Under the pieces are notes generated by a model, which did no database searches, was not told where the DNA came from, and saw only the letters and a program-made list of their open reading frames with translations. A DNA stretch of 64,000 nt, taken from the NCBI RefSeq assembly GCF_000385925.1, contig NC_021175.1, positions 1,962,213-2,026,212 of the forward strand, written 5' to 3'. The DNA comes from Streptococcus cristatus AS 1.3089. Its GTDB lineage: Bacteria; Bacillota; Bacilli; Lactobacillales; Streptococcaceae. Both the position numbers and the translations under genes were made by a program. This document shows, piece after piece, positions 1-64,000 of the stretch (position 1 is the stretch's first letter; every line of letters starts with the position of its first letter).

Positions 1-856
1 CTATGATCTTGGAGTGGTGCCAACCAAGGAGCCTTTCCAAAAACTCTTTAACCAAGGGATGATTCTGGGTACTAGCTACCGTGACCACCGTGGAGCTCTT
101 GTAGCGACAGACAAGGTGGAAAAACGAGATGGTTCTTTCTTCAACATCGAAACGGGAGAAGAACTGGAGCAAGCACCTGCCAAGATGTCTAAGTCTCTGA
201 AAAATGTGGTCAACCCTGACGATGTAGTAAAGCAATACGGTGCTGATACCCTTCGTGTCTATGAAATGTTCATGGGACCGCTGGATGCTTCCATCGCTTG
301 GTCAGAAGAAGGTCTGGAAGGTAGCCGCAAGTTCCTGGATCGGGTTTATCGTCTCCTTAACTCTAAGGAGCTGGTCTCTGAAAATAGCGGAGCTTTGGAC
401 AAGGTCTACCATGAAACAGTCAAGGCTGTCACAGAGCAGATTGAGGATCTCAAGTTCAACACAGCCATTGCCCAGCTCATGATCTTTGTCAATGCAGCCA
501 ACAAGGAAGAAAAACTCTATGTCGAATATGCCAAAGGTTTCATTCAATTGCTGGCACCTTTTGCACCGCACTTGGCTGAAGAACTCTGGCAGGCAGTTGC
601 CCAAACAGACGAGAGCATCTCCTATGTAGCTTGGCCAACTTATGACGAAAGCAAGCTGGTTGAAGCAGAAGTCGAAATCGTCGTTCAAATCAAGGGTAAG
701 GTTCGTGCTAAGTTAGTTGTAGCCAAGAACCTGAGCCGTGAGGAACTGCAAGAAATCGCTCTGGCAGATGAGAAAATCAAGTCTGAAATCGCCGGCAAAG
801 AAGTCGTTAAAGTCATTACTGTACCGAATAAACTGGTTAATATCGTGGTGAAATAA
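1..856 (+). CDS. leuS: leucyl-tRNA synthetase, C-terminal part (5'-truncated by window edge)
   Basis: Class I aminoacyl-tRNA synthetase that charges tRNA-Leu in the cytoplasm. The reading frame is already open at base 2 and ends with TAA at 854-856, so only about the last 284 residues are present. The KMSKS catalytic signature (KMSKSLKN) is visible near position 190, followed by the anticodon-binding helical domain and the small C-terminal domain typical of LeuRS ([13 protein letters not shown]). The N-terminal Rossmann half and the editing domain lie to the left of the window. A strong intrinsic terminator follows 36 bp downstream. Identification is secure from the KMSKS context and C-terminal domain. 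Confidence 0.97.
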
Positions 857-891
857 TTAGTTTGTTACAGCATTATAATAAATTTAGAAAG

Positions 892-916
892 GAGTCGTTT
901 GAAACGGCTCTTTTTT
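892..916 (+). terminator. Rho-independent terminator of leuS
   Basis: The arms GAGTCGTTT and GAAACGGCTC (892-910) form a GC-containing stem, with one G-U pair in RNA, followed directly by six T residues at 911-916. It sits 36 bp after the leuS stop. Confidence 0.85.
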
Positions 917-969
917 CAATACTTTTCTTCTCTTAAATAGTAGAACTTTTCTCATTTTTCGATTTTCTC

Positions 970-1006
970 TTGTATTAGTTCTAGGTTTTATTTATAATGA
1001 TTATAA
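970..1006 (+). promoter_or_regulatory. promoter of the VIT-type transporter with a perfect PerR-type box
   Basis: A -35-like TTGTAT (970-975) and a -10 TATAAT (993-998) are 17 bp apart. The -10 is embedded in TTATAATGATTATAA (992-1006), which matches the 7-1-7 PerR operator consensus known from Bacillus (TTATAATNATTATAA) at every defined position. Binding there would occlude the -10. The downstream gene, starting at 1034, is a predicted Fe/Mn transporter, which fits PerR-type peroxide/metal control. The match is seen in the sequence; regulation is inferred. Confidence 0.75.
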
Positions 1007-1033
1007 ATAAAAAGAAAAGAGAAAAGTTTCAGA

Positions 1034-1723
1034 ATGGAAGAACATAAGATTGACAAAAATTTTAGCGGACGCCTGAATATTTTGCGGGCTGGGGTTTTGG
1101 GAGCCAACGATGGCATTATTTCTATCGCAGGGGTGGTCATCGGGGTGGCCAGTGCAACGGAAGATATTTGGATTATCTTTCTATCTGGTCTGGCTGCTGT
1201 CTTTGCTGGCGCCTTTTCTATGGCAGGCGGAGAGTATGTATCCGTCTCCACTCAGAAGGACACTGAGGAGGCTGCAGTGGCTAGAGAGCGAGAACTCTTG
1301 GAAAAGAATCCCCATATTGCCAAACAGTCCCTCTATGCCTCCTACGTCCAAAATGGTGAGTGCGAGACTTCTGCCCAACTCTTGACCAATCGCGCCTTCT
1401 TGCAGGATCCGCTCAAGGCCTTGGTGGAGGAAAAGTACGGCATTGAGGTCGAAGAGTTCACTAATCCTTGGCATGCAGCTATATCCAGCTTTCTAGCCTT
1501 TGCCATAGGTGCAATTTTCCCTATGCTGACCATCGTTCTTCTTCCAGCTGCCTATCGGATTCCAGCAACCGTCCTTGTTGTAGCTCTTTCTCTCTTGGGA
1601 ACCGGCTATACCAGTGCAAAATTGGGACAGGCACCCATTAAAAATGCCATGATCCGTAATCTCACTATCGGGCTTTTGACCATGACTGTCACCTATCTTG
1701 TAGGCCAATTCTTCTCAATTTAA
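1034..1723 (+). CDS. VIT1/CCC1-family Fe(II)/Mn(II) transporter
   Basis: A 229-residue integral membrane protein of the VIT1/CCC1 family, which moves ferrous iron or manganese across membranes. Bacterial members generally act in metal efflux or detoxification. Visible features are the N-terminal family motif GVLGANDGI (about residues 21-29), a second TM segment with SMAGGEYVS, a charged cytosolic loop (about 70-140, rich in Glu, the expected metal-binding region), and three further hydrophobic segments ending at the C-terminus. The ATG at 1034 lies just behind the PerR-type promoter. It is monocistronic and convergent with tsf, sharing a bidirectional terminator. The metal is not certain; Fe(II) export is inferred from the PerR-like operator. 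Confidence 0.9.
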   Translation: MEEHKIDKNFSGRLNILRAGVLGANDGIISIAGVVIGVASATEDIWIIFLSGLAAVFAGAFSMAGGEYVSVSTQKDTEEAAVARERELLEKNPHIAKQSLYASYVQNGECETSAQLLTNRAFLQDPLKALVEEKYGIEVEEFTNPWHAAISSFLAFAIGAIFPMLTIVLLPAAYRIPATVLVVALSLLGTGYTSAKLGQAPIKNAMIRNLTIGLLTMTVTYLVGQFFSI

Positions 1724-1750
1724 AAGAAGAACTATTCAGGCCAGCACAAT

Positions 1751-1789
1751 AAAAAGATTGAAAAGAAATAATTTCTCTTCAATCTTTTT
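1751..1789. terminator. bidirectional terminator between the VIT gene and tsf
   Basis: A 12-bp perfect stem (AAAAAGATTGAA at 1751-1762 with TTCAATCTTTTT at 1778-1789), plus an inner AGAAA/TTTCT pair, carries A-runs on one side and T-runs on the other. It can therefore terminate both convergent genes. Confidence 0.85.
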
Positions 1790-1805
1790 CTATTTTAGAC
1801 TTAGA

Positions 1806-2849
1806 TTAGTTTTGGCCAAGAGCAGCTGCCATTGTTGCTGCAACTTCTGATTCGAAGTCGTTAGCTGCTTTTTCAATACCTTCACCAACTTCAAAGCGAA
1901 CAAACTCAACTACTGAAGCATTCACTGATTCAAGGTAGGCTTCAACTGTCTTGCTGTCATCCATGATGTACACTTGGGCAAGAAGTGTGTAAGCTTGGTC
2001 AACTTTAGTGTTGTCAAGCAAGAAGCGATCCATTTTACCTGGGATGATTTTGTCCCAGATTTTTTCTGGTTTACCTTCTGCAGCCAACTCAGCTTTGATG
2101 TCAGCTTCAGCTTGTGCAATCACTTCGTCAGTCAACTGAGCTTTTGAACCATATTTCAAGTGTGGAAGTGCTGGCTTGTCAACCATAGCGCGGCTTTCAT
2201 TGTCTTGATCGATAGCGTGGTTCAATTGTGCCAATTCATCTTTAACAAATTGCTCATCCAATTCTTTGTATGAAAGAACAGTTGGCTTCATCGCAGCGAT
2301 GTGCATAGAAATTTGTTTAGCAAGAGCGTCATCGCCACCGTCAATCACTGAAACAACACCGATACGGCCACCGTTGTGTTGGTAAGCACCGAAGTGTTGA
2401 GCATCAGTCTTTTCAACCAAAGCAAAACGACGGAATGAGATTTTTTCTCCGATAGTCGCAGTCGCAGATACGTATGCAGCTTCCAGAGTTTCACCTGAAG
2501 GCATTGTCAATGCAAATGCTTCTTCATTGTTAGCTGGCTTGCCTTCTGCGATAACTTTTGCAGTAGCATTTACCAATTCAACGAATTGAGCGTTTTTCGC
2601 AACGAAGTCAGTTTCAGCGTTGACTTCAACGATAGCTGCAACGTTACCATCCACGTAAACACCTGTCAAACCTTCAGCGGCAACACGATCAGCCTTCTTA
2701 GCTGCTTTTGCCATCCCTTTTTCGCGAAGCAATTCAATCGCTTTTTCGATGTCACCATCAGTTTCAACCAATGCTTTCTTAGCGTCCATGACACCAGCAC
2801 CAGATTTTTCGCGCAATTCTTTTACAAGCTTAGCTGTAATTTCTGCCAT
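1806..2849 (-). CDS. tsf: translation elongation factor Ts
   Basis: EF-Ts catalyses GDP/GTP exchange on EF-Tu during protein synthesis. The 347-residue length is normal for streptococci, which have a longer central region than the E. coli protein. The N-terminal UBA-like motif ([16 protein letters not shown]) and the EF-Tu-contacting TDFVAKN signature (about residues 80-86) are present. The start is ATG behind an AGGAG-type site. It follows rpsB on the same strand with an 81-bp gap holding a strong hairpin, the classical rpsB-tsf arrangement. A secure call. Confidence 0.98.
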
Positions 2850-2880
2850 TTTTCTTCTCCTATGTTTACCATTTTTAAAT

Positions 2881-2910
2881 AAAGGGGCTGGGCTCAGCCC
2901 CGCCCCTTTA
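2881..2910 (-). other. GC-rich hairpin in the rpsB-tsf intergenic gap
   Basis: The arms AAAGGGGC and GCCCCTTT close an inner GC-rich stem. In the direction of transcription no real T-run follows the hairpin, so it is more likely a partial terminator, processing site or stabiliser that sets the rpsB:tsf ratio than a full terminator. Function is inferred. Confidence 0.5.
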
Positions 2911-2930
2911 GGTTAATTGACTTATGAAAA

Positions 2931-3713
2931 TTATGCGTTGTCGCCTTCTACAACTTCAACGATTTCTTCGATTGAGTCTGCTTGAGTTTCAGTTGCAGCA
3001 AATTCTGCTTCAACAGTCGCTACAGCGTCCTCACCTTGACGACCTTCGATAACAGCGTCAGCCATTTTCGCAGTGATCAATTTAACGGCACGGATTGCGT
3101 CGTCGTTAGCAGGGATAATCACATCGATATCGTCTGGATCAGTATTTGTGTCAACCATCGCAACTACTGGAATACCAAGTTTCTTAGCTTCCTTAACAGC
3201 GATTTGCTCTTTATGAGGGTCAACGATGTACATTACATCTGGGATGCGAGGCATATCTTCGATACCACCCAAGAATTTTTCAAGACGAGCACGTTGTTTG
3301 TTCAAGAGTGCTACTTCTTTCTTAGGAAGAACTTCGAAGATTCCTTCTTCTTCCATACGTTTGATTTCTTTCAAACGAGCAACACGTTTTTGGATAGTTG
3401 TCCAGTTTGTAAGAGTTCCACCCAACCAACGGTGGTTGATGTAGTATTGACCAGCACGTTCTGCTTCTTCTTTTACAGCTTCAGCAGCTTGCTTTTTAGT
3501 ACCAACAAACAAGATAACTGCATCGTTTGCAGCTGCATCACGCATGAAGTCATAAGCTTGATCTGCGTATTTTACAGTTTGTTGAAGGTCGATAACGTGG
3601 ATACCATTACGCTCAGTGAAGATGTACTTAGCCATCTTAGGGTTCCAGCGACGAGTTTGGTGACCAAAGTGAACACCAGCCTCAAGAAGTTGTTTCATTG
3701 AAATTACTGCCAT
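2931..3713 (-). CDS. rpsB: 30S ribosomal protein S2
   Basis: S2 of the small ribosomal subunit. The 260-residue protein starts [19 protein letters not shown], the diagnostic S2 N-terminus, and contains GTKKQA and DTNTDPD segments typical of the family. The C-terminal 30 residues are acidic, as in other streptococcal S2 proteins. A GGAG site lies just before the ATG. It is the first gene of the rpsB-tsf operon, with a clear promoter and a structured 5' leader upstream. The long open frame on the opposite strand here is a codon-bias shadow. Confidence 0.98.
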
Positions 3714-3742
3714 GAGTAAATTCTCCTTTTTGTTTTTTCCTC

Positions 3743-3861
3743 TTTTAGATTTCAGCTCGCAGAGCTACCAATCGGCAACGGCTCCACAATTCATCTAAAA
3801 TGAGTATTTCTGCCGTTTAAACGGCATCTACTATCATATCAAATTTTCTAGCTTTTGACAA
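3743..3861 (-). promoter_or_regulatory. rpsB promoter and structured 5' leader
   Basis: On the minus strand a -35 TTGTCA (3856-3861) and a -10 TATGAT (3833-3838) are 17 bp apart. The predicted leader of over 100 nt is closed by an 8-bp stem, TTTTAGAT (3793-3800) with ATCTAAAA (3743-3750), just upstream of the ribosome binding site. It encloses further short stems and an upstream GCCGTTTAAACGGC palindrome. The layout resembles autoregulatory ribosomal-protein leaders. S2-binding control is inferred, not shown. Confidence 0.65.
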
Positions 3862-3946
3862 GCCTTTGGACACTATTTTCTCGCTTTGATTCAGCCCATC
3901 TGCTAGCCATCCTTCAAGAAATTCTCACCTAAGTCGGGTCAAGCTC

Positions 3947-3975
3947 TTGACGAACAGGCCTTTTTAAGGTAGAAT
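3947..3975 (+). promoter_or_regulatory. promoter of tRNA-Cys
   Basis: A -35 TTGACG (3947-3952) and a -10 TAGAAT (3970-3975) with a 17-bp spacer lie 12 bp before the tRNA 5' end. Confidence 0.8.
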
Positions 3976-3987
3976 AGTAAGAGTTGT

Positions 3988-4058
3988 GGCGGTATAGCCA
4001 AGTGGTAAGGCACGGCTCTGCAAAAGCTTGATCGTCGGTTCAAATCCGTCTACCGCCT
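3988..4058 (+). tRNA. tRNA-Cys (GCA anticodon)
   Basis: A 71-nt cloverleaf. The acceptor arms GGCGGTA and TACCGCC pair perfectly with T as discriminator base. A D-arm with AGTGGTAAGG, a CTGCAAA anticodon loop giving GCA, and a T-arm with GGTTCAAATCC are all present. The terminal CCA is not encoded. It is a solitary tRNA gene with its own promoter. A near-copy of its T-arm lies at 4065-4079. Confidence 0.96.
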
Positions 4059-4094
4059 TTTTTATCGGTTTAAATCCGACTTTATACTAACCAA

Positions 4095-4269
4095 GAGGCT
4101 GGGACAAAAGTCCTAGCCTCTCAATTGTCTTTGGATTATCGAGCAAGACGCAGTGGTTGAGTGGGCTCTATTACGCTGATTTCATCAGCTTTTACAGCCC
4201 TACTCAACTGTGCGGAGGTGGGACAACGAAATCGAACTCTAACGAATTACCGATTTCTGTCCCACTCTC
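4095..4269 (+). repeat. 175-bp interspersed stem-loop repeat, copy 1
   Basis: A full copy reading GAGGCTGGGAC first on the plus strand and ending CTGTCCCACTCTC. It lies between tRNA-Cys and the nusG terminator. It has the same three-hairpin structure as the other copies, with a few substitutions (ATTACGC, GACAACG). Unlike most copies it is not immediately behind a protein stop codon. Confidence 0.95.
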
Positions 4270-4364
4270 TTTTTGTTTGTCTTTTTTACGTCATTGGTCA
4301 AGTTTAATGAATTGCAAAGATGCCAGAAGCACCAGTCTTTATCTAAGATCTCAGCGTTGCTAAC

Positions 4365-4395
4365 AAAAAAGAAGCGGAAAATGCTTTCCGACTCC
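4365..4395 (-). terminator. terminator of nusG
   Basis: Read on the minus strand, the arms GGAGTCGGAAA and TTTCCGCTTC form a stem (4371-4395) followed by six T (plus-strand A at 4365-4370). It lies 19 bp beyond the nusG stop. Confidence 0.85.
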
Positions 4396-4413
4396 TTTTC
4401 ATGCATTCAAAAA

Positions 4414-4950
4414 TTATAATTCAGCAATTTGGCTGAGGTTGACTTCGGCAACCGTGTCATTTCCAAACATAGAGATAATCATCTTGACCTTATTATTGTC
4501 AATTTCCGTGATTTTACCAGTATAGTTAGCGAAGGCACCGTCAATGATGCGAACTGTATCGCCTACTTTGACATTCAAGTCAAATTCTTGAACCGTTTGT
4601 CCCATAGAAATGAGGATGTTACGGATTTCTTCCTCCAAGAGCGGAGTTGGTTTCGAACGGTTTCCGTGTGAGCCCACAAATCCAGTTACGTTTGGTGTAT
4701 TCCGCACGACAAACCAAGCTTCGTCCGTCATGACCATCTCAACCAATACATAACCTGGGAAGCGGTTTTCTTCGACTTCCTTGCTCTTGCCGTTTTTCTC
4801 AACTTGCACGGTCTGAGTCGGAATTTCCACGCGCAGGATATTTTCCAGCATATTATAGGTCTGAGCACGTTGCAAGAGATTTTCCTTTACCTTATTTTCA
4901 TAGCCTGAATAGGTTTGCAATACAAACCAGCCTTTATCAAAACTGTCCAT
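4414..4950 (-). CDS. nusG: transcription termination/antitermination factor NusG
   Basis: Modulates RNA polymerase pausing and couples transcription with translation. At 178 residues it has a normal length. The N-terminal NGN domain (WFVLQTYSGYENKVKENL) and the C-terminal KOW domain (VGDTVRIIDGAFANYTGKI, about 127-145) are both visible. It lies downstream of rpmG and secE on the same strand, as in other streptococci. Here, however, a 175-bp repeat and a separate -10 (5006-5011) sit between secE and nusG, so nusG probably has its own promoter. It has its own terminator. Confidence 0.97.
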   Translation of the reverse strand: MDSFDKGWFVLQTYSGYENKVKENLLQRAQTYNMLENILRVEIPTQTVQVEKNGKSKEVEENRFPGYVLVEMVMTDEAWFVVRNTPNVTGFVGSHGNRSKPTPLLEEEIRNILISMGQTVQEFDLNVKVGDTVRIIDGAFANYTGKITEIDNNKVKMIISMFGNDTVAEVNLSQIAEL

Positions 4951-4969
4951 GTTTTGTCCTTTCCTAAAT

Positions 4970-5011
4970 AAAAAAGCCTAGGGCTTCTGCTTGATATCTA
5001 GCCTTATTATA
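4970..5011 (-). promoter_or_regulatory. nusG promoter and short leader hairpin
   Basis: On the minus strand an extended -10 (TGG-TATAAT, -10 at 5006-5011) has only weak -35 candidates. Downstream, AAGCC-CTA-GGCTT followed by a T-run (4970-4985) makes a small hairpin just ahead of the ribosome binding site, which could act as a weak attenuator. The stem is only 5 bp, so that role is tentative. Confidence 0.5.
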
Positions 5012-5062
5012 CCATAAAATCTAAAATTACAAAGCATTTTGGTAAATATTTTACAGACAAAT

Positions 5063-5237
5063 GAGAGTGGGACAGAAATCGGTAATTCGTTAGAATTTGA
5101 TTTCGTCGTCCCACCTCCGCACAGTTGAGTAGGGCTGTAAAAGCTGATGAAATCAGCCTAGTAGAGCCCACTCAACCACTGCGTCTTGCTCGACAATACA
5201 TAGATAATTGAGAGGCTAGGACTTTTGTCCCAGCCTC
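5063..5237 (-). repeat. 175-bp interspersed stem-loop repeat, copy 2
   Basis: A full copy in inverted orientation relative to copy 1 (starts GAGAGTGGGAC on plus, ends CCCAGCCTC). It lies 7 bp beyond the secE stop codon, between secE and the nusG promoter, splitting a transcription unit that is usually compact. Confidence 0.95.
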
Positions 5238-5244
5238 ATCTTTC

Positions 5245-5424
5245 TTATGAAAACATATTGATTATGCGGAAGAGACCGCTAGCAACTACCTTATCAAAAA
5301 TGTAGATTAGCACAACAAAGAATGCTGTGTATTCCATTACGGAAAGGAAATCAGTCCATCTTTCTTTACGGGTAGGCCAAGTTGTATCTCTCAATAATCC
5401 AAAAACATCTTTAATGAATCTCAC
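5245..5424 (-). CDS. secE: preprotein translocase subunit SecE
   Basis: The small essential subunit that clamps SecY in the Sec translocon. The frame encodes 59 residues from a GTG start at 5422-5424 (VRFIKDVFGLLRDTTWPTR...) to TAA. The conserved cytoplasmic amphipathic segment with TTWPTRKE (about 14-21) is followed by a single TM helix (about 33-45). The GTG start is supported by GGAGA seven bases upstream, inside the 9-bp gap to rpmG. The protein is easily missed because it is short and starts with GTG. Gene context (rpmG-secE-nusG) makes the call secure. Confidence 0.95.
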   Translation of the reverse strand: MRFIKDVFGLLRDTTWPTRKERWTDFLSVMEYTAFFVVLIYIFDKVVASGLFRIINMFS

Positions 5425-5433
5425 AACTGTCTC

Positions 5434-5586
5434 CTATCTGGTTTCTTTATGCAGAGTATATTTACTGCAGTGTTTACAATATTTATTTACTTCTAGACGC
5501 GTAGGTTTTGGAGTGCTACTGAGTTTGATTGAGTAGTTTCGCGACCCACAAACTGTACACGCTAGACTCGCTTTTTTTAATGCCAT
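5434..5586 (-). CDS. rpmG: 50S ribosomal protein L33
   Basis: L33 of the large subunit, 50 residues ([20 protein letters not shown]...). Two zinc-ribbon pairs, C10-x2-C13 and C37-x2-C40, mark it as the zinc-binding form. The ATG follows GGAGGCGTC, a good ribosome binding site. It is the first gene of rpmG-secE. Streptococci carry several rpmG paralogues; this one is the copy linked to secE. Identification is from the translated sequence, length and neighbours. Confidence 0.95.
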
Positions 5587-5646
5587 GACGCCTCCATTCC
5601 TCTTATTATAGCAGTTTTCTGCTTCTTTGACAAGCTGTTTAGCAGA

Positions 5647-7869
5647 TTATTGGAACCAGCCGGTGACAGTGTCCCAGAGATTTTTGGCTTTTTCAGTAAT
5701 ACCAGACTCATCGATAGCCTTCTTAGCATCATCTACCAGGTTTTGCGCTCTTTCTTGGACTTCTTTTAGGAAGTCTTTATTTTCGCTAGTCGTATTCGTT
5801 TCTCCAGTACCGTAGGTATCGACTGGGGAAATGCCGTTCTCAGCATAAGCATTTTTCTGACCTGAGAAGGACGTTCCTTCCGTATAAGGCAGGATGGTGT
5901 TAGCTACATTGCGGAAAATGGCCGAAGCTTCATTGGCACTGGTTCCAGTCAGATAGTGAGTTTCATCCGTCTTAGGGAAGCCCAGCCATTGGCTGATCAC
6001 TAGGTCTGGTGTGTAGCCGATGACCCACTGATCTCCTGACAAGTCAGGGTTAAAGTCAGTCTCTGTCGTTCCTGTCTTTCCTGCCATGGTATAGCCATAA
6101 GGAGCCGCATAGATTCCCGTTCCGTTTGAGAAAGTTCCCAGCATCATGCTGGTCATCTTTTCTGTGGTTGAGCGATTGAGAACGCGGGTAGAAGTCTGCC
6201 GGTGGGTTTTGACAACCTGACCACTAGCATTTTCTATCTTGGTGATAAGATGGGCATCATTCATAACTCCATCATTCGCAAAAACTGAATAGGCTTGAGC
6301 CATCTGAAGTGGATTGGTCGTCACGCCGCTTCCCAGAGCTACACCTAGATTCTGTTCTACCTTGTCCATATTAAGCCCAAACTTTTTGCCGTACTCAAAG
6401 GCCTTGCTCACGCCTAATTCATCCACTGTTGAAACCGCGGGAATATTGAGGGATTCAGCCAAGGCTTGATACATTGGAACCGTCGGTGAACTTTGGATAT
6501 TGCCATAGTTATTAACTTTATAATCACCAAAAACTGTCCGACTATTGTCCAGTTCCTTATCCGTTGACCAACCGGCTGCTATTGCTGGGCTGTAGGCCAC
6601 CAAAGGCTTGATGGTCGATCCTGGACTACGAGCAGACTGAGTCGCGTAGTTGAAAGTCCGAAAAGCAGAGCCATCAGCGCTGTTGACACGGCCAACCAAA
6701 GCCCGAACACCACCCGTCTTAGGATCCAGCGCCACGCTTCCGGACTCGGCCCGCGTCCCGTCTTCAGCCAGTGGGAAGAGATCGACATTGCTATAAATAA
6801 CCTGCATGCTAGCTTGGTAATTTTGATCCAATTCGGTGTAAATCCGATAACCGTTGTTGACGATTTCTTCTTCCGTCAGACCGTAATCATTGATCGCTTC
6901 ATTGATAACCGCATCAAAATAAGATGGGTAGCGATAGTCTTCTGACTTGCCTTCATAGGCATCGACTAGCTGGCCTCCAATGCCAACTGTCGCAGCCTGA
7001 TCCGCCGTTGCCTGATCAATGTAACCTGCCGCTACCATATTTTGAAGAACGGTGTCACGACGGTTGGTCGCATTTTCGACTGAATACAGGGGATTATATA
7101 GCTCTGGTCCTTTGAGCATACCAGCTAGAACCGCTGATTGATCCAAGCTGAGCTGGCTGGCAGATACACCAAAATATTTCTTGCTGGCATCTTCCACGCC
7201 CCAAACTCCATTCCCAAAATAGGAGTTATTGAGGTACATGGTCAGGATTTCCTGTTTGCTGTATTTTTTGTTAATTTCCAAAGCTAGGAAAAATTCCTTG
7301 GCCTTACGCTCAATAGTCTGATCCTGAGAGAGATAGGCATTCTTGGCCAACTGCTGCGTGATAGTCGAGCCACCACCCGAACGCCCCGCAGTCAAAATGG
7401 CCAGAAAGAAGCGACTGTAGTTAATCCCGCCATTCTTATAAAAAGAACGGTCTTCTGTCGCAATAACGGCGTTCTGTAAGTCCTGACTAATCGCGTCTAA
7501 TTCGACATAAGTTCCCTTTTGCCCAGACAAGCTACCCGCTTCGTTTCCATCCTTATCATAGATCAAAGTCGTAGCTTTCAGAGCATTCTGCAAATCTTTG
7601 ACATTAGTCGTCTTGGCTACATAAAAAAGATAGCCACCGACCACCAGACCAAAGGTCAAGCCGAGAATCAAGAATATCTTGGTCAGATGGAACCTGCGCC
7701 AAAAGCGGCGGAAGGGATGTTGAGACAGGGGCTTCTTCCGATTCTTACCAGAGCGGCTATAGCTAGGCTCAGGCGTCTCGCCCTCCAGCTCCTCAGCAAC
7801 CTTCTTCTCAGGCTGATCCGTTTTAAACATATTGACTAATTTTTCAAATATCTCATTTAATTTCTTCAT
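5647..7869 (-). CDS. pbp2A: class A penicillin-binding protein 2a (glycosyltransferase/transpeptidase)
   Basis: A bifunctional peptidoglycan synthase: polymerises lipid II glycan strands and cross-links peptides outside the membrane. It has 740 residues with a basic N-terminal cytoplasmic tail, one TM anchor (about 64-84), and a GT51 domain with the catalytic-Glu motif TEDRSFY (138-144) and GGSTITQQLAKN (166-177). The transpeptidase domain has the active-site STIK (418-421), SLN (473-475) and KTG (598-600) motifs, all in order. The C-terminal tail is low complexity and acidic/helical. It lies directly upstream of rpmG-secE-nusG, as in pneumococcus. All catalytic residues are present. Confidence 0.95.
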   Translation of the reverse strand: MKKLNEIFEKLVNMFKTDQPEKKVAEELEGETPEPSYSRSGKNRKKPLSQHPFRRFWRRFHLTKIFLILGLTFGLVVGGYLFYVAKTTNVKDLQNALKATTLIYDKDGNEAGSLSGQKGTYVELDAISQDLQNAVIATEDRSFYKNGGINYSRFFLAILTAGRSGGGSTITQQLAKNAYLSQDQTIERKAKEFFLALEINKKYSKQEILTMYLNNSYFGNGVWGVEDASKKYFGVSASQLSLDQSAVLAGMLKGPELYNPLYSVENATNRRDTVLQNMVAAGYIDQATADQAATVGIGGQLVDAYEGKSEDYRYPSYFDAVINEAINDYGLTEEEIVNNGYRIYTELDQNYQASMQVIYSNVDLFPLAEDGTRAESGSVALDPKTGGVRALVGRVNSADGSAFRTFNYATQSARSPGSTIKPLVAYSPAIAAGWSTDKELDNSRTVFGDYKVNNYGNIQSSPTVPMYQALAESLNIPAVSTVDELGVSKAFEYGKKFGLNMDKVEQNLGVALGSGVTTNPLQMAQAYSVFANDGVMNDAHLITKIENASGQVVKTHRQTSTRVLNRSTTEKMTSMMLGTFSNGTGIYAAPYGYTMAGKTGTTETDFNPDLSGDQWVIGYTPDLVISQWLGFPKTDETHYLTGTSANEASAIFRNVANTILPYTEGTSFSGQKNAYAENGISPVDTYGTGETNTTSENKDFLKEVQERAQNLVDDAKKAIDESGITEKAKNLWDTVTGWFQ

Positions 7870-7985
7870 AAAACATATTTTATCACCTTATCCATGCAGA
7901 CACAAGGCGCGACTCCGCTACTTTCTATTTCTTTTAGCTTTCTTTAAGGAAATAGCAGAGCTGCTTTCCTTTTTACAGCTAAGCA

Positions 7986-8020
7986 TTTCCAAATAGGCTA
8001 GTTTTTGCTACAATGAAAAC
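7986..8020 (+). promoter_or_regulatory. extended -10 promoter of the RluA-type gene, predicted leaderless
   Basis: An extended -10 TGC-TACAAT (-10 at 8009-8014) with a weak -35 TTTCCA (7986-7991, 17-bp spacer). The ATG at 8021 falls only 7 bp after the -10, where transcription would start, and no Shine-Dalgarno sequence is visible. Confidence 0.55.
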
Positions 8021-8908
8021 ATGAAATTTACCATTACCATCCCCGCAAGCCTACCTTCAATGACCGTCAAAGAATTACTAGAGGACCAACTGCTCATTCC
8101 TCGCAAGATTCGGCACTTTCTCCGAACTAAGAAACACATCTTAGTCAACGGAGAATCCATCCACTGGCAGAACTTGGTCAAGTCTGGCGACAGCATTCAA
8201 CTGACCTTTGACAAAGAGGACTATCCAGAAAAAGAACTCCCTGCTGGCCAACCTCATCTGGTCGAGGAGCTTTATCAGGACGAGCATCTCATCATCGTCA
8301 ATAAGCCCCACGGTATGAAAAGTCACGCCAATGAGCCAACAGAAATAGCTCTGCTCAATCATGTGTCAAGCTATGTCGGCCAGACCTGCTATGTCGTTCA
8401 CCGTCTGGACAAAGAAACCAGTGGTGCTATCCTGTTTGCCAAAAATCCTTTTGTCCTCCCCATTCTCAACCGCCTCTTGGAAAAAAAAGAAATCGCCCGC
8501 GAATATTGGGCCCTTGCCCAAGGGAAATTTCCCAGCAAGACCGTCGTTTACAAAGATAAAATTGGACGCGACCGCCATGACCGACGGAAACGTCTCGTTG
8601 ATCCGAAAAAGGGTCTCTACGCTGAAACTCATGTGACCCGACTCAAGGAGTTTGACAAGGCAACCTTGGTCAAATGCCAATTGAAAACAGGACGGACTCA
8701 CCAAATTCGTGTCCATCTCGCTCATAATGGTCATCCCATCATTGGTGACCCTCTCTACCACCCCCAACCTCAAGGCCGTCTCATGCTCCATGCTCATCGT
8801 CTGACATTCACCCATCCGTTCTCCCTAGAAACCATCAGCGTGGAAGCACCGTCAGAAAGTTTTGAAGCAGAACTCAAACAGCACAGAAGTAAGTCTAGGA
8901 ATGGATAG
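8021..8908 (+). CDS. RluA-family rRNA/tRNA pseudouridine synthase
   Basis: Isomerises uridine to pseudouridine in structured RNA. The 295-residue protein has an S4-like N-terminal region (about 1-65), then the RluA catalytic domain with HRLDKETSG (127-135), where Asp130 is the expected catalytic residue. The C-terminal motif TGRTHQIRVHLAHNGHPIIGD is cut here as TGRTHQIRVH. The exact RNA target (RluD/RluC/YlyB-like) cannot be read from the sequence. It is monocistronic, divergent from pbp2A, and followed by a terminator at 8991-9020. No SD precedes the ATG and the -10 is only 7 bp away. Confidence 0.9.
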   Translation: MKFTITIPASLPSMTVKELLEDQLLIPRKIRHFLRTKKHILVNGESIHWQNLVKSGDSIQLTFDKEDYPEKELPAGQPHLVEELYQDEHLIIVNKPHGMKSHANEPTEIALLNHVSSYVGQTCYVVHRLDKETSGAILFAKNPFVLPILNRLLEKKEIAREYWALAQGKFPSKTVVYKDKIGRDRHDRRKRLVDPKKGLYAETHVTRLKEFDKATLVKCQLKTGRTHQIRVHLAHNGHPIIGDPLYHPQPQGRLMLHAHRLTFTHPFSLETISVEAPSESFEAELKQHRSKSRNG

Positions 8909-9208
8909 CTTACCTGATTGCCGAGTCTCCAAGGCTAGCACTCCAGACACTCAACTAGCTCTCCCTCTAGAAAAATTAAATTTTCCCCAAAAAGACGATT
9001 CCCCACCGGACATCGTCTTTCTTCTTGTCCTCTAACTCGCACCTAACTAGTCCAGATACACACAATCTGCCATCAGACCTTGATAGTCGTCTGACTTTTA
9101 CCAAATTGATTTTCAGTCAATGCGTGATTATTAACGCTGACTGGAACAAACTCCATCTAGCTTTGGATTAATATCTTAGCAAATAAAAATCACAAAGTCA
9201 CAAGAAAA
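8909..9208. other. gene-free 300-bp gap after the pseudouridine synthase
   Basis: No open frame with a plausible ribosome binding site is visible on either strand. The region holds the terminator at 8991-9020 and AT-rich, unstructured sequence up to repeat copy 3. I see no gene remnant I can name. Confidence 0.6.
8991..9020 (+). terminator. terminator after the RluA-type gene
   Basis: The 9-bp perfect arms AAAGACGAT and ATCGTCTTT with a 12-nt loop are followed by a T/C-rich tail (CTTCTTGTCC). They lie about 80 bp downstream of the stop. Confidence 0.65.
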
Positions 9209-9383
9209 GAGGGTGGGACAGAAATCGGTAATTCGTTAGAATTCGATTTCGTCGTCCCACCTCCGCACAGTTGAGTAGGGCTGTAAAAGCTGATGAAATC
9301 AGCCTAGTAGAGCCCACTCAACCACTGCGTCTTGCTCGACAATCCAAAGACAATTGAGAGGCTAGGACTTTTGTCCCAGCCTC
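9209..9383 (-). repeat. 175-bp interspersed stem-loop repeat, copy 3
   Basis: A full copy in the copy-2 orientation. Its CCCAGCCTC end is 6 bp beyond the natural ackA stop (9390-9392). The terminal hairpin reads into TTTTGATT on the plus strand, so it could act as a terminator in that direction. Confidence 0.95.
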
Positions 9384-9389
9384 TTTTGA

Positions 9390-10586
9390 TTATTGATTTT
9401 TAAAGCGTTCTACATCACGCGCAATGACTAAACTCTTCATCTGTCGGGATAACTAGAACTCTGACTTTTAGCAGCTTCTGTTGAGATGTCTCCTGTTGCA
9501 ACCAAAGAAATTCTTCTCTGGATCGACATCGCAGCCAAACCAAGAAATGCCTTCAATGACCATCTTACGAATCGTTACAGAGTTTTCACCGATACCAGCT
9601 GTAAAGATAATAGCATCTGCTCCGTTTAAGACAGCTAAATACTGACCAATGTATTTTTGAATGCGATCTACAAAGATTTCGTTAGCCAACAATGCCTTTT
9701 CATCACCCGCACGCATAGCTGTATGGATGTCCCGCATATCGCTTGAGCTTTCAGAAATCCCCAAAAGTCCAGACTCACGGTTCAGAATTCGACTGATATC
9801 CTCTGGTGTGTTAAAGTCATCTGTATGCTGCATCAAGTAAGGAATAATCGCTGGGTCAATATCACCCGTACGTGTTCCCATCATCACTCCACCAAGAGGC
9901 GTGAAGCCCATAGAAGTATCAACAGACTGGCCACCTTTAACTGCTGTAATAGAAGCACCGTTTCCGATGTGGCAAGTGATGAGTTTCAATTCTTCAATTG
10001 GTTTACCCAAAAGTTTTGCAGCCTCGTGGGCTACATACTCATGGCTAGTCCCGTGCGCTCCGTATTTACGAACCTTATTTTCAGTGTAATACTTGGTTGG
10101 CAATGGATAGCGATAAGCCTTTTCTGGCATAGTTGTGTGGAAAGATGTGTCAAAAACAGCCACACTGGTAATGTTTGGAAGAATTTCCTTGAAAGCACGG
10201 ATACCGTCAGCATTGGCAGGATTGTGCAAAGGAGCCAATAGAGACAACTCTTCAATCTTCTCCAAGACATCGTCCGTCACAAGAGCAGATTCTTTGAAAT
10301 ACTCGCCCCCAGCTACGACACGGTGCCCAACACCTGTGATTTCATCGTAAGATTGAATAATTTCAAACCGTTTCAAATCGTCCAATAAAATCTTAACAGC
10401 CTGAGTGTGGTCAGCAATATCTAAGGTTTGGCGTTCAGAACGATCATTAAATTTAACCGTGGAAATTGAGTCCTTGAGACCGATCCGCTCAATCAAACCT
10501 TTAGCCAGCACTTTTTCCTCTGGCATTGAATAAAGTTGCCATTTTACACTCGAACTTCCAGCATTAATAGAAATAGTTTTTGACAT
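9390..10586 (-). pseudogene. ackA: acetate kinase with three 3'-terminal frameshifts
   Basis: Acetate kinase interconverts acetyl phosphate plus ADP with acetate plus ATP. The first ~360 residues are normal ([12 protein letters not shown] phosphate-binding start, [27 protein letters not shown]). The frame as given then stops at 9468 with the aberrant end NRRHLNRSC. Removing one base from each of three short runs (AA at 9500-9501, TTTT at 9466-9469, AAA at 9430-9432) restores the family C-terminus ([18 protein letters not shown] then LVIARDVERFK) to a TAA at 9390-9392 and a normal 397 residues. All three are extra bases in homopolymers within about 75 bp, so sequencing error is likely. If real, the enzyme has lost its C-terminal helix. 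Confidence 0.9.
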
Positions 10587-10621
10587 CTCGTCACCTCTTT
10601 AAGCGTTTTCAAATTATTATA

Positions 10622-11587
10622 TCAGAAATTTGTTCGAATTTCACTAACTTTGACCCAGTTTTGAAAACTTTCACGAAACTTCAAGATTTCATCCTGACTT
10701 TGCAGGTCCTGCAAAGGGTAGATAAAAGGCTGGATGTCTGATTCGCCTTGTTTCCTTAAGACAAATAGTGTCTTGGCACTCTGACGGCTTGCGAAAATCT
10801 TCTCTGGCAGGGAAATCATTGCCAAGAGCTGGGCGCTAGAAAGCAACCATTTTTTCAGCAGGTGACTCTGAGGGCTTGTCAGCAGATTATTTGGTGCAAG
10901 AAAGATAGCATAGCCTCCCGGTTTCAAATATTTTAGCGACTGCTCCATCAAGAGATGATGGGCGTAGGTATGCTCATCTGGGCTAGCAACCTCATAGCGA
11001 GCAGCTACTGCATCATCGGGATAATAACCCACTGGTAAATCACTGACAATCAAGTCGCTTTCTTTCAGAACCTGAGGCCGCACCGCATCTCCTTGAGCAA
11101 AGTGTGCCTTGGAATTCATGACTTCAGCAATACTGGCAGATAAATCAATCAGTAAGTCGTCAATTTCTAGGCCTAGATAATCCATATTTTTTTGTGTGTG
11201 GTTGAGCAGAGTCTCCGCCAAATTACCTGTTCCACTGCCGATCTCCAGCAAATCAACTCTCTCGTCTTGTGCCAACTGGTCAATCAAAAAACTCAGCAAG
11301 AAGCCGACCGAATCAGGTGTGAACTGATGATTGGCTTGAAGCGGCTCTGTCTGAGAAGCCTTCATAAAAATAAACTGATAAGCCCGCCGCCACTCTTCCT
11401 TGGTCAAATGCAGGGCACGAAGCTTGTCATTGTTTTTCAGAATTTCTTGTAAGTCCGTATCTCCATCCAGATAAATCCCATTTTGCTCAATCAAAGCATC
11501 ATAAAAATTAGTTCCCAGCGCATTTTGGATATTTTGCACGTTTTCTAAAAGCAGGTGAAAAGCTCGTTCTATTTTTTCAAATTTCAT
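10622..11587 (-). CDS. class I SAM-dependent methyltransferase (YtxK-like)
   Basis: A 321-residue protein with an N-terminal helical region (1-105) and a Rossmann methyltransferase domain. Motif I is LLEIGSGTGN (113-122), and SDLPVGYYP (182-190) replaces the NPPY-type catalytic loop of DNA/RNA N-methyltransferases. It resembles the YtxK family linked to comG operons in Firmicutes. The substrate is unknown. It follows comYG after a terminator and precedes ackA by 35 bp, with GGAGG before the ATG. Partial read-through from the competence operon is plausible. The Asp in place of Asn in the NPPY position means it may not be a DNA methylase. Confidence 0.85.
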   Translation of the reverse strand: MKFEKIERAFHLLLENVQNIQNALGTNFYDALIEQNGIYLDGDTDLQEILKNNDKLRALHLTKEEWRRAYQFIFMKASQTEPLQANHQFTPDSVGFLLSFLIDQLAQDERVDLLEIGSGTGNLAETLLNHTQKNMDYLGLEIDDLLIDLSASIAEVMNSKAHFAQGDAVRPQVLKESDLIVSDLPVGYYPDDAVAARYEVASPDEHTYAHHLLMEQSLKYLKPGGYAIFLAPNNLLTSPQSHLLKKWLLSSAQLLAMISLPEKIFASRQSAKTLFVLRKQGESDIQPFIYPLQDLQSQDEILKFRESFQNWVKVSEIRTNF

Positions 11588-11613
11588 GGCATCCTCCGTT
11601 GTCTTATGATACC

Positions 11614-11639
11614 AAAAAGAAGCCCTCTTTCCAAGGGCT
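11614..11639 (-). terminator. terminator of the comY operon
   Basis: On the minus strand the AGCCCT and AGGGCT arms (11621-11639) are followed by TCTTTTT (plus 11614-11620). It separates comYG from the methyltransferase gene. Confidence 0.75.
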
Positions 11640-11667
11640 ATCGGATTACAAATCTTTTACATTTATA

Positions 11668-12075
11668 TTAGTTGCTTCTCTTGTCAGTTGAAGGAGAGGG
11701 CTCTTTACTTTCTTTAGCATTTTTGGAGTCTTTGCCATCTTTTGCATCTTTAGCCTTCTTTTCTGGCTCCTTTTTACTCTCAAAATAGAAAGAATAGCTC
11801 TTCTGATTGGCGAGTTGGCTGCTAACTTCCAGTATATTTCCCTGCCTGCGATAATGGGTGCTCCCTTTGTCAAAGGTTAATTGTCCACTCTCCTCTGTGA
11901 CAGTCTCCTTGGTCAAAACAGCCAAGGCATAGGCTTCTGCCCGCTCCCGATTAGCTTGAAAGAGGCGCTGATTGGTCACCTGCCGATTCAGATAAAACTG
12001 CAAGAGCAAGCTGAAGACCGCTGCCATGAAGAGGGCGTAGAGCAAGATGCCTGCCTTAACTTTTATCTTGGACAC
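11668..12075 (-). CDS. comYG: competence pilus minor component ComYG/ComGG
   Basis: The last gene of the com pilus operon; minor pseudopilin-like protein needed for DNA uptake. It has 135 residues with a hydrophobic N-terminal helix (about 8-27, [20 protein letters not shown]) and lacks the classical prepilin Glu+5 motif, as is usual for ComGG. The C-terminus is a long lysine/serine-rich, low-complexity tail (about 102-135). It overlaps comYF by 20 bp. Identity rests mainly on position and the N-terminal helix. Confidence 0.85.
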
Positions 12076-12493
12076 GATAAATGTACTCTCTTTCTAAATC
12101 ATTTTCAAACTGGAAACGAAAGCGGACAAGATTCCCCTTTTGAGTAATCGGAGCAGCCTTGAGCCCATAAACCATGGGCTGATAGCCACGTCCCGAAGCA
12201 TCCGTCTTGCGGAAATCATCACTCCTAGATTTTCCTAAAGCTATATTTTTGCCATCCTGTTTGACGTAGATTTTGTCGTTTTCGACCCTGTCAAATTGGC
12301 TGCGCGATAGCTCTGTCTCTAACTGATCGACAAATAAGAGCCATTCCTGCTGCTTATTTTCCTGTTGCTGTCGCAGTTCAAAAGCCAGAAGCTTGGTCAG
12401 CGACTGAAAGACTAGCATACTACCACTCAAGACCAGCAGAGCAACTAGCGTTTCTAAAAGTGTAAAAGCTTTGATTTTAACGTTTTTTAACAC
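12056..12493 (-). CDS. comYF: competence minor pseudopilin ComYF/ComGF
   Basis: A 145-residue type IV pilin-like protein with prepilin signature [17 protein letters not shown] near residues 8-24: a hydrophobic helix with Glu at +5 of the mature protein, cut by prepilin peptidase ComC/PilD. The C-terminal globular part has the ComGF-like segment [17 protein letters not shown]. It overlaps comYE by 17 bp and comYG by 20 bp, implying translational coupling. It is part of the DNA-uptake pilus tip complex. Confidence 0.9.
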
Positions 12494-12746
12494 TGAGCAC
12501 CTTCTCCTCTTGGTGGTAGACGGTTAATTGCTGGTCGGTCTTGACTTGACGGACTGTGATGCCGTTGACCGTTAGATTTTCCTGCCCCGTCTGCATGGCC
12601 ATCCGAGCAACACGCAGCACTTCCTCCTCCTGCAATAAACGAGTCTGTTCCTGCCGCGACTGACTAATCTGGCCAAGCAGGAGGCTGGCAATAGCTGCAA
12701 AAACCGCCATTGCCACCAGAGCCTCCAGCAAAATGCTAGCCTTCAT
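12477..12746 (-). CDS. comYE: competence minor pseudopilin ComYE/ComGE
   Basis: An 89-residue pseudopilin. I start it at the ATG giving [21 protein letters not shown], which places the prepilin helix at the N-terminus; the open frame extends 58 codons further upstream, antisense-like inside comYD. It overlaps comYD by 11 bp and comYF by 17 bp. The role is as a minor subunit of the transformation pilus. Short and poorly conserved, it is assigned from the prepilin helix and operon position. Confidence 0.85.
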
Positions 12747-13170
12747 TCGTCGTCTTTTTAAATTTTCCGTTGCCAATATAAAGCTGGTAAACAACCCTTT
12801 TATCCTCCGTTTGAAAAACAATCTTGCTGAGCGAAGAATTCCCGCCAGCCTGATCAAACTGAATGGTCTGAGGAGCATGCTCCTGCAAGGTCTTGGGAAA
12901 CTCCACCTGCTGGTAGCCATTGGAAATCTTACGCTCCGAAATGGTCAGCTTTATCTTTTCATGCCCAGCCAGACTCAGCTTTTGACTCTCCTGATAAAGA
13001 TGCTCAAATTCCAGGAAAAATAATTGCTCCTGCACTTGATTGAAACCAGCCTGAACAGAGCCAGATAGACCTAATAAAATGAAGCTGACCACAAATAGAG
13101 CCAGGAGACTTTCCAGCAGCGTAAAAGCCTTAATCCGCAACTGCACGAGCTTCACTACTGTTTTTTCCAT
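12736..13170 (-). CDS. comYD: competence minor pseudopilin ComYD/ComGD
   Basis: 144 residues from the ATG at 13170 ([22 protein letters not shown]). The prepilin motif KAFTLLESLLALFVVSFILLG provides the cleavage site, Glu+5 and TM helix. An AAGG sits 8 bp before the start. It overlaps the end of comYC by 41 bp, a long overlap that is typical of this operon. A minor pilin of the competence pilus. Confidence 0.9.
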   Translation of the reverse strand: MEKTVVKLVQLRIKAFTLLESLLALFVVSFILLGLSGSVQAGFNQVQEQLFFLEFEHLYQESQKLSLAGHEKIKLTISERKISNGYQQVEFPKTLQEHAPQTIQFDQAGGNSSLSKIVFQTEDKRVVYQLYIGNGKFKKTTNEG

Positions 13171-13447
13171 AGTAAGCCTTATAGGATGCCACCTGCTTAT
13201 CGGTAATCCGACCATCAGCAACCAATTTTCCTAGAGTAGCTTTTTCATTAACATTCTTCAATTCATAAAGCTCAGCCTGACTTTCTACCACCTTGACTAC
13301 GGCCGCATTGCCGCTTTCTGAGATAGTATCCTTTTGCTTAGTCAAATTCGGAACAAACAAGAGCATCAAGACGCTGATGATTAACAGGACAACTAACATT
13401 TCCACCAGAGTGAAGGCTTTAACCTTCAAAGCTTTTAATTTTTTCAT
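13130..13447 (-). CDS. comYC: major competence pseudopilin ComYC/ComGC
   Basis: The major subunit of the transformation pilus. It has 105 residues from the ATG at 13447 (MKKLKALKVKAFTLVEMLVV). The prepilin peptidase motif KAFTLVEMLVVLLIISVL is near-consensus for ComGC. The C-terminal ~50 residues form the small globular head. The ATG overlaps the comYB stop in an ATGA arrangement, indicating translational coupling. The longer upstream open frame lacks a ribosome site and is not used. Confidence 0.95.
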   Translation of the reverse strand: MKKLKALKVKAFTLVEMLVVLLIISVLMLLFVPNLTKQKDTISESGNAAVVKVVESQAELYELKNVNEKATLGKLVADGRITDKQVASYKAYYGKNSSEARAVAD

Positions 13448-14460
13448 AATTGAATCTCCATATTCTGATAAATTGGCAGCAACATGGCTGCATAAAGTAA
13501 AACGATCACGAGGGCGACAAAGACAAAGACGAGAGGCTGAATCAAATTCATGGCACGATTGATTCTCAGGAAAAACTCTTCCCAAGTCTTTTCGGCATAT
13601 AGCTCCAATTCGTCGCCCAACTTGGACTTGACCTCGCCGTATTCAATGATTAAGGCCAACTCTTTCTTAAAGAAGGGATAGGTCCCGACCTTCTCGGCAT
13701 AACCCTGACCTGCACCTAGAGCCGCCTCCAAGTCTCGCCCCAGCTCCTGAAAGAGCTGAGACGGCTGGTCCTGCATGATGAGAAAAATCTGACTCAATTC
13801 CAGCCCTTGCCCAATCATATTGCCCCATTCACGCGCATAGTAGGCTGTCAGATAGGCCCGCACTAAGGTGCCAACAAAAGGAAACTTGGCCAAACAACTG
13901 AAAAATCCCATCTTAGAGCTCTTGCGATAATAGAACCAGCCACTGCAAATCAGCAAGCCCAGCACCAGAACACCTCCCAAAAAGATTTGCGGTAGATAAT
14001 GAATGAACTGAGTGGCCATATTTTGACTATCCAGCTGAGGCAGAAGGTAGTTGCGCAAGCCCAGCATAATTAGCACCAAAAACCCAAGCAGCATCAAGGG
14101 ATAAGTCCCCACCTCAACCAATTTCTTACGGACTTTCGAAAGATTTTCTAAATAATCTTCGATTTTACCCAAACTAAGATTTAGATTTCCATGCAGCTCT
14201 GATAAAGACAGCTGGGTGACCACATTATCTGAAAAGCCCAAACGCTTCATAATCTGCGAAAACGACTGGCCAGCAGCCAAACCCGAACGCATTTCTGAGA
14301 CATAAATTTCTTCTAAAAGGGCACTTCGGCGCAGGAAGTCGACAATCTCCGCCAAATGAAAACCACTGGTAAAGAGATTACGAAACAGCTCGATAATCTT
14401 CTTTTGCTTAGGCGTAGATAATTTTTTCCGCCTGCCTTTGATCAGCTGTGATATGTCCAT
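13444..14460 (-). CDS. comYB: competence pilus assembly platform protein ComYB/ComGB
   Basis: The polytopic inner-membrane platform (GspF/PilC family) on which the competence pilus is assembled. I start it at MDISQLIKGRRKK (ATG 14460), about 338 residues; the frame remains open to a TTG at 14529, inside comYA. Three TM clusters are visible: PLMLLGFLVLIMLGL, IFLGGVLVLGLLICSGWFYY (written here in part) and the C-terminal LVFVFVALVIVLLYAAMLL. It overlaps comYA by about 53 bp. Start choice is less certain than identity. Confidence 0.92.
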   Translation of the reverse strand: MDISQLIKGRRKKLSTPKQKKIIELFRNLFTSGFHLAEIVDFLRRSALLEEIYVSEMRSGLAAGQSFSQIMKRLGFSDNVVTQLSLSELHGNLNLSLGKIEDYLENLSKVRKKLVEVGTYPLMLLGFLVLIMLGLRNYLLPQLDSQNMATQFIHYLPQIFLGGVLVLGLLICSGWFYYRKSSKMGFFSCLAKFPFVGTLVRAYLTAYYAREWGNMIGQGLELSQIFLIMQDQPSQLFQELGRDLEAALGAGQGYAEKVGTYPFFKKELALIIEYGEVKSKLGDELELYAEKTWEEFFLRINRAMNLIQPLVFVFVALVIVLLYAAMLLPIYQNMEIQL

Positions 14461-15349
14461 CTGCAAAAAGCTGGTCAATCTGCTGGTTCCAGAGACTGGC
14501 TTCGTGCTTTTGATAGTCTTGGTTGACAAAGTCGATCACACCTCCTCCCCCGATTAAGCGCTGATAACAAACGCCCTGTAACACCATGCGCAGCTCGTCC
14601 TCACTGACACCCAGCTCCAGCAGGCGCTCATACACTCCGCGAATGCTCTTGGCATGGATAGTTGAAAAGACTGTGGCGCCTGTCAAACTAGCCCTTACCA
14701 CCGCACGAGCCGTTTCTTGGTCGCGGATTTCACCGATAATCAAGAGATCTGGTCGGTGACGTAGAGATAGCTTGATGAGGCTGTCGTAGGTCATGCCGAT
14801 GGTTTCATTCAGTTGAAGCTGGAGCATGTTTTCCTGCTTGATTTCAACAGGGTCTTCGATAGACATGACCTGTTGCTGCCCAAATCTCATCTGAGCCAGC
14901 TGGTGCATCAGCGTCGTCTTTCCACTGCCAACTGGCCCTGAAAACAGATAAAGGCCGCGAGAATTTACTTTTTTACGAAGATCAGGCAGATTGTCAAACC
15001 AGAAACGCAACTCACGCTCCTCATCGTGTAAGAGCCGAATCACCAGACTCTCATAGCCACGGTAATCGCCGACAGTTGATAGACGAAGCGAGACCGTCAC
15101 ATCTCCACAATCATAATCGCAGGAGCCTAGCTGGCTGCGCCTCTTCTCTCCAACATTCATGCCCGAGACAAACTTAAAATGGCTGATGACTGACGACAGT
15201 AAATCAAAATCATAGGTCTGAATAAAACGCCGCTCATCCCCCACCCGCATATAAAGCTCATAGCAGGAACTCTTGGGAATCAGATAGATATCTTGGGCCG
15301 CTTCCTGCCTGGCCAATTGAATCATTTCCTTTGCAATTTTTTGAACCAT
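14408..15349 (-). CDS. comYA: competence pilus assembly ATPase ComYA/ComGA
   Basis: A cytoplasmic type II/IV secretion ATPase that powers pilus extension for DNA uptake. It has 313 residues: an N-terminal domain (1-125), Walker A SGPVGSGKTT (137-146), an Asp box, and a Walker B/His-box region RPDLLIIGEIRDQETA and GATVFSTIHA. It is the first gene of comYA-G, starts with ATG behind AGGAGG, and follows a CIN box at 15368-15375, so it belongs to the late (ComX-dependent) competence genes. Confidence 0.97.
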   Translation of the reverse strand: MVQKIAKEMIQLARQEAAQDIYLIPKSSCYELYMRVGDERRFIQTYDFDLLSSVISHFKFVSGMNVGEKRRSQLGSCDYDCGDVTVSLRLSTVGDYRGYESLVIRLLHDEERELRFWFDNLPDLRKKVNSRGLYLFSGPVGSGKTTLMHQLAQMRFGQQQVMSIEDPVEIKQENMLQLQLNETIGMTYDSLIKLSLRHRPDLLIIGEIRDQETARAVVRASLTGATVFSTIHAKSIRGVYERLLELGVSEDELRMVLQGVCYQRLIGGGGVIDFVNQDYQKHEASLWNQQIDQLFADGHITADQRQAEKIIYA

Positions 15350-15367
15350 AAGTCCTCCTCACCTTAC

Positions 15368-15375
15368 TATTCGCA
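15368..15375 (-). promoter_or_regulatory. ComX-dependent CIN box (combox) of the comY operon
   Basis: TGCGAATA on the minus strand matches the late-competence consensus TACGAATA at 7 of 8 positions. It is preceded by a long T-rich tract and lies 18 bp before the comYA ATG. The sequence from the box to the ribosome site is almost identical to that upstream of cinA (48028-48035). Confidence 0.9.
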
Positions 15376-15433
15376 CAAAAAGAGAAAAAATAAAAAAGAA
15401 TGAAGAAATTTTCTCCATTCTTTGACTTTTATC

Positions 15434-15805
15434 CTACCTAGCCCGCACTTTTATTTTGCAAATACGGTGTTTTTCAGTGGCATTTTGCTTGCGGTAGCCT
15501 GGACGATACTTGGTCTTGGGGATCTTGCGTTCATTTTCTAACAAAAGCAGGGAGTGGTATTGCTGAATCTCTTCATTGCACTCCTCACACCAACGTTGAT
15601 CGGTCGGATCCCAGAAAATCGTCATCAGATCACTGCGGCTTTTATAAAGTGGCGACGCCTCAGACATCTCTAGCCAGCGGTTCTTATAGTATTTGAGGGC
15701 GGTATAATAATCATCGAAATACCTTTTCTCAATGATATCCTCCTCCCAACCGTCTAAAAACCACCAGGGCTCATAATCGCCATACATTTCTATTACGCTG
15801 TACAT
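15434..15805 (-). CDS. DUF1033 family protein
   Basis: A 123-residue soluble, aromatic and charged protein (MYSVIEMYGDYEPWWFLDGWE...) with the DUF1033 pattern: a WWF N-terminal segment, a tyrosine-rich YYTALKYYKNRW region, a CEEC pair (residues 73-76) and a basic C-terminal tail. The function is unknown. In streptococci this family is commonly found just upstream of comYA. The gap to the comYA CIN box is short and no terminator is obvious, so read-through is possible. An AT-rich -10-like element lies around 15826. Confidence 0.85.
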   Translation of the reverse strand: MYSVIEMYGDYEPWWFLDGWEEDIIEKRYFDDYYTALKYYKNRWLEMSEASPLYKSRSDLMTIFWDPTDQRWCEECNEEIQQYHSLLLLENERKIPKTKYRPGYRKQNATEKHRICKIKVRAR

Positions 15806-15915
15806 ACCTGTCCCCTTTTGTATCCTATATTATATATAAATCTCTTTGATAATGAAACTATTTTGCTCGTGGGCCCTATAATAGTTCGTTTCTCATCAAA
15901 GAAAAGTAAAGAAAC

Positions 15916-15933
15916 AAAAGGGAGTGTCCTTTT
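15916..15933. terminator. bidirectional terminator after the CapA-like gene
   Basis: The arms AAAAGG (15916-15921) and CCTTTT (15928-15933) around a 6-nt loop carry T-rich flanks on both strands. The element is short but well placed 6 bp beyond the capA-like stop. Confidence 0.6.
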
Positions 15934-15939
15934 TTGTGC

Positions 15940-17208
15940 TTATTTCCAATTCAGATGCACATGCTCTTTCATTTCCTTATAGGCTGTATCAATCCGATCT
16001 TTGGTCGCCTGATCCAGCTGATTGCGATATTTTCCACCCTCGATGAAATCTTCTAAGATAAGAGTTTGATAAGTGTAAAGCGGGTAACCCTCTGGTGAGT
16101 AAGTTCCCTTTTCCACACGGCTAACCCAGCTTGGATGCGCCTGAGCTGTCTTGATAATGGTCCCCTTGTCCGTCTTTTCAATGGTAACATCCATCAAGAC
16201 ACCACGCTCGGTCCACTCAGCCGTATCCACACCAGCCATGGTTTCAATCCGCTGGTTAGAGATAAAATTCCCCATAGAGTAGATAATCAACTTCTTCTGA
16301 CCATCTTTTTCAAGGACTTCTGAAGGCTGCACCACGTGCGGATGCCCACCAAAAATGATATCTGCTCCCCAGTCCACCATCTTGTGATAGAGCTCGACCT
16401 GCTCCTCATTTGGCTCCAGCTGGTATTCGACCCCTGTCTGCGGCATGACTACTGTAATGTCCGCTTCTTTCTCCGCCTGCTCAATCTCCGCCTTCATCTT
16501 CTCTTCATCAAAGGTAGACAGGTGATGATCAACCTCCTCCTGGCTGAGATTGGACTCCAAGCCATTAAAACCATAGGAGTAAGCCAGAATAGCAATCTTG
16601 ATGCCTTTTACATCTTTGATCAGGATAGGCGATTTATCCCTGTTTTTGTGAGTATAGACACCGACTGGGCTAATTCCGTGATCTTCAAAGGCTTTGGCAG
16701 TCGTAAAGACTCCCTCAAGCCCTGAGTCTAGAATGTGATTATGGGCCAGATCCACTACTTGGTAGCCAGCATCTTTGATGGCGGGCACAACAGCCTCTGG
16801 AGCATTGAAAAGCGGATAGCCTCCCAAAGGATAGTCCGAGCGAATGGTTCCTTCAAAATCCCCCAAGACCAAGTCACCTTGCTGGAGCCAGTCCTTGACA
16901 TAGGTGAAATTTTCCGAAAAATCATAGCTACCATCGGCTTTTTGAGCGCTCATATAAAGCCCATCATGATATAAAAGGTCGCCATTAGCCATAATGCGCA
17001 CCCTTTTCGAGTCATCCTTCTTTCCTGCTACCGAGGAGGACTTGGGAGCATCTTTAGCAACATTCCTACCGCTTCCCTTAGGAATCCCCATGATGCTTTG
17101 GAAGAATAAAATTGCTGCCGCTGATACAAATACCGCTCCCAACAGGGCAAGGATAAAAGCACGGTTACTTCCTGCTGCTTGTCGCTTGATTTCAGATCTT
17201 TTCTCCAT
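15940..17208 (-). CDS. CapA-family (PgsA-like) membrane-anchored metallophosphatase
   Basis: 422 residues from the ATG at 17208, chosen because GGAGG lies 7 bp upstream; an in-frame ATG 15 bp earlier contains that GGAGG. It has one N-terminal TM (about 14-36), a low-complexity linker, then a CapA/calcineurin-like domain. Metal-site motifs are ANGDLLYHDG, GDFEGTI, DLAHNHILDSG and FGGHPHVVQP. Family members are extracytoplasmic; some support polyglutamate synthesis (CapA/PgsA), but no capB/capC partners are here, so a general phosphoesterase role is safer. The C-terminus (DFIEGGKYRNQL...MKEHVHLNWK) is complete. Confidence 0.88.
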   Translation of the reverse strand: MEKRSEIKRQAAGSNRAFILALLGAVFVSAAAILFFQSIMGIPKGSGRNVAKDAPKSSSVAGKKDDSKRVRIMANGDLLYHDGLYMSAQKADGSYDFSENFTYVKDWLQQGDLVLGDFEGTIRSDYPLGGYPLFNAPEAVVPAIKDAGYQVVDLAHNHILDSGLEGVFTTAKAFEDHGISPVGVYTHKNRDKSPILIKDVKGIKIAILAYSYGFNGLESNLSQEEVDHHLSTFDEEKMKAEIEQAEKEADITVVMPQTGVEYQLEPNEEQVELYHKMVDWGADIIFGGHPHVVQPSEVLEKDGQKKLIIYSMGNFISNQRIETMAGVDTAEWTERGVLMDVTIEKTDKGTIIKTAQAHPSWVSRVEKGTYSPEGYPLYTYQTLILEDFIEGGKYRNQLDQATKDRIDTAYKEMKEHVHLNWK

Positions 17209-17269
17209 TTTGCCAACCTCCATATTACTTATATTTTATCATAAATTATCCTCCCAAGGGAATAAAAAA

Positions 17270-17444
17270 GAGTCTGGGACAAAAGTCCTAGCCTCTCAAT
17301 TGTCTTTGGATTGTCGAGCAAGACGCAGTGGTTGAGTGGGCTCTACTAAGCTGATTACATCAGCTTTTACAGCCCTACTCAACTGTGCGGAGGTGGGACG
17401 ACGAAATCGAATTCTAACGAATTACCGATTTCTGCCCCACTCTC
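17270..17444 (+). repeat. 175-bp interspersed stem-loop repeat, copy 4
   Basis: A full copy in the copy-1 orientation, with GAGTCTGGGAC at its left end and CTGCCCCACTCTC at its right end. It lies 6 bp beyond the stop of the 75-residue gene at 17451 and upstream of the CapA-like gene. Read on the minus strand, its last hairpin runs into CTTTTTT, making a good terminator. Confidence 0.95.
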
Positions 17445-17450
17445 TAAATA

Positions 17451-17678
17451 TCAAGTCGAGCTCAGCATCAAGGACTGCAAATACCAGCGATAAGCTGCCC
17501 GATAATGATAGGCATTAAAGAACTTCATCTCCCCGATACCGTAGCGCATCAGATAGTAAATCAGATAACGCAGATGCAGACTTTCCCACTCCATACTAGC
17601 CTTTTGACAATGAGCATACTCAGCCTCAAGCTCCCCATAGTAATCTCTGAATTGATTATATATTTCTTGAATTTCCAT
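17451..17678 (-). CDS. small hypothetical protein (75 aa)
   Basis: I do not recognise this protein. It has 75 residues, is strikingly rich in Tyr (12) plus Trp and His, has no membrane segment or signal peptide, and is probably a compact helical cytosolic protein (MEIQEIYNQFRDYYGELEAE...). The ATG is preceded by TTGGAG 7 bp upstream and an AT-rich promoter-like region (TATAAAAG), so it looks like a real gene. A repeat copy follows 6 bp after its TGA. It is the last gene before the capsule locus, from which it is separated by a ComE-like direct repeat. Confidence 0.6.
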   Translation of the reverse strand: MEIQEIYNQFRDYYGELEAEYAHCQKASMEWESLHLRYLIYYLMRYGIGEMKFFNAYHYRAAYRWYLQSLMLSST

Positions 17679-17796
17679 TATAACTCCAATCTTTTTGCTT
17701 TTATACTAGTTTAACGCAAAAAGGAGAGGATTAGGGGCAAGAATCGTATCCTGTCTCATTTAAGAGCCAAAAGGTAGGGTAGAGCGCTAAAAAATG

Positions 17797-17826
17797 ACAT
17801 TTCAGGGAATATTTATGACATTTGGG
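17797..17826 (+). promoter_or_regulatory. ComE/BlpR-like direct-repeat operator, apparently orphan
   Basis: ACATTTCAG (17797-17805) and ACATTTGGG (17818-17826) are separated by exactly 12 bp. This fits the streptococcal ComE binding pattern (two 9-mers of form aCAnTTcaG, 12-bp spacer). In the usual orientation it would drive plus-strand transcription, but that strand enters the 3' end of wzx in antisense. It is therefore a possible relic of a competence or bacteriocin promoter. The pattern match is seen; binding is inferred. Confidence 0.5.
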
Positions 17827-17851
17827 AGAAATCTGCAACAAACAAAACTAT

Positions 17852-19288
17852 CTACAAATTCTCAATATTATCTGGTAGTGATACGGATATCAATATTTGT
17901 TTTACACTTTTAATATCCTTTAATTTCAGTAATATATACACTATATAAACAATCAAATATGCAAGGAATCCTGTATGTATAGGTAGAAACCAACTAATAG
18001 TAATAAAGAGTAAAGTCATTAGTATCTCAAATCCAATATCTGTAAGAATATCTATACTAATTCGTCTTGATAAACACATTTCAGCTATAATACTACGTAA
18101 CGCTAGTAATACTACTATAGAAAGAACCGTTAAAGTAAGATTTTTCATCCAAAGCGCTGTGAACACTGTTGAAACAAAACTACAGCACATAACAAATAAG
18201 TTTACTAAAAAAATTGTTTTTTCCATTCGCAACGCTTTCAGATATGTATTAATTAGCAAGGCCATTTTCCCCTCATAAACCGACATTGGAAAAATTAAAG
18301 CCATAAAAATAAGTGAATCATTATATACAGGTAGCCAATTATTTAATATCATTCGCAATGGATAGAAAAATAAAAGAATAGCAAAAAGTAATGGCATCAA
18401 AATGTTACGCAGACTTGCATAAATTTTAGGAAGATTGTCCGGATTTGTTCGTTTGAGTAAAGGAAAAATAACTAAACCAACCGCATTTATAAAGGTCATC
18501 ATTAGGTTGGAAATACTGAGTGTTAAAGATACTTTCCCAAATGTTGCTATGTCCCAGATTTTTTGGATTCCCATGCGCACAATACCAATAATAAGCATAC
18601 TCGCAATGTTTGATACCATTAAATTAATTCCAACACTAATATTTAAGAAAACTTCTTTTAAATCTAATTTAAATTTGGAAAAAGGCGATAAAGCAATATC
18701 CCGACAAAGATACAGAGCATAGCCCAATGAAACTATGCGACCAATAAGATCTGCATATACCATTACACGAAAATCTCTTGAACCTAAAACTACAAAGGAG
18801 ATTAATAAAACCAGATATAATAGTCGATCCCCGCTAATAATGTAAGAACTTTCTTTAAGTCTGTTTGTCATTTGTAAAATGTATATAAAAAGAAAACGAA
18901 TGTTAGTAAACAACATAGTTAAGGTTAACAAAGTATAAACAAACTTCAAAGAGGATTCTCTTATAAATATTGGGATTCCTATAAGCAAAAGAGCACCTAG
19001 TAAGGTAAGATACAGCATTAGCAAGATAAACTGAGAAAAAAAAGTATCTTTTTCCAGCTCATTGTAATCTAATCCACCATATCGTAAATATATTCCATCA
19101 ATCCACCCCAGATGTAGGAAGCCTACATAAGATAAATAAAAAAGATACAATTGCCAATAGCCATATTCTTCTACCCCCATCACTTTAGGTAAAATTAGCA
19201 CTACTATAGAAGACACCAACACAGTCAACAAGTTTGAACCAATAACATAAGAAAAGTTTGTTAAAATTGCTTTTATTTTTGTTGGCAT
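17852..19288 (-). CDS. wzx: Wzx-type polysaccharide repeat-unit flippase
   Basis: A 478-residue polytopic protein (about 12-14 hydrophobic segments) of the MATE-like polysaccharide transporter family, which flips lipid-linked repeat units across the membrane. The N-terminal NFSYVIGSNLLTVLVSSIVV and VEEYGYWQLYLFYLSYVGF segments are typical of Wzx. It is the last gene of the capsule locus, with 14 bp to the preceding SDR gene. It is noticeably more A+T-rich than the flanking genes, like the rest of the central capsule genes, consistent with horizontal exchange. Confidence 0.9.
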   Translation of the reverse strand: MPTKIKAILTNFSYVIGSNLLTVLVSSIVVLILPKVMGVEEYGYWQLYLFYLSYVGFLHLGWIDGIYLRYGGLDYNELEKDTFFSQFILLMLYLTLLGALLLIGIPIFIRESSLKFVYTLLTLTMLFTNIRFLFIYILQMTNRLKESSYIISGDRLLYLVLLISFVVLGSRDFRVMVYADLIGRIVSLGYALYLCRDIALSPFSKFKLDLKEVFLNISVGINLMVSNIASMLIIGIVRMGIQKIWDIATFGKVSLTLSISNLMMTFINAVGLVIFPLLKRTNPDNLPKIYASLRNILMPLLFAILLFFYPLRMILNNWLPVYNDSLIFMALIFPMSVYEGKMALLINTYLKALRMEKTIFLVNLFVMCCSFVSTVFTALWMKNLTLTVLSIVVLLALRSIIAEMCLSRRISIDILTDIGFEILMTLLFITISWFLPIHTGFLAYLIVYIVYILLKLKDIKSVKQILISVSLPDNIENL

Positions 19289-19301
19289 TATTTCCTCCAG
19301 A

Positions 19302-20360
19302 TTATAAACATTGTGATTTCATACTACTAATTAATCTCCGATACATGTCTGCGAGGCCAACTTCTGCTTTCCAGCCTAAACTCTCTAACTTAGATGTATC
19401 TAAGCGAATCTTCATCACAGGGTTGTAACCTATCTGTTCTGGATTTTCTACAATATCAAAAATTAATTTTGCCTTGTTCTGCCTATCTAACTCTAGTACC
19501 AACTCTGCCATATTCCTAATAGAAATCGCAGTCGTTTTATTAGCTACATTATAGGCCTCTCCAGATATCCCTTTTAGTAAAATATAAAACAGAGCATTTA
19601 CAGCATCCATTGTATAACAATAACTACGTACGGTTTCCCCTAAGGTTCTGAGAACAATATCTTTACCCTCAATGACAGAGCGTGCAAACTGAGCAAATAC
19701 TCGATTATCTAGATAGGATACTCCTGGTCCAAACGTTTGAGTTAATCTAGCAACACGGATAGGGACTTGATATTGCTTCAAATACGCAACACATAGACAC
19801 TCTGCCATCCTCTTACTTTCAGAATAACTACTACGTACACTCATAGAGTCAAGGTAACCACTATCCGTTTCTAAAATAGTGTCTAAGTCAGGATCTGTAA
19901 TACCATATACTTCTAAAGAAGAGAGATATAGAAATCCCTTTATCGGATGTTTACGTGCAAGTTCCAACATATTTTCCGTGCCAGTCATTGCTGTTCGAAT
20001 TGTATCTACTGGAGTTGTTACAAAAGAAGCTGAGTCAGTCACACTCGCACCATGAATAATATAGTCAATTGGTTCATCAATATTAATTTCAGATAAAATA
20101 TCTGCTTCAAGAAGAACTAAAGAAGAGTTCTCTAAGAGATCGGAAAACTGCTTGTAAGCCTTTTGTATATTTCTAACTACTGCTAAAACTCTTATTTGAA
20201 CATTCTTTTGACGATTTACTTCTAGTAATGTTCGAACAATCTGATTACCGAGTAAACCAGTTGCACCTGTGATTAAAAAGGTTTCTTTATTCAACATCTC
20301 TAAAATAGAACTACTACTTACGAGGTGTTTAATATCTTCATCTATAATACTATTCTTCAT
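19302..20360 (-). CDS. extended SDR oxidoreductase paired with a cytidylyltransferase
   Basis: A 352-residue NAD(P)-dependent extended short-chain dehydrogenase/epimerase. It has the nucleotide-binding GATGLLGNQ (about 32-40), SSLEVYG in the active-site strand, and the catalytic YSESK (Tyr and Lys present). A roughly 20-residue N-terminal extension precedes the Rossmann fold. It is 11 bp from the IspD/TarI-like cytidylyltransferase. This pairing suggests the two act on one activated alditol or sugar (CDP-linked), as in pneumococcal loci that make CDP-arabinitol or NDP-mannitol. The exact product cannot be read from the sequence; a plain epimerase role remains possible. Confidence 0.8.
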   Translation of the reverse strand: MKNSIIDEDIKHLVSSSSILEMLNKETFLITGATGLLGNQIVRTLLEVNRQKNVQIRVLAVVRNIQKAYKQFSDLLENSSLVLLEADILSEINIDEPIDYIIHGASVTDSASFVTTPVDTIRTAMTGTENMLELARKHPIKGFLYLSSLEVYGITDPDLDTILETDSGYLDSMSVRSSYSESKRMAECLCVAYLKQYQVPIRVARLTQTFGPGVSYLDNRVFAQFARSVIEGKDIVLRTLGETVRSYCYTMDAVNALFYILLKGISGEAYNVANKTTAISIRNMAELVLELDRQNKAKLIFDIVENPEQIGYNPVMKIRLDTSKLESLGWKAEVGLADMYRRLISSMKSQCL

Positions 20361-20371
20361 ATTTACCTAAT

Positions 20372-21094
20372 TTATCCAAAAATTTGTTGATTTTCTCTTG
20401 CTTCATAAATTGCTCTAAAAATATAAAAATCAGACGGGGTTGTAATTTTTATATTCTCACTTCCACCCATTACCGTGTGTAATGATAAACCAAAGTGACG
20501 CGCCAAAGTTGCGGAATCTGTCATATCAAACAATCCTTTATCTTGTGCTTTTAGATGCAAATCATAGATTTTATTTAAAGGAAAAGTCTGTGGTGCAACT
20601 GCTGTCTGACAAGAAGTACGATCAATCACGTTTTTAATTATATTTTCATCATCTACTTGGATTACAGTTTCAATTACTGGTTTCACTGTAATAGCAGTTC
20701 CAAAAGTTTTAACTGTTGAAATATTTTTATTAATTAATTCTTGATCAATCAATGGACGCACACCATCATGAATTAGTACATAATCATCCTCTTTTTGATG
20801 TGTTTTTCGCAAGGCTGCTAGCCCATTGAAGATGGACATTTGTCCCGTTTCTCCTCCAGAAACGATATCTTTGACCTTTTTTATATGGAACTTTATCAAC
20901 AAATCTTTCAAATAATCTATCCACCCATCTACACAGACTACAACAATATCTTCAATTTGAGGATTTTTTTCAAAATGCTCCAATGTATGAATAATAATAG
21001 GTTTACCATGCAGTTCTAAAAATTGTTTGGGTAAAGTTTTGGTATTCATACGAGTACCTGTTCCACCAGCGAATATCAAACCTGAAATAGTCAT
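20372..21094 (-). CDS. IspD/TarI-like cytidylyltransferase of the capsule locus
   Basis: A 240-residue nucleotidyltransferase: LIFAGGTGTRM (7-17) forms the CTP-binding loop, LPKQF the conserved Lys, and DGVRPLI plus the C-terminal ITTPSDFYIFR the rest of the IspD fold. Family members include MEP cytidylyltransferase (IspD) and ribitol-5-P cytidylyltransferase (TarI, Bcs1 N-domain). Location inside a Wzx/Wzy locus, next to an SDR and a LicD transferase, favours activation of a polyol phosphate over isoprenoid synthesis. It overlaps neither neighbour but is only 2 bp from wzy. The substrate is inferred. Confidence 0.85.
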   Translation of the reverse strand: MTISGLIFAGGTGTRMNTKTLPKQFLELHGKPIIIHTLEHFEKNPQIEDIVVVCVDGWIDYLKDLLIKFHIKKVKDIVSGGETGQMSIFNGLAALRKTHQKEDDYVLIHDGVRPLIDQELINKNISTVKTFGTAITVKPVIETVIQVDDENIIKNVIDRTSCQTAVAPQTFPLNKIYDLHLKAQDKGLFDMTDSATLARHFGLSLHTVMGGSENIKITTPSDFYIFRAIYEARENQQIFG

Positions 21095-21096
21095 AT

Positions 21097-22383
21097 TTAA
21101 ATCTTCCTTTCTCTGATTTTAAATTTTACTCTACTCATCAACTTAATGAAGGAATAGATAATTAAAGCATAAATAATCCGATTAATATGAGTTGTCAATA
21201 ATGACAGTAAAGTTTCTTGAAAAAATGAAATGACTAACGGATAGGCAAAGAGTGCAAAGATAATGACTTTCACGGGTGTGAACAATTTCCTCTTTATAGA
21301 ATAATAAAAACTACCAAAGAAAAACCCATATAAAAGCTGTATAATTAGGATAGAAAAATAACCAAAATCTTTAATAAAATAATAATAAGTAGTGTAAACA
21401 TTTGTTTTGTCACCATTAAAATTTACAACAGGTAAAAATGGGGTTAAATTATGGTGAGATAATCCTAATGATTTTAAAGTTCCATAAACGGAAATTAACG
21501 TATTCTCCCCAAATATTTGATTTTTCCCATATAAATAAGAATTTTTCAAAAAATAATCAAAGGCTTGGATGGGAGAACCCATATATTTAATAAGATTATC
21601 TAAAAAACCTAGTCTCGATTGATTATCTATACGATTTAAAACAAAAGCACCAACTACTACAAACAATAAAATAAAAACTAAACCGATAGTCAATAATGTT
21701 CTAAATAATTTTTTGCTATAATATATATCATTCCAAGAGTAATATTTTGAATAAAATAGAATATAAAGCACGGCATAGCCTGAAATAAGTCCTAACATTT
21801 CAGTTCTACCAGTCGACAAAAGAGAAATTCCCAAAGCTATCAAGCTTATTAATAATAATTTCCCTCTATAAATAATAGTATCCTTTCCTGAAAAAAGCGA
21901 TTCACAGAAAAAGTAGAAGAAAACAATTCCTACTGAGAAGTTTATTCGTAATAGATTTAAACTTAAACGGCTCATGGAAAAGTCATAATTTGTCGTCATG
22001 TGTCGAGCCAACTCAATGGTTTTAAAAGGACTACTAAGCACTTGTTTACTCTGAGTAGCTAAATAAACCAATTCCATATAAATTGTTTTCACTGCAAATA
22101 TAAAAAATAAAATCACTATAAGAATACAGATGGTATTCACTCGACTACGTGTTAATTTTTTAGAGGGATTAACCTCTGAAATTAATCCTGATGACAGTAA
22201 CACTCCTATTAAAAAACTAGTATTACCAATAAGAATTATAATGATTGTTATTAAAGAAAGATCTTCTCCCCATTTTAAAGAGTAAAGTGCAGTTGAAATA
22301 CTCGCTATCAACCAAACTGCTAAATATATAAATCCTGGGTTAGCATAGTCTTTTTTGGCCATCCTTATTGCAAACATGGTCAA
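21097..22383 (-). CDS. wzy: Wzy-type oligosaccharide repeat-unit polymerase
   Basis: A 428-residue membrane protein with about 10-11 TM helices and a large extracytoplasmic loop (around residues 250-330: VYGTLKSLGLSHHNLTPFLPV). It has no recognisable catalytic motif, as usual for Wzy. Very A+T-rich. Position between licD and the cytidylyltransferase in a locus that also has wzx and wzd/wze supports the polymerase call, which is by elimination and topology. The start at 22383 is the first ATG (MTMFAIRM); an alternative Met at residue 3 or 8 is possible. Confidence 0.8.
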   Translation of the reverse strand: MTMFAIRMAKKDYANPGFIYLAVWLIASISTALYSLKWGEDLSLITIIIILIGNTSFLIGVLLSSGLISEVNPSKKLTRSRVNTICILIVILFFIFAVKTIYMELVYLATQSKQVLSSPFKTIELARHMTTNYDFSMSRLSLNLLRINFSVGIVFFYFFCESLFSGKDTIIYRGKLLLISLIALGISLLSTGRTEMLGLISGYAVLYILFYSKYYSWNDIYYSKKLFRTLLTIGLVFILLFVVVGAFVLNRIDNQSRLGFLDNLIKYMGSPIQAFDYFLKNSYLYGKNQIFGENTLISVYGTLKSLGLSHHNLTPFLPVVNFNGDKTNVYTTYYYFIKDFGYFSILIIQLLYGFFFGSFYYSIKRKLFTPVKVIIFALFAYPLVISFFQETLLSLLTTHINRIIYALIIYSFIKLMSRVKFKIRERKI

Positions 22384-22414
22384 GAAAAGGCTTCCTAAAA
22401 TTAGTAAAAAACCA

Positions 22415-23338
22415 TTATTTTCTCTCTACCAAATCTCTCCAATTATCTTTTAGTCTTACATGACGCTCCATCTGCTCTTTTTTATCAGGAAGTGCCATAT
22501 AATCTCCATAACGATTTGTTAAATAACAATCGGCATCATTCGGTCCGTCAAATTCGAAACCTTCAAATAAGTACTTCTTTGCTGGAAAAAATGTTTCATA
22601 AGCCACTGTCTCTCCTAAATAACCTTTAACCCCATAAGCAATCGTAATTTTCGAGGTCTTCTTATTCGATCGTACTAGCCATTCCATCAACTTATACATA
22701 TTAGAAGGGCCAATAATGTAGGAAGGAAAACCTACAATTCGTCGAATCCAAAGATTTCTTTTGAGTTCCTTAGATTTTTGGGACATATAAGTTAAATGAG
22801 GCGTAAACTTTTTATAACAGCGAGAACTATTATGTGACAAATCCAACATTCGGAAAAGCAAGCCTTTCATATTACGAAGTATGTTATTCTCAGGCACAAA
22901 ATCAATAGGAAGCATATCTAGATAAAGATGATTTTCACGACTAAATCCTTCTCCTAGAACATCAAAGTAACTCAAGGATTTACTTTGTAACTTCATCACT
23001 TTAAAAACATGATCTTTAGTATCTTCTGGAGAAATTAGTTCAAAATATTCATTGTCTACAAAAACTTCTTTCAAACGATTATAATCTTCACGAAACATAA
23101 CCAAATCAATATCATCATCCCAAGGAATAAAACCACCATGTCGCAATGCACCTATAAGGGTACCTGCTACCATGTAGGAAACTAATCCATACTCTTGACA
23201 AACCTTATCAAACTGCCTATACATTCCTAAATAGGCAGCTTGTAACGCCTTTAATTTCTCATCTGAAATTTTTTGATACATTGGATTAAAGCGTTCACTT
23301 AAAGCCAATTCCCATTCAATTTTACTTGTACTTCGCAT
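22415..23338 (-). CDS. licD: LicD-family phosphotransferase
   Basis: A 307-residue LicD/fukutin-type nucleotidyltransferase-fold enzyme. The family signature GFIPWDDDIDLVM (about 73-85) with the metal-binding DDD triad is intact, followed by CxxY/HLYLDMLPIDFVPE. LicD enzymes transfer phosphocholine or polyol phosphates from CDP donors to glycans. With a CTP-using nucleotidyltransferase three genes away, it is the natural candidate for adding a phospho-alditol to the repeat unit. It lies between glycosyltransferase and wzy genes with 4-bp spacing on the upstream side. Confidence 0.88.
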   Translation of the reverse strand: MRSTSKIEWELALSERFNPMYQKISDEKLKALQAAYLGMYRQFDKVCQEYGLVSYMVAGTLIGALRHGGFIPWDDDIDLVMFREDYNRLKEVFVDNEYFELISPEDTKDHVFKVMKLQSKSLSYFDVLGEGFSRENHLYLDMLPIDFVPENNILRNMKGLLFRMLDLSHNSSRCYKKFTPHLTYMSQKSKELKRNLWIRRIVGFPSYIIGPSNMYKLMEWLVRSNKKTSKITIAYGVKGYLGETVAYETFFPAKKYLFEGFEFDGPNDADCYLTNRYGDYMALPDKKEQMERHVRLKDNWRDLVERK

Positions 23339-23342
23339 TTAT

Positions 23343-24299
23343 TTACCTTTTAATTATTTTTAACAACCACATTGCCCACCTATTCAAAGAAAAAGCATAC
23401 ACAATATCACTGACTAAGTCCTTTTCTCCTGCATACAAATGTTTATTCTTTAGCAAATACCACATAACAGATGGTTTTCTACACTGTAAAAATTTAATCC
23501 GCCATTGCGTCAGCTGTATAGCCTCATTTACTATATCTTCCTGATCTTGCCTCTTTAGTTTTAGAACTATTCGTTTAACAGATTGATAACGTGCTAACAC
23601 TTTCTCCAAATAGTCGATTCTAGACTGACGAGTTTTATTAAAGCTTTTGCTATCTATTGATTGTGTTACATTGCTAAAATGAATTCTGTGCTGATCTAAA
23701 ATTTTGTCCACTGCGATGACTTGCCCATATAGGGGAGCTAACATCCCAAATAGAACATCATGATAGTCAAATCCAGGAAGTTCTTGATAAGATTTATCTA
23801 AGATATCTTTCAAGACTTCCCCCCTAAAAGCTGTCTGGTAGCCTGAAGGCCATTTTTTCAAGAGAAAGCCCAGCTCTTTAACCTGACTATGACCACATAA
23901 TGAAGGCCTCTCAATTACTTTATTATATTGGTCAATGATTTCTGATTGGTTGTAAGCCATAGCTACGCTAGGATCTAGCAAGTACGGAGATAGCGTCGAG
24001 ACTTTATCTGGAAGCCAAATATCATCTTGATCAGAAAAAAAGACGAGCCCCTCCTGAACCTGAGTGACTAGATGTAAAAAAGTATTAAAATGTCCAAGAT
24101 TCTCTTCATTTTGACTAACTTGCCAAGTTGATAGCTCATATTTATTAATATAATGCTGAATAAATTCATAGGTACCATCTGAAGAAGCATCATCACAGAT
24201 AATCACTGCATCTGGTGCCAAATACTGAAGCCGAATAGAATCTAATTGTTGTTCAATAAACTTCCTTCCGTTATAAGTTGCCATTAAAATACTAATCAT
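23343..24299 (-). CDS. family 2 glycosyltransferase (rhamnosyltransferase-like)
   Basis: A 318-residue GT-A enzyme: MISILMATYNGRKFIEQQLDSI N-terminus (cut here), CDDASSDGTYE, and the metal-binding region FFSDQDDIWLPDK, which is typical of rhamnosyltransferase-like GT2 proteins of capsule and rhamnan loci. The C-terminal helical region is basic. It is cytosolic or membrane-associated, adding one sugar of the lipid-linked repeat unit. It is 4 bp from both neighbours. The donor and linkage are unknown. Confidence 0.85.
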   Translation of the reverse strand: MISILMATYNGRKFIEQQLDSIRLQYLAPDAVIICDDASSDGTYEFIQHYINKYELSTWQVSQNEENLGHFNTFLHLVTQVQEGLVFFSDQDDIWLPDKVSTLSPYLLDPSVAMAYNQSEIIDQYNKVIERPSLCGHSQVKELGFLLKKWPSGYQTAFRGEVLKDILDKSYQELPGFDYHDVLFGMLAPLYGQVIAVDKILDQHRIHFSNVTQSIDSKSFNKTRQSRIDYLEKVLARYQSVKRIVLKLKRQDQEDIVNEAIQLTQWRIKFLQCRKPSVMWYLLKNKHLYAGEKDLVSDIVYAFSLNRWAMWLLKIIKR

Positions 24300-24302
24300 G
24301 TT

Positions 24303-25124
24303 TTACTTCCTTAATACTTTTTTATAAACTCTCTTTTTCAGGCTCAGGGGCATATAAACAAAAGCACTAATTAATAGTAGATTTTTTAACCATTCTTTTA
24401 TATTAATCATTCTTTCCTTCAGCATAAAGTCATTGACCACTTTCCAGCTAGTAATTTGAGCTGGTTGGCTTCTCCGCACATGCATGCCATTCCCAATACG
24501 CGCATAAACCAATGATTGGCTAAGATTTGCAAATCGGCAACCTTGCGCAGCCATACGTACCCATAAATAGTAGTCTTCAACCAGTGGAAGTGGTTGATAA
24601 CTACCAGCTTTTTGTACAGAAGATTTTTTAAAAAAGATTGTCATGTGACAAAATGGATTACGAGTCTTCATGTATGACAATATATCCTCATTAGTTAATG
24701 GCATTCTTTTTTCCGAAGCAACATCTTCTATTTCCGAATATATTTCCGTAACAGCGCTTCCTAAAACATCTATATCAGGATGCTTTTTGAGATAAGCTAT
24801 TTGTTCTTCAAATCTATTTGGTTTGGCAATATCATCTGTATCCATTCGAGCAACCCAGTCATAGGTGCAATATTCTAAACCTTCTTTAAGTGCAATTCCC
24901 AAGCCTTGATTTGTCTCAAGAGTAACTATTTTAATTTTTGAAAAAAGGCTTTGATAACGTTCAATCACACTTTCTAACTCATCTGTCAGAGGACCATCTT
25001 TTACTAAAATTAACTCATCAGGTCTACAAGTTTGGTTAACTAAGATGCTCTCTAAACTGTCTGATAAGTAGCCTGGTTCTTCTTTTCTATATACTGACAT
25101 TAAAACTGAAAACTTTATCATCAT
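24303..25124 (-). CDS. family 2 glycosyltransferase (AmsE-like)
   Basis: A 273-residue GT2: FSVLMSVYRKEEPGYLSDSL start, LILVKDGPLTDEL, and the DxD-type motif ARMDTDDIAKPNRF (about 91-104), then NPFCHMTIFFKKS. The arrangement matches AmsE/WaaE-like capsule glycosyltransferases. The C-terminus has a hydrophobic stretch (about 246-262) before a basic tail, suggesting monotopic membrane association. It is 6 bp from the adjacent SDR gene. It adds a sugar to the growing repeat unit; specificity is unknown. Confidence 0.85.
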   Translation of the reverse strand: MMIKFSVLMSVYRKEEPGYLSDSLESILVNQTCRPDELILVKDGPLTDELESVIERYQSLFSKIKIVTLETNQGLGIALKEGLEYCTYDWVARMDTDDIAKPNRFEEQIAYLKKHPDIDVLGSAVTEIYSEIEDVASEKRMPLTNEDILSYMKTRNPFCHMTIFFKKSSVQKAGSYQPLPLVEDYYLWVRMAAQGCRFANLSQSLVYARIGNGMHVRRSQPAQITSWKVVNDFMLKERMINIKEWLKNLLLISAFVYMPLSLKKRVYKKVLRK

Positions 25125-25130
25125 TATCTC

Positions 25131-26006
25131 CTATTCATTAACAGAATTTTTATTCCTCTCTGTTCTTTTAATAGAATCGGAAAAGGAAACAAGTTGATAA
25201 AACTCTGGATAATCCGAAAGTTCTTTCGCATAAACCAAATCAGAAAAAAGTTTGTTGAAAATTGGGAAAATCCTCCCCATTCCTCTTAGTAAGCGGTCAA
25301 ATCCAGGTAATAAAAGAATACTTTTTCCATGATTCTGTTTAATTTCTTTTACCAATTGAGATGTGTTTACATAAAAACTATTCTGGGGATGGAAGGTACC
25401 TGCCTCCTCATTTTTTATTAGAAGTCGAATAAATTCACTCAGGTTATCAATATAAATCATACTTCTAGAGTTATTGACTTTTGGAAATATAAGCAATTTG
25501 TTTGCCAAGTTGGATAAACGTTGGTAATTTCCCTTTGCTCCTAACCCGTAAACCATAGGCGGACGAACAATTGCAACGTTAAAAGTCGGACTAGATAAAT
25601 TCACAAGTAACTTTTCCGCTTCTAGTTTGCTTCTCCCATATAGTGATTGGGGGGCAGGAATAGTATTTTTCGTGATGACACCTGGTTCTTTTAAATCTCC
25701 GTATACACTCATACTACTCATGAATATGAATTGAGTTACTCCCTCTTCTTTGGCTTTCTTGGCTAAAGCAAATGGTAATTGAGTGTTTACTTGATGATAA
25801 ATAGCATCCATCTCTTGCGAAGGATTAGCTAAATGAACAAGTGCTGCCACATGAAATATTACATCATATCCAGAAAAGGATAATTTTTCCCACGCATTTG
25901 TATGAACATCTAATTCTTCAACTATAATATCCTTAAAATCTGATACATAAGATAAAAAACTTCTCCCAATATAACTACCTTTCCCTGTAATTAAAACTTT
26001 CTTCAT
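25131..26006 (-). CDS. NAD-dependent sugar epimerase/4-ketoreductase (extended SDR)
   Basis: A 291-residue extended SDR with TGKGSYIGRSF (7-17, glycine-rich loop), MSSMSVYGD, and the catalytic Tyr/Lys pair in SLYGRSKLEAEKL. It resembles the short WbpV/WreQ-like reductases that act after UDP-HexNAc 4,6-dehydratases more than long UDP-Glc 4-epimerases. It lies beside the initiating sugar transferase and one gene from the membrane dehydratase, fitting a UDP-6-deoxy-HexNAc pathway (e.g. QuiNAc/FucNAc). The substrate is inferred from neighbours only. Confidence 0.8.
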   Translation of the reverse strand: MKKVLITGKGSYIGRSFLSYVSDFKDIIVEELDVHTNAWEKLSFSGYDVIFHVAALVHLANPSQEMDAIYHQVNTQLPFALAKKAKEEGVTQFIFMSSMSVYGDLKEPGVITKNTIPAPQSLYGRSKLEAEKLLVNLSSPTFNVAIVRPPMVYGLGAKGNYQRLSNLANKLLIFPKVNNSRSMIYIDNLSEFIRLLIKNEEAGTFHPQNSFYVNTSQLVKEIKQNHGKSILLLPGFDRLLRGMGRIFPIFNKLFSDLVYAKELSDYPEFYQLVSFSDSIKRTERNKNSVNE

Positions 26007-26012
26007 TAGCAG

Positions 26013-26616
26013 TTAATCCTTCTGTTCCATTGTTCCTGTCCCTCCTTCAACAACACCGTCACTTTTCAACACGCTCAGAATAGTTCCAAAGAAACAGCGA
26101 AAGTCTAGAGCAAAGGACATATTTTTACATAGTAGCCATCAAGTTCAGCTTTTTGTTTGATTGGTAGTTCATCACGACCATTAATCTGTGCCCAACCAGT
26201 CAATCCTGGTAACACATCATTAGCACCATACCTATCACGTTCCTCAATCAAATCATATTGATTCCAAAGGGCAGGCCGAGGGCCAATGATGCTCATGTCT
26301 CCAACAAAGATATTCCAAATTTGCGGTAATTCATCAAGAGATGTTTTACGCATGAATTTCCCAACCTTCGTAATCCATTGATCAGGATTTTCTAATAAAT
26401 GAGTGGGAGTGTCTTTAGGTGTGTCAATCCGCATCGTTCTAAACTTTAAAATAAAAAAGTGTTTTTGTGTAATCCTATACGTTTTTGTTTAAAAAGTACT
26501 GGTCCCTTTGAATCTAACTTTATGGCTATAATCAGAACAAGAAATAGAGGTGATAGTACAATCATACCGCAAAAGGATAAAATAATATCAAGAATACGTT
26601 TAATAAATTTATACAT
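26013..26616 (-). pseudogene. initiating undecaprenyl-phosphate sugar-1-phosphate transferase, two frameshifts
   Basis: A small PglC/WcaJ-C-terminal-type transferase that loads the first sugar phosphate onto undecaprenyl phosphate. Three frames together give a complete ~201-residue protein: an N-terminal membrane helix and KxxGPVLFKQKRIGLHK in one frame, LKFRTMRIDTPKDTPTH through DELPQIWNIFVGDMSIIGPRP and LPGLTGWAQINGRDELP in the second, and NMSFALDFRCFFGTILSVLK to a TAA at 26013 in the third. Each break is one base missing from an A5 run on the coding strand (plus 26462-26466 and 26122-26126). If real, capsule initiation would need another enzyme; sequencing error is likelier. Confidence 0.88.
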
Positions 26617-26630
26617 ATTTTATCTACCCC

Positions 26631-28438
26631 CTACTGTTGCGCAAATTTTATTAATTTAGCTTTCAATTCTGCTCCATCTAATTTGGAAATAGAATCAACG
26701 AAAGCTGTTACTTCTGAATTAGGTAAAGCTTGAACATTTCCTACAAATATTTTTTCATAGATTTGTTCGTCAACTCGCTCTTCGGTAGAGAGCAATTCCT
26801 CATACAATTTCTCTCCTGGGCGAATTCCAGCTTCTACAATTTGGATTTCCTCTTCCGTATGACCGCTCAAGGTAATCATTTTTTTAGCTAAATCTAAAAT
26901 TTTAACTGGCTCACCCATATCTAACACGAAAATTTCTCCACCATGCATTAGCGCACCCGCTTGAATAACAAGACGACTTGCTTCAGGAATAGTCATGAAA
27001 TACCGTGTCATTCGGAAATCTGTGACGGTAATTGGACCACCGTTCGCAATTTGCTCCTTGAACAAAGGCACTACACTACCTCGACTGCCCAAAACATTCC
27101 CAAAGCGAACCGCTGCAAACAAGGTTTTCCCTTCCTCATTCAAACTCGTAACAATCATTTCAGCCACCCGTTTTGTAGCTCCCATGACGTTTGGAGGATT
27201 CACAGCCTTATCTGTAGAAACCATTACAAATTTAGCAACTCCAGCTGCTTTGGCAGCTTCAGCCACATTTTTGGTTCCATAAATATTGTTTTTTACTGCT
27301 TCAGTTGGGTTGTATTCCATCAGTGGGACGTGCTTATGAGCTGCAGCATGGTAAACACGATCAGGTTGATATTCATGCATAATATGGAATATCCGTTCTC
27401 GATCTTGTATATCCGCGATAAGAGGCACAATCTCGACTTTATCTCCATATTGAGCAAGTAATTCTTTATGAATTAAATAGATAGAATTTTCTCCATGACC
27501 TAAAAGTAGCAACCTTGCAGGAGAAAAACGAGCAATCTGACGACAAAGCTCTGAACCAATTGAGCCTCCTGCTCCTGTTACCAAAATTGTCTTACCATCA
27601 ATATTGGATTGCAAACTCGTTTGATCAAGTCTAACTTCTTTTCTTCCCAATAAATCAGCAATATCAATTTCCCGTAATTTATGTACTTTTAGCTTTCCGG
27701 TAACCACTTCTTCATATTTTGGCATGGCACTAACTTTAGCACCTGTCTTTTTACAAAGAGAAAAAATCTGCTCATACTCATCTGGTTTAAGAGAAGGAAT
27801 TGCTAGGACAATCTGACTTATCTCATAATTTGCTACAATTTCAGGGATTTGCTTATCCGTACCAACAACTTTGACACCATGTAAAAACGAGCCTTGCTTA
27901 CTTGTATCACTATCTACAACAGCAATAATCTTTAACTCAGGTGACTCTTTTAAAGCCGTTTTAATAAATAGGCTTCCACCATCCCCTGCTCCGACAACTA
28001 GCGTTCTACTTACTTTGCTTTCTTCAACCTCTGTATAGGTTGTTCCGTTTTTAAAACTAAACCACATTCTCCAGCAAAGACGTATGGACATAGTAAATAA
28101 AATAGAGAACATGCAACTAAGCAATAAAAAACGATAGCTTGTATGCAAGGATAGCGCAAGTTCTACTAAGAAAACAATAAAGTAAGTACCTACCAAGGTT
28201 AGACTGATCGTGCTGAGAGTTTTATAGTCCGTGTAACGATTGATAATCGAAAAGAGTTTCGTTTTGATTCCAATTAAAAAATAGAGCACTACTGTCATTG
28301 TTAAGGTTTGTACAAAACTCAAATCTGACAGCAAAACATATTCAGATAAAAAGAAGTATGCCACAAAACCACTAAATATATTAAAACAGCATCTGCTATC
28401 ATCAGAATAATTCTTTTTTGTGATCGTGTTAATTCCAT
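26631..28438 (-). pseudogene. membrane-bound UDP-HexNAc 4,6-dehydratase (CapD/PglF/FlaA1 type), N-terminal frameshift
   Basis: A large polysaccharide-biosynthesis dehydratase: N-terminal TM helices, a CoA-binding-like Rossmann domain (VVGAGDGGSLFI), then a C-terminal SDR domain with VTGAGGSIGSELCRQI and the MVSTDKAVNP/GATKR active-site region. The natural ATG is at 28438 behind AAAGGG (MELTRSQKRIILMIADAVL), but one T is missing from a T-run at 28365-28368, breaking the frame after LIYLV. The open part (577 codons) can only start at a GTG at 28364. Repairing one base gives ~602 residues, the usual length. It converts UDP-GlcNAc-type sugars to 4-keto-6-deoxy intermediates. Confidence 0.88.
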
Positions 28439-28456
28439 AATATCCCTTTATTTATT

Positions 28457-29155
28457 CTATTCTTCTTTCAGTCGATCCCCATAGTGTCCATAGGAACCAT
28501 AGAAACCGTATTTGTCTGCTTGCACATTGTATTTATTTAAGACCACGCCAAGGAAAGGTGTGGATGATTGCTCCAATTGCGTTTTAGATTTTTGAACCAT
28601 TTTACGCTTGACTTCATTTGTAGACACAACCAAAAGACTGGCATCGCAAACTTTGGCAATCAAGGTTGCGTCTACCACCATACCAATCGGCGGTGTATCC
28701 ACGATAATATAGTCGTAATGACGGCGCAAGACGCTCATCATAGTGGTAAATCGCTCACTCTGGAGAAGAGCCGTTGGATTGGGTGACGCTTGTCCAGAGG
28801 TAATGACGAAGAGATTCTCCTCATCCGTTTCGCACAGTCCTTGAGACAAGTCTGTATTTCTCGCAAGATACTCTGTCAAGCCAGAAACCTTCTCACCGCT
28901 CTTAAAGACTCCACCTAGCATTTTTGAATTTCGGATATCTGCGTCAATCAAAAGTGTCTTATGACCCGCCTTAGCAAAGGTTAGAGCAAGATTGGTTGAA
29001 GTTGTCGTCTTCCCTTCACCTGGGAAGGTAGAACTAACAGCAATCACCTTGATATCTTCACCGCTAAGTTGGATATTGGTCCGAAGAGCATTGTAATACT
29101 CCTCTACCCGTGAAATAGAAAGTTTTTTCTTTTTTGCTAACTCTAGTATTGGCAT
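28457..29155 (-). CDS. wze: capsule tyrosine autokinase Wze/CpsD
   Basis: A 232-residue BY-kinase ATPase controlling polysaccharide assembly with the membrane adaptor Wzd. Walker A is in STFPGEGKTTTSTNLA, Walker A' LLIDADIR, Walker B YIIVDTPP. The C-terminal tyrosine cluster (YGFYGSYGHYGD) is the autophosphorylation site. It is 8 bp from wzd. It is conserved capsule-head sequence, with higher GC than the central genes. Confidence 0.95.
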   Translation of the reverse strand: MPILELAKKKKLSISRVEEYYNALRTNIQLSGEDIKVIAVSSTFPGEGKTTTSTNLALTFAKAGHKTLLIDADIRNSKMLGGVFKSGEKVSGLTEYLARNTDLSQGLCETDEENLFVITSGQASPNPTALLQSERFTTMMSVLRRHYDYIIVDTPPIGMVVDATLIAKVCDASLLVVSTNEVKRKMVQKSKTQLEQSSTPFLGVVLNKYNVQADKYGFYGSYGHYGDRLKEE

Positions 29156-29163
29156 TGTATCTC

Positions 29164-29859
29164 CTAACCTACCTTACTCATATCTGGGATGACACCAAGT
29201 AATGTCATGCCTAGGGTTTCTTCGATATCTTCTGGCTTCTTGACACGGTCATCAAGGATTTCCACGCTCACTACCACAAGAACCATCAAGACACCACCCG
29301 CAAGCACTCCAATGATGGTATTTCGACGAATGTTTGGAGAAGACGGTGTTTTCGGCGTCTCCGCTTCTTCCAGCGTTGTAACATCAGAGACCTTGGTAAC
29401 AGCGATGATTTTCTCAGCAGCAACTTCACGCAAGGTATTAGCGATACGGCTTGCTTCTGCCGGATCCGCATGCGTAACCGTAATAGACACAATCCGAGTA
29501 TCTGTCGGTACGGTCACAGTTACCTTAGATGCCAAATCAGATGGCGAACCTGACAATTTCAATTCTGAAATGACAGATGCCAAGACATCTTGAGATAAGA
29601 TGATTTCCTTATAGTCCTTTACCAGATAAGAACCTGCCTGCAGGTCTTGGTTGGTCAAGGTAGGATTTTCTCCCTGCTGACGATTGACAACGTAGATACG
29701 CGTCGTGCTCTTATAAGTAGGCTTAGCAATAAAAACACTGTAACCTAGAGCTAAAATCCCCGTCAATAAGGCAGTTAAGATGATTAAAAACTTCCGTTTC
29801 CAAAGTGTCTTCAACAGAGACAACACATCGATTTCGATCATTTGATTTTCTTGATTCAT
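29164..29859 (-). CDS. wzd: capsule chain-length regulator/kinase adaptor Wzd/CpsC
   Basis: A 231-residue Wzz-type polysaccharide co-polymerase. Two TM helices (about 22-42, [20 protein letters not shown]; about 180-200, [20 protein letters not shown]) flank an extracytoplasmic domain. The proline-rich TPKTPSSPN precedes TM2. The short cytoplasmic tail ([12 protein letters not shown]) docks and activates the separate kinase Wze, as in Gram-positive loci. It is 28 bp downstream of wzh. Confidence 0.95.
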
Positions 29860-29887
29860 GTATTTACTTTCTCCAGAGTTTGATTGA

Positions 29888-30619
29888 TTAAATAAACTCG
29901 TTACTTAATAAGATTTCTTGGTTTGTCTTAAAGAGTTCTTCCGCACGCTCAGCGCCGTATTTTTTCGCGACAATCTGATAGGCCTTTTGCATATAAGGCG
30001 GTCTGTCATCAAGATTGTGCATATCGCTGGCAACGAAATGAACCAAGTCCCGTTCTAGAAAGAACTGAACACGCTTTTTCATAAATTTGTAACGATCACC
30101 AAAGAGCTTGGGTTTCAAAACATTTGAACTGTTGACCTGCATATAGCAGCCCATATTGATCAATTCGCTGACCCTATCTTCATCATTTTCCAGACAGTGA
30201 TAGCGCTCGATATGAGCCACCACTGGGGTCATGCCGAGGCGGATAACATTGCCCAAGGCTGAGTGAATATCCTTATAGGGTGTATTCATACTAAACTCGA
30301 TCAAGATATACTTGGTGCCACCTAGACTGGGAAATGTCCCCTCTTCCAGCTTTTGCAAGATGTCGCTAGTATAGTAAATCTCAGCTCCATATAGCACGGT
30401 CAAGTCGTCAGCAACTTGCTTGGCCAAGTCCTGCACTTGCTTAAAATTTGCTGCAATCTTTTCTTCAGGTGTTTCAAACATGCCCTTTCGGCGATGAGAA
30501 GTAGAAATAATGGTACGAACACCCTGACGATAGCTCTCTTCTAGTAGACGTCGGCTATCCTCTAATGTCTTAGGACCGTCATCCACATCAAAAATGATAT
30601 GCGAGTGAATATCAATCAT
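29888..30619 (-). CDS. wzh: manganese-dependent protein-tyrosine phosphatase Wzh/CpsB
   Basis: A 243-residue PHP-family phosphatase that dephosphorylates Wze. Metal-ligand motifs are [17 protein letters not shown] (1-17), [30 protein letters not shown] and [11 protein letters not shown], the complete set for CpsB proteins. It is 3 bp from wzg on the same strand. With Wzd and Wze it forms the phosphoregulatory module of capsule synthesis. Confidence 0.95.
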
Positions 30620-30622
30620 GCT

Positions 30623-32080
30623 TTACTTCCCTTCCATCACTTCTTGGATTGCTGCTTTGGCCGCTGCCAAGCTATTTTGATCAATTTCCATCATGTAGAG
30701 ATTGGCTTCTGGCATGGCATAAGAAGGCAGACCTGTATTTCCAGTTCCGGTCAAGGCCTGAGAAGTCACATTATAACTTCCACCTGACTCCAACTGAGTA
30801 TTGATCAGATTCATCATCGTTTCCAAGCTCATATCGGTCTGGACAGAATCCTGTAGCCCTGAAAGAATGGCGTTGTAATTCTTCAGTGCATCTGTCGAAG
30901 TCAGTTTCTTAATGACTGCTGCAATAACCTTTTCTTGGTTCTTACCACGATCATTATCTCCACCATTTAGAGAATAACGCTCACGGACGAAGCCTAGAGC
31001 TTGGTCAGAATTCAGATGGATCTTGCCTACAGGGAAATGGTAATTGCCGTGCAGGCTAGTAAACTCTTGGTCGTTCTCAATATCAATTCCGCCCAGCAAG
31101 TCAATCAACTTGAGGAAGGAAGTGAAATTCAGGCGCACGTAATAATTCAAATCAATGCCGTAGAGGTTCTCCAAGGTGTGAACTGAAGCATCCACGCCGT
31201 AAATACCCGCGTGGGTCAGCTTATCTGGCTGATTGAGGCCACCGTCCGCAATTGGAACATAGGCATCCCGAGGCGTCGTCGTCAGCAAGACTTTCTTGGT
31301 CTTACGATTGACTGTCATGATAATATTGACATCCGAGCGTGACACAGAAGAAATCGGTCCATAAGTGTCAATACCACTGACATAGATATTGAAGACTTCT
31401 GCATTAGGATCCTGCTTACCGATAGCTGTATCAATCTTCTTGCTCATCTTGTGAGTGTAGATTTTTTTAATCTTAGAAGCATAGTCGGGATCTTCACCAC
31501 GAATGGTATCTTCAAAGACGCTGTTCAAGACCATAGCCTTGGCTTCACCAGAAGTCAGTGACTTATAGGCAGCTAGATAAGAAGAAGCTGTATCCACTGT
31601 CAGCTCATGCCCTTGTGTCTGACTGATATTTTTCATCAGTGCTTGGACATTGTCTTGGTCATTGCCCGATGGCGCCAAGACACTTGTCAACTGCTTGAGG
31701 TCCGTGACATCGCTATCTGCCGGCACCACGATACTCATCTCATACTCAGAGTAGTTGGAAGTGGAGTTGACACCAGCCGACAAGTCGACCAAGCCTTTTA
31801 CAGCATACATAGATACCGAACCCACAAGTAGAGCTAGTATTAGGAGAGCGCTAGTCGCCCTCTCTGCCTTCCCCTTGAAAATGAGGAATCCTGATAGGAC
31901 TGCCACTGCTAGGATGAGGACTGTCACTAAGACATTCACATAGCGAAAAGCTAGAAAATGATAGCGGAAAATTGTGAAAATCAAGAAAGCCGCTAACAAA
32001 GTATAAACACCCAACAGGGTGCTGTTAAATATTTTCAAGCGATTGCTTTTCTTTTTAGATTTTTTTGATCTCTGATACAT
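30623..32080 (-). CDS. wzg: LytR-CpsA-Psr family protein Wzg/CpsA
   Basis: A 485-residue membrane protein thought to attach polysaccharide to peptidoglycan. It has a cytoplasmic basic N-terminus, three TM segments (about 18-38, 47-67, 75-92), a DNA_PPF-like accessory region (about 105-200) and the LCP domain with [26 protein letters not shown] and [17 protein letters not shown], containing the catalytic/lipid-binding arginines. It is the first gene of the capsule operon, preceded by an extended -10 promoter. Confidence 0.95.
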
Positions 32081-32117
32081 TCACCTTACTACTTTCTGTG
32101 CGAAATTACTCTAGTCT

Positions 32118-32157
32118 ATTATAGCATAAAAACATGGCTTTTTTAAGAATTTCTTAA
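32118..32157 (-). promoter_or_regulatory. capsule operon promoter with an inverted repeat
   Basis: On the minus strand an extended -10 TGC-TATAAT (32118-32126) lies about 40 bp before the wzg ATG. A near-perfect palindrome, TTAAGAATTTCTTAA (32143-32157), overlaps where a -35 would be and could be an operator. No good -35 hexamer is visible. Confidence 0.6.
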
Positions 32158-32412
32158 GAATATTATATAATTGTAAAAAAATCCTATTCTTTTGTCAACG
32201 ACTTCAACTTTGAAATCGAATTCAAGCCAAAACACAGAAAAATAAAGCGATACCAAGGCATTGACACTACCTTATTCTGGTAGATAAGATAGATCTCCGC
32301 TCATGAAATTCAGAGAGCTACTGGCATATAGTAAGCATATTTGAAAAATTGTAGACAAAATTGAACCAAAAGTCCTATTTTTATGCTGAAAGTTTTGCTC
32401 CAATCTAGACGA
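32158..32412. other. intergenic region between the capsule promoter and nrdG
   Basis: No credible ORF. A plus-strand promoter-like pair, TTGACA (32261-32266) with TAAGAT (32285-32290, 18-bp spacer), would run antisense into nrdG. No clear terminator for nrdG is seen. Confidence 0.4.
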
Positions 32413-33012
32413 TTATAACAAGCCATCTCGGTCCACTTGCTCATAAGCTTGCAAACCATCATTGAGCTTGTCCCAGATGACTACCTGTCCTGACTGAAGG
32501 GACTTCTGCACATCAATGATGCGTTGATTAGAGGAACCACGAAATTGTAGCATGAGATTTTTCTTCGTGATATCAAAACGGCCGTCCACCAAGATGTCAA
32601 TCAGACTCAGCAGCTCCAGCTTATCCTCCGTTTCCAGCATCATCTCCTCCCAAGTGTAGCCCGTCCAGGACCAGATATCCTTGTCCGGCAACTCTCTCCG
32701 AATCCGCTTGACCAAGGGCAAGAGAATGCCTGTGTTGAGAAATGGCTCGCCGCCTAGAAGGGTCAGTCCCTGCACATAAGGCTCCGCCAAGTCTTTCATA
32801 ATCTGCTCCTCCAGCTCTTGCGTATAAGGAATGCCAGCGTTGAAAGACCAAGTAGCCGCATTATAGCAGCCTTCACAGTGAAACATACAGCCACTGACAT
32901 AGAGGGAGTTGCGGACACCTTCGCCATCCACAAAGTTAAAGGCCTTATAGTCAATGATTCGCCCTTTACTCAGCTCCTCACTTTTCCATTCTTGAGGTTT
33001 GGGATTGTTCAT
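32413..33012 (-). CDS. nrdG: anaerobic ribonucleotide reductase activating enzyme
   Basis: A radical-SAM activase that generates the glycyl radical on NrdD. It has 199 residues from the ATG at 33012, chosen because GGAGG lies 6 bp upstream; longer in-frame starts lack a site. The 4Fe-4S motif is CMFHCEGC (C-x3-C-x2-C), followed by the GGEPF SAM-contact motif. It overlaps the 3' end of the neighbouring acetyltransferase gene by 35 bp, so it is translationally coupled in the nrdD operon. It is the last gene of the operon. Confidence 0.96.
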   Translation of the reverse strand: MNNPKPQEWKSEELSKGRIIDYKAFNFVDGEGVRNSLYVSGCMFHCEGCYNAATWSFNAGIPYTQELEEQIMKDLAEPYVQGLTLLGGEPFLNTGILLPLVKRIRRELPDKDIWSWTGYTWEEMMLETEDKLELLSLIDILVDGRFDITKKNLMLQFRGSSNQRIIDVQKSLQSGQVVIWDKLNDGLQAYEQVDRDGLL

Positions 33013-33523
33013 CTTCATCCTCCAAATCAATCCAATAACGCTGACTTCTGTCGATTGTATTTTCGTAAACACCGCCAGCAGAGAGAATGGTACGGCGGCT
33101 GGCTTCGTTGTCTTCATCGCAGGTAATCAGCACTCGTTCCAGTCCTTGCTTTCGAGCCTCTGCTAACCCGAGCTCCAGCTGCATCTTGGCCAAACCCTTT
33201 CTGCGTTGACTGGGCCGGATAGAATAGCCTATATGCCCACCCTCCACAAATAATTTGTCATTCAAGGACAAGCGCAGAGCTAAAAAGCCCAGAGGCAAGC
33301 CGGTCTCATCAAAGGATAAAAATTGGATGGCAGGAACCCAACCTGCTGGCAAGTTTGCCACATCTTCCTTCCGTTCTACAATTTTCAGCCAATCCTCATA
33401 ATCCTTTGCTCGTTTCCAAGTAGAGCCCATGCCGCCGTGCATGTAGGATTTTGCAGCATCGAACTCCGCAATCATCTCTAATATCGCGTTTTTATCTTCC
33501 AAAGTTGGTCGTCTTAGCTCCAT
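32978..33523 (-). CDS. GNAT family N-acetyltransferase (paralogue 2)
   Basis: A 181-residue GNAT fold protein with the acetyl-CoA-binding segment IRPSQRRKGLAKMQLELGL and a C-terminal VLITCDEDNEASRRTILSAGG region. It is clearly homologous to the next gene upstream (33533-34030): both start MELRRPxLEDKxxILEM and end in RYWIDLxDE. Tandem duplication within the nrdD-nrdG operon. The substrate is unknown. Its end overlaps nrdG. Confidence 0.88.
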   Translation of the reverse strand: MELRRPTLEDKNAILEMIAEFDAAKSYMHGGMGSTWKRAKDYEDWLKIVERKEDVANLPAGWVPAIQFLSFDETGLPLGFLALRLSLNDKLFVEGGHIGYSIRPSQRRKGLAKMQLELGLAEARKQGLERVLITCDEDNEASRRTILSAGGVYENTIDRSQRYWIDLEDEDEQSQTSRMEK

Positions 33524-33532
33524 GCTCCCTCC

Positions 33533-34030
33533 TCAATCTAAATCAATCCAATAGCGCTCTTTACCAGCTCGAACATCTTCTAATACTCCTCCATTAGCCA
33601 GAATCACCGCTCGACTGGCAGCATTGTCACTATCACAAGTCACTAAAGCGCGTTTGATATTTTTACTTTTGGCTACTTGCAAGCCTTGCCGCAGCTGCTC
33701 TTTTGCCAATCCTTTCCCACGCGCAGAGGGACGGATACTATAGCCGATATGCCCTCCTTCTTGAAGCAAATGGTCATTGAGCCGCAAGCGCAGATTGAGA
33801 AAGCCCACTGCCTGACCATCTGCAGCAAAAGAGATTAGTTGGATGTAGGGCACAAAACCTTGTGGCAAGCCTAGACCTGCCTCAGCTAGCTGAATAGCCT
33901 CCAGCCAGTCCTCATAAACAAAATCCGCTCCGCCAAAGAAGCCGTCCTGCCGGCTGCCAGCCGCTTCAAAGTCAGCCAGCATCTCTAAAATCTTTTCCTT
34001 GTCTTCTAGTTTCGGTCGTCTCAGCTCCAT
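33533..34030 (-). CDS. GNAT family N-acetyltransferase (paralogue 1)
   Basis: A 165-residue GNAT protein, tandem paralogue of 32978-33523. Motif A is IRPSARGKGLAKEQLRQGL; the C-terminal part is ALVTCDSDNAASRAVILANGG. An AGGAGGAACT ribosome site precedes the ATG. It is part of the anaerobic nucleotide reductase operon; the association of such acetyltransferases with nrdD/nrdG recurs in streptococci as far as I know, but the target is unknown. Confidence 0.88.
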   Translation of the reverse strand: MELRRPKLEDKEKILEMLADFEAAGSRQDGFFGGADFVYEDWLEAIQLAEAGLGLPQGFVPYIQLISFAADGQAVGFLNLRLRLNDHLLQEGGHIGYSIRPSARGKGLAKEQLRQGLQVAKSKNIKRALVTCDSDNAASRAVILANGGVLEDVRAGKERYWIDLD

Positions 34031-34082
34031 AGTTCCTCCTGATACGAAGAGAGTGAGACCGCCTTGCGCCCCACTCTGACTT

Positions 34083-34223
34083 CTATTGTTTCTTGTTCTT
34101 TTCTAAAAATTGCTGACGCAGTTTGGCCAATCGCTCTTTTTTGCCATTGCCTCCCCGCGAATGTTTTTCATGGAAACGCTGCACCTGAGCCTTTCCTTTG
34201 TCATCCAATTGATACTTTCCCAT
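34083..34223 (-). CDS. small basic protein between nrdD and the acetyltransferases (46 aa)
   Basis: 46 residues, strongly basic (MGKYQLDDKGKAQVQRFHEK then SRGGNGKKERLAKLRQQFLEKNKKQ). It begins 1 bp after the nrdD stop, with AAGGA 7 bp before the ATG, partly inside the nrdD end. No TM or Cys. The function is unknown, but its fixed place inside the operon and good start signals indicate a real gene. It is followed by a hairpin (34048-34080) before the GNAT genes. Confidence 0.75.
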   Translation of the reverse strand: MGKYQLDDKGKAQVQRFHEKHSRGGNGKKERLAKLRQQFLEKNKKQ

Positions 34224-34224
34224 C

Positions 34225-36420
34225 TTAATTTCCTTCGTACTTAATAGTTGAGCCATTCATGTGCTTGACCCGAGCTGATATTTCCTTGTGGCGGCCATTG
34301 ACCATTGGGCGGGCTTGCGGATTTCCTAAGTAGCCGCAGGTTCGCTTAACCACGTCAACTGTCTTGGGATCGCTGTTGCCACAGTTTGGACAGGTGAAGC
34401 CCCGCTCGGTCGGCGTGAAATCTCCCTCAAAGTTACACTTGTAACAGCGGTCAATCGGTGTATTGGTTCCCAGATAGCCGACCCGATCATAGGCATAGTC
34501 CCAGACAGCTTCCAGTGCCTTTGGATTTTGCTGCAGCACAGGATATTCACAGTAGTGAATAAAGCCACCAGAAGCACCCACTTCAGGATAAATCTTCTCA
34601 AAGTCCAGCTTTTCAAAAGGTGTTGGATTCTTGCGCACATCGTAGTGGAAGGAGTTGGTATAGTATTCTTTGTCAGTAATATCTGGAACGATGCCAAACT
34701 TCTCTGTATCCAAACGGCAAAAACGGTCGGTCAGGCTTTCGGATGGCGTCGAGTAAACAGAGAAATGATAGTCATACTGATCTGACCACTCTTCCACACG
34801 GCGTTTCATATCTTTGACAATAGCAATCGTAAAATCCTTGGCTTCAGGATTAGTCTCCCAATTACCGCCGTAAAAGACTGCTGCCACTTCATACAGACCG
34901 ATATAGCCTAGGGAGACCGTTGCACGACGGTGAGTAAAGAGCTGGTCTACCTGATCATACTTGCCCAGACGTTGGCCAAAAGCCCCATACTGATAAAGAA
35001 TCGGTGCATTGGCTGGACTGGCTTCCTTCGTCCGCTCCACTCGGTAAACCAAAGCATCCTCAGCGATATTCATCCGCTCGTTAAAGATTTCCCAGAATTT
35101 ATCCAGATCCCCCTCGGATTCAAGCGCAATCCGCGGCAGATTGACAGTAACGACACCCAGATTCATACGGCCGGAGTTGACTTCCTGACCATTTTCATCT
35201 TTCCAGCCTTGCAGGAAAGAACGGCAGCCCATCGGCACCTTGAAGGATCCGGTCAAGTCGATAATCTTGTCATAGGAAAGCACATCGGGATACATGCGCT
35301 TAGTGGCACACTCCAGAGCCAGTTCTTTGATGTCGTAGTTGGGCGTTCCCGGCTCTAGATTGAGCCCACGCTTCAGGGTGAAAATCAGCTTAGGGAAAAT
35401 CGCCGTGCGGTGCTCGCTTCCCAACCCCTTGATACGGATATTGAGAATAGCCTTCTGAATTTCCCGCTCAAAACGATTGGTGCCCAGACCAAAGCCCAGC
35501 GAAGTAAAAGGAGTTTGACCGTTAGAGGTAAAGAGAGTATTGATCTCATACTCCAGCGACTGCATGGCATCGTAGATGTCCTTCTTGGTCTTCGCCCAGG
35601 CGTACTCTTCCTGCTTATCCGGCAAAACCCACTGCTCCGCATCCTTGAGATGCTTTTGATAATTAAGCTCAGCATAAGGCGCCAAGACTTCATCAATCCG
35701 GTCCGCTGAGCAACCTCCGTACTGGCTGGAAGCTACATTGGCAATAATCTGTGAGATTTGAGCTGTCGCGGTCTGGATAGACTTGGGACTCTCTACTTCT
35801 GCATTCCCAATTTTGAAGCCATTTTTCAGCATGCTGTCAAAGTCAATCAGACAGCAGTTGGTCATTGGTGTATAAGGGCTGTAGTCCAAATCATGATAGT
35901 GGATGTCCCCCTTCTGGTGAGCATTGGCCACATGAGGCGGCAGCATCTTAAGGCCGATGGACTTGCCGACAATCCCAGCTGTCAAATCCCGTTGGGTATT
36001 GAAAACATCGCTGTCCTTATTGGCATTCTCGTTAACCACCGTCCGATCTTTGTTGAGGAGCTTGTCAATGGTAAAGTTAATATCTGTTGCTTTTGAGCGC
36101 TCAAAATCCCGTTGGGTGCGGTAAGTGATATAGTTCTCCGCAATGGCATATTCCTTGGCATTCAAAAGCTCATGCTCAACGATATTCTGAATTTCATAGA
36201 TTTTGACATACTTGGCGAAGCGACTGCTGATTTCTGCCACAACACGGTCTGTGATGGTTTCGAGCTTAGCCTCCAGCATGGGCGTCATGGGACCAAGGTC
36301 CTGAGCTGCCCGCACCATAGCCTTATAAATCTTGCTCACATCAAAATTCACTCTCCGGCCGTCTCGCTTCTCAACGTAGATGGCGGGCGCTGTATCAAAT
36401 TTTTCTTCTCTTAAAATCAT
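34225..36420 (-). CDS. nrdD: anaerobic (class III) ribonucleoside-triphosphate reductase
   Basis: Oxygen-sensitive glycyl-radical enzyme reducing NTPs to dNTPs. It has 731 residues from the ATG at 36420 (AGGGGAG 8 bp upstream; a GTG 9 bp earlier is less likely). The ATP-cone is N-terminal (VEKRDGRRVNFDVSKIY), the catalytic barrel central, the zinc site CYKC...CPNC near the C-terminus, and the glycyl radical site in RTCGYLG. It is the first gene of nrdD-orf46-GNAT-GNAT-nrdG. Two NrdR-like boxes lie upstream. Confidence 0.97.
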   Translation of the reverse strand: MILREEKFDTAPAIYVEKRDGRRVNFDVSKIYKAMVRAAQDLGPMTPMLEAKLETITDRVVAEISSRFAKYVKIYEIQNIVEHELLNAKEYAIAENYITYRTQRDFERSKATDINFTIDKLLNKDRTVVNENANKDSDVFNTQRDLTAGIVGKSIGLKMLPPHVANAHQKGDIHYHDLDYSPYTPMTNCCLIDFDSMLKNGFKIGNAEVESPKSIQTATAQISQIIANVASSQYGGCSADRIDEVLAPYAELNYQKHLKDAEQWVLPDKQEEYAWAKTKKDIYDAMQSLEYEINTLFTSNGQTPFTSLGFGLGTNRFEREIQKAILNIRIKGLGSEHRTAIFPKLIFTLKRGLNLEPGTPNYDIKELALECATKRMYPDVLSYDKIIDLTGSFKVPMGCRSFLQGWKDENGQEVNSGRMNLGVVTVNLPRIALESEGDLDKFWEIFNERMNIAEDALVYRVERTKEASPANAPILYQYGAFGQRLGKYDQVDQLFTHRRATVSLGYIGLYEVAAVFYGGNWETNPEAKDFTIAIVKDMKRRVEEWSDQYDYHFSVYSTPSESLTDRFCRLDTEKFGIVPDITDKEYYTNSFHYDVRKNPTPFEKLDFEKIYPEVGASGGFIHYCEYPVLQQNPKALEAVWDYAYDRVGYLGTNTPIDRCYKCNFEGDFTPTERGFTCPNCGNSDPKTVDVVKRTCGYLGNPQARPMVNGRHKEISARVKHMNGSTIKYEGN

Positions 36421-36459
36421 CACAAACACTCCCCTTCATCAATAAGTTATCTACCAAAC

Positions 36460-36539
36460 ATTATATCACTCCAAAATAAAAAATCAATATGTTGTGGTAA
36501 AATTGTTATTTTTTTATTTTATACACAACATATTGATTT
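36460..36539 (-). promoter_or_regulatory. nrdD promoter with two NrdR-like boxes
   Basis: On the minus strand -35 TTGATT (36482-36487) and -10 TATAAT (36460-36465) have a 16-bp spacer. A 16-bp sequence, CACAACATATTGATTT, occurs at 36524-36539 on plus and, inverted, at 36481-36496. It resembles the NrdR box (ACACAATATATTGTGT core), and the box centres are about 42 bp apart, four helical turns, as is usual for paired NrdR boxes. The proximal box covers the -35. The pair could also form a long hairpin ending the upstream gene. Confidence 0.65.
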
Positions 36540-36541
36540 AG

Positions 36542-38098
36542 TTACTTGCTTTGATAAAGCTTGAAGTGATTGAGTTCTAGGTCCACTTCTTCATAATCTT
36601 GAGAAATTTTCTTTTTTATATCTGAATAGAGTTTCACATCTTTATTGACTAAAATAAACTTCGGACTCGCCTCGTTTAAAGCGTTGCGCAATAAAATGCG
36701 ATTCTCTTCCGTTCCTGTATAGAGCGACGGGCTCAGTAGAGAAATAGTTGATAAACGTTGCGCTTGTTGATAGAGACTTGCTGTATTGTCCCAAGCATAA
36801 ATACTATCCTTGGCAGTGCTATTTTCACGGATATGTTGGGCTGCCAGATTTCTCTCCGCGGAAACTCCATTGGATAAAATATACTCATTTACAAACGGAT
36901 AAGCTAGGAGGTAAAGCATCGCAAGCAAAGGTAGAAAGAGTTGCTTGCCCAAGTAACGATTCCAGCTAGAAGCATTGGTAGGCTTGCGGTGGCGTCTTTC
37001 ATGTCCATCCCTGTCTCCACCTGTATCCAACCACAAGGCCAGCAGGAGCAAGGCAAAAGGCAGGGTTATCAACAACTGATAAGCGCCCTTCTCTGGCAGA
37101 CCTAAAACTCCAACAAAGCTGATAGGGAGGCCTAATAGCCCAATAAAGCGCATACCACGCGCGTCAGTTGGTTCTTCTTTGAAAGCAAAAGCCGTCATCA
37201 GCGCTGTCAAAAAACCTAAACCTAGGAAGAGCAAGCCATAATAGAGTAAATGGTCTAATAAATAGTTGCTATTGAGACGAAAAGCCTCTAGAACATAAGT
37301 CACTTGGCTAATCGCCACACCAAAGGAACCATTCAAAACCGTATAGTAGCCCAGTGGATAAAAGACTAAAGAAAAACCTAATAGACCTGCCAGCAACTGG
37401 TAAAATCCACGCGCTTTTCGCTTGTCAGCGATACTGTACAGAAGCAAAAACAGCGTTGTCAATGAGTAAAAAAGCAGACTAAAAGCTGGCTCGATTAGAA
37501 AAGCCAAGGCTCCAACCATTCCAAAACGAATGAAAGATTCATCGCGGACACGCCCTTGTAAGTACTTCACTAGATGGGACAAACTCCAAAAGATAAATGG
37601 AAAGGCAAAAATCATAGAATAAGTTCCGCCAAATCCCAGCGTCAGTACAAACAAATAAAACAAGATTGTAATCTGGCGAGCCAGACCAGTCCTAACCGTT
37701 ATATGCGTAATTGTTTGGAAGAGATAAATTCCTGCCAAGGTCAGGGCCACTACTTGGAAGAGTAGAAACACTACCGGACCAAGGAACAAATTCCCCAACC
37801 AGCTCAGCAAATAGTAGAGGAGACCGCTGGTTCCATATATGTTTGCATAGGCAACCTCTCCCTGAGCCAGCGCCCAGCCAGCGTACAGATTCTGCGACTG
37901 CAGGTTGGTAGCTAAGTTAGTCAGTAGAGGGTTGAACACGCTAGTCAGACTGACCAAGATGCTCCACACAAATAATCGAAAGGAGGGAAGCGGCTCGATT
38001 ACTTTTTCTATCCGCCGTCTCTCATTCGTATTTTGCCAGGTCTCTGCGGACAAAGATACTGAAATTTCCACATTTTCCTGTCGGTTTCTATCATTCAT
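36542..38098 (-). CDS. polytopic membrane protein, probable GT-C-type glycosyltransferase
   Basis: 518 residues from the ATG at 38098 (MNDRNRQENVEIS; AAGGAG upstream). It has a soluble N-terminal ~45 residues, about 10-11 TM helices, and a C-terminal extracytoplasmic segment (RNLAAQHIRENSTAKDSIYAW, written here in part). The first periplasmic loop (GWALAQGEVAYANIYGTSG) resembles the loop of GT-C/PMT-like enzymes using lipid-phosphate donors. No definite catalytic motif is visible, so the enzyme class is inferred. A separate promoter (CTGACA 38151-38156, TATACT 38128-38133) lies just upstream. Confidence 0.7.
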   Translation of the reverse strand: MNDRNRQENVEISVSLSAETWQNTNERRRIEKVIEPLPSFRLFVWSILVSLTSVFNPLLTNLATNLQSQNLYAGWALAQGEVAYANIYGTSGLLYYLLSWLGNLFLGPVVFLLFQVVALTLAGIYLFQTITHITVRTGLARQITILFYLFVLTLGFGGTYSMIFAFPFIFWSLSHLVKYLQGRVRDESFIRFGMVGALAFLIEPAFSLLFYSLTTLFLLLYSIADKRKARGFYQLLAGLLGFSLVFYPLGYYTVLNGSFGVAISQVTYVLEAFRLNSNYLLDHLLYYGLLFLGLGFLTALMTAFAFKEEPTDARGMRFIGLLGLPISFVGVLGLPEKGAYQLLITLPFALLLLALWLDTGGDRDGHERRHRKPTNASSWNRYLGKQLFLPLLAMLYLLAYPFVNEYILSNGVSAERNLAAQHIRENSTAKDSIYAWDNTASLYQQAQRLSTISLLSPSLYTGTEENRILLRNALNEASPKFILVNKDVKLYSDIKKKISQDYEEVDLELNHFKLYQSK

Positions 38099-38127
38099 AA
38101 AAGTTCTCCTTGATTTCCATACTATAT

Positions 38128-38156
38128 AGTATATCAAAAAGCACTCTTTCTGTCAG
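38128..38156 (-). promoter_or_regulatory. promoter of the GT-C-like membrane protein gene
   Basis: A minus-strand -35 CTGACA (38151-38156) and -10 TATACT (38128-38133) are exactly 17 bp apart. The pair overlaps the 3' end of the upstream 48-codon gene, so the membrane-protein gene can be expressed independently of the CIN box. Confidence 0.6.
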
Positions 38157-38280
38157 CCTTATACTGGCTTCCTTTCTCCTTTTGTCCCTTCTTTGCCAAA
38201 CGCTCCAAATCGCGAAATCTCAGGTAAACTGGCCGCTTTTCTGGACAAGGAAGCCGATAAATTATTTTTGCCATTTCCAT
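38134..38280 (-). CDS. tiny basic protein behind a perfect competence CIN box (48 aa)
   Basis: I do not recognise this protein. It has 48 residues from the ATG at 38280 (MEMAKIIYRLPCPEKRPVYL...), is very basic (about 15 Lys/Arg), has one Cys, no TM and no leader; the C-terminal half is a likely charged helix. GGGAGGG sits 6 bp before the ATG, an unusually strong ribosome site. A perfect TACGAATA box lies 36 bp upstream, so it is predicted to be induced by ComX during competence. Its end overlaps the promoter of the next gene. A nucleic-acid-associated role would suit the charge, but that is speculation. Confidence 0.7.
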   Translation of the reverse strand: MEMAKIIYRLPCPEKRPVYLRFRDLERLAKKGQKEKGSQYKADRKSAF

Positions 38281-38316
38281 CTTTAACCCTCCCTTGATTC
38301 TCTGCTCCCGATTTAC

Positions 38317-38324
38317 TATTCGTA
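38317..38324 (-). promoter_or_regulatory. perfect ComX CIN box
   Basis: TACGAATA on the minus strand, an exact match to the late competence consensus and followed by GTAAA, as in known late-gene promoters. It is the only exact CIN match found near a gene start in this window and precedes the 48-codon gene. Confidence 0.85.
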
Positions 38325-38390
38325 AAATCAAGACACTAATCACAAGAAAGCATGATTTGTAGCTAATATCTCAGCAAAAAACAGAAAAAA

Positions 38391-38565
38391 GAGGCTGGAA
38401 CAAAAGTCCTAGCCTCTCAATTGTCTTTGGATTGTCAAGCAAGACGCAGGGGTTGAGTGGGCTCTACTGCGCTGATTTCATCAGCTTTTACAGCCCTACT
38501 CAACTGTGCGGAGGTGGGACGACGAAATCGAATTCTAACGAATTACCGATTTCTATCTCACTCTC
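38391..38565 (+). repeat. 175-bp interspersed stem-loop repeat, copy 5
   Basis: A full copy in the copy-1 orientation. Its right end (TATCTCACTCTC, diverged from TGTCCCACTCTC) is 1 bp beyond the cls stop codon. Read on the minus strand, the other end gives a strong hairpin plus TTTTTTCTG, so it can terminate cls. Confidence 0.95.
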
Positions 38566-38566
38566 T

Positions 38567-40102
38567 TTAAAGTAGCGGAGCAAATAATTGCATGATTTCC
38601 TTCAGTAAACGCTGGTACCAGCTATTCTGAAGGGTTTCAAGGGAGATTTCTTTGGAAACATCAAACAAGTCTTCAAAATCCTGCTTAATATCCGCAATCG
38701 ATTCTGTTTGATACATAAGGACGGCATTTTCATAATGATGCACCAGACTACGGTAGTCAAAATTAATAGTTCCGACCACGGCTAACTCATCATCCGAAAT
38801 AACGTTCTTACTGTGGATAAAACCAGGAGTGTACTCATAGATCCTAACACCAGCCTCCATCAAGTCTGGATAAGCACCACGAGTGACGATCTGAATCAGC
38901 TTTTTATCAGGAATAAATGGCGTCACAATGCGAACATCCACCCCTCTCATAGCTGCGTTTTTGATATCCTCTGTCAAATCATAATCAATAATCAAATAAG
39001 GAGTCGTAATATAGACGTAATCAATGGCTTGGTTGATGATATTCTGGTAGACAGCCTTGCCCACCTGTTCCTTATAAATCGGTTTGGGGCCACTACCATA
39101 CGGGATATAAAGCCCTTTGCCTTCCACTCGCTGGCTATCAAAGTGATAACGGTCAAAGTCTGTAATTTCCCCGCGATTGATGTACCAATTCATCAAAAAC
39201 AGACGCGTCAAGGCCTTCACTGCACTACCTTCCAGACGGACACCGCCATCTTTCCAATGCCCGAAACGCACGATATGGTTGATATACTCATCTGCCAGAT
39301 TGATACCGCCTGTATAGCCGACTTGCCCATCCACCACCAAAATCTTGCGGTGGTCACGATTGTTATAGGCCACCGTCATCCGCGGAATCACCTTATTAAA
39401 CTTATGGGCATCAATTCCCATCTTGCGCAGCCTTTTCGTATAATCTCCCGAAAGGGTTGCCATACAGCCAATATCATCGTAAAGCAGCTTGACTTCAACT
39501 CCCTGCTGGACTTTATCTACTAAAATCTCAAGGATACGATTCCACATCAAACCTGGATCAATGATATAAAATTCCAGAAAAATGAATTTCTTGGCCGAAC
39601 GCAAATCATCTAGCATAGCCTCAAACATCTCTTCGCCAAGGGGGAAATACTGAGAAGCCGTGCCATCGTAGACATCAGCATTGTGATCCATACTCAGCAA
39701 AGACTTGACAATGCCAAAGGCTGATTTGTTTTCCTGCTTGAGTTCGACTCGCAGGTCATAGCTATTATCCTCTCGAAACTTCATTGAGTCCATTTTTTCC
39801 AGCTGCTGGATTTCTTTTTTGGAAAGGCGTCTCTCCCCAATCATCAGATAAAGCAGAAAACCAAAGACAGGTACGACTGCAAACAAGAGCCAAGTCACCT
39901 TGCTTTCGGGAGGCATATTCCGATTGACAATGGTCAAGATAGTCCCAATATATAAAGAAACAATGACAAGGGCTGACAACCAATTAGGCACCAACAGATT
40001 AAAATAGAAAAAGGCCGCAAAAACAAGAAATAATTCTAGTAACATGATAATGATGCTGAAACCATACTTGGACATCAGCAAACGAAACTTGCCTAGATCC
40101 AT
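38567..40102 (-). CDS. cls: cardiolipin synthase (phospholipase D superfamily)
   Basis: Condenses two phosphatidylglycerols to cardiolipin at the membrane. It has 511 residues from the ATG at 40102 (MDLGKFRLLMSKYGF; GGGAGG 6 bp upstream). Two N-terminal TM helices and the PLDc_N region precede two HKD motifs: DHRKILVVDGQVGYTGG and HSKNVISDDELAVVGTINFD. Both catalytic His-Lys-Asp sets are complete. It ends 1 bp before repeat copy 5, which probably supplies its terminator. Confidence 0.95.
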   Translation of the reverse strand: MDLGKFRLLMSKYGFSIIIMLLELFLVFAAFFYFNLLVPNWLSALVIVSLYIGTILTIVNRNMPPESKVTWLLFAVVPVFGFLLYLMIGERRLSKKEIQQLEKMDSMKFREDNSYDLRVELKQENKSAFGIVKSLLSMDHNADVYDGTASQYFPLGEEMFEAMLDDLRSAKKFIFLEFYIIDPGLMWNRILEILVDKVQQGVEVKLLYDDIGCMATLSGDYTKRLRKMGIDAHKFNKVIPRMTVAYNNRDHRKILVVDGQVGYTGGINLADEYINHIVRFGHWKDGGVRLEGSAVKALTRLFLMNWYINRGEITDFDRYHFDSQRVEGKGLYIPYGSGPKPIYKEQVGKAVYQNIINQAIDYVYITTPYLIIDYDLTEDIKNAAMRGVDVRIVTPFIPDKKLIQIVTRGAYPDLMEAGVRIYEYTPGFIHSKNVISDDELAVVGTINFDYRSLVHHYENAVLMYQTESIADIKQDFEDLFDVSKEISLETLQNSWYQRLLKEIMQLFAPLL

Positions 40103-40231
40103 CTCAATCCTCCCTCGTTTCATATTTCATCTAGTATAACAATAATTAGCAGCAATTTCAAAATTTTTTCAAAAAAATAGCCTCTAGTCCAAGGTTAAAG
40201 GAAGTCCCAACACTCCGTTATTCACAAACGC

Positions 40232-40260
40232 AAAAAGCTGGAGCGTCTGTCCAGCCTTTT
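40232..40260 (-). terminator. terminator of the lipoprotein gene at 40283
   Basis: Minus-strand arms AAAGGCTGGA and TCCAGCTTTTT with a 7-nt loop, the second arm ending in a T-run. It lies 22 bp beyond the stop. Confidence 0.85.
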
Positions 40261-40282
40261 GTAGGATGTTCTTTTTTGAAAA

Positions 40283-40780
40283 TTATTGTTTGGTGAAGAC
40301 GATTGTGTCGTCATCATCGTTTTCCTGCGACAAATCTTCCAGAGTCAGTTGATTACCCTCTACTCGATAACGTTTAACGTCATCTCCAACAATCATGGTT
40401 TGATTGGTTGGAGCAATCTGCACCTGTTCAATTTCCTGGTCACCGTCGCGTTCGACTTTGGTCAGGGTTCCTTTATTTCCAGAAACTTCTAGGGTTAAGG
40501 CATCACCTTCATGAGTGGCCTTATAGGTCCCATCTAAGTCACTAGCAGCTGTTTGACTGGAAGTAGAAGCCTCTGAACTACTAGTATTTGCGCTACCGTT
40601 TGTATTGCTACTTGCCTTGCTATTTGATGACACTGTCTCAGATGACTGAGAAACAGAGGAACTCACTTGAGATTGAGCAGCCTGATTGGATGGATTTTGA
40701 CCAGAATTGCCACAAGACACCAATACAAAAGCGGTCATAGCCGTAAGGGCTGAAAGAACTAATTTTTTTGAAACCTTCAT
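40283..40780 (-). CDS. putative lipoprotein, Ser/Asn/Gln-rich linker
   Basis: 165 residues from the ATG at 40780 (AAGGAG upstream). It has a type II signal peptide with lipobox VLVSC, then a long Ser/Asn/Thr/Gln linker (about 24-75) and a compact C-terminal domain of about 85 residues (LDGTYKATHEGDALTLEVSG) that looks like a small beta-barrel similar to other streptococcal small lipoprotein domains. It is surface-anchored by lipid. The function is unknown. Monocistronic with its own terminator. Confidence 0.85.
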   Translation of the reverse strand: MKVSKKLVLSALTAMTAFVLVSCGNSGQNPSNQAAQSQVSSSVSQSSETVSSNSKASSNTNGSANTSSSEASTSSQTAASDLDGTYKATHEGDALTLEVSGNKGTLTKVERDGDQEIEQVQIAPTNQTMIVGDDVKRYRVEGNQLTLEDLSQENDDDDTIVFTKQ

Positions 40781-40840
40781 TTTGTTTCTCCTTTCTTTGT
40801 TCCACTTCCATTTTACCAAACAAGGCTTTCTATGGTCAAC

Positions 40841-42073
40841 TTATACACTCTGGAGGTAGGCTCGAACCTCTGCAATGAAATAGAGTGAGCCCGTTACGAA
40901 AAGAACTTGGTCGGCCGTCTGCTCTTGTTTGAAACTCTCAATAAAGGCTCTATAATCAGCCACATATTCAAAGTCCGCAGCTTCTGCCTGCCCCACAGAT
41001 TCTCCGTAGTCAAAGCTAGTCACCGTCACCTGAACCTCTGGCAGAGCCTCCTGCAAATAGGCCAGCATACCGCTATAATCCTTGCGCTTCAAAGCTCCAA
41101 ACAGCAGGCTGCATGTCTTGCCCTTCTGCCCCTTGATAAACTCGACCAAACGCGACAAAGCCGGTAAATTATGAGCACCATCCAAATAGATATTCGGGCT
41201 AATTTCCTCTAGTCGCCCCGCCCAATGGGTCTTCTGCAAAGAAGAAGGAAGCAGAGAAAAATCAATTTCCCAGTCCATTTGCTTCATAAAAAGCAGAAAG
41301 GCCTGCAAAGCCAGCGCTGCATTTTCTTTTTGGTAGGCACCTTGTAATCCCAAGATCAAATGCGATAAAAGCAGGTCTGTATTCTTAAAAGAACGATCAG
41401 AAAACCAAAAATCTCGCCCGTATTCATACAAATCCAAGTCCAAGCTTGCTGCCCGCTGCTCACAAACCCGACGAGCCTCCTCCGGCAAGGGGCCTATGAT
41501 TGCAGAACGACCTTTTTTGAAAATACCAGCCTTCTGCTCTGCAATCGCTGTAAGCGTCTGCCCCAAGGTCTCCTGATGATCCAAGCCCACTGAGGTCACC
41601 ACTGCAACTTGCCCATCCAAGACATTGGTCGTATCCAAAAGTCCACCAATCCCCACCTCGATGAGAGCCAGATCAACCTGCTCCTCTCTAAAATAAAGAA
41701 AGGCCAGCAAGGTCAAGATTTCAAAATAGGATAGCTGGTCGTGAGTCTTGACCAATTCACTCTCCATCTCCTGAATCTGCCGCCCTAAGCGAACAAAATC
41801 AGTATCCGAAATCGGCAGTCCATTGATACAAATGCGGTCATGAACACTGACCATATGCGGTGATGTAAAGCTAGCTACTTTTTTCCCCTGATCGGCAAAT
41901 AAATTCCGCATAAAAGCAATTGTGGAGCCCTTGCCATTGGTTCCCGTCACATGAATGACGGGGTAAGCCCCTTCAGGATTCCCCAGCAAATCTACAGCTC
42001 TCTGCATCCGCTCCAGGCCTGAACGAAAGTTCAGGCCAATGCGACCGTTCAACCATTTTTCAATCTCATTCAT
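40841..42073 (-). CDS. folC: folylpolyglutamate/dihydrofolate synthase
   Basis: Adds glutamate to folates in the cytoplasm. 410 residues; the start is ATG 42073, with AGGA upstream, just inside a GTG at 42076. The Mur-ligase-type P-loop is HVTGTNGKGST (about 42-52), followed by FTSPHMVSVHDRI and the C-terminal YLDGAHNLPAL motif. It is separated from yrzB by repeat copy 6 and a terminator, so it may have its own promoter, which I cannot place with confidence. Confidence 0.94.
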   Translation of the reverse strand: MNEIEKWLNGRIGLNFRSGLERMQRAVDLLGNPEGAYPVIHVTGTNGKGSTIAFMRNLFADQGKKVASFTSPHMVSVHDRICINGLPISDTDFVRLGRQIQEMESELVKTHDQLSYFEILTLLAFLYFREEQVDLALIEVGIGGLLDTTNVLDGQVAVVTSVGLDHQETLGQTLTAIAEQKAGIFKKGRSAIIGPLPEEARRVCEQRAASLDLDLYEYGRDFWFSDRSFKNTDLLLSHLILGLQGAYQKENAALALQAFLLFMKQMDWEIDFSLLPSSLQKTHWAGRLEEISPNIYLDGAHNLPALSRLVEFIKGQKGKTCSLLFGALKRKDYSGMLAYLQEALPEVQVTVTSFDYGESVGQAEAADFEYVADYRAFIESFKQEQTADQVLFVTGSLYFIAEVRAYLQSV

Positions 42074-42087
42074 CACTTTTCCTATAT

Positions 42088-42142
42088 AAAAAGAGAAGCG
42101 AAGCAGACTTCAAATGTGAATCGCCACTCGCTTCCCTCTTTT
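42088..42142 (-). terminator. terminator upstream of folC
   Basis: On the minus strand AAAAGAG-GG-AAGCGA pairs with TCGCTTC-TCTTTTT around a ~26-nt loop, ending in a T-run at 42088-42092. It would stop transcripts coming from yrzB. Confidence 0.6.
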
Positions 42143-42200
42143 CTATTCGTTAGAAAGAAACTATCTGTAGCCAAGCTGAGATAAACTCACAAGCTGGCTG

Positions 42201-42274
42201 ATTTTCTAGTTTCTAAGCTCAGGCTAAAAAGGTCCCCCGGACCTTCCTCGCTTTCTAGTTTTCAAGCTCGGGCT
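42201..42274. repeat. imperfect ~25-bp direct repeat around a perfect palindrome
   Basis: TTTCTAGTTTCTAAGCTC (near 42203) and TTTCTAGTTTTCAAGCTC (near 42252) are close copies, each followed by (A/G)GGCT. Between them lies AAGGTCC-CCC-GGACCTT (42229-42245), a perfect 7-bp hairpin. The unit directly abuts repeat copy 6. Confidence 0.5.
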
Positions 42275-42449
42275 GAGGCTGGGACAAAAGTCCTAGCCTC
42301 TCAATTGTCTTTGGATTGTCGAGCAAGACGCAGTGGTTGAGTGGGCTCTACTACGCTGATTTCATCAGCTTTTACAGCCCTACTCAACTGTGCGGAGGTG
42401 GGACGACGAAATCGAATTCTAACGAATTACCAATTTCTGTCCCACTCTC
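42275..42449 (+). repeat. 175-bp interspersed stem-loop repeat, copy 6 (reference copy)
   Basis: This copy shows the structure clearly. Hairpin 1 (42275-42300) has arms GAGGCTGGGAC and GTCCTAGCCTC around AAAA. Hairpin 2 (42336-42388) has GTTGAGT/ACTCAAC outside and GCTGA/TCAGC inside. Hairpin 3 (42395-42449) has GAGGTGGGAC with GTCCCACTC outside and GAAATCG/CGATTTC inside. Its right end overlaps the yrzB stop codon by two bases. Confidence 0.97.
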
Positions 42450-42758
42450 ACTCCTCCATAAAGCTGTTGAAGACTTCTTCAATCATATCCCACTCTGCAT
42501 CAGAGTCTTCTGGGATTGGTTCCAATTCGCCTTCTGTTCCGTCTTCATTTTCTATAAATGAGTAAGCTTGGATTTCAACTTCGCCGTTCTCATCTTCTTC
42601 AGCATTGACCGGTACCAAGAGTACGTAATTTTTCCAAACTCTTCTTTGCCATCAATGGTCAAAAGAATTTCAAATAAATTCTCGTTTCCTTGCTCATCTA
42701 CCAAGGTAATCAATTCAGGTTTTTCCTGTTCGTGGTCATGGTTATGATCGTGTGCCAT
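42448..42758 (-). pseudogene. yrzB: DUF1292 (YrzB-like) protein, one frameshift
   Basis: A short acidic protein with a His-rich start ([19 protein letters not shown]) and DUF1292 body ([24 protein letters not shown]). The given frame then ends aberrantly at 42552. Adding one base to an A5 run (plus 42629-42633) restores [20 protein letters not shown] and continues to [15 protein letters not shown] with a TGA at 42448-42450, about 103 residues. The GA of that TGA belongs to repeat copy 6. It is downstream of ruvX and ireB, the conserved ireB-ruvX-yrzB order. The function is unknown; the indel is probably a sequencing error. Confidence 0.88.
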
Positions 42759-42778
42759 AATAATTTCCTCAATTCTTT

Positions 42779-43198
42779 CTAAAAATTTCTATCTAGATAA
42801 TTCTGTAATATCAGCTGAGCCGCCAATTTGTCAATCACTTTTTTGCGCTTGCTGCGGCTGACATCTGCCTGTTCAATCAGCATGCGCTCAGCAGCCACTG
42901 TCGTCAGACGCTCGTCCTGATACTCGACTGGAATTTGGAAAAGCTCGGCAATTTTCTCGCCATAAGCCTTACTCGCTTCCACTCGTGGGCCGCTGGTATT
43001 GTTCATGTTTTTAGGGAGGCCAAGCACAAACTTGTCCACCTTATATTGCTCGACAAGCTCTGTCAAACGCTCAAAACCGAACTGCTCTTTTTCCTCATCA
43101 ATCTGAATGATTTCAAGTCCCTGAGCAGTGAAACCAAGCGGATCGCTAATCGCAACGCCTACCGTTTTCGAGCCGACATCCAGTCCCATAATTCTCAT
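42779..43198 (-). CDS. ruvX: putative pre-16S rRNA nuclease / Holliday-junction resolvase RuvX (YqgF)
   Basis: 139 residues, the usual length. RNase H-like fold with [20 protein letters not shown] at the N-terminus, the [15 protein letters not shown] motif (about 67-81) and [13 protein letters not shown] (about 104-116), which supply the acidic metal ligands. YqgF processes the 5' end of 16S rRNA in E. coli and has been proposed as a resolvase. The ATG overlaps the end of ireB, so the two are translationally coupled. Confidence 0.95.
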
Positions 43199-43464
43199 CA
43201 GAGGTCAATGCCTTGCCCTTTCAAATAATAACGCACCAGTTCTTCTACGATTTCATCACGTTCGTATTTACGAATCTGGTTTCGAGCATTATTATAACGA
43301 GGCACATAAGCAGGATCTCCACTCAGCACGTAACCTACGATTTGATTGATTGGATTGTAACCCTTGTCATTGAGTGACTTGTAGACATCGGTTAAAGTCT
43401 CACTAATTTCTTTTTTATTTGAATCATCAAGATTAAAACGTACCGTTTCATCTGTAAATCCCAC
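43198..43464 (-). CDS. ireB: IreB family regulatory phosphoprotein (UPF0297)
   Basis: 88 residues, [20 protein letters not shown] start with the N-terminal Thr residues phosphorylated by the PASTA kinase IreK/StkP in enterococci. Helical body [28 protein letters not shown] (partly quoted). Conserved in Firmicutes next to ruvX. It acts in control of cell-wall stress and cephalosporin tolerance in Enterococcus. First gene of ireB-ruvX-yrzB. Confidence 0.94.
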
Positions 43465-43591
43465 AATTACACCCTCTTTCTTTAAGAATATGTCTATTAT
43501 AGCATAATTACAACATTTTCACAAACTTAATCCATGTAAAATTTCTACTTTTTCGACATTTTTTCAACTCTTTACCTCTTCTTCTCATCAA

Positions 43592-43620
43592 AAAACTAGC
43601 CCTTTTTAAAGACTAGTTTT
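43592..43620 (-). terminator. terminator after the lipoprotein gene at 43632
   Basis: The AAAACTAG and CTAGTTTT arms around a 13-nt loop, with T residues following on the minus strand. It lies 12 bp beyond the stop of the 185-residue lipoprotein. Confidence 0.75.
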
Positions 43621-43631
43621 CATCAGACATA

Positions 43632-44189
43632 TTAGGATGGATTGCTAACTTCCTTACCCCCTTCATCTTGGAAGGACTTGATAAATTCTTCTGGCGTCTG
43701 GGACTTCATTTGTTTAAAGAGTGGTCCGTAGGTCGGTACCTTAGCAGCAGCATCGTAATCAAGAGTTGTCGGATCGATGATAAAATCAATATCAACAGTG
43801 CCCTTTTCAGTCACTTTAACCTGAACTTCAATGCCTTTCACTTGTTCAAGCTTATCGACTCCTGAACTTTGCTTGAAGCTCTTACTCACTTCTTCCTGTA
43901 AAGAAGATAAATCTTGACCAGCTAAGTACTCCTTAGCATCTTCTGGTAAATTTTGCGAAATAGCAATATTAACCTTTTCATACTTCTTGCCTTTGTAGGT
44001 AACCGTCAAGGTCATCGTTTGATCAAGTCCTTGTACCTTTTGATTTAACTGATAAGACTTGGTAACCGATTTTTCTTTTGACTCACTTTGAACAGACTGG
44101 TTGCCACCAGCTTTTCCTCCATTTGACTGTTGTCCACAAGCTGTCAACACCGCCAAACTAGCCATTAAAAGTACTACTGATTTTTTCAT
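43632..44189 (-). CDS. YehR-like (DUF1307) lipoprotein A
   Basis: A 185-residue lipoprotein: signal peptide MKKSVVLLMASLAVLTACG with lipobox LTAC (Cys18), a short Gly/Ser/Lys linker, and a DUF1307-type domain starting QTMTLTVTYKGKKYEKVNI and ending PEEFIKSFQDEGGKEV. It is extracytoplasmic and membrane-anchored. The next gene upstream encodes a diverged homologue with the same architecture and the shared C-terminal PEEFI/PEEYI element. The function is unknown. Confidence 0.87.
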   Translation of the reverse strand: MKKSVVLLMASLAVLTACGQQSNGGKAGGNQSVQSESKEKSVTKSYQLNQKVQGLDQTMTLTVTYKGKKYEKVNIAISQNLPEDAKEYLAGQDLSSLQEEVSKSFKQSSGVDKLEQVKGIEVQVKVTEKGTVDIDFIIDPTTLDYDAAAKVPTYGPLFKQMKSQTPEEFIKSFQDEGGKEVSNPS

Positions 44190-44232
44190 TTCTTTCTCCT
44201 TTTTGGTTTTCTATGATTGACAAGAAGCTTCC

Positions 44233-44799
44233 TTACTGTTGCTCCTCAGCTCCGTTCATCAATAAATTATCGATATATTCTTCCGGTGGCATCTGCGTCA
44301 TTTCTTTTAGATTGCTATTTTTAAAATAGTTTAAAGTAAGTGCCTTTTCGATATCCAAATTGTCAAAATCGTAGGTTGAAGTGATTTTTAGTTCATTTTC
44401 ATTGAGAATCTGGACATTTCCAGTGAAACCAGCAACTGTTTTGGCTTGGGTATAGTCCGTATCCTTTTGCATTGACTCATCCAAGAGCCGCTGAGTCTCC
44501 TCCAGCCCCACTTCTTTAATCGCATTTTTGATGCTATCATCGGTCGGAGTAATTCTCTCCATGATTAGCTTGAGAAACCGTTTCCCTTGATAAGTGATCG
44601 TTTGACTAGATTGAATTCCTTGCTCATCTTTTGGAAAAACCAGCTTTTTGGTAATAATTTCCTGCTTTTCAGCCTGAGTGATAATGGGAAGAGTTGTAGT
44701 AATCTCCTCTTTTTTCCCTTTTGGCTTGTCTGCTTTCTTTTGAGCACAACCAGTCAAAATCACCGCTGTTAAGCCAAGAATAAGTAAAAATTTTTTCAC
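44233..44799 (-). CDS. YehR-like (DUF1307) lipoprotein B
   Basis: A 188-residue lipoprotein: MKKFLLILGLTAVILTGCAQ with lipobox LTGC (Cys18), a Lys-rich linker, then the DUF1307-like domain (SSQTITYQGKRFLKLIMER) ending in MPPEEYIDNLLMNGA. A tandem homologue of the lipoprotein at 43632, separated by 43 bp and probably co-transcribed. A possible -10 element (TTGTATCAT region near 44820) precedes it. The role is unknown. Confidence 0.86.
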   Translation of the reverse strand: MKKFLLILGLTAVILTGCAQKKADKPKGKKEEITTTLPIITQAEKQEIITKKLVFPKDEQGIQSSQTITYQGKRFLKLIMERITPTDDSIKNAIKEVGLEETQRLLDESMQKDTDYTQAKTVAGFTGNVQILNENELKITSTYDFDNLDIEKALTLNYFKNSNLKEMTQMPPEEYIDNLLMNGAEEQQ

Positions 44800-44875
44800 G
44801 TTCCGTCCTCCTCAGAGATATTGTATCATAGTTTAACCGCTTGTCAATGATTTTTATGTGATGAAAATAGGAAAA

Positions 44876-45050
44876 GAGGCTGGGACAAAAGTCCTAGCCT
44901 CTCAATTGTCTTTGGATTGTCGAGCAAGACGCAGTGGTTGAGTGAGCTCTATTACGCTGATTTCATCAGTTTTTACAGCCCTACTCAACTGTGCGGAGGT
45001 GGGACGACGAAATCAAATTCTATCGAATTACCGATTTCTGTCACACTCTC
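44876..45050 (+). repeat. 175-bp interspersed stem-loop repeat, copy 7
   Basis: A full copy in the copy-1 orientation with several private substitutions (GAGTGAGCTC, TATCGAATT, GTCACACTC). Its right end lies 13 bp beyond the spx stop. Read on the minus strand, the far hairpin is followed by TTTTCCTATTTTC. Confidence 0.95.
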
Positions 45051-45063
45051 TATTTTTATCCAT

Positions 45064-45462
45064 TTATAGAGCTGCCCGTAAGCGAGCTTCTGCATTTTCG
45101 ACATTGCGCACTGCACGAGGCAAGAAGGCACGGATATCGTCTTCCTTGTAACCAACTTGGAGACGCTTATCATCCACCAAAATCGGACTTTTCAGAATCC
45201 GTGGTGTTTCCATGATAATGTCAATGACTTCGTTTACACTCAAATCTTCAATATCAACACCGAGTCCTTTTGCATAACGGTTTTTTGAAGATACAATGCT
45301 GGCAATGCCATTTTCAGTTTTTGCTAAAATATCAAGAATTTCTTCTTTGGTAATTCCTTCCTTACCAAGGTTTTGCTCCTTGTAAGTCAATTGATGGGCG
45401 TTTAGCCAGGTCTTTGCTTTTTTGCAGCTAGTACAACTTGAAACCGTATAAATTGTGATCAT
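45064..45462 (-). CDS. spx: Spx-family transcriptional regulator
   Basis: A 132-residue ArsC-fold regulator that binds the RNA polymerase alpha C-terminal domain and controls thiol/oxidative stress genes. The redox switch C10-x2-C13 is intact (VSSCTSCKKAK). LTYKEQNLGKEG and ETPRILKSPILVDDKRLQVGY match Spx rather than arsenate reductase. Streptococci have two Spx proteins (SpxA1/SpxA2); which one this is cannot be decided here. It has its own promoter with overlapping palindromes (45484-45509). Repeat copy 7 follows the stop. Confidence 0.93.
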   Translation of the reverse strand: MITIYTVSSCTSCKKAKTWLNAHQLTYKEQNLGKEGITKEEILDILAKTENGIASIVSSKNRYAKGLGVDIEDLSVNEVIDIIMETPRILKSPILVDDKRLQVGYKEDDIRAFLPRAVRNVENAEARLRAAL

Positions 45463-45483
45463 GCAAGTACTCCTTTCGCTACA

Positions 45484-45509
45484 CGATACTACTATCGTAG
45501 TATATTATA
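45484..45509 (-). promoter_or_regulatory. spx promoter with overlapping palindromes
   Basis: On the minus strand an extended -10 TGG-TATAAT has its -10 at 45504-45509. Immediately downstream are two overlapping inverted repeats: TACTACTATCGTAGTA (45487-45502, 6-4-6) and ACGATACTACTATCGT (45484-45499, 6-4-6). Their position over the transcription start suggests a repressor operator. I cannot assign it to a named regulator. Confidence 0.55.
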
Positions 45510-45547
45510 CCACAAAAACCATCGGTCTTGCGACCTATTTTGAAAAA

Positions 45548-46696
45548 TTATTCCTCAATGTCAAAAGCATCATCTAGGTCAAGAGTGACTTCTTCCAACT
45601 TTTCAATAGGAGCCTCAGCCTTACCCTTCGCAGTTTCTGCCGCCTCATCATCTTCAATCAAACCGTATCGTACACGGACTTGACGGTCGATTTCGTCAAA
45701 GACTTCTGGATGATCAGCCAAGTATTTCTTGGCATTTTCAGAACCTTGGCCGATTTTTTCATCGTTGTAGGAGTACCAAGCACCCGCTTTTTTAATGATA
45801 TCCAAATCAGTCGCAATCTTAATCAACTCACCTGTCTTAGAAATACCTTCTCCGTACATGATTTCCACAAAGGCTTCCTTGAATGGCGGAGCTACCTTGT
45901 TTTTAACGACTTTGATTTTGGTTTCCTTACCAACGTTGGTATCCTTGGCATCGCCAGTACCCTTGATCTGGGTATTACCACGAACATCCAGACGGACAGA
46001 TGCGTAGAACTTGAGGGCACGTCCACCTGGTGTTGTTTCAGGATTTCCAAACATAACACCAACTTTTTCACGCAACTGGTTGATAAAGATGGCAATCGTC
46101 TTGGTTTTGTTGATAGAAGCAGACAGTTTGCGCATGGCTTGGCTCATCATCCGAGCCTGCAAACCAACGTGGCTGTCACCGATATCCCCATCGATTTCCG
46201 CACGAGGTACTAGGGCCGCAACCGAGTCGATAACGACCAAATCAACTGCACCAGAATCAATCAATTTACCAGCAATTTCAAGACCTTGTTCCCCAGAATC
46301 AGGCTGAGACAGCAGCAATTCATCAATGTTTACACCCAGAGCTGCAGCGTATGACGGATCCAAAGCGTGCTCAGCATCGATAAAGGCTGCAATTCCACCT
46401 TCTTTTTGCGCTTGAGCCACCGCGTGAAGGGCAACGGTTGTCTTACCAGAAGACTCTGGACCGTAAATCTCAATAATCCGTCCCTTAGGATAGCCACCCG
46501 CACCGAGAGCGATATCCAAAGCCAGAGAGCCTGAACTCATGACTTGAACTTTTTGCTCAGCTCGCTCACCCAGACGCATAATGGCTCCCTTACCGAAGTC
46601 TTTTTCAATGTTTTTTAAGGCATTGTCCAAAGCTTTTTGGCGTTCATCTCCAAATTTCTTTGTAATTTCATCCAAATTTTTCTGTTTTTTTGCCAT
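45548..46696 (-). CDS. recA: recombinase RecA
   Basis: The strand-exchange ATPase for homologous recombination, DNA repair and integration of transforming DNA. 382 residues. Walker A is GPESSGKTT (79-87), Walker [11 protein letters not shown], loop L2 [13 protein letters not shown]. The C-terminal tail is acidic ([10 protein letters not shown]), as in other RecA proteins. It lies 57 bp downstream of cinA, the cinA-recA competence-induced operon of streptococci. Confidence 0.98.
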
Positions 46697-46753
46697 TTAT
46701 TTCTCCTGTTTTTTCTAAAATGTCTTTTGGCCATCTGTTCATTATACCAAAAA

Positions 46754-48010
46754 TCAGTTCTTTAATAAAGTTTTTCGTACGAGGTTGAAGGCGTGCATGA
46801 CAGCAATTTTCCGCACATCACGTCGGCTGCGACCAGCAATATTGACCTCAATCATTTCCGTTCCTGATTCACTCGCTAGGCCAATAAAAACTGTCCCAGC
46901 TGGATGGCCTTCCAGCGAATCTGGTCCTGCCACGCCTGTCAGACTGACAGCCAAGTCACTCCGAGTCAGCTTTCTAGCCTGCTCTGCCATTTTCCCAGCC
47001 GTAAAAGCAGAAACAACGCCGTGCTGCTCCAGCTCTTCCAATGGAATATCCAGCATCCGGCTCTTTTCCTCCATGCTGTAGGTGACAAAGCCACCTGAAA
47101 AAATGGAAGAAGCTCCAGCAAAATCAGCCAAGGTGGCCTGAAAGAGTCCTGCTGTCAGACTCTCCGCCGCCGAAATCGTCTTTCCTTGACTCTTGAGCAA
47201 GTCAAAGGCCACTTGAGCAAGCGAATTGTCGTCTCCATAACCGTAGAAAATCTCAGACAAAGGCTGTCCCTCAAAAGTCTGATGCGCCAAAATAGACTTT
47301 TCCACAGCCTCAAACTTGGCATCAGCTTCTGCCTGACTCAAAGCCTTGGTGGACAATCGCAAGGTCACTTCGCCCGTCTTTGCATAAGGTGCAATGGTCG
47401 GATCGCTTTGTTGCTCAATCATCTCGGCCAAAATAGTTACCAGCTGACTCTCGCCAATACCGAAGAAGCGGAGCACCCGTGAATACAATTTCTGTCCTGT
47501 GGATAGGAGGGGAACCAGCTCGTTATTGACCATAGGTTTGAGCTCGCTAGGTGGGCCAGGCAGGACCACATAGGTCACTCCGTCGGCTTCTAATAAACCG
47601 CCAACAGCTAAGCCAGTCGCATTTGGTAGCGGAGTCGAGCCTGTCACCAGCTGGGCCTGACGTTCATTGTTGGGCGTTCGGGCATAGTCCGGTCGGCTAG
47701 CAAAAAAACGATCTAACTTTTCCACAGCCGCTGGATCGAAGCTCAAATCTCGACCGACAAATTTAGCCAAGGTCTGCTTGGTCAAATCATCCTCTGTTGG
47801 TCCCAATCCCCCTGTCAGGATAATTAAATCACTGCGCTCTTTGGCAATTTCTAGGACAGAGAGAAGACGATTTTCATTGTCCCCCACTGCCGTCTGAAAA
47901 TAGACATCAACTCCTAGACTAGCTAGCTTTTCAGATAAAAACTGGGCATTGGTATTGACAATCTGACCTGTCAGAATCTCTGTGCCCACAGCAATAATTT
48001 CTGCTTTCAT
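46754..48010 (-). CDS. cinA: competence/damage-inducible protein CinA
   Basis: 418 residues from the ATG at 48010 ([21 protein letters not shown] upstream). The frame is open 24 codons further up but that part crosses the promoter. N-terminal MoaB/Mog-like domain ([13 protein letters not shown]) and C-terminal nicotinamide-nucleotide amidase-like domain ([21 protein letters not shown]). In pneumococcus CinA is competence-induced and helps recruit RecA to the membrane. A CIN box lies 17 bp upstream. Confidence 0.96.
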
Positions 48011-48027
48011 AGAACCTCCTACCTTAC

Positions 48028-48035
48028 TATTCGGA
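48028..48035 (-). promoter_or_regulatory. ComX CIN box of cinA-recA
   Basis: TCCGAATA on the minus strand matches TACGAATA at 7 of 8 positions. The 14 bp between box and ribosome site (GTAAGGT...AGGAGG) are nearly the same as upstream of comYA, supporting common late-competence control. Confidence 0.88.
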
Positions 48036-48100
48036 ATTGGCTTTATTTTATCACAAAAAAGAGTAAAAAAGTTGATTTTCATGTCTGGAAATAAAAAGAG

Positions 48101-48142
48101 CTGTCAACTTTATTGACAAAGTTGTCAACATCCTGTGGATAA
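48101..48142. promoter_or_regulatory. alternating inverted half-sites and a DnaA-box match between cinA and the XRE gene
   Basis: CTGTCAA, TTGACAA (48113-48119) and TTGTCAA (48122-48128) alternate in orientation; the last two form a perfect 7-2-7 palindrome. Six bp further lies TGTGGATAA (48134-48142), the exact complement of the DnaA box TTATCCACA. It lies in the divergent promoter region and may be the operator of the adjacent XRE regulator. Confidence 0.45.
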
Positions 48143-48195
48143 CTTTTGAAATTCTGTTTGTTATGGAGAATAACTGCCTTGTTAGGCAGATGCTA

Positions 48196-48224
48196 TTGGC
48201 AAAGGAGACTTTTCTTTTTATAAT
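48196..48224 (+). promoter_or_regulatory. promoter of the XRE-membrane protein gene
   Basis: TTGGCA (48196-48201) and TATAAT (48219-48224) have a 17-bp spacer. They lie 56 bp before the ATG at 48280. Confidence 0.8.
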
Positions 48225-48279
48225 AAAAATGAAAAGGATGGAAAGAAAAATTATTTATGTTATTAGAAAGGGAATCATC

Positions 48280-48690
48280 ATGAAAATCTCTCAAGTTCTC
48301 AAAGACATTCGTCAACAACATCAACTCACTCAGGAAGCCTTAGCAGAAAGACTCAAGGTTTCCCGCTCCGCCATTGCCCGCTGGGAAAGCGAAAAAGGTA
48401 TCCCTGATATTGGAAATCTCATCGCTATCAGTCGGGAGTTTGATATCAGCCTGGACACACTCATCAAGGAGGATGGGCGCTTGGAGAAAAAGGTTATCGA
48501 AGACAGTAAGGCTAAGAAATGGCATTATTTAGTCATTCTCTACCTTTTTTCCATCTTGGTTTATATTGGTGTCTTTGCTTACTTGCACCATATCTTTATG
48601 GCTGGCTTCCTCGTCTCTACCCTCTTCATGCTTTTTTACGAGCTACGCATCTTTATCAAGGAAAAGATTTGGATGCAGAAAGAGGAATAA
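48280..48690 (+). CDS. XRE-family regulator with C-terminal membrane helices
   Basis: 136 residues from the ATG at 48280 (GAAAGG upstream). An N-terminal Cro/CI-type helix-turn-helix (about 5-60: LTQEALAERLKVSRSAIARWE) is fused to two TM helices (about 81-100 and 104-122) and a short basic tail. The architecture suggests a membrane-tethered DNA-binding regulator. Target genes are unknown; the inverted repeats upstream are a candidate autoregulatory site. It is the only plus-strand gene in this minus-strand block and shares a bidirectional terminator with the acetyltransferase gene. Confidence 0.85.
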   Translation: MKISQVLKDIRQQHQLTQEALAERLKVSRSAIARWESEKGIPDIGNLIAISREFDISLDTLIKEDGRLEKKVIEDSKAKKWHYLVILYLFSILVYIGVFAYLHHIFMAGFLVSTLFMLFYELRIFIKEKIWMQKEE

Positions 48691-48711
48691 GAATATTCAC
48701 AGGCTATAGAA

Positions 48712-48742
48712 AAAGCCTAGACAAGATATTTGTCTAGGTTTC
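48712..48742. terminator. bidirectional terminator between XRE and acetyltransferase genes
   Basis: The AAGCCTAGACAA and TTGTCTAGGTTT arms have a 5-nt loop and A/T-rich flanks on both sides. The TAG stop of the minus-strand gene (48734-48736) lies inside the stem. Confidence 0.8.
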
Positions 48743-49291
48743 TTTCTCGTCATTTTTTAACTTACTTTCATAGCGGAGACGGATGGTCGGCTCTCCGCGA
48801 AGGCTCAATCCCGCCTTTTCCCACATCAGGGTCATCCCAATTTTTTCTAAAACTCCTTGACTAGCAAGATTAGGCTTAGTCGTGTGGGCAAGAAATATCT
48901 TTACCCCCGGCATGTTCTGAGCCAATTCTTTCAAGGCTAAGGCTGCTTCAGTTGCGTAGCCTTTTCTATGATAGTTAGCATTGACAGTATAGCCTATTTC
49001 CGCCGTTTCTTGTTCCGTATCTATTCGAAGAGAGATATTACCAATTAATTTGCCTTCAGATTTTAACTCAATACCGTAGCGACCCAAAGGAGCGCTTAAA
49101 TTATATAAAACAAGACTCTCTCGGCTCTCTTCTATGCTTTGGTGCTCTGGATAATCATATTTTAATAATTCTCCATCTGAAGTATATTCATGATAATCCA
49201 ACAAATCATCCATAGTCATGGGACGTAGGAGGAGACGCTCCGTCTCCAAGATACGATTCTCCGCTAAATATACTAAGGCTTTATTATCCAT
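48734..49291 (-). CDS. GNAT acetyltransferase, RimJ/RimL type
   Basis: 185 residues. The RimJ/RimL-like start is LETERLLLRPMTMDDLLDYHEY, with the acetyl-CoA-binding NANYHRKGYATEAALAL segment and a C-terminal NLASQGVLEKIGM element characteristic of protein N-terminal or small-molecule acetyltransferases. The substrate is unknown. It is minus-strand, convergent with the XRE gene, whose terminator includes this gene's stop codon. Confidence 0.88.
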   Translation of the reverse strand: MDNKALVYLAENRILETERLLLRPMTMDDLLDYHEYTSDGELLKYDYPEHQSIEESRESLVLYNLSAPLGRYGIELKSEGKLIGNISLRIDTEQETAEIGYTVNANYHRKGYATEAALALKELAQNMPGVKIFLAHTTKPNLASQGVLEKIGMTLMWEKAGLSLRGEPTIRLRYESKLKNDEKET

Positions 49292-49362
49292 CCTTCATTT
49301 CCTTTCTGAATAATCTTAAAAATGACTAAATCACAATATCTTCTTTTTATTGACTTAGCAGT

Positions 49363-50022
49363 CTACTGGCTTATTGAAAAAATTGTAATCACAAAAGCAA
49401 TGATATTATTGCAACAATGAAGGGCAATTGGATACCAGATATTTTTGTCCTTTCTCAGATACAGGAGCGAGAGAAGAAGACCTCCGGCAATATAGGAAAT
49501 AGCTGTCACCCACTCTGATAAGTCCCAGCTGTGCATATGAAGGGTGGCAAATAGAAAGGTTGTTAAGACAATACCGAGCCCGTCAGAGAATTTTGCCAAG
49601 AAGCTGCCTAGGAAAAAGCGACGGAAGAAAAACTCTTCAACGATTGGCCCAATAAAGCAGCCGATAAGCAAGATTAGAAAGGGATTTTTCAACAAGGCAC
49701 CTTGAATATTGGCTTCATTCTGTCCCTGCAGTGGCAAGTCCAGACTATACTTGATGAAGGCTGAAAGAAAGTTGCAGGCAATGGACAGGAGGAAAACAAA
49801 GACCATATACAAGGAAATCGTTTTTAGAAATTCCTTCTTTTTAGTCAGAATCAAGGCTAGCTGCTCCTTTAATTCTTCCCGATAAGCTAAGATTCCCAAA
49901 ATAAATAAAAGGAAATAAACTGGGTAAATCAACCAATTTATCCCAAGCAGTTCCAAGCCTCTACCTAAAAAGAAGATTGTATAGAGGGTGATAAAAATAA
50001 GGAGAAATTTTCTTGTTTTCAT
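49363..50022 (-). CDS. CPBP family intramembrane metalloprotease
   Basis: 219 residues from the ATG at 50022 (GGAAG 8 bp upstream, located inside the end of tag). It has about seven hydrophobic segments and the CPBP/Abi motifs: EEFFFRRFF (EExxxR), FATLHMHSW and the C-terminal HCCNN. Relatives process membrane substrates such as CAAX proteins or protect against self-made bacteriocins. No bacteriocin gene is adjacent. It is 4 bp from tag, probably one operon ruvA-tag-CPBP. Confidence 0.87.
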   Translation of the reverse strand: MKTRKFLLIFITLYTIFFLGRGLELLGINWLIYPVYFLLFILGILAYREELKEQLALILTKKKEFLKTISLYMVFVFLLSIACNFLSAFIKYSLDLPLQGQNEANIQGALLKNPFLILLIGCFIGPIVEEFFFRRFFLGSFLAKFSDGLGIVLTTFLFATLHMHSWDLSEWVTAISYIAGGLLLSLLYLRKDKNIWYPIALHCCNNIIAFVITIFSISQ

Positions 50023-50026
50023 TGTT

Positions 50027-50581
50027 CTACTTCCAATCACAATCATTTTCATGGTCATTGATAAGGCCAGCTGCTTCTAGGAATGAATAGGCACAAACTG
50101 GACCGACAAATTTGAAGCCCTGCTTTTTCAGCGCCTTGGACATAGTTTCTGACAACTCTGTCTTAGTAGGTGCTTCCTTGTAGTTCGTAATTTGATTGTC
50201 AATCGTTTTGAAATCAACAAAGGACCAGACAAAGTCATTAAAAGAGCTAAACTGCTTTTGAACAGCCAAAAAAGCTTGGGCATTGGCCCTGGTCGCATAG
50301 ATTTTCATCTTATTACGGACGATATTAGGATTATCCAAAAGAGCATCCAAGTCTGCATCCGTCATTTGGGCAATTTTCTGGGCGTCATAGAAATGAAAAG
50401 CTTCTCGAAAAGCTTGACGCTTATTGAGAATGGTCTCCCAAGAAAGCCCAGCCTGATAGGTCTCCATGCAGAGCAGTTCAAATAATTTCTGATCATCATG
50501 GAGAGGTTTGCCCCACTCCTCATCATGGTAGGCTACATACAAGAGGTTGTTCATCTTTACCCAGCCACAGCGTTTTGTCAT
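50027..50581 (-). CDS. tag: DNA-3-methyladenine glycosylase I
   Basis: A base-excision repair enzyme removing 3-methyladenine. 184 residues, the normal size. Zinc-snap and active-site residues are visible: CGWVKMNNLLYVAYHDEEWG at the N-terminus and FVGPVCAYSFLEAAGLINDH at the C-terminus with the conserved Cys/His ligands. It lies 9 bp downstream of ruvA and 4 bp upstream of the protease gene. The mutL-ruvA-tag order is typical of streptococci, though here mutL and ruvA are separated by an inserted plus-strand gene pair. Confidence 0.95.
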   Translation of the reverse strand: MTKRCGWVKMNNLLYVAYHDEEWGKPLHDDQKLFELLCMETYQAGLSWETILNKRQAFREAFHFYDAQKIAQMTDADLDALLDNPNIVRNKMKIYATRANAQAFLAVQKQFSSFNDFVWSFVDFKTIDNQITNYKEAPTKTELSETMSKALKKQGFKFVGPVCAYSFLEAAGLINDHENDCDWK

Positions 50582-50590
50582 ATCTTCCTC

Positions 50591-51181
50591 CTATTTCACC
50601 AACATCTTAAGGGCAGACTTGATATAGTTTTCTGCTGTATCCGTTGTTCCTTCAAAGAATTTCTTGATTTTCTTGAGCTCAGCAGCTTTGTAGCCTAAAG
50701 CCAGCATAGCTTCCATGGCTTCCTCTAGCTCCTGATTATCCACAGTCCGGACGGGCGCCTTGCTTTCTGTCGGACCATCCGCCGCCACTACCTTGCCTTC
50801 TAAGTCCAGCACCATCTGCTGGGCTGTCTTCTTGCCAATCTTAGGAAACTTGGTCAGGTAGGTGATGTTTTTCTGCTCAATGGCTTGTACCAAGCCAGCA
50901 TTATCATCAGCCGCAATAATAGCCAGGGCAGACACTGGGCCAATACCTGAGACTGAAATCAAGTTGAGAAAAAGTTGCTTCTCCTCCTCGGTTGCAAAAC
51001 CATATAAGAGTTCCGCATCTTCTCTTACCACCTGGTGAACATAGACCTTAGCTTCCTGATGGAGATGTCCTGAGTAAGCATAAGGGTTGGCCACATGAAG
51101 AATATATCCGATAGAGTTGACTTCCAATACAATATATTTAGCTGTAATTTTGCTGATGATTCCTTTAAAATATTCGTACAT
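50591..51181 (-). CDS. ruvA: Holliday junction branch migration protein RuvA
   Basis: 196 residues from the ATG at 51181 ([20 protein letters not shown]). OB-fold domain I, two helix-hairpin-helix motifs ([31 protein letters not shown]) and the mobile C-terminal domain III ([20 protein letters not shown]) that contacts RuvB. A weak AAGAAGG site precedes the start. The upstream open frame lacks one. First gene of ruvA-tag. Confidence 0.96.
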
Positions 51182-51266
51182 AATCTTCCTTCTTTTTATA
51201 TCATTTTGCCTATCTAGTATATCATATTTTGAGTCTGGAAACTGCAAATAGAAGTGCAACCGGTAG

Positions 51267-51295
51267 TTGACAAAATGTACAGGAAGCTGTATTCT
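51267..51295 (+). promoter_or_regulatory. promoter of the XRE-RDD gene pair
   Basis: TTGACA (51267-51272) and TATTCT (51290-51295) have a 17-bp spacer. They lie 55 bp before the ATG, divergent from ruvA. Confidence 0.65.
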
Positions 51296-51350
51296 CAAGA
51301 TGACTAAAAGCTGTTAGGATAGAGTTAGCAAAGAAAAGGAGGCCGTCACG

Positions 51351-51857
51351 ATGAAACTCGCTGATAAATTATTTGAACTAAGAAAAGAAAAAGGCTGGTC
51401 ACAAGAAAAACTGGCTGAACAAATCAATGTCTCTCGCCAGAGCATTTCCAAGTGGGAATCTGGCCAAGCGCTGCCAGAGCTGGAAAAAATTGTAGAACTG
51501 AGCAAGATTTTCCAGGTGACGACAGATTATCTGCTTTTAGAAGACAGCGACAAGCCGGAAATAAAACCCATCCTCTCAGAAGACGAAAAAGACCGCTACT
51601 ATAAGCAAGTAAAATCTTATGGCTTCTGGCATATTTTGTATATTCTTGTATCAGCCTTGGCTATTTATCTCTTTTCCGCAGGTTCTATCTTTCCAGCAAA
51701 ATTCACTGCCCTAGTCTGGCTAACTTTTTTCCTCCTAGTCGCATCAGCAATGGCTATTAACAAGGCGCTAAAGATTAAGGAAAAGTATCTGGACAAGGTT
51801 ATCGGCTTTGATGAGGATTCTAAGAAAGAAGGTGCTAAAGATGAAACTAAAAACTGA
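51351..51857 (+). CDS. XRE-family regulator with C-terminal membrane domain
   Basis: 168 residues. Helix-turn-helix (about 4-60; [19 protein letters not shown]), linker, two TM helices (about 95-111 and 118-135), and a charged tail. The ATG follows AAAGGAGG with ideal spacing. It overlaps the start of the RDD gene by 17 bp, so the two are co-expressed. Same architecture as the XRE-TM protein at 48280 and common in Firmicute small regulator/membrane-protein pairs. Function unknown. Confidence 0.87.
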
Positions 51858-52416
51858 TAATTCCTTACCTGTCAAAACGCGTCTGAAAGAACTCTTTGAC
51901 GACTGGCTCTTTATCTCAGGCTACCTCATTGCTCTTTTTTTACTAGCTATAGGCTTTTACAATCTAGTTCTAGGAGGCATTCCTGCATTCACTGAAGCTC
52001 AGAGCCAACTTCTGGATTTTTCTACCTCAGTCCTTCCTCTATCTATCATCTTTGCTTGGTTAGACTATAGAAAAGGAAGTTTTGGCAAGCGTTGGGCAGG
52101 TTTACAGTTGGTTTACAAGCATAGGAGCCTTGCTCACAGCCTTTTGCGCTCTGCTATCAAGTTTTTCCCTTGGCAGCTGGGACATATGGGAGCTATCCGT
52201 AGTGCTTATCAAGCAGATACCCTGTCAATTTTCTTGTCAACATCAGCAGGGATTCTCTTCTTGATCTTTCTGCTGATGGGACTGCTCCGCAAGGACAAAC
52301 GTCATCCAGCTGATTTGCTTGCTGGAACACAAGTTCAGCTTAACAATTCAAAACGAGGCTGGGACAAAAGTCCTAGCCTCTCAATTGTTTTTGGATTGTC
52401 GAGCAAGACGCAGTGA
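51841..52416 (+). CDS. RDD family membrane protein with a repeat-encoded C-terminus
   Basis: 191 residues from the ATG at 51841 (AAGAAGG upstream). RDD domain: TM segments at about 25-47, 58-76 and 131-151, with [13 protein letters not shown] and [13 protein letters not shown] matching the family. The last ~22 residues ([20 protein letters not shown]) are encoded by repeat copy 8, which starts at 52355 and has replaced the original 3' end; the stop is created by TGG to TGA within the repeat. The authentic protein probably ended near VQLNN. Co-transcribed with the XRE gene. Transport role suggested for RDD proteins is unproven here. Confidence 0.85.
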
Positions 52417-52529
52417 TTGAGTGGGCTCTACTACGCTGATTTCATCAGTTTTTACAGCCCTACTCAACTGTGCGGAGGTGGCACGACGAAATCGAATTCT
52501 AACGAATTACCGATTTCTGTCCCACTCTC
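52355..52529 (+). repeat. 175-bp interspersed stem-loop repeat, copy 8
   Basis: A full copy in the copy-1 orientation, inserted into the 3' end of the RDD gene and ending 19 bp beyond the mutL stop. Differences from other copies include CAGTGATTGAG for CAGTGGTTGAG, which makes the RDD stop codon, and GTGGCACGACG. Confidence 0.96.
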
Positions 52530-52548
52530 GTTTGATCTTCTATACAGT

Positions 52549-54495
52549 TTAGTATTTCCCTAACTCCCGCAGGCTAGTGTGATTTTCCTGAATACGGCGG
52601 AACATTTTTTCCATATCCGACTTGGTAAAGTTGACCAAGACCGGCCGGCCGTGTGGGCAGTTATAGGGATTGTCACACTGGGACAGCTGAAAGAGCAAGT
52701 CACGCGCAGAGTAGTCATCCAGACTGTGATTGGCCTTGATGGAGCGTTTGCAGCTCATCATAATGGCCAGCTCTGCCCGATATTTCTTGATGGAAACTTC
52801 CTTGGTCAGGAGAAGCATATCACACATTTCATAGATGCCGGCTTCAATCTCCTCTTCCTTGAACCAAATGGGATGCTCGCGGAGGATAAACTGATTGGCT
52901 CCGTACTCTTCTAAAAAGATGCCAGCATCTTCTAACAACTCCATCCGCTGCTTGATTCGCAACATATCATCCGCTGGAAATTCAAAGATATGAGGTACTA
53001 AGAGCTGCTGCTGGCTATTGTCCACATCCCCAATCTTCTCCCGATAATACTCATACTTGACTCGCTCTTGGGCGGCATGTTGGTCAATAATGTAAAGACC
53101 GCCCTTGCCCTGAGCAAAGAGATAGGTACCATGCATCTGGCCGAAATATTCTAACTCTGGGAAGCTTGACTTCTCTTCTTGTTCCAACTTATCCACAGCC
53201 CGCTCCAGACTAGCCTGATCTAGCTCTGGATGGTCTAGTTGGTCATGGCTGGCAGGCTTTCTCTCTGCAAATTTGACCGAAGTCGATTGTGGCAGTTCTG
53301 CTTTTTCATCTGTCGCTTCATGGACAGGCTCCGCTGATTCTTCAAAGAATAGCTGCTGCTCAGCCACCTGCGGCTTGAGGAAGAAATCATTCTGCTCCCT
53401 ATCGTAGTAGAGGCGATTTTCTTTCAGCGGAAGACTGGTCTGTTCGGGCTTAGTCGCACGCTTAACAGTTGATTTGGCTAGATTTTCCAAAGCATCCGGA
53501 ATCAGGTCTTGCTCCTTGAGACTAGTCGCAATGGCTTGTGAAATCAAGGTCATGAGTTCCCGCTCTTTAGAAATCCGCACCTCTTGCTTGGTCGGATGGA
53601 CATTGACATCGGCCAGATAGGGGTCAATCTGAATATTGATGACCGCTAGTGGAAAGCGGCCTACCATAAGCTTGCTGCCGTAGCCATCCAAAATAGCACG
53701 ATTGAGCAGGAAATTCTTGATATAACGGCCGTTGATGAGAATCGTAATATAATTACGATTTGCCCGAGTCAGCTCAGGCAGACTGACATAGCCGCTCACT
53801 TCAAAATCCAGATCTGAAGCAGAGATTTCCACCATTTTCTTGGCTGTTGCCAGACCATAGATACCCGCAATAGCCTGACGCAGATTGCCACTGCCGGCAG
53901 TCCGTGTCATTTCGCGGCCGTCACTGATAAGGGTGAAAGCCACTTCCGGATGGGCCAGACTAAGCCGATTAATCACATCAACAATATGGGACAGCTCAGC
54001 CTGCTGGCTCTTCATATACTTGAGCCGGGCTGGAGTATTGAAGAAGAGATCTTCTATCTTGATTTTCGTTCCTACCGGACTGCTGGTCGGCTCATGCTCT
54101 TCAATCTCACCGCCTTGGGCAACTAGTAGAGTCCCATGCTGGCCAGATTCAGTCGCTGTTTCAATGGTAAAACGTGAGACAGAAGCAATGGAAGGAATGG
54201 CCTCACCACGAAAACCCAGCGTCCGAATCCGAAAGAGATCCGCTTGCTTCTTGATTTTACTGGTAGCATGGCGTCGAAGGGCCAGAGGGACATCTTGGTG
54301 GTCAATGCCCTCGCCATTATCCGTCACCTGAATGCTCTTGAGTCCAGCTTCTTCGATTTCGATCGTAATCTGACTGGCACCCGCATCAATTGAGTTCTCC
54401 ACTAGCTCCTTGACCACGCTGCTAGGCCGTTCAATGACTTCACCGGCCGCAATCTGATTGGCTAGAATTTCTGGAAGTTCGATAATTTTTGACAT
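52549..54495 (-). CDS. mutL: DNA mismatch repair protein MutL (HexB)
   Basis: The GHKL ATPase that links MutS to downstream repair. 648 residues. N-terminal ATP-binding motifs: [27 protein letters not shown] and [10 protein letters not shown]. The C-terminal dimerisation domain has [11 protein letters not shown] with the endonuclease-type metal region partly changed; the distal CPHGRPV is present. A long acidic linker (about 370-450) separates them. In streptococci mutL (hexB) usually sits beside ruvA; here an XRE-RDD pair and repeat copy 8 intervene. Confidence 0.97.
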
Positions 54496-54569
54496 CTTGT
54501 TCTCCGTATTTGTTCTGCTATCTATTATAACACATTGGGCTCTTTCTAGCAGAAGGCAGCCTTTTCTTG

Positions 54570-54659
54570 ACCATTCTGTCCGTCAGCCAAACCATATAGA
54601 CACAAATAGCTGCCACATGGACAAAAGGGCTTGTTTTCTCTGCTTGGTTGCGGTTTAAT
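54570..54659 (+). promoter_or_regulatory. LytTR-type direct repeat and promoter of the LytTR-DUF3021 operon
   Basis: ACCATTCTG (54570-54578) and ACCATATAG (54591-54598/9) are repeated with a 21-bp period (9-mer plus 12-bp spacer), the geometry of LytTR-domain sites in streptococci. About 32 bp downstream lies a promoter, TTGTTT (54631-54636) and TTTAAT (54654-54659), 17-bp spacer. An autoregulatory site for the downstream regulator is inferred. Confidence 0.55.
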
Positions 54660-54679
54660 AAAGGTGAAAGGAGGAAGTT

Positions 54680-55120
54680 ATGAAAGTTAAGCTAAGAATC
54701 GATTCTCAAGTCTCAGAAGACTCTATCAGCATTGAGGCCCGCCTCATGACAGAAAGCATTCAGGAACTGGTCCACTTTGCTCAAGATCTAGGCAAAGTGG
54801 ACAAGATTCATGTCAAGAAAGAAGATGAAATCTATCTGCTGGACACTAAGGAAATCCACCGAATCTACACAGAAAATCGTCAGGTTCGGGTCCGAACAGC
54901 AAAAGACAGCTATCGAGCTCAACAAGCTCTTTATCAGTTGCTGCAGATCCTGCCGGACTATTTTCTGCAGATTTCTCAATCGGAGATTATCAACAGTCTA
55001 CAAATCAGCCATCTCAAGCTGACTCCAAATGGTCTGATTCAAATATTTCTGAAAAACGGCGACCAGACTTACTCGTCCCGCCGTTATCTCAAATCTATCA
55101 AAGAAAGGTTGCAATTATGA
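54680..55120 (+). CDS. LytTR-domain DNA-binding regulator
   Basis: 146 residues: an N-terminal ~45-residue region, then a stand-alone LytTR domain (VDKIHVKKEDEIYLLDTKEI ... FLQISQSEIINSLQISHLKL ... SRRYLKSIKERL). No receiver domain, so it is not a two-component regulator. The ATG follows AAAGGAGG. Its stop overlaps the start of the DUF3021 gene (ATGA). This gene pair matches LytTR regulatory systems such as HdrRM/BrsRM of S. mutans, where the membrane partner holds the regulator inactive. Confidence 0.9.
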   Translation: MKVKLRIDSQVSEDSISIEARLMTESIQELVHFAQDLGKVDKIHVKKEDEIYLLDTKEIHRIYTENRQVRVRTAKDSYRAQQALYQLLQILPDYFLQISQSEIINSLQISHLKLTPNGLIQIFLKNGDQTYSSRRYLKSIKERLQL

Positions 55121-55587
55121 AAACTCGTCTTAAAGAACTCTTTTTCGGAGGAATTGGAGGGATTTTTATCGGTCTCTTCTTATCCATGATTGTTTCTTAT
55201 TTTTACAATCCAGCTTATCTACCGCTGCACCCTGACTCGCCTATCGGCCACTTCTTTTTGAGCCAGCATGTCCATGTTTCCCTCATCATGCTCTACTGCA
55301 TGCTTATCTGGTTTATCATGGGAGCTATTTTCAGATGGAGCGGAAGCTTCTTCCAAAGAGACTGGAGCATCCTGCGCTCCATCGTCAGCCACTATGGTGT
55401 GATGATTCTGACCTTTGCACTTTTGGCAAATCTAGCCGGATTTTTCCCAAGAGAAAAAATACTCAGCCTGACACTGACTGCCGTTGGGGAATTCACCCTC
55501 ATTTATCTGATTATTTCAGGAATCATCTACTACCGCACCTACCGCAACATTCAAAAAATCAATAGCGGCTTGTCTAGCAAATCGTGA
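55117..55587 (+). CDS. DUF3021 membrane protein (partner of the LytTR regulator)
   Basis: A 156-residue polytopic protein with four TM helices (about 10-30, 49-70, 85-108, 113-137) and a C-terminal basic tail; DUF3021 family. It overlaps the LytTR gene by 4 bp (ATGA), signifying translational coupling. By analogy with S. mutans LytTR systems it probably restrains the LytTR protein at the membrane. The signal is unknown. Repeat copy 9 begins 14 bp after its stop. Confidence 0.88.
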   Translation: MKTRLKELFFGGIGGIFIGLFLSMIVSYFYNPAYLPLHPDSPIGHFFLSQHVHVSLIMLYCMLIWFIMGAIFRWSGSFFQRDWSILRSIVSHYGVMILTFALLANLAGFFPREKILSLTLTAVGEFTLIYLIISGIIYYRTYRNIQKINSGLSSKS

Positions 55588-55601
55588 GAAACACAAAGAG
55601 C

Positions 55602-55776
55602 GAGAGTGGGACAGAAATCGGTAATTCGTTAGAATTCGATTTCGTCGTCCCACCTCCGCACAGTTGAGTAGGGCTGTAAAAGCTGATGAAATCAGCCTAG
55701 TAGAGCCCACTCAACCACTGCGTCTTGCTCGACAATCCAAAGACAATTGAGAGGCTAGGACTTTTGTCCCAGCCTC
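55602..55776 (-). repeat. 175-bp interspersed stem-loop repeat, copy 9
   Basis: A full copy in the copy-2 orientation, filling the 195-bp gap between the convergent DUF3021 and mutS genes: 14 bp after one stop and 6 bp after the other. It probably provides the terminator for at least one of them. Confidence 0.96.
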
Positions 55777-55782
55777 TTGTTC

Positions 55783-58332
55783 TTACAGCTTTTTCTTGAG
55801 CTCGGCTACCGCCGCCATGACTTCCAGGGGAGTCATATTATAGATGTCCAAGTCTCGGAGTTCAGTTAGGACTGGATTTTCCGGTCCTTCTGCGAAAAGA
55901 GACATCTGCTCAGCCACTTGTGACTGCTTCGGTCTGGATGCAGCAGGAAGCTCTGAGCCTAGTCCAGTGTCCTGACTCTCCAAATGACTCAAAATGTTAT
56001 CCGCCCGCTCTAGTAATTTCTCAGGAAGTCCGGCAATCTTCGCCACATGAATTCCGTAGGACTTGTCAGCCGGACCCGGCTCAATCTTATGCAGGAAAGT
56101 CACCTGCCCGTCCTTTTCCAAGGTTGCCACATGGACATTTTCCAAATGCTCCAAGCTATTCTCTAAGGCTGTCAGCTCGTGATAGTGGGTAGCAAAGAGG
56201 GTTTTGGCCCCAGTATAGTGATGAATATGCTCGATAATAGCCTGAGCCAAGGCCATCCCATCGTAAGTAGCCGTCCCACGGCCCAGCTCATCAAAGAGAA
56301 TGAGCGAACGCTCGCTGGCCTGTCGAATGGCCCGATTGGCCTCCATCATCTCCACCATAAAGGTGGACTGGCCGGACACCAAATCATCCGCTGCACCGAT
56401 GCGAGTGAAAATCGCGTCGAATAGTGGCAGACTGGCAGACTGAGCGGGCACATAAGATCCCATCTGTGCCATGATGACGATGATTGCCAGCTGGCGCATA
56501 TAAGTCGATTTCCCGCTCATATTAGGCCCAGTAATCAGCTGGATGTCTGTTTCCTGATCCAGCAGAATACTATTTGGAATGTAGCTTTGGGCACCCATGA
56601 CCTTTTCTACGACAGGATGGCGGCCTTTTTCAATCTGCAGACGGCGCTCCGCAGTAAAGACAGGGCGCACCAAATGCTGCTGTTCTGCCACCGCAGCAAA
56701 GCTCTGCAGGACATCCACAGCTGCCAGCGTTTGTGCCAAGGCCTGCAAGCGCTGGATATATTTGCCAACTTCCTCGCGAATCCGCATGAAAATCTCGTAT
56801 TCCAAGTTGGCAGATTTTTCACGCGCCTCCAACATCTCTCCCTCAATTCGGGCCAGCTCCTCCGTTCCGAAACGCTCCGAATTTTTCAGGGTCGCCTTGC
56901 GGAAGAAATGACTGGGCACATGAGCCAGCTGGGAATTGGTCACGTGGAAATAGTAACCATCTTTTTTGTTGTAATCAATCTTTAGATTGCTGATGCCGCT
57001 GTTGGCACGTTCTTTGACTTCCAGCTCTGCAATCCAGCCGGTCCCCTCCCTCAGCACAAGTCGATACTGATCCAAAGTCTCATCAAAACCGGTCCGAATG
57101 ATATTGCCCTCGGTGATGACATGGGGCGCATCCGGTGAAATAGCTGAGCTAATCAAGCCCGCCAACTCTGGAATAGGATCCAAGCCCTCAATCAAAGGCA
57201 CTAGATGCGGGCTGCCAATCCCTTGCAGAATAGCCTTAATCTGAGGCACATTGCCCAGGGTAGCTGCCAGCTGCAGCAGATCCTTGGGATTGGTCTTACC
57301 AAAAGAAACTCGACTAGCCAGCCGCTCGATATCATAGACTCCCTTGAGGCTCTCCGTCAAATCACTCCGCTCAAAGAAATGATCCAGAAAAACCTCGACG
57401 ACATTCTGCCGCTGGATAATTCGCGCTTCATCAATCAGCGGACGCTGAATCCAAGAGCGCAGCATACGTCCGCCCATGGCCGTCTTGGTCTCGTCCATCA
57501 GCCAATAAAGACTGCCGTGCTTCTTGCCTGAGCGAGCATTTTCCGTCAAATCCAGACTCGCCTTAGTAGCATAATCCATTTGCAGAAAGTCCTTGATTTC
57601 ATAATGCTGAACCTTCTTCAAATGGCTGAGCTCCCTCATCTGGGTCCGGTGCACGTACTCCAGCAGTTTCCCCGCTGCCTGACGTTCCATCGGAGACAGC
57701 TCCTCGTCCAGCAACTGGACATCGTCCAAGGCTGTCTGTACATAGGACAGTAAAAGGTTCATCTGTCCAGCCAAGACCTGCTCCTCACCTTCTGGCAAGG
57801 CATAGCCCAGCACCACTTCCCTAGCTTTCAAATTGCGGATTTCCCCGCAGACCAAGGCAAAGTCCTCTAAACTAGTCACCTGAAACTCACCAGTCACCAA
57901 GTCCATATAAGCTAGACCATAGAGACCATCTGAGTAATCCAGAGCCACCAGAAAGTTATTAGCAGAGTCGGGCTTATTGGAGTCCACCACCGTCCCCGGC
58001 GTGATAACCTGAACGACCTCCCGCTTAACAACTCCCTTGGCTTCCTTGGGATCTTCCATCTGCTCCGCAATCGCTACCTTATAGCCTGATTCGACCAAAA
58101 CATCAATATACTGCTGTGCCGAATGATAGGGAACTCCAGCCATGGGAACAGGATTTTCTGCATTTTTATTTCGGCTGGTGAGAGAAATCTCTAAAATCTG
58201 GGCGGCATTGACCGCATCATCATAAAACAACTCATAGAAATCTCCCATCCTAAAGAGCAGAAAAGCATCTGGATAGTCCTTTTTGATATCCAAATACTGC
58301 TGCATACCGGGTGATAATTTTTCTGCTGCCAT
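55783..58332 (-). CDS. mutS: DNA mismatch repair protein MutS (HexA)
   Basis: The mismatch-binding ATPase. 849 residues from the ATG at 58332 (AAAGGA 6 bp upstream). The mismatch-contact motif FYELFYDDA (F-x-E) is near the N-terminus (RMGDFYELF), Walker [11 protein letters not shown] in the C-terminal third, Walker [12 protein letters not shown] and ATHYHEL. The C-terminal tail is complete. It lies 72 bp downstream of argR on the same strand, a conserved argR-mutS order in streptococci. Confidence 0.98.
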
Positions 58333-58404
58333 TTTTATCCTTTCTAAAAACAAACGAGGTCAGGACTTCCGTCTCAAACCTCTCCGTCAATTCTAAGCTT
58401 TTGG

Positions 58405-58845
58405 CTATTCCATGCCTTCTTTGACACTCGTCTCGATTTCTCTAGCGGCATCCTGATCCCGGCAAATCACCAGCAAGGTATTGGCCCCTGCAACGGTTCC
58501 TAAAATCCGACTATCCAGCGAACCATCTACCACATTTGCCAAGACCGTCGCTTCGCCCAGTCCTGTACGGAAAACCAGCGTAAACTCTGCTCGAGAAACA
58601 GCCTGAACATGACTGGCCAAAAATTCAGCTAAGTCCAGCTCTTCTGCTTCGTGGGCCAGCACATAATAGACTTGACCGTCCTTTTTCAACTTGGCCAAAC
58701 CAATCTCCCTTAGATCACGCGAGAGGGTTGTCTGGGTCACAAAAATCCCCTCGTCTTCCAATCTTTTTTGAATATCCTTTTGTGTTCCTAACTTTTCTTC
58801 CTTGATCATCATTCTGACAAGTTGATGACGCTCGCTCTTTCTCAT
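58405..58845 (-). CDS. argR: ArgR-family transcriptional regulator
   Basis: 146 residues from the ATG at 58845 (GAGG 6 bp upstream; a Met 4 codons earlier lacks a site). N-terminal winged helix (QKDIQKRLEDEGIFVTQTTLSRDL, partly quoted) and C-terminal hexamerisation/arginine-binding domain (LANVVDGSLDSRILGTVAGANTLLVICRD, partly quoted) with GTVAG(A/D)NT. Streptococci have several ArgR paralogues; this copy is divergent from argS. An ARG-box-like sequence lies just upstream. Confidence 0.93.
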   Translation of the reverse strand: MRKSERHQLVRMMIKEEKLGTQKDIQKRLEDEGIFVTQTTLSRDLREIGLAKLKKDGQVYYVLAHEAEELDLAEFLASHVQAVSRAEFTLVFRTGLGEATVLANVVDGSLDSRILGTVAGANTLLVICRDQDAAREIETSVKEGME

Positions 58846-58860
58846 ACTCGACCTCATTGA

Positions 58861-58943
58861 CTGAATATTTATACTCTCAATTATATCAAAAAATCTATCT
58901 TATACCAAAAAAATTGAAGATTCCTCATAAAATGTGATAGAAT
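58861..58943. promoter_or_regulatory. argR-argS divergent control region
   Basis: CTGAATATTTATAC (58861-58874) resembles an ARG box (TGAATATTTATTCA-like). For argS, TTGAAG (58914-58919) and TAGAAT (58938-58943) have an 18-bp spacer, and an AAAGGAGC ribosome site precedes the ATG at 58971. Control of argS by ArgR is possible but only inferred. Confidence 0.55.
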
Positions 58944-58970
58944 AGTAACAAAAGACCCAAAGGAGCAAAT

Positions 58971-60659
58971 ATGGATAATAAACAATTAATCGCTAGCGAA
59001 TTGGCCAAAGTTATTGACAGCTTGGACCAAACAGCTATCTCTAACCTACTAGAACAGCCGAAAAGTTCCGATCTTGGAGACATTGCCTTCCCAGCTTTCT
59101 CACTTGCTAAAGTAGAACGCAAGGCTCCTCAAGCTATCGCTGCGGATATCGCTGAAAAGATTGACCCAAGTCATTTTGAAAAAGTTGTCGCAACTGGACC
59201 TTATGTCAACTTCTTCCTCAACAAAGCTAAAATCTCTGATCAAGTCATCAAAGAAGTCATCAAAGAAGGCGCTGACTATGGGCAACAGAACGAAGGTAAT
59301 GGCGGAAATATCACAATTGACCTTTCCAGCCCTAACATTGCAAAACCTTTCTCTGTCGGTCACTTGCGTTCGACTGTTATCGGAGATGCTCTTTCTAATA
59401 TCTTCCGCAAGATGGGCTACAATACCATCAAGATCAACCACTTAGGTGACTGGGGCAAGCAATTCGGTCTCCTCATGGTTGCCTACAAGAAATGGGGCAA
59501 CAAGGAAGCTGTTGAAGCCAACCCAATCGATGAACTCTTGCAACTTTACGTCCGCATCAATGCTGAAATCGAAAACGATCCAGCCTTGGACGACGAAGGC
59601 CGCCTCTGGTTCAAGAAACTGGAAGATGGCGATCCAGAAGCAACAGAACTCTGGCAATGGTTCCGTGACGAAAGTCTTGTTGAATTTAACCGCATCTATG
59701 AATTGCTCAGCGTTGAATTCGATAGCTTAAACGGAGAAGCCTTCTACAATGACAAGATGGACGAGGCCGTGAAAATTCTGGAAGACAAGGGTCTCCTGAA
59801 AGAATCAAAAGGCGCTAGCATTGTGGACTTGGACGATGTCAACCTCCCACCAGCTATGATTAAAAAATCAGACGGTGCTACACTTTACATCACCCGCGAT
59901 ATTGCCACTGCTATGTACCGTGCGCGCACTTACAACTTCGTCAAGAACGTTTATGTCGTTGGTCAAGAACAATCAAACCACTTCCGTCAGCTCAAAGCTG
60001 TCCTTAAGAAAATGGGATTTGACTGGAGCGATGACATGATCCACGTGGACTTTGGGCTGGTTACGAAGAATCGCCAAAAACTTTCAACACGTAAAGGAAA
60101 CATCATCCTTCTGGAACCGACTCTGCAAGAAGCAATCAGCCGTGCAAAAGCTCAAATTGAAGAGAAAAATCCAAATCTGGAAAACAAAGAAGCTGTTGCC
60201 CATGCAGTTGGTGTCGGAGCCGTTAAATTCTACGACCTTAAGACTGACCGCCGCAATGGTTATGACTTTGATTTGGAAGCGATGGTTTCCTTTGAAGGTG
60301 AAACTGGACCTTATGTGCAATATGCCTACGCGCGTATCCAGTCTATCCTGCGCAAAGCAGACTTCAAGCCAAGTCTTGATGCCAACTACAACCTCAACGA
60401 TGCTGAAAGCTGGGAAATTATCAAACTGCTCCAAGACTTCGCTCGCGTAGTTAAACGTGCAGCTGATAACTTTGAGCCATCTCTGATTGCCAAATACGCG
60501 ATCAGCCTAGCTCAAGCCTTCAATAAATACTATGCTCACACTCGCATCTTGGACGAAACTCCTGAACGCGATAGCCGTCTAGCTCTTAGCTACACCACTG
60601 CTGTTGTACTGAAGGAAGCTCTCCGCATGCTTGGTGTAGAAGCTCCAGAAAAAATGTAA
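58971..60659 (+). CDS. argS: arginyl-tRNA synthetase
   Basis: Class I synthetase charging tRNA-Arg. 562 residues. The HIGH-like signature is [16 protein letters not shown] (HLR form), and the KMSKS counterpart is the KLSTRKGN segment. The N-terminal Add-1 domain and C-terminal DALR anticodon-binding domain ([13 protein letters not shown] ... HTRILDE) are present. Start ATG with AAGGAGC 5 bp upstream. Divergent from argR. Confidence 0.97.
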
Positions 60660-60667
60660 CCCTACAC

Positions 60668-60690
60668 AAACCTTCCAGTTTTGGGAGGTT
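60668..60690 (+). terminator. terminator of argS
   Basis: AACCTTCC and GGGAGGTT arms around AGTTTT followed by TTCTT. It begins about 9 bp beyond the argS stop and leads into the small membrane-protein gene, so it may be partial. Confidence 0.55.
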
Positions 60691-60710
60691 TTCTTAGGAA
60701 GAGATATTTT

Positions 60711-60974
60711 ATGAATGAAACTGCTTATATTTTAGTTGTCCTTAGCTTGGTCATTCTCTTTTTATACAACAAAAGAGAAAAGGTAAAGTTGCAGATTTTG
60801 CTGCAGCAGGAACTCCTAAAAAGTGATCATTTTCGACAAGCACTCCAAGAAAAAATGGCCACTAGTGAAAATCAAAATGACCTTATTGCTTACGTTAACA
60901 AAAACTACCGTTTAGGAATTTTATATTCAAAAGAGCTGGTCGAAACTATCGCCGGCGAGCAAGCAAAACAATAA
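60711..60974 (+). CDS. small single-pass membrane protein (87 aa)
   Basis: 87 residues from the ATG at 60711 (AGGAAGAG upstream). One N-terminal TM (about 5-22, YILVVLSLVILFLYN) followed by a charged cytoplasmic helical domain (KVKLQILLQQELLKSDHFRQ...). No recognised domain. It may be co-transcribed with argS through a weak terminator. A strong terminator follows. The call as a real gene rests on the ribosome site, codon usage and protein-like composition. Confidence 0.7.
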   Translation: MNETAYILVVLSLVILFLYNKREKVKLQILLQQELLKSDHFRQALQEKMATSENQNDLIAYVNKNYRLGILYSKELVETIAGEQAKQ

Positions 60975-60981
60975 TACAAGC

Positions 60982-61023
60982 AAAAGCCGCTCGATCAACA
61001 ACTGTTGACTGAACGGCTTTTTT
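60982..61023. terminator. bidirectional terminator, small membrane protein / nrdI
   Basis: AAAAGCCG (60982-60989) pairs with CGGCTTTT (61014-61021); inside, TCAACA and TGTTGA make a second stem. T-run on plus, A-run giving T on minus. Serves both convergent genes. Confidence 0.85.
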
Positions 61024-61025
61024 AT

Positions 61026-61487
61026 TTATTCTTTTATTTCATACAATTCTTCAATAATGCCAGCGACCTTTTTGATATCACCCAACATGCCACGCATTTC
61101 AAAATCAGCTAAAACTGGGAAACCGAAACGTTGGCTGTACTGCTTAGCGGTCAGACAGTATTGATTGTTAAAATTACGGTTGCCACTTCCGACAACTCCA
61201 AAACACTTGCTAGCATTTTGCCCATAGGCAATAAAATCGGCTACATCCGTCGTGAGAATTTCGACATCCCCATTATCCAGACCATTGCCACCTTCCAGAT
61301 AGGTCGGTAAAAAGGCGATGAAAGGGTTGGTCATTTCAAAGAAAGGTCGCCCCTCTTTAACCAAATCTTTGATGTGGATTTTTTCAATCTCTAGACTGGG
61401 ATGCTGCTCTAACAAATAATCACTCAAACGACGGACAAAACTCTCTGTATTGCCGCTCAAGCTGATATAGACTAAGGAAACTCTCAT
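61026..61487 (-). CDS. nrdI: NrdI-like flavodoxin
   Basis: A 153-residue flavoprotein of the NrdI family, which activates the manganese class Ib ribonucleotide reductase. The FMN phosphate loop is YISLSGNTESFVRRL, and the NrdI motif VVGSGNRNFNNQYCLTA (about 98-114) is clear. It is isolated: no nrdE, nrdF or nrdH lies nearby in this window. Streptococci often have more than one NrdI, so this may be the stand-alone paralogue. Confidence 0.88.
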   Translation of the reverse strand: MRVSLVYISLSGNTESFVRRLSDYLLEQHPSLEIEKIHIKDLVKEGRPFFEMTNPFIAFLPTYLEGGNGLDNGDVEILTTDVADFIAYGQNASKCFGVVGSGNRNFNNQYCLTAKQYSQRFGFPVLADFEMRGMLGDIKKVAGIIEELYEIKE

Positions 61488-61560
61488 ACTTGCTCCATTC
61501 TAAAAAATAACATTTATCTGCCCATCTAGATTGTAGCAGGTAAATGTTATTTGTCAAATC

Positions 61561-62079
61561 TTATTCTTCTTCAGCTACTTCTCCAGTCTCAGCTTCCTTT
61601 TGCTGCTTGATAAGCTTGAAGACAACGATAGAAAGGAAGATGAGGCTAAGAACGACGGAGAAGCCGACGCTCATATTCAGCCCCAGCATCTGAGACGATA
61701 GTAATGTTGGATCTGAAAAGGAAGAAGCTGCAATTCCTTTAGCTGCAACATAACTATAGGCTGTCCCAATCAGTCCAATGAGAATATCAGTAATGTAAAT
61801 AAGATTTGCTTTAAAGATGTCTTTCTTAAAAACGAAGAACCAAGCTGCTATCAAAAGAAGCAGGCTAGCATAAAAGAAAACATTACTTATTAGCGAACCT
61901 GACAGTTCAGCACTCTTGCTAAAATAAGTTGCATACTGAGATTTTACTGGCTCTTCCATGCCTTTAAGCAAGGATTCCACTGCATCATTAGAAGAGGAGA
62001 ACTTCGACACAAGCCCCCATAAGCTGCCAGCCGTTGCTAACCCCAGTAAGACGTAGAGATAAATCGGTTTCTTTTTCAT
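61561..62079 (-). CDS. uncharacterised four-helix membrane protein
   Basis: 172 residues from the ATG at 62079 (AGGAGG upstream). TM segments at about 7-24, 60-80, 86-106 and 130-152, with a ~35-residue extracytoplasmic loop after the first and an acidic C-terminal tail (EAETGEVAEEE). No recognised domain. The ATGATG start leaves two possible initiators 3 bp apart. It lies between nrdI and repeat copy 10. Confidence 0.75.
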   Translation of the reverse strand: MKKKPIYLYVLLGLATAGSLWGLVSKFSSSNDAVESLLKGMEEPVKSQYATYFSKSAELSGSLISNVFFYASLLLLIAAWFFVFKKDIFKANLIYITDILIGLIGTAYSYVAAKGIAASSFSDPTLLSSQMLGLNMSVGFSVVLSLIFLSIVVFKLIKQQKEAETGEVAEEE

Positions 62080-62175
62080 CATAACCTCCTGTATAGAAAT
62101 ACTTTTTCCTATTATACACCCAAAAGGAGAGCCTGACAAGAGGGAAGATCTGATGCGATCCTAAAGCCAGTATTG

Positions 62176-62252
62176 GTAGAGTCCACTCAACCACTGCGTC
62201 TTGCTCGACAATCCAAAGATAATTGAGAGGCTAGGACTTTTGTCCTAGCCTC
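62176..62252 (-). repeat. 175-bp interspersed stem-loop repeat, copy 10 (truncated to 77 bp)
   Basis: Only the hairpin-1 side remains (GTAGAGTCCACTCAACC ... TCCTAGCCTC), in the copy-2 orientation; the other 98 bp are missing. The retained hairpin is perfect (CTAGGAC/GTCCTAG) and runs into TTTT. Its end is 19 bp from the glgP stop. Confidence 0.93.
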
Positions 62253-62271
62253 TTTTAAGTTATTCAATGTA

Positions 62272-64000
62272 CTAGTTATCCAAATGCCAAATTTCGTCAT
62301 TGTATTGTTGGATTGTACGGTCTGCTGAGAAGAAACCAGCTTTTGCGATATTGACAAGAACTTTTTCCATCCAAGCATCGCGGTCTTCGTAGTCTGCAAG
62401 CATTTGCTCTTTGACTTTGATATAGTCTTCCAAGTCAAGAAGAGTCATGAACCAGTCTTTGTTGATCAATTCATTGTAAAGGCGTTCCAAGCGCTCTTTA
62501 TTTCCAGCTGCAAGAACAGCGTCGCTGATGATAAAATCAACCAATGGCTTGATAGCTGGACGAGCGTAGAATTCGCTTGATTTATATGCAGATTTAGCAT
62601 AAAGATCGATAACAGTTTCTGAATCTTCACCAAAGATGTAGATGTTGTCTTCGCCAACCAACTCAGCGATTTCCACGTTAGCACCGTCCATGGTACCAAG
62701 TGTCAAAGCACCGTTAAGCATGAATTTCATGTTACCAGTACCTGAAGCTTCTTTCGAAGCAAGTGAGATTTGCTCAGAAATATCACCAGCTGCAATCAAG
62801 AAGCTTGATGCTGTAACGTTGTAGTTTTCAACCATAACCACTTGCAAGTGTGGTGCTACTGCTGGGTCATTTGCGATGACTTCTGACAAGCAAAGAATCA
62901 AGTGAATGATGTCTTGGGCAATTGTGTAAGCAGGAGCTGCTTTACCACCAAAGAAGACAGTGATTGGGCGAGCAGGAATATTACCAGCCTTGATGTCCAA
63001 GTATTTGTGGATAACATACAAAGCGTTCATTTGTTGGCGTTTGTACTCGTGTAGACGCTTGATTTGGATATCAAAGATAGAATCTGGATTGATTTCCACA
63101 CCTTGAGCTTCCTTCAAGTGACGAGCCAATTTACGCTTGTTGTGAGACTTAATGCCTTCCAACTTTTCTTTCACTTCTTGCTTACCAGCAAAGTCAAGTA
63201 GGCCTTCCAACTTAGCAGCATCATGGTGCCAGTCGCGACCAAGAAGTTCATCTAAGTAGCTAGACAAACGTGGGTTAGCGTGCATAAGCCAACGACGGAA
63301 TGTAATACCGTTTGTCTTGTTGTTGAATTTCTCTGGATAAATATCGTAGAAAGCCTTCAACTCAGAGTTTTTCAAGATTTCAGTGTGGAGAGCTGCAACC
63401 CCGTTAACACTGTAGCCATAGTGGATATCCATGTGGGCCATGTGTACACGATCATGCTCATCAATGATTTGTACTGCTGGATTTGTGTAAACTTCCTTGA
63501 CACGTTTGTCAAGCTCTTTGATGATTGGAACCAGGTGAGGTACAACTTCTTCCAAGAAGTGCAATGGCCATTTTTCAAGAGCTTCTGCTAAGATAGTGTG
63601 GTTCGTATAAGCAGTCATAGACTTGACAATGTTTACAGCTTCGTCAAATTCCAAACCACGCTCTGTCAAGAGGCGAATCATTTCTGGGATAACCAAAGAT
63701 GGGTGGGTATCATTGATTTGGATGACAGCGTAGTCAGCCAAGTCGTGCAAGTTGCTGCCTTTTTCGATCGCTTCATCAATAATCAATTGCGCACCGTTTG
63801 ATACCATGAAGTATTGTTGGAAGATACGGAGCAATTCACCTTGCTTGTCGCTATCATCTGGGTAGAGGAAGAGAGTCAAGTTGCGAGCGATATCTGTCTT
63901 ATCAAAGTCAATACCATCAGTGATGATACCTGCGTCTACTGAGTCCAAATCAAAGAGGCGAAGACGGTTTTTAGTTGCTGTCTTGTAACCTGGCACATCA
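62272..64000 (-). CDS. glgP: glycogen/maltodextrin phosphorylase, C-terminal part (truncated by window edge)
   Basis: A GT35 alpha-glucan phosphorylase releasing glucose-1-phosphate. The frame is open to the end of the window, so the N-terminal quarter is missing; about 576 residues are present. Diagnostic segments: [26 protein letters not shown] and the pyridoxal-phosphate lysine region [20 protein letters not shown]. The C-terminus ([16 protein letters not shown]) is complete. Streptococci have a MalP-type enzyme with malQ and a GlgP in the glycogen operon; upstream genes are needed to decide which this is. Confidence 0.93.

Follow-up and report, generated by a model that had tools for sequence, protein, structure and literature searches.

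The window analyzed here, a 64-kb stretch of the Streptococcus cristatus AS 1.3089 genome, carries nine copies of a 175-bp repeat together with one 77-bp piece, lying exactly where the original prediction had placed them and in the orientations it had given, six forward and four reverse. The forward copies occupy 4095..4269 (36 bp past a tRNA gene at 3988-4058), 17270..17444, 38391..38565, 42275..42449, 44876..45050, and 52355..52529; the reverse copies occupy 5063..5237, 9209..9383, and 55602..55776, with the truncated one, also reverse (element positions 1-77), at 62176..62252. Pairwise identity among the nine full-length copies is 93.7-99.4%. We found no IS1182-type gene in the window and no transposase among the 17 window open reading frames scanned, so that the earlier statement that no transposase is present holds for IS1182-type genes and for those frames. 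Against Rfam 15 (gathering score), the window gave tRNA only, and the element had no match.

Hairpin structure, abundance, and spread

When folded singly, each of the nine full copies keeps the three stem-loops previously proposed, with 10-11 of 11 pairs retained in hairpin 1, 22-24 of 24 in hairpin 2, and 16-21 of 21 in hairpin 3. In the copy at 42275, hairpin 1 forms the left end (42275..42300, forward strand, with the terminal repeat GAGGCTGGGACA at its start), hairpin 2 the middle (42329..42393, forward), and hairpin 3 the right end (42394..42449, forward, with the terminal repeat TGTCCCACTCTC at its end). For this copy, 0/200 dinucleotide shuffles fold equally well (z of -6.3 and -8.8 for the two strands). 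Across diverged relatives, in an alignment of 13 rows (hairpin 1 being cut off in four of them), 17/38 pairs change on both sides, a result reached by 0/500 shuffles; the stems of hairpin 2 are among those that covary. Within the genome itself the picture is different. Among 128 stem substitutions in the 69 copies of exactly 175 bp (18 of the 87 near-full copies, of other lengths, were excluded), there is no compensating double change; 46 keep the pair versus ~32.5 expected, and 82 break it. The paired changes that had been claimed are thus borne out between relatives but not among the copies of one genome. Rare substitutions per site per copy, in the same 69 copies, amount to 0.007-0.011 in stems; the spacer shows 0.016 and the hairpin 3 loops 0.018, though the hairpin 1 and hairpin 2 loops are low as well (0.004 and 0.012). 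Together, these comparisons show a three-hairpin design in which hairpins 2 and 3 are conserved with covariation, although the selection could act on hairpins at the DNA level instead of on RNA.

Matches to a 54-bp core with up to three mismatches number 115 in the 2.14-Mb genome, against none for the reversed pattern. This corresponds to about one per 18.6 kb, and therefore the window is locally rich: the predicted genome-wide abundance is real, but the "hundreds" of copies extrapolated from the window are unsupported by the core count. The exact 175-bp length is kept by 69/87 near-full copies, and G+C content is ~0.49. At the level of the genus, a match to the element occurs in 203/284 Streptococcus genomes and, by our own tally, a near-identical one (E up to 1e-69) in 85/284. 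Two S. sanguinis-type genomes have best copies that share 98% identity with those of S. cristatus, whereas over a 7.2-kb stretch of the window identity is only 87-92%, which points to spread. With a covariance model, the three-hairpin design was also retrieved from another genus, which is probably Staphylococcus.

Insertion sites and their empty relatives

The original prediction had proposed searching for empty sites in relatives and for flanking target-site duplications; empty sites exist, and duplications are absent wherever an orthologous empty relative could be compared. After setting aside 5 of 38 pieces (short or below 90% identity), we tested 33 copies, three of which had no orthologous flank. 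An empty orthologue was found for 15/33, corresponding to nine distinct sites, seven of them clean and two on diverged flanks. At all nine, the segment replaced by the element contains a terminator-like stem-loop in the empty relative, and, taking one representative per site, folds this good turn up in only 0-8 of 1000 random windows (in at most 22/1000 for other alignments of the site at 55602). At filled sites this hairpin is lost, and its A-rich and T-rich flanks are retained. The absence of a target-site duplication follows from the replacement of the target hairpin itself. Empty relatives show a 23-bp terminator-like hairpin at the site of the 42275 copy, a hairpin at that of the 44876 copy, and one at the intact end of the truncated copy; at 52355 the inner 24 bp of the hairpin have been replaced, with the outer AAAC/GTTT stem still present on each side, and at 55602 the replaced hairpin persists in S. 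sanguinis relatives. A nested case was seen in a further genome (G254), where the 16-bp apical hairpin of hairpin 2 has given way to a 285-bp insert with element-like ends, with a flank identity of 71/72 on each side. The alignments show that, at the sites compared, a hairpin has been replaced and no target sequence duplicated.

Some insertions are filled in S. cristatus and absent from close relatives; others are shared. The 17270 site is also filled in G022, and the 38391 site in G022, G023, and G241. The left flank of the 4095 copy recurs adjoining a copy at locus L050 of G022, and both flanks of the 5063 copy recur enclosing a copy at locus L055 of G019.

The flanks of the 87 near-full copies are terminator-type, as judged from sequence. 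Frequency of A in the 5 nt to the left is 0.754 (background 0.322) and of T in the 5 nt to the right 0.674 (background 0.348). The flush residual stem in these flanks reaches 2.34 versus 1.45 in shuffled ones (sd 0.15), a value attained by 0/2000 shuffles; a looser test counting pairs in the first six positions was indistinct from shuffles (108/2000). At least five T within 8 nt beyond the end were found at 59 right ends and 67 left ends, at one end or more in 83 copies and at both in 43, with backgrounds of 0.13 and 0.10 per end. Convergent gene pairs host 32/87 copies versus 16/126 background gaps (p 5e-5), and divergent pairs 2/87 versus 14/126 (p 0.017). A simple terminator scan (18.5 kb) listed hairpin 1 at several copies and missed the longer hairpin 3, and was kept out of these counts.

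Element ends and IS1182 transposases

Hairpin targets of this kind are known in staphylococci. IS1272 and TnSha1, both of the IS1182 family, are reported to target hairpins and remove them on insertion, and for TnSha1 several of these hairpins were mapped terminators (PMC5678879, PMC4923244); as with our element, the stem-loop target is wholly or partly lost and no target duplication arises. IS1272 is, however, a full insertion sequence and TnSha1 a transposon, both with a transposase, whereas the element consists of 175 bp and three hairpins in more than 100 copies. Also comparable are IS1182-family insertion sequences with GAG..TGGGACA ends (in Streptococcus, Aerococcus, Carnobacterium, and Staphylococcus equorum), which have in common with the element the left terminal sequence and the type of insertion site: the flanks of 12 copies with GAG..TGGG ends are similar (A 0.75 and T 0.72). 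They differ in size (~1.72 kb in Streptococcus, with a transposase of ~510 amino acids) and in having subterminal hairpins of another sequence.

The left end of the element resembles the ends of this IS1182 subgroup. Compared with 20 ends from 10 copies in eight genomes (5 of 15 subgroup loci were excluded, one as a duplicate and the others with an end unreadable or left out), it matches 13-18 of 18 bases (IS left ends at 14-17, the best at 18). In another IS1182 group (30 loci), used as a control, a search through 400 nt to each side gave best 18-mers matching at 10-13/18. The right end of the element stands at this control level (11-13/18). No subgroup transposase was detected in the S. cristatus genome (best match E 1.3e-5), yet it is present in other streptococci, for example in G192, which also contains element copies. 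For the cognate transposase with matching ends that had been proposed as a target for searching, a candidate subgroup exists outside the element's own genome, with ends similar to the left end of the element. The one IS1182 transposase that is intact in S. cristatus comes from a group whose ends differ; its copy (G000:C1:746640-747932, ends TCAGA..GAAGACAAA) was considered as a partner and rejected.

A proposed nonautonomous family at terminators, and alternatives

We suggest, with a probability of about 0.78, that the element is a short nonautonomous transposable family of IS1182 type which replaces terminators and supplies its own. The earlier description as nonautonomous and MITE-like is supported. 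Insertion would take place at the hairpin of an intrinsic terminator, replacing the stem-loop and keeping the A-rich and T-rich stretches and sometimes also the foot of the stem. Each end of the element is a hairpin abutting the retained T-tract, so that the lost bidirectional terminator would give way to two outward-facing ones, with little loss to the host. Presumably an IS1182-subgroup transposase moves the element, its ends would terminate transcription, and the low host cost may explain the copy number. Several results count against this account: S. cristatus lacks a subgroup transposase, the right end of the element stays at the control level, subgroup and element show no association across genomes, the looser flank test was indistinct from shuffles, and G006 and G062, with more than 100 first-look element candidates each, have no IS1182 match at E 1e-3. 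The account also gives hairpin 2 no role.

That a different transposase moves a structured element, the left-end likeness to IS1182 being convergent or historical, is unlikely, although several observations fit it: the control-level right end, the lack of a subgroup transposase in S. cristatus, and the lack of association between subgroup and element across the 284 genomes (by our tally, of the 31 genomes that match the subgroup strongly, at E up to 1e-130, 8 have a near-identical element, versus 85/284 overall). Against it stand the left-end matches (13-18/18 versus 10-13/18 in controls) and the site type common to element and insertion sequences. Moreover, three left ends of second-genus elements match the S. 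equorum IS1182 end at 16-17/18 and streptococcal ends at 14-15 (ISSau3 at 15), while the streptococcal left end matches three streptococcal insertion sequence ends at 17-18/18 and S. equorum at 13, in a comparison of few ends, the streptococcal ones being chosen as best. Somewhat less probable still is an RNA element (terminator, 3'-end stabilizer, or regulator) recruited by the host and kept for transcript structure, with mobility secondary. Covarying stems, their low substitution rates relative to the spacer (though two loops are low too), and a T-tail at one end or more in 83/87 copies would agree with this; the pair-breaking substitutions without any double change, the insertions lacking in close relatives, and the near-identity of copies across more diverged genomes, which points to spread, argue against it.

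Membership in, or divergent branching from, the BOX, RUP, or SPRITE families seems highly improbable, in line, for the features compared, with the original view that the repeat is neither RUP-sized nor BOX-like. The size class is comparable, and intergenic location, stem-loop folds, and the extra modules of some relatives are also reminiscent of them. RUP, whose ends are of IS630-Spn1 type, measures ~107 bp and makes a target duplication; BOX, built of boxA, boxB, and boxC modules, also duplicates its target, whereas our element replaces a hairpin without duplication and has a fixed length. SPRITE has AAAA/TTTT terminal repeats and one 18-bp duplex, versus three hairpins. Overall, size, terminal repeats, duplication (BOX, RUP), and base composition (RUP, SPRITE) differ. 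According to the source describing these short interspersed S. pneumoniae repeats (PMC3049150), they are enriched between convergent genes, RUP and SPRITE have 27.5% and 28.1% G+C, and the three are reportedly almost absent from S. sanguinis.

Literature searches on streptococcal repeats, IS1182 MITEs, EFAR, and RepSU1 led to papers on IS1272, TnSha1, and BOX/RUP/SPRITE; the material covered contained no account of the element, and a text search with its sequence strings matched no paper. The EFAR repeats of Enterococcus faecalis, reportedly described by Venditti in 2007, are said to be short palindromic sequences, most of ~170 bp, with two stem-loops and variable modules, and to insert at stem-loops, deleting most of the target. 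Size and target are thus similar and the number of stem-loops is not (two versus three); there may be a family link.

The nonautonomous IS1182-type reading would unite hairpin-replacing transposition in staphylococci with the small repeats of streptococci, topics we found described separately, and terminator swapping would give a concrete reason why more than 100 copies do the host little harm. Should the other copies behave alike, one genome would hold ~100 terminator swaps made by nature, for many of which sister strains serve as controls, usable to measure the degree to which termination is conserved; it would then also become directly testable whether a DDE transposase chooses its targets by structure. 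More speculatively, and with considerable doubt, the element may represent a Bacilli-wide three-hairpin lineage co-evolved with IS1182 transposases, in which ends and targets are recognized as hairpins and not by sequence alone, and outer hairpins are selected as replacement terminators, the parasite gradually taking over host termination. The conserved middle hairpin would then serve as a structural signal, either in transposition or in the transcript. Solo left hairpins were not found in the S. cristatus genome (one pattern, 473 kb covered). The first 21-36 bp of the element do occur without the remainder in other Lactobacillales, at 89-100% identity (six contexts inspected by eye).

Copies and their empty sites

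All ten copies of the 175-bp repeat lie where the original prediction had placed them, with full copies starting at 4095, 5063, 9209, 17270, 38391, 42275, 44876, 52355 and 55602 and a 77-bp piece at 62176. The nine full copies are each exactly 175 bp long, as claimed, with pairwise identities of 93.7–99.4%, and the three stem-loops are present in every one of them on folding; the copy at 42275 folds much more strongly than shuffled sequences, on either strand. When the whole Streptococcus cristatus genome (2,142,100 bp, one contig) was searched with a 54-bp core, allowing at most three mismatches, we found 115 matches (66 forward and 49 reverse), versus none for the reversed core pattern used as control. 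Copy-bearing regions of this genome, 473 kb in total, contain 94 distinct pieces: 87 are near full length and 69 of these exactly 175 bp, with a median identity of 97% to the copy at 42275. Ten copies or pieces lie in window 1–64000, versus ~3.4 expected from the genome average, and the 116 kb beyond the window hold two. The copies at 44876, 52355 and 55602 surround the RecA, CinA, MutL and MutS genes (window 45548–58353).

Comparison of filled and empty orthologous places supports a non-autonomous element that inserts by hairpin replacement. For 33 copies (from 38 pieces) of this genome and its relatives, 200-bp flanks were mapped onto the other sequences, 82 in total, and the orthologous place was present in at least one sequence for 30. 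Empty sites in relatives, which the original prediction had proposed to look for together with target-site duplications, were found for 15 of the 33 copies, and no target-site duplication was seen at the nine distinct sites that they represent: window 42275, 44876, 52355 and 55602 (55602 being represented in five other sequences too), position 2098645 of the S. cristatus genome, position 126248 of the relative G022, the loci L171 and L162, and a site common to genome G006 and locus L157. At all nine, the stretch that the empty sequence has and the filled one lacks contains a stem-loop. We count seven as clean, because the L162 and G006/L157 sites have diverged flanks (only 76–81% identity) and a long replaced segment (89 and 45 bp). 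At 52355, the hairpin of the relatives loses its inner 24 bp, and its foot, AAAC/GTTT, is left on both sides of the element; at another site, occupied in G022 and S. cristatus and empty in the relative G023, the loss is exactly one 20-bp palindrome, as it is at an S. infantis site. With one representative per site, the folding of the replaced segment was equalled by 0–8 of 1000 random windows, drawn from the same sequences at large rather than from gene ends only; in other alignments of site 55602, up to 22 of 1000 fold as well. The right junction of the copy at 55602–55776 varies among genomes at the same terminator (orthologues in G022, G023, G241, L145 and L146), a pattern that repeated insertion, or trimming, would give.

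A nested event in genome G254 (locus L301, G254:C36, versus locus L291, G254:C65) shows that a further insertion obeys the same rule: the 16-bp apical hairpin of the element is replaced exactly by a 285-bp insert whose ends are element-like and whose flanks are 71/72 identical on each side to another element copy of the same genome. Hairpin-replacing transposition is already known for IS1182 elements, and such insertion is reported for IS1272 and TnSha1 (PMC5678879, PMC4923244); the evidence supports the same insertion mode for the element.

Flanks and gene context

Across the 87 near-full S. cristatus copies, the five nucleotides to the left of the element are 75.4% A, versus 32.2% at 21–50 nt away, and the five to the right are 67.4% T, versus 34.8%. 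The two flanks are flush-complementary over 2.34 pairs on average, versus 1.45 (sd 0.15) with right flanks re-dealt, and 0 of 2000 such trials reach the observed value; a looser measure, pairs in the first six flank positions, was not distinct from re-dealt flanks in these 87 copies (108/2000). At least five T in the 8 nt after an end occur at one end or the other in 83 copies and at both in 43, with a background per end of 0.13 and 0.10. Since both element ends are hairpins adjoining a retained T-tract, we would expect, from sequence, outward termination of transcription on both sides. Such an element would carry a low host cost because of this outward termination, which could account for its copy number.

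Gene context was taken from a simple, crude ORF picker; among its ORFs, some overlap copies by >60 bp, which affects 4 of the 87. Convergent gene pairs flank 32/87 copies, versus 16/126 gaps, and divergent pairs 2/87 versus 14/126, the background being 126 gaps in 180 kb of the same genome, copy-bearing ones included. Copies lie a median of 22 bp from a 3′ gene end (n=117) and 130 bp from a 5′ gene end (n=57).

IS1182 transposases and their ends

The S. cristatus genome has a single intact IS1182-type transposase, which was rejected as a partner because its ends differ from those of the element. This intact IS1182 element (L060, G000:C1:746640-747932) is flanked on each side by the full hairpin AACCTGAATTTATTCAGGT, and it looks as if the hairpin target was here duplicated rather than replaced.

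A second streptococcal IS1182 subgroup has a transposase of ~510 aa (NF033551 at 337 bits; DDE_Tnp_1), in insertion sequences of ~1.72 kb bounded by GAGTCTGGGACAAAAGTC or variants of it. Compared with the 20 ends of ten subgroup copies from eight genomes, the left end of the element agrees at 13–18 of 18 positions, one end being identical, and the right end at only 11–13. In the control for the left end, 30 loci of the other IS1182 group, the best 18-mer within 400 nt either side scores 10–13/18; against it, only the left end stands out. Flanks of the same type (A 0.75, T 0.72) surround twelve insertion sequences with GAG..TGGG ends, two of which belong to a third group. Aerococcus, Carnobacterium, S. 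aureus (ISSau3) and plasmids of S. equorum also have named IS1182 elements with related ends; for an S. epidermidis IS1182 element (L342), a search within 600 bp turned up no matching ends.

As the cognate transposase with matching ends that the original prediction had proposed to look for, the subgroup fits at the left end and not at the right, and a search for the subgroup transposase in the S. cristatus genome found none. This absence weakens the link, as does the lack of association between the subgroup and the near-identical element over 284 genomes (8/31 subgroup genomes versus 85/284 overall); genome G192 has both. Our first choice for the mover in S. cristatus would be a matching-subgroup transposase that was lost or present only in passing.

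Conservation of the fold and distribution

The paired changes in the stems that the original prediction had described hold across relatives, where 17/38 pairs changed on both sides, and not among the S. cristatus copies, which show no double change. The underlying MAFFT alignment of 13 sequences, two from other Lactobacillales families, covers hairpins 2 and 3 (middle and right end); hairpin 1 (left end), missing from 4 of the 13 rows, lies outside the consensus. In this alignment 94.9% of cells pair, dropping to 36–45% in slid controls, and 0/500 shuffles reach any of five structure measures. The covariation indicates that pairing of the middle hairpin has been kept. With stricter filters, a covariance model of the 13 sequences matched 42/348 genomes of the class: 20 Streptococcus, 21 of one other genus (best match E 3.3e-27) and one weak match. 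The other genus is probably Staphylococcus, since this design recurs in a named S. aureus record (105.9 bits). BLAST matches from other Lactobacillales families went into the model and so are not independent of it. At three loci of other Lactobacillales (L303, L304 and L305), hairpin 1 stands alone: only the element's first 26–27 bp are present, at 100% identity. Such solo copies may represent minimal elements, or else common terminators.

Short hairpin-targeting repeats include EFAR of E. faecalis. The view that the element is neither RUP nor BOX agrees with our comparison, in which BOX, RUP and SPRITE differ from it in the features tested. Both the hairpin-replacing mode and short hairpin-targeting repeats are known; we found no description of this streptococcal element in the open-access papers searched.

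Matches at E 1e-3 or better occur in 203/284 Streptococcus genomes, and nearly full-length, nearly identical ones (E 1e-69 or better, tallied from the match table) in 85. In two S. sanguinis-type genomes (G184 and G195), the best copies are 98% identical to S. cristatus copies, versus 87–92% for a 7.2-kb window stretch; this compares the best of several copies with an average. Among named records, copies or pieces occur on contigs of S. cristatus, S. australis, S. parasanguinis and S. infantis, and a 76-bp piece on one of S. gordonii. Two Streptococcus plasmids carry matches, that of S. salivarius covering 111/175 bp. Unannotated phage-collection records (OR846595.1, OR847738.1, OR844999.1 and others), titled as Enterococcus, Listeria and Staphylococcus phages, also match window stretches or the element, and may be mislabelled chromosome pieces.
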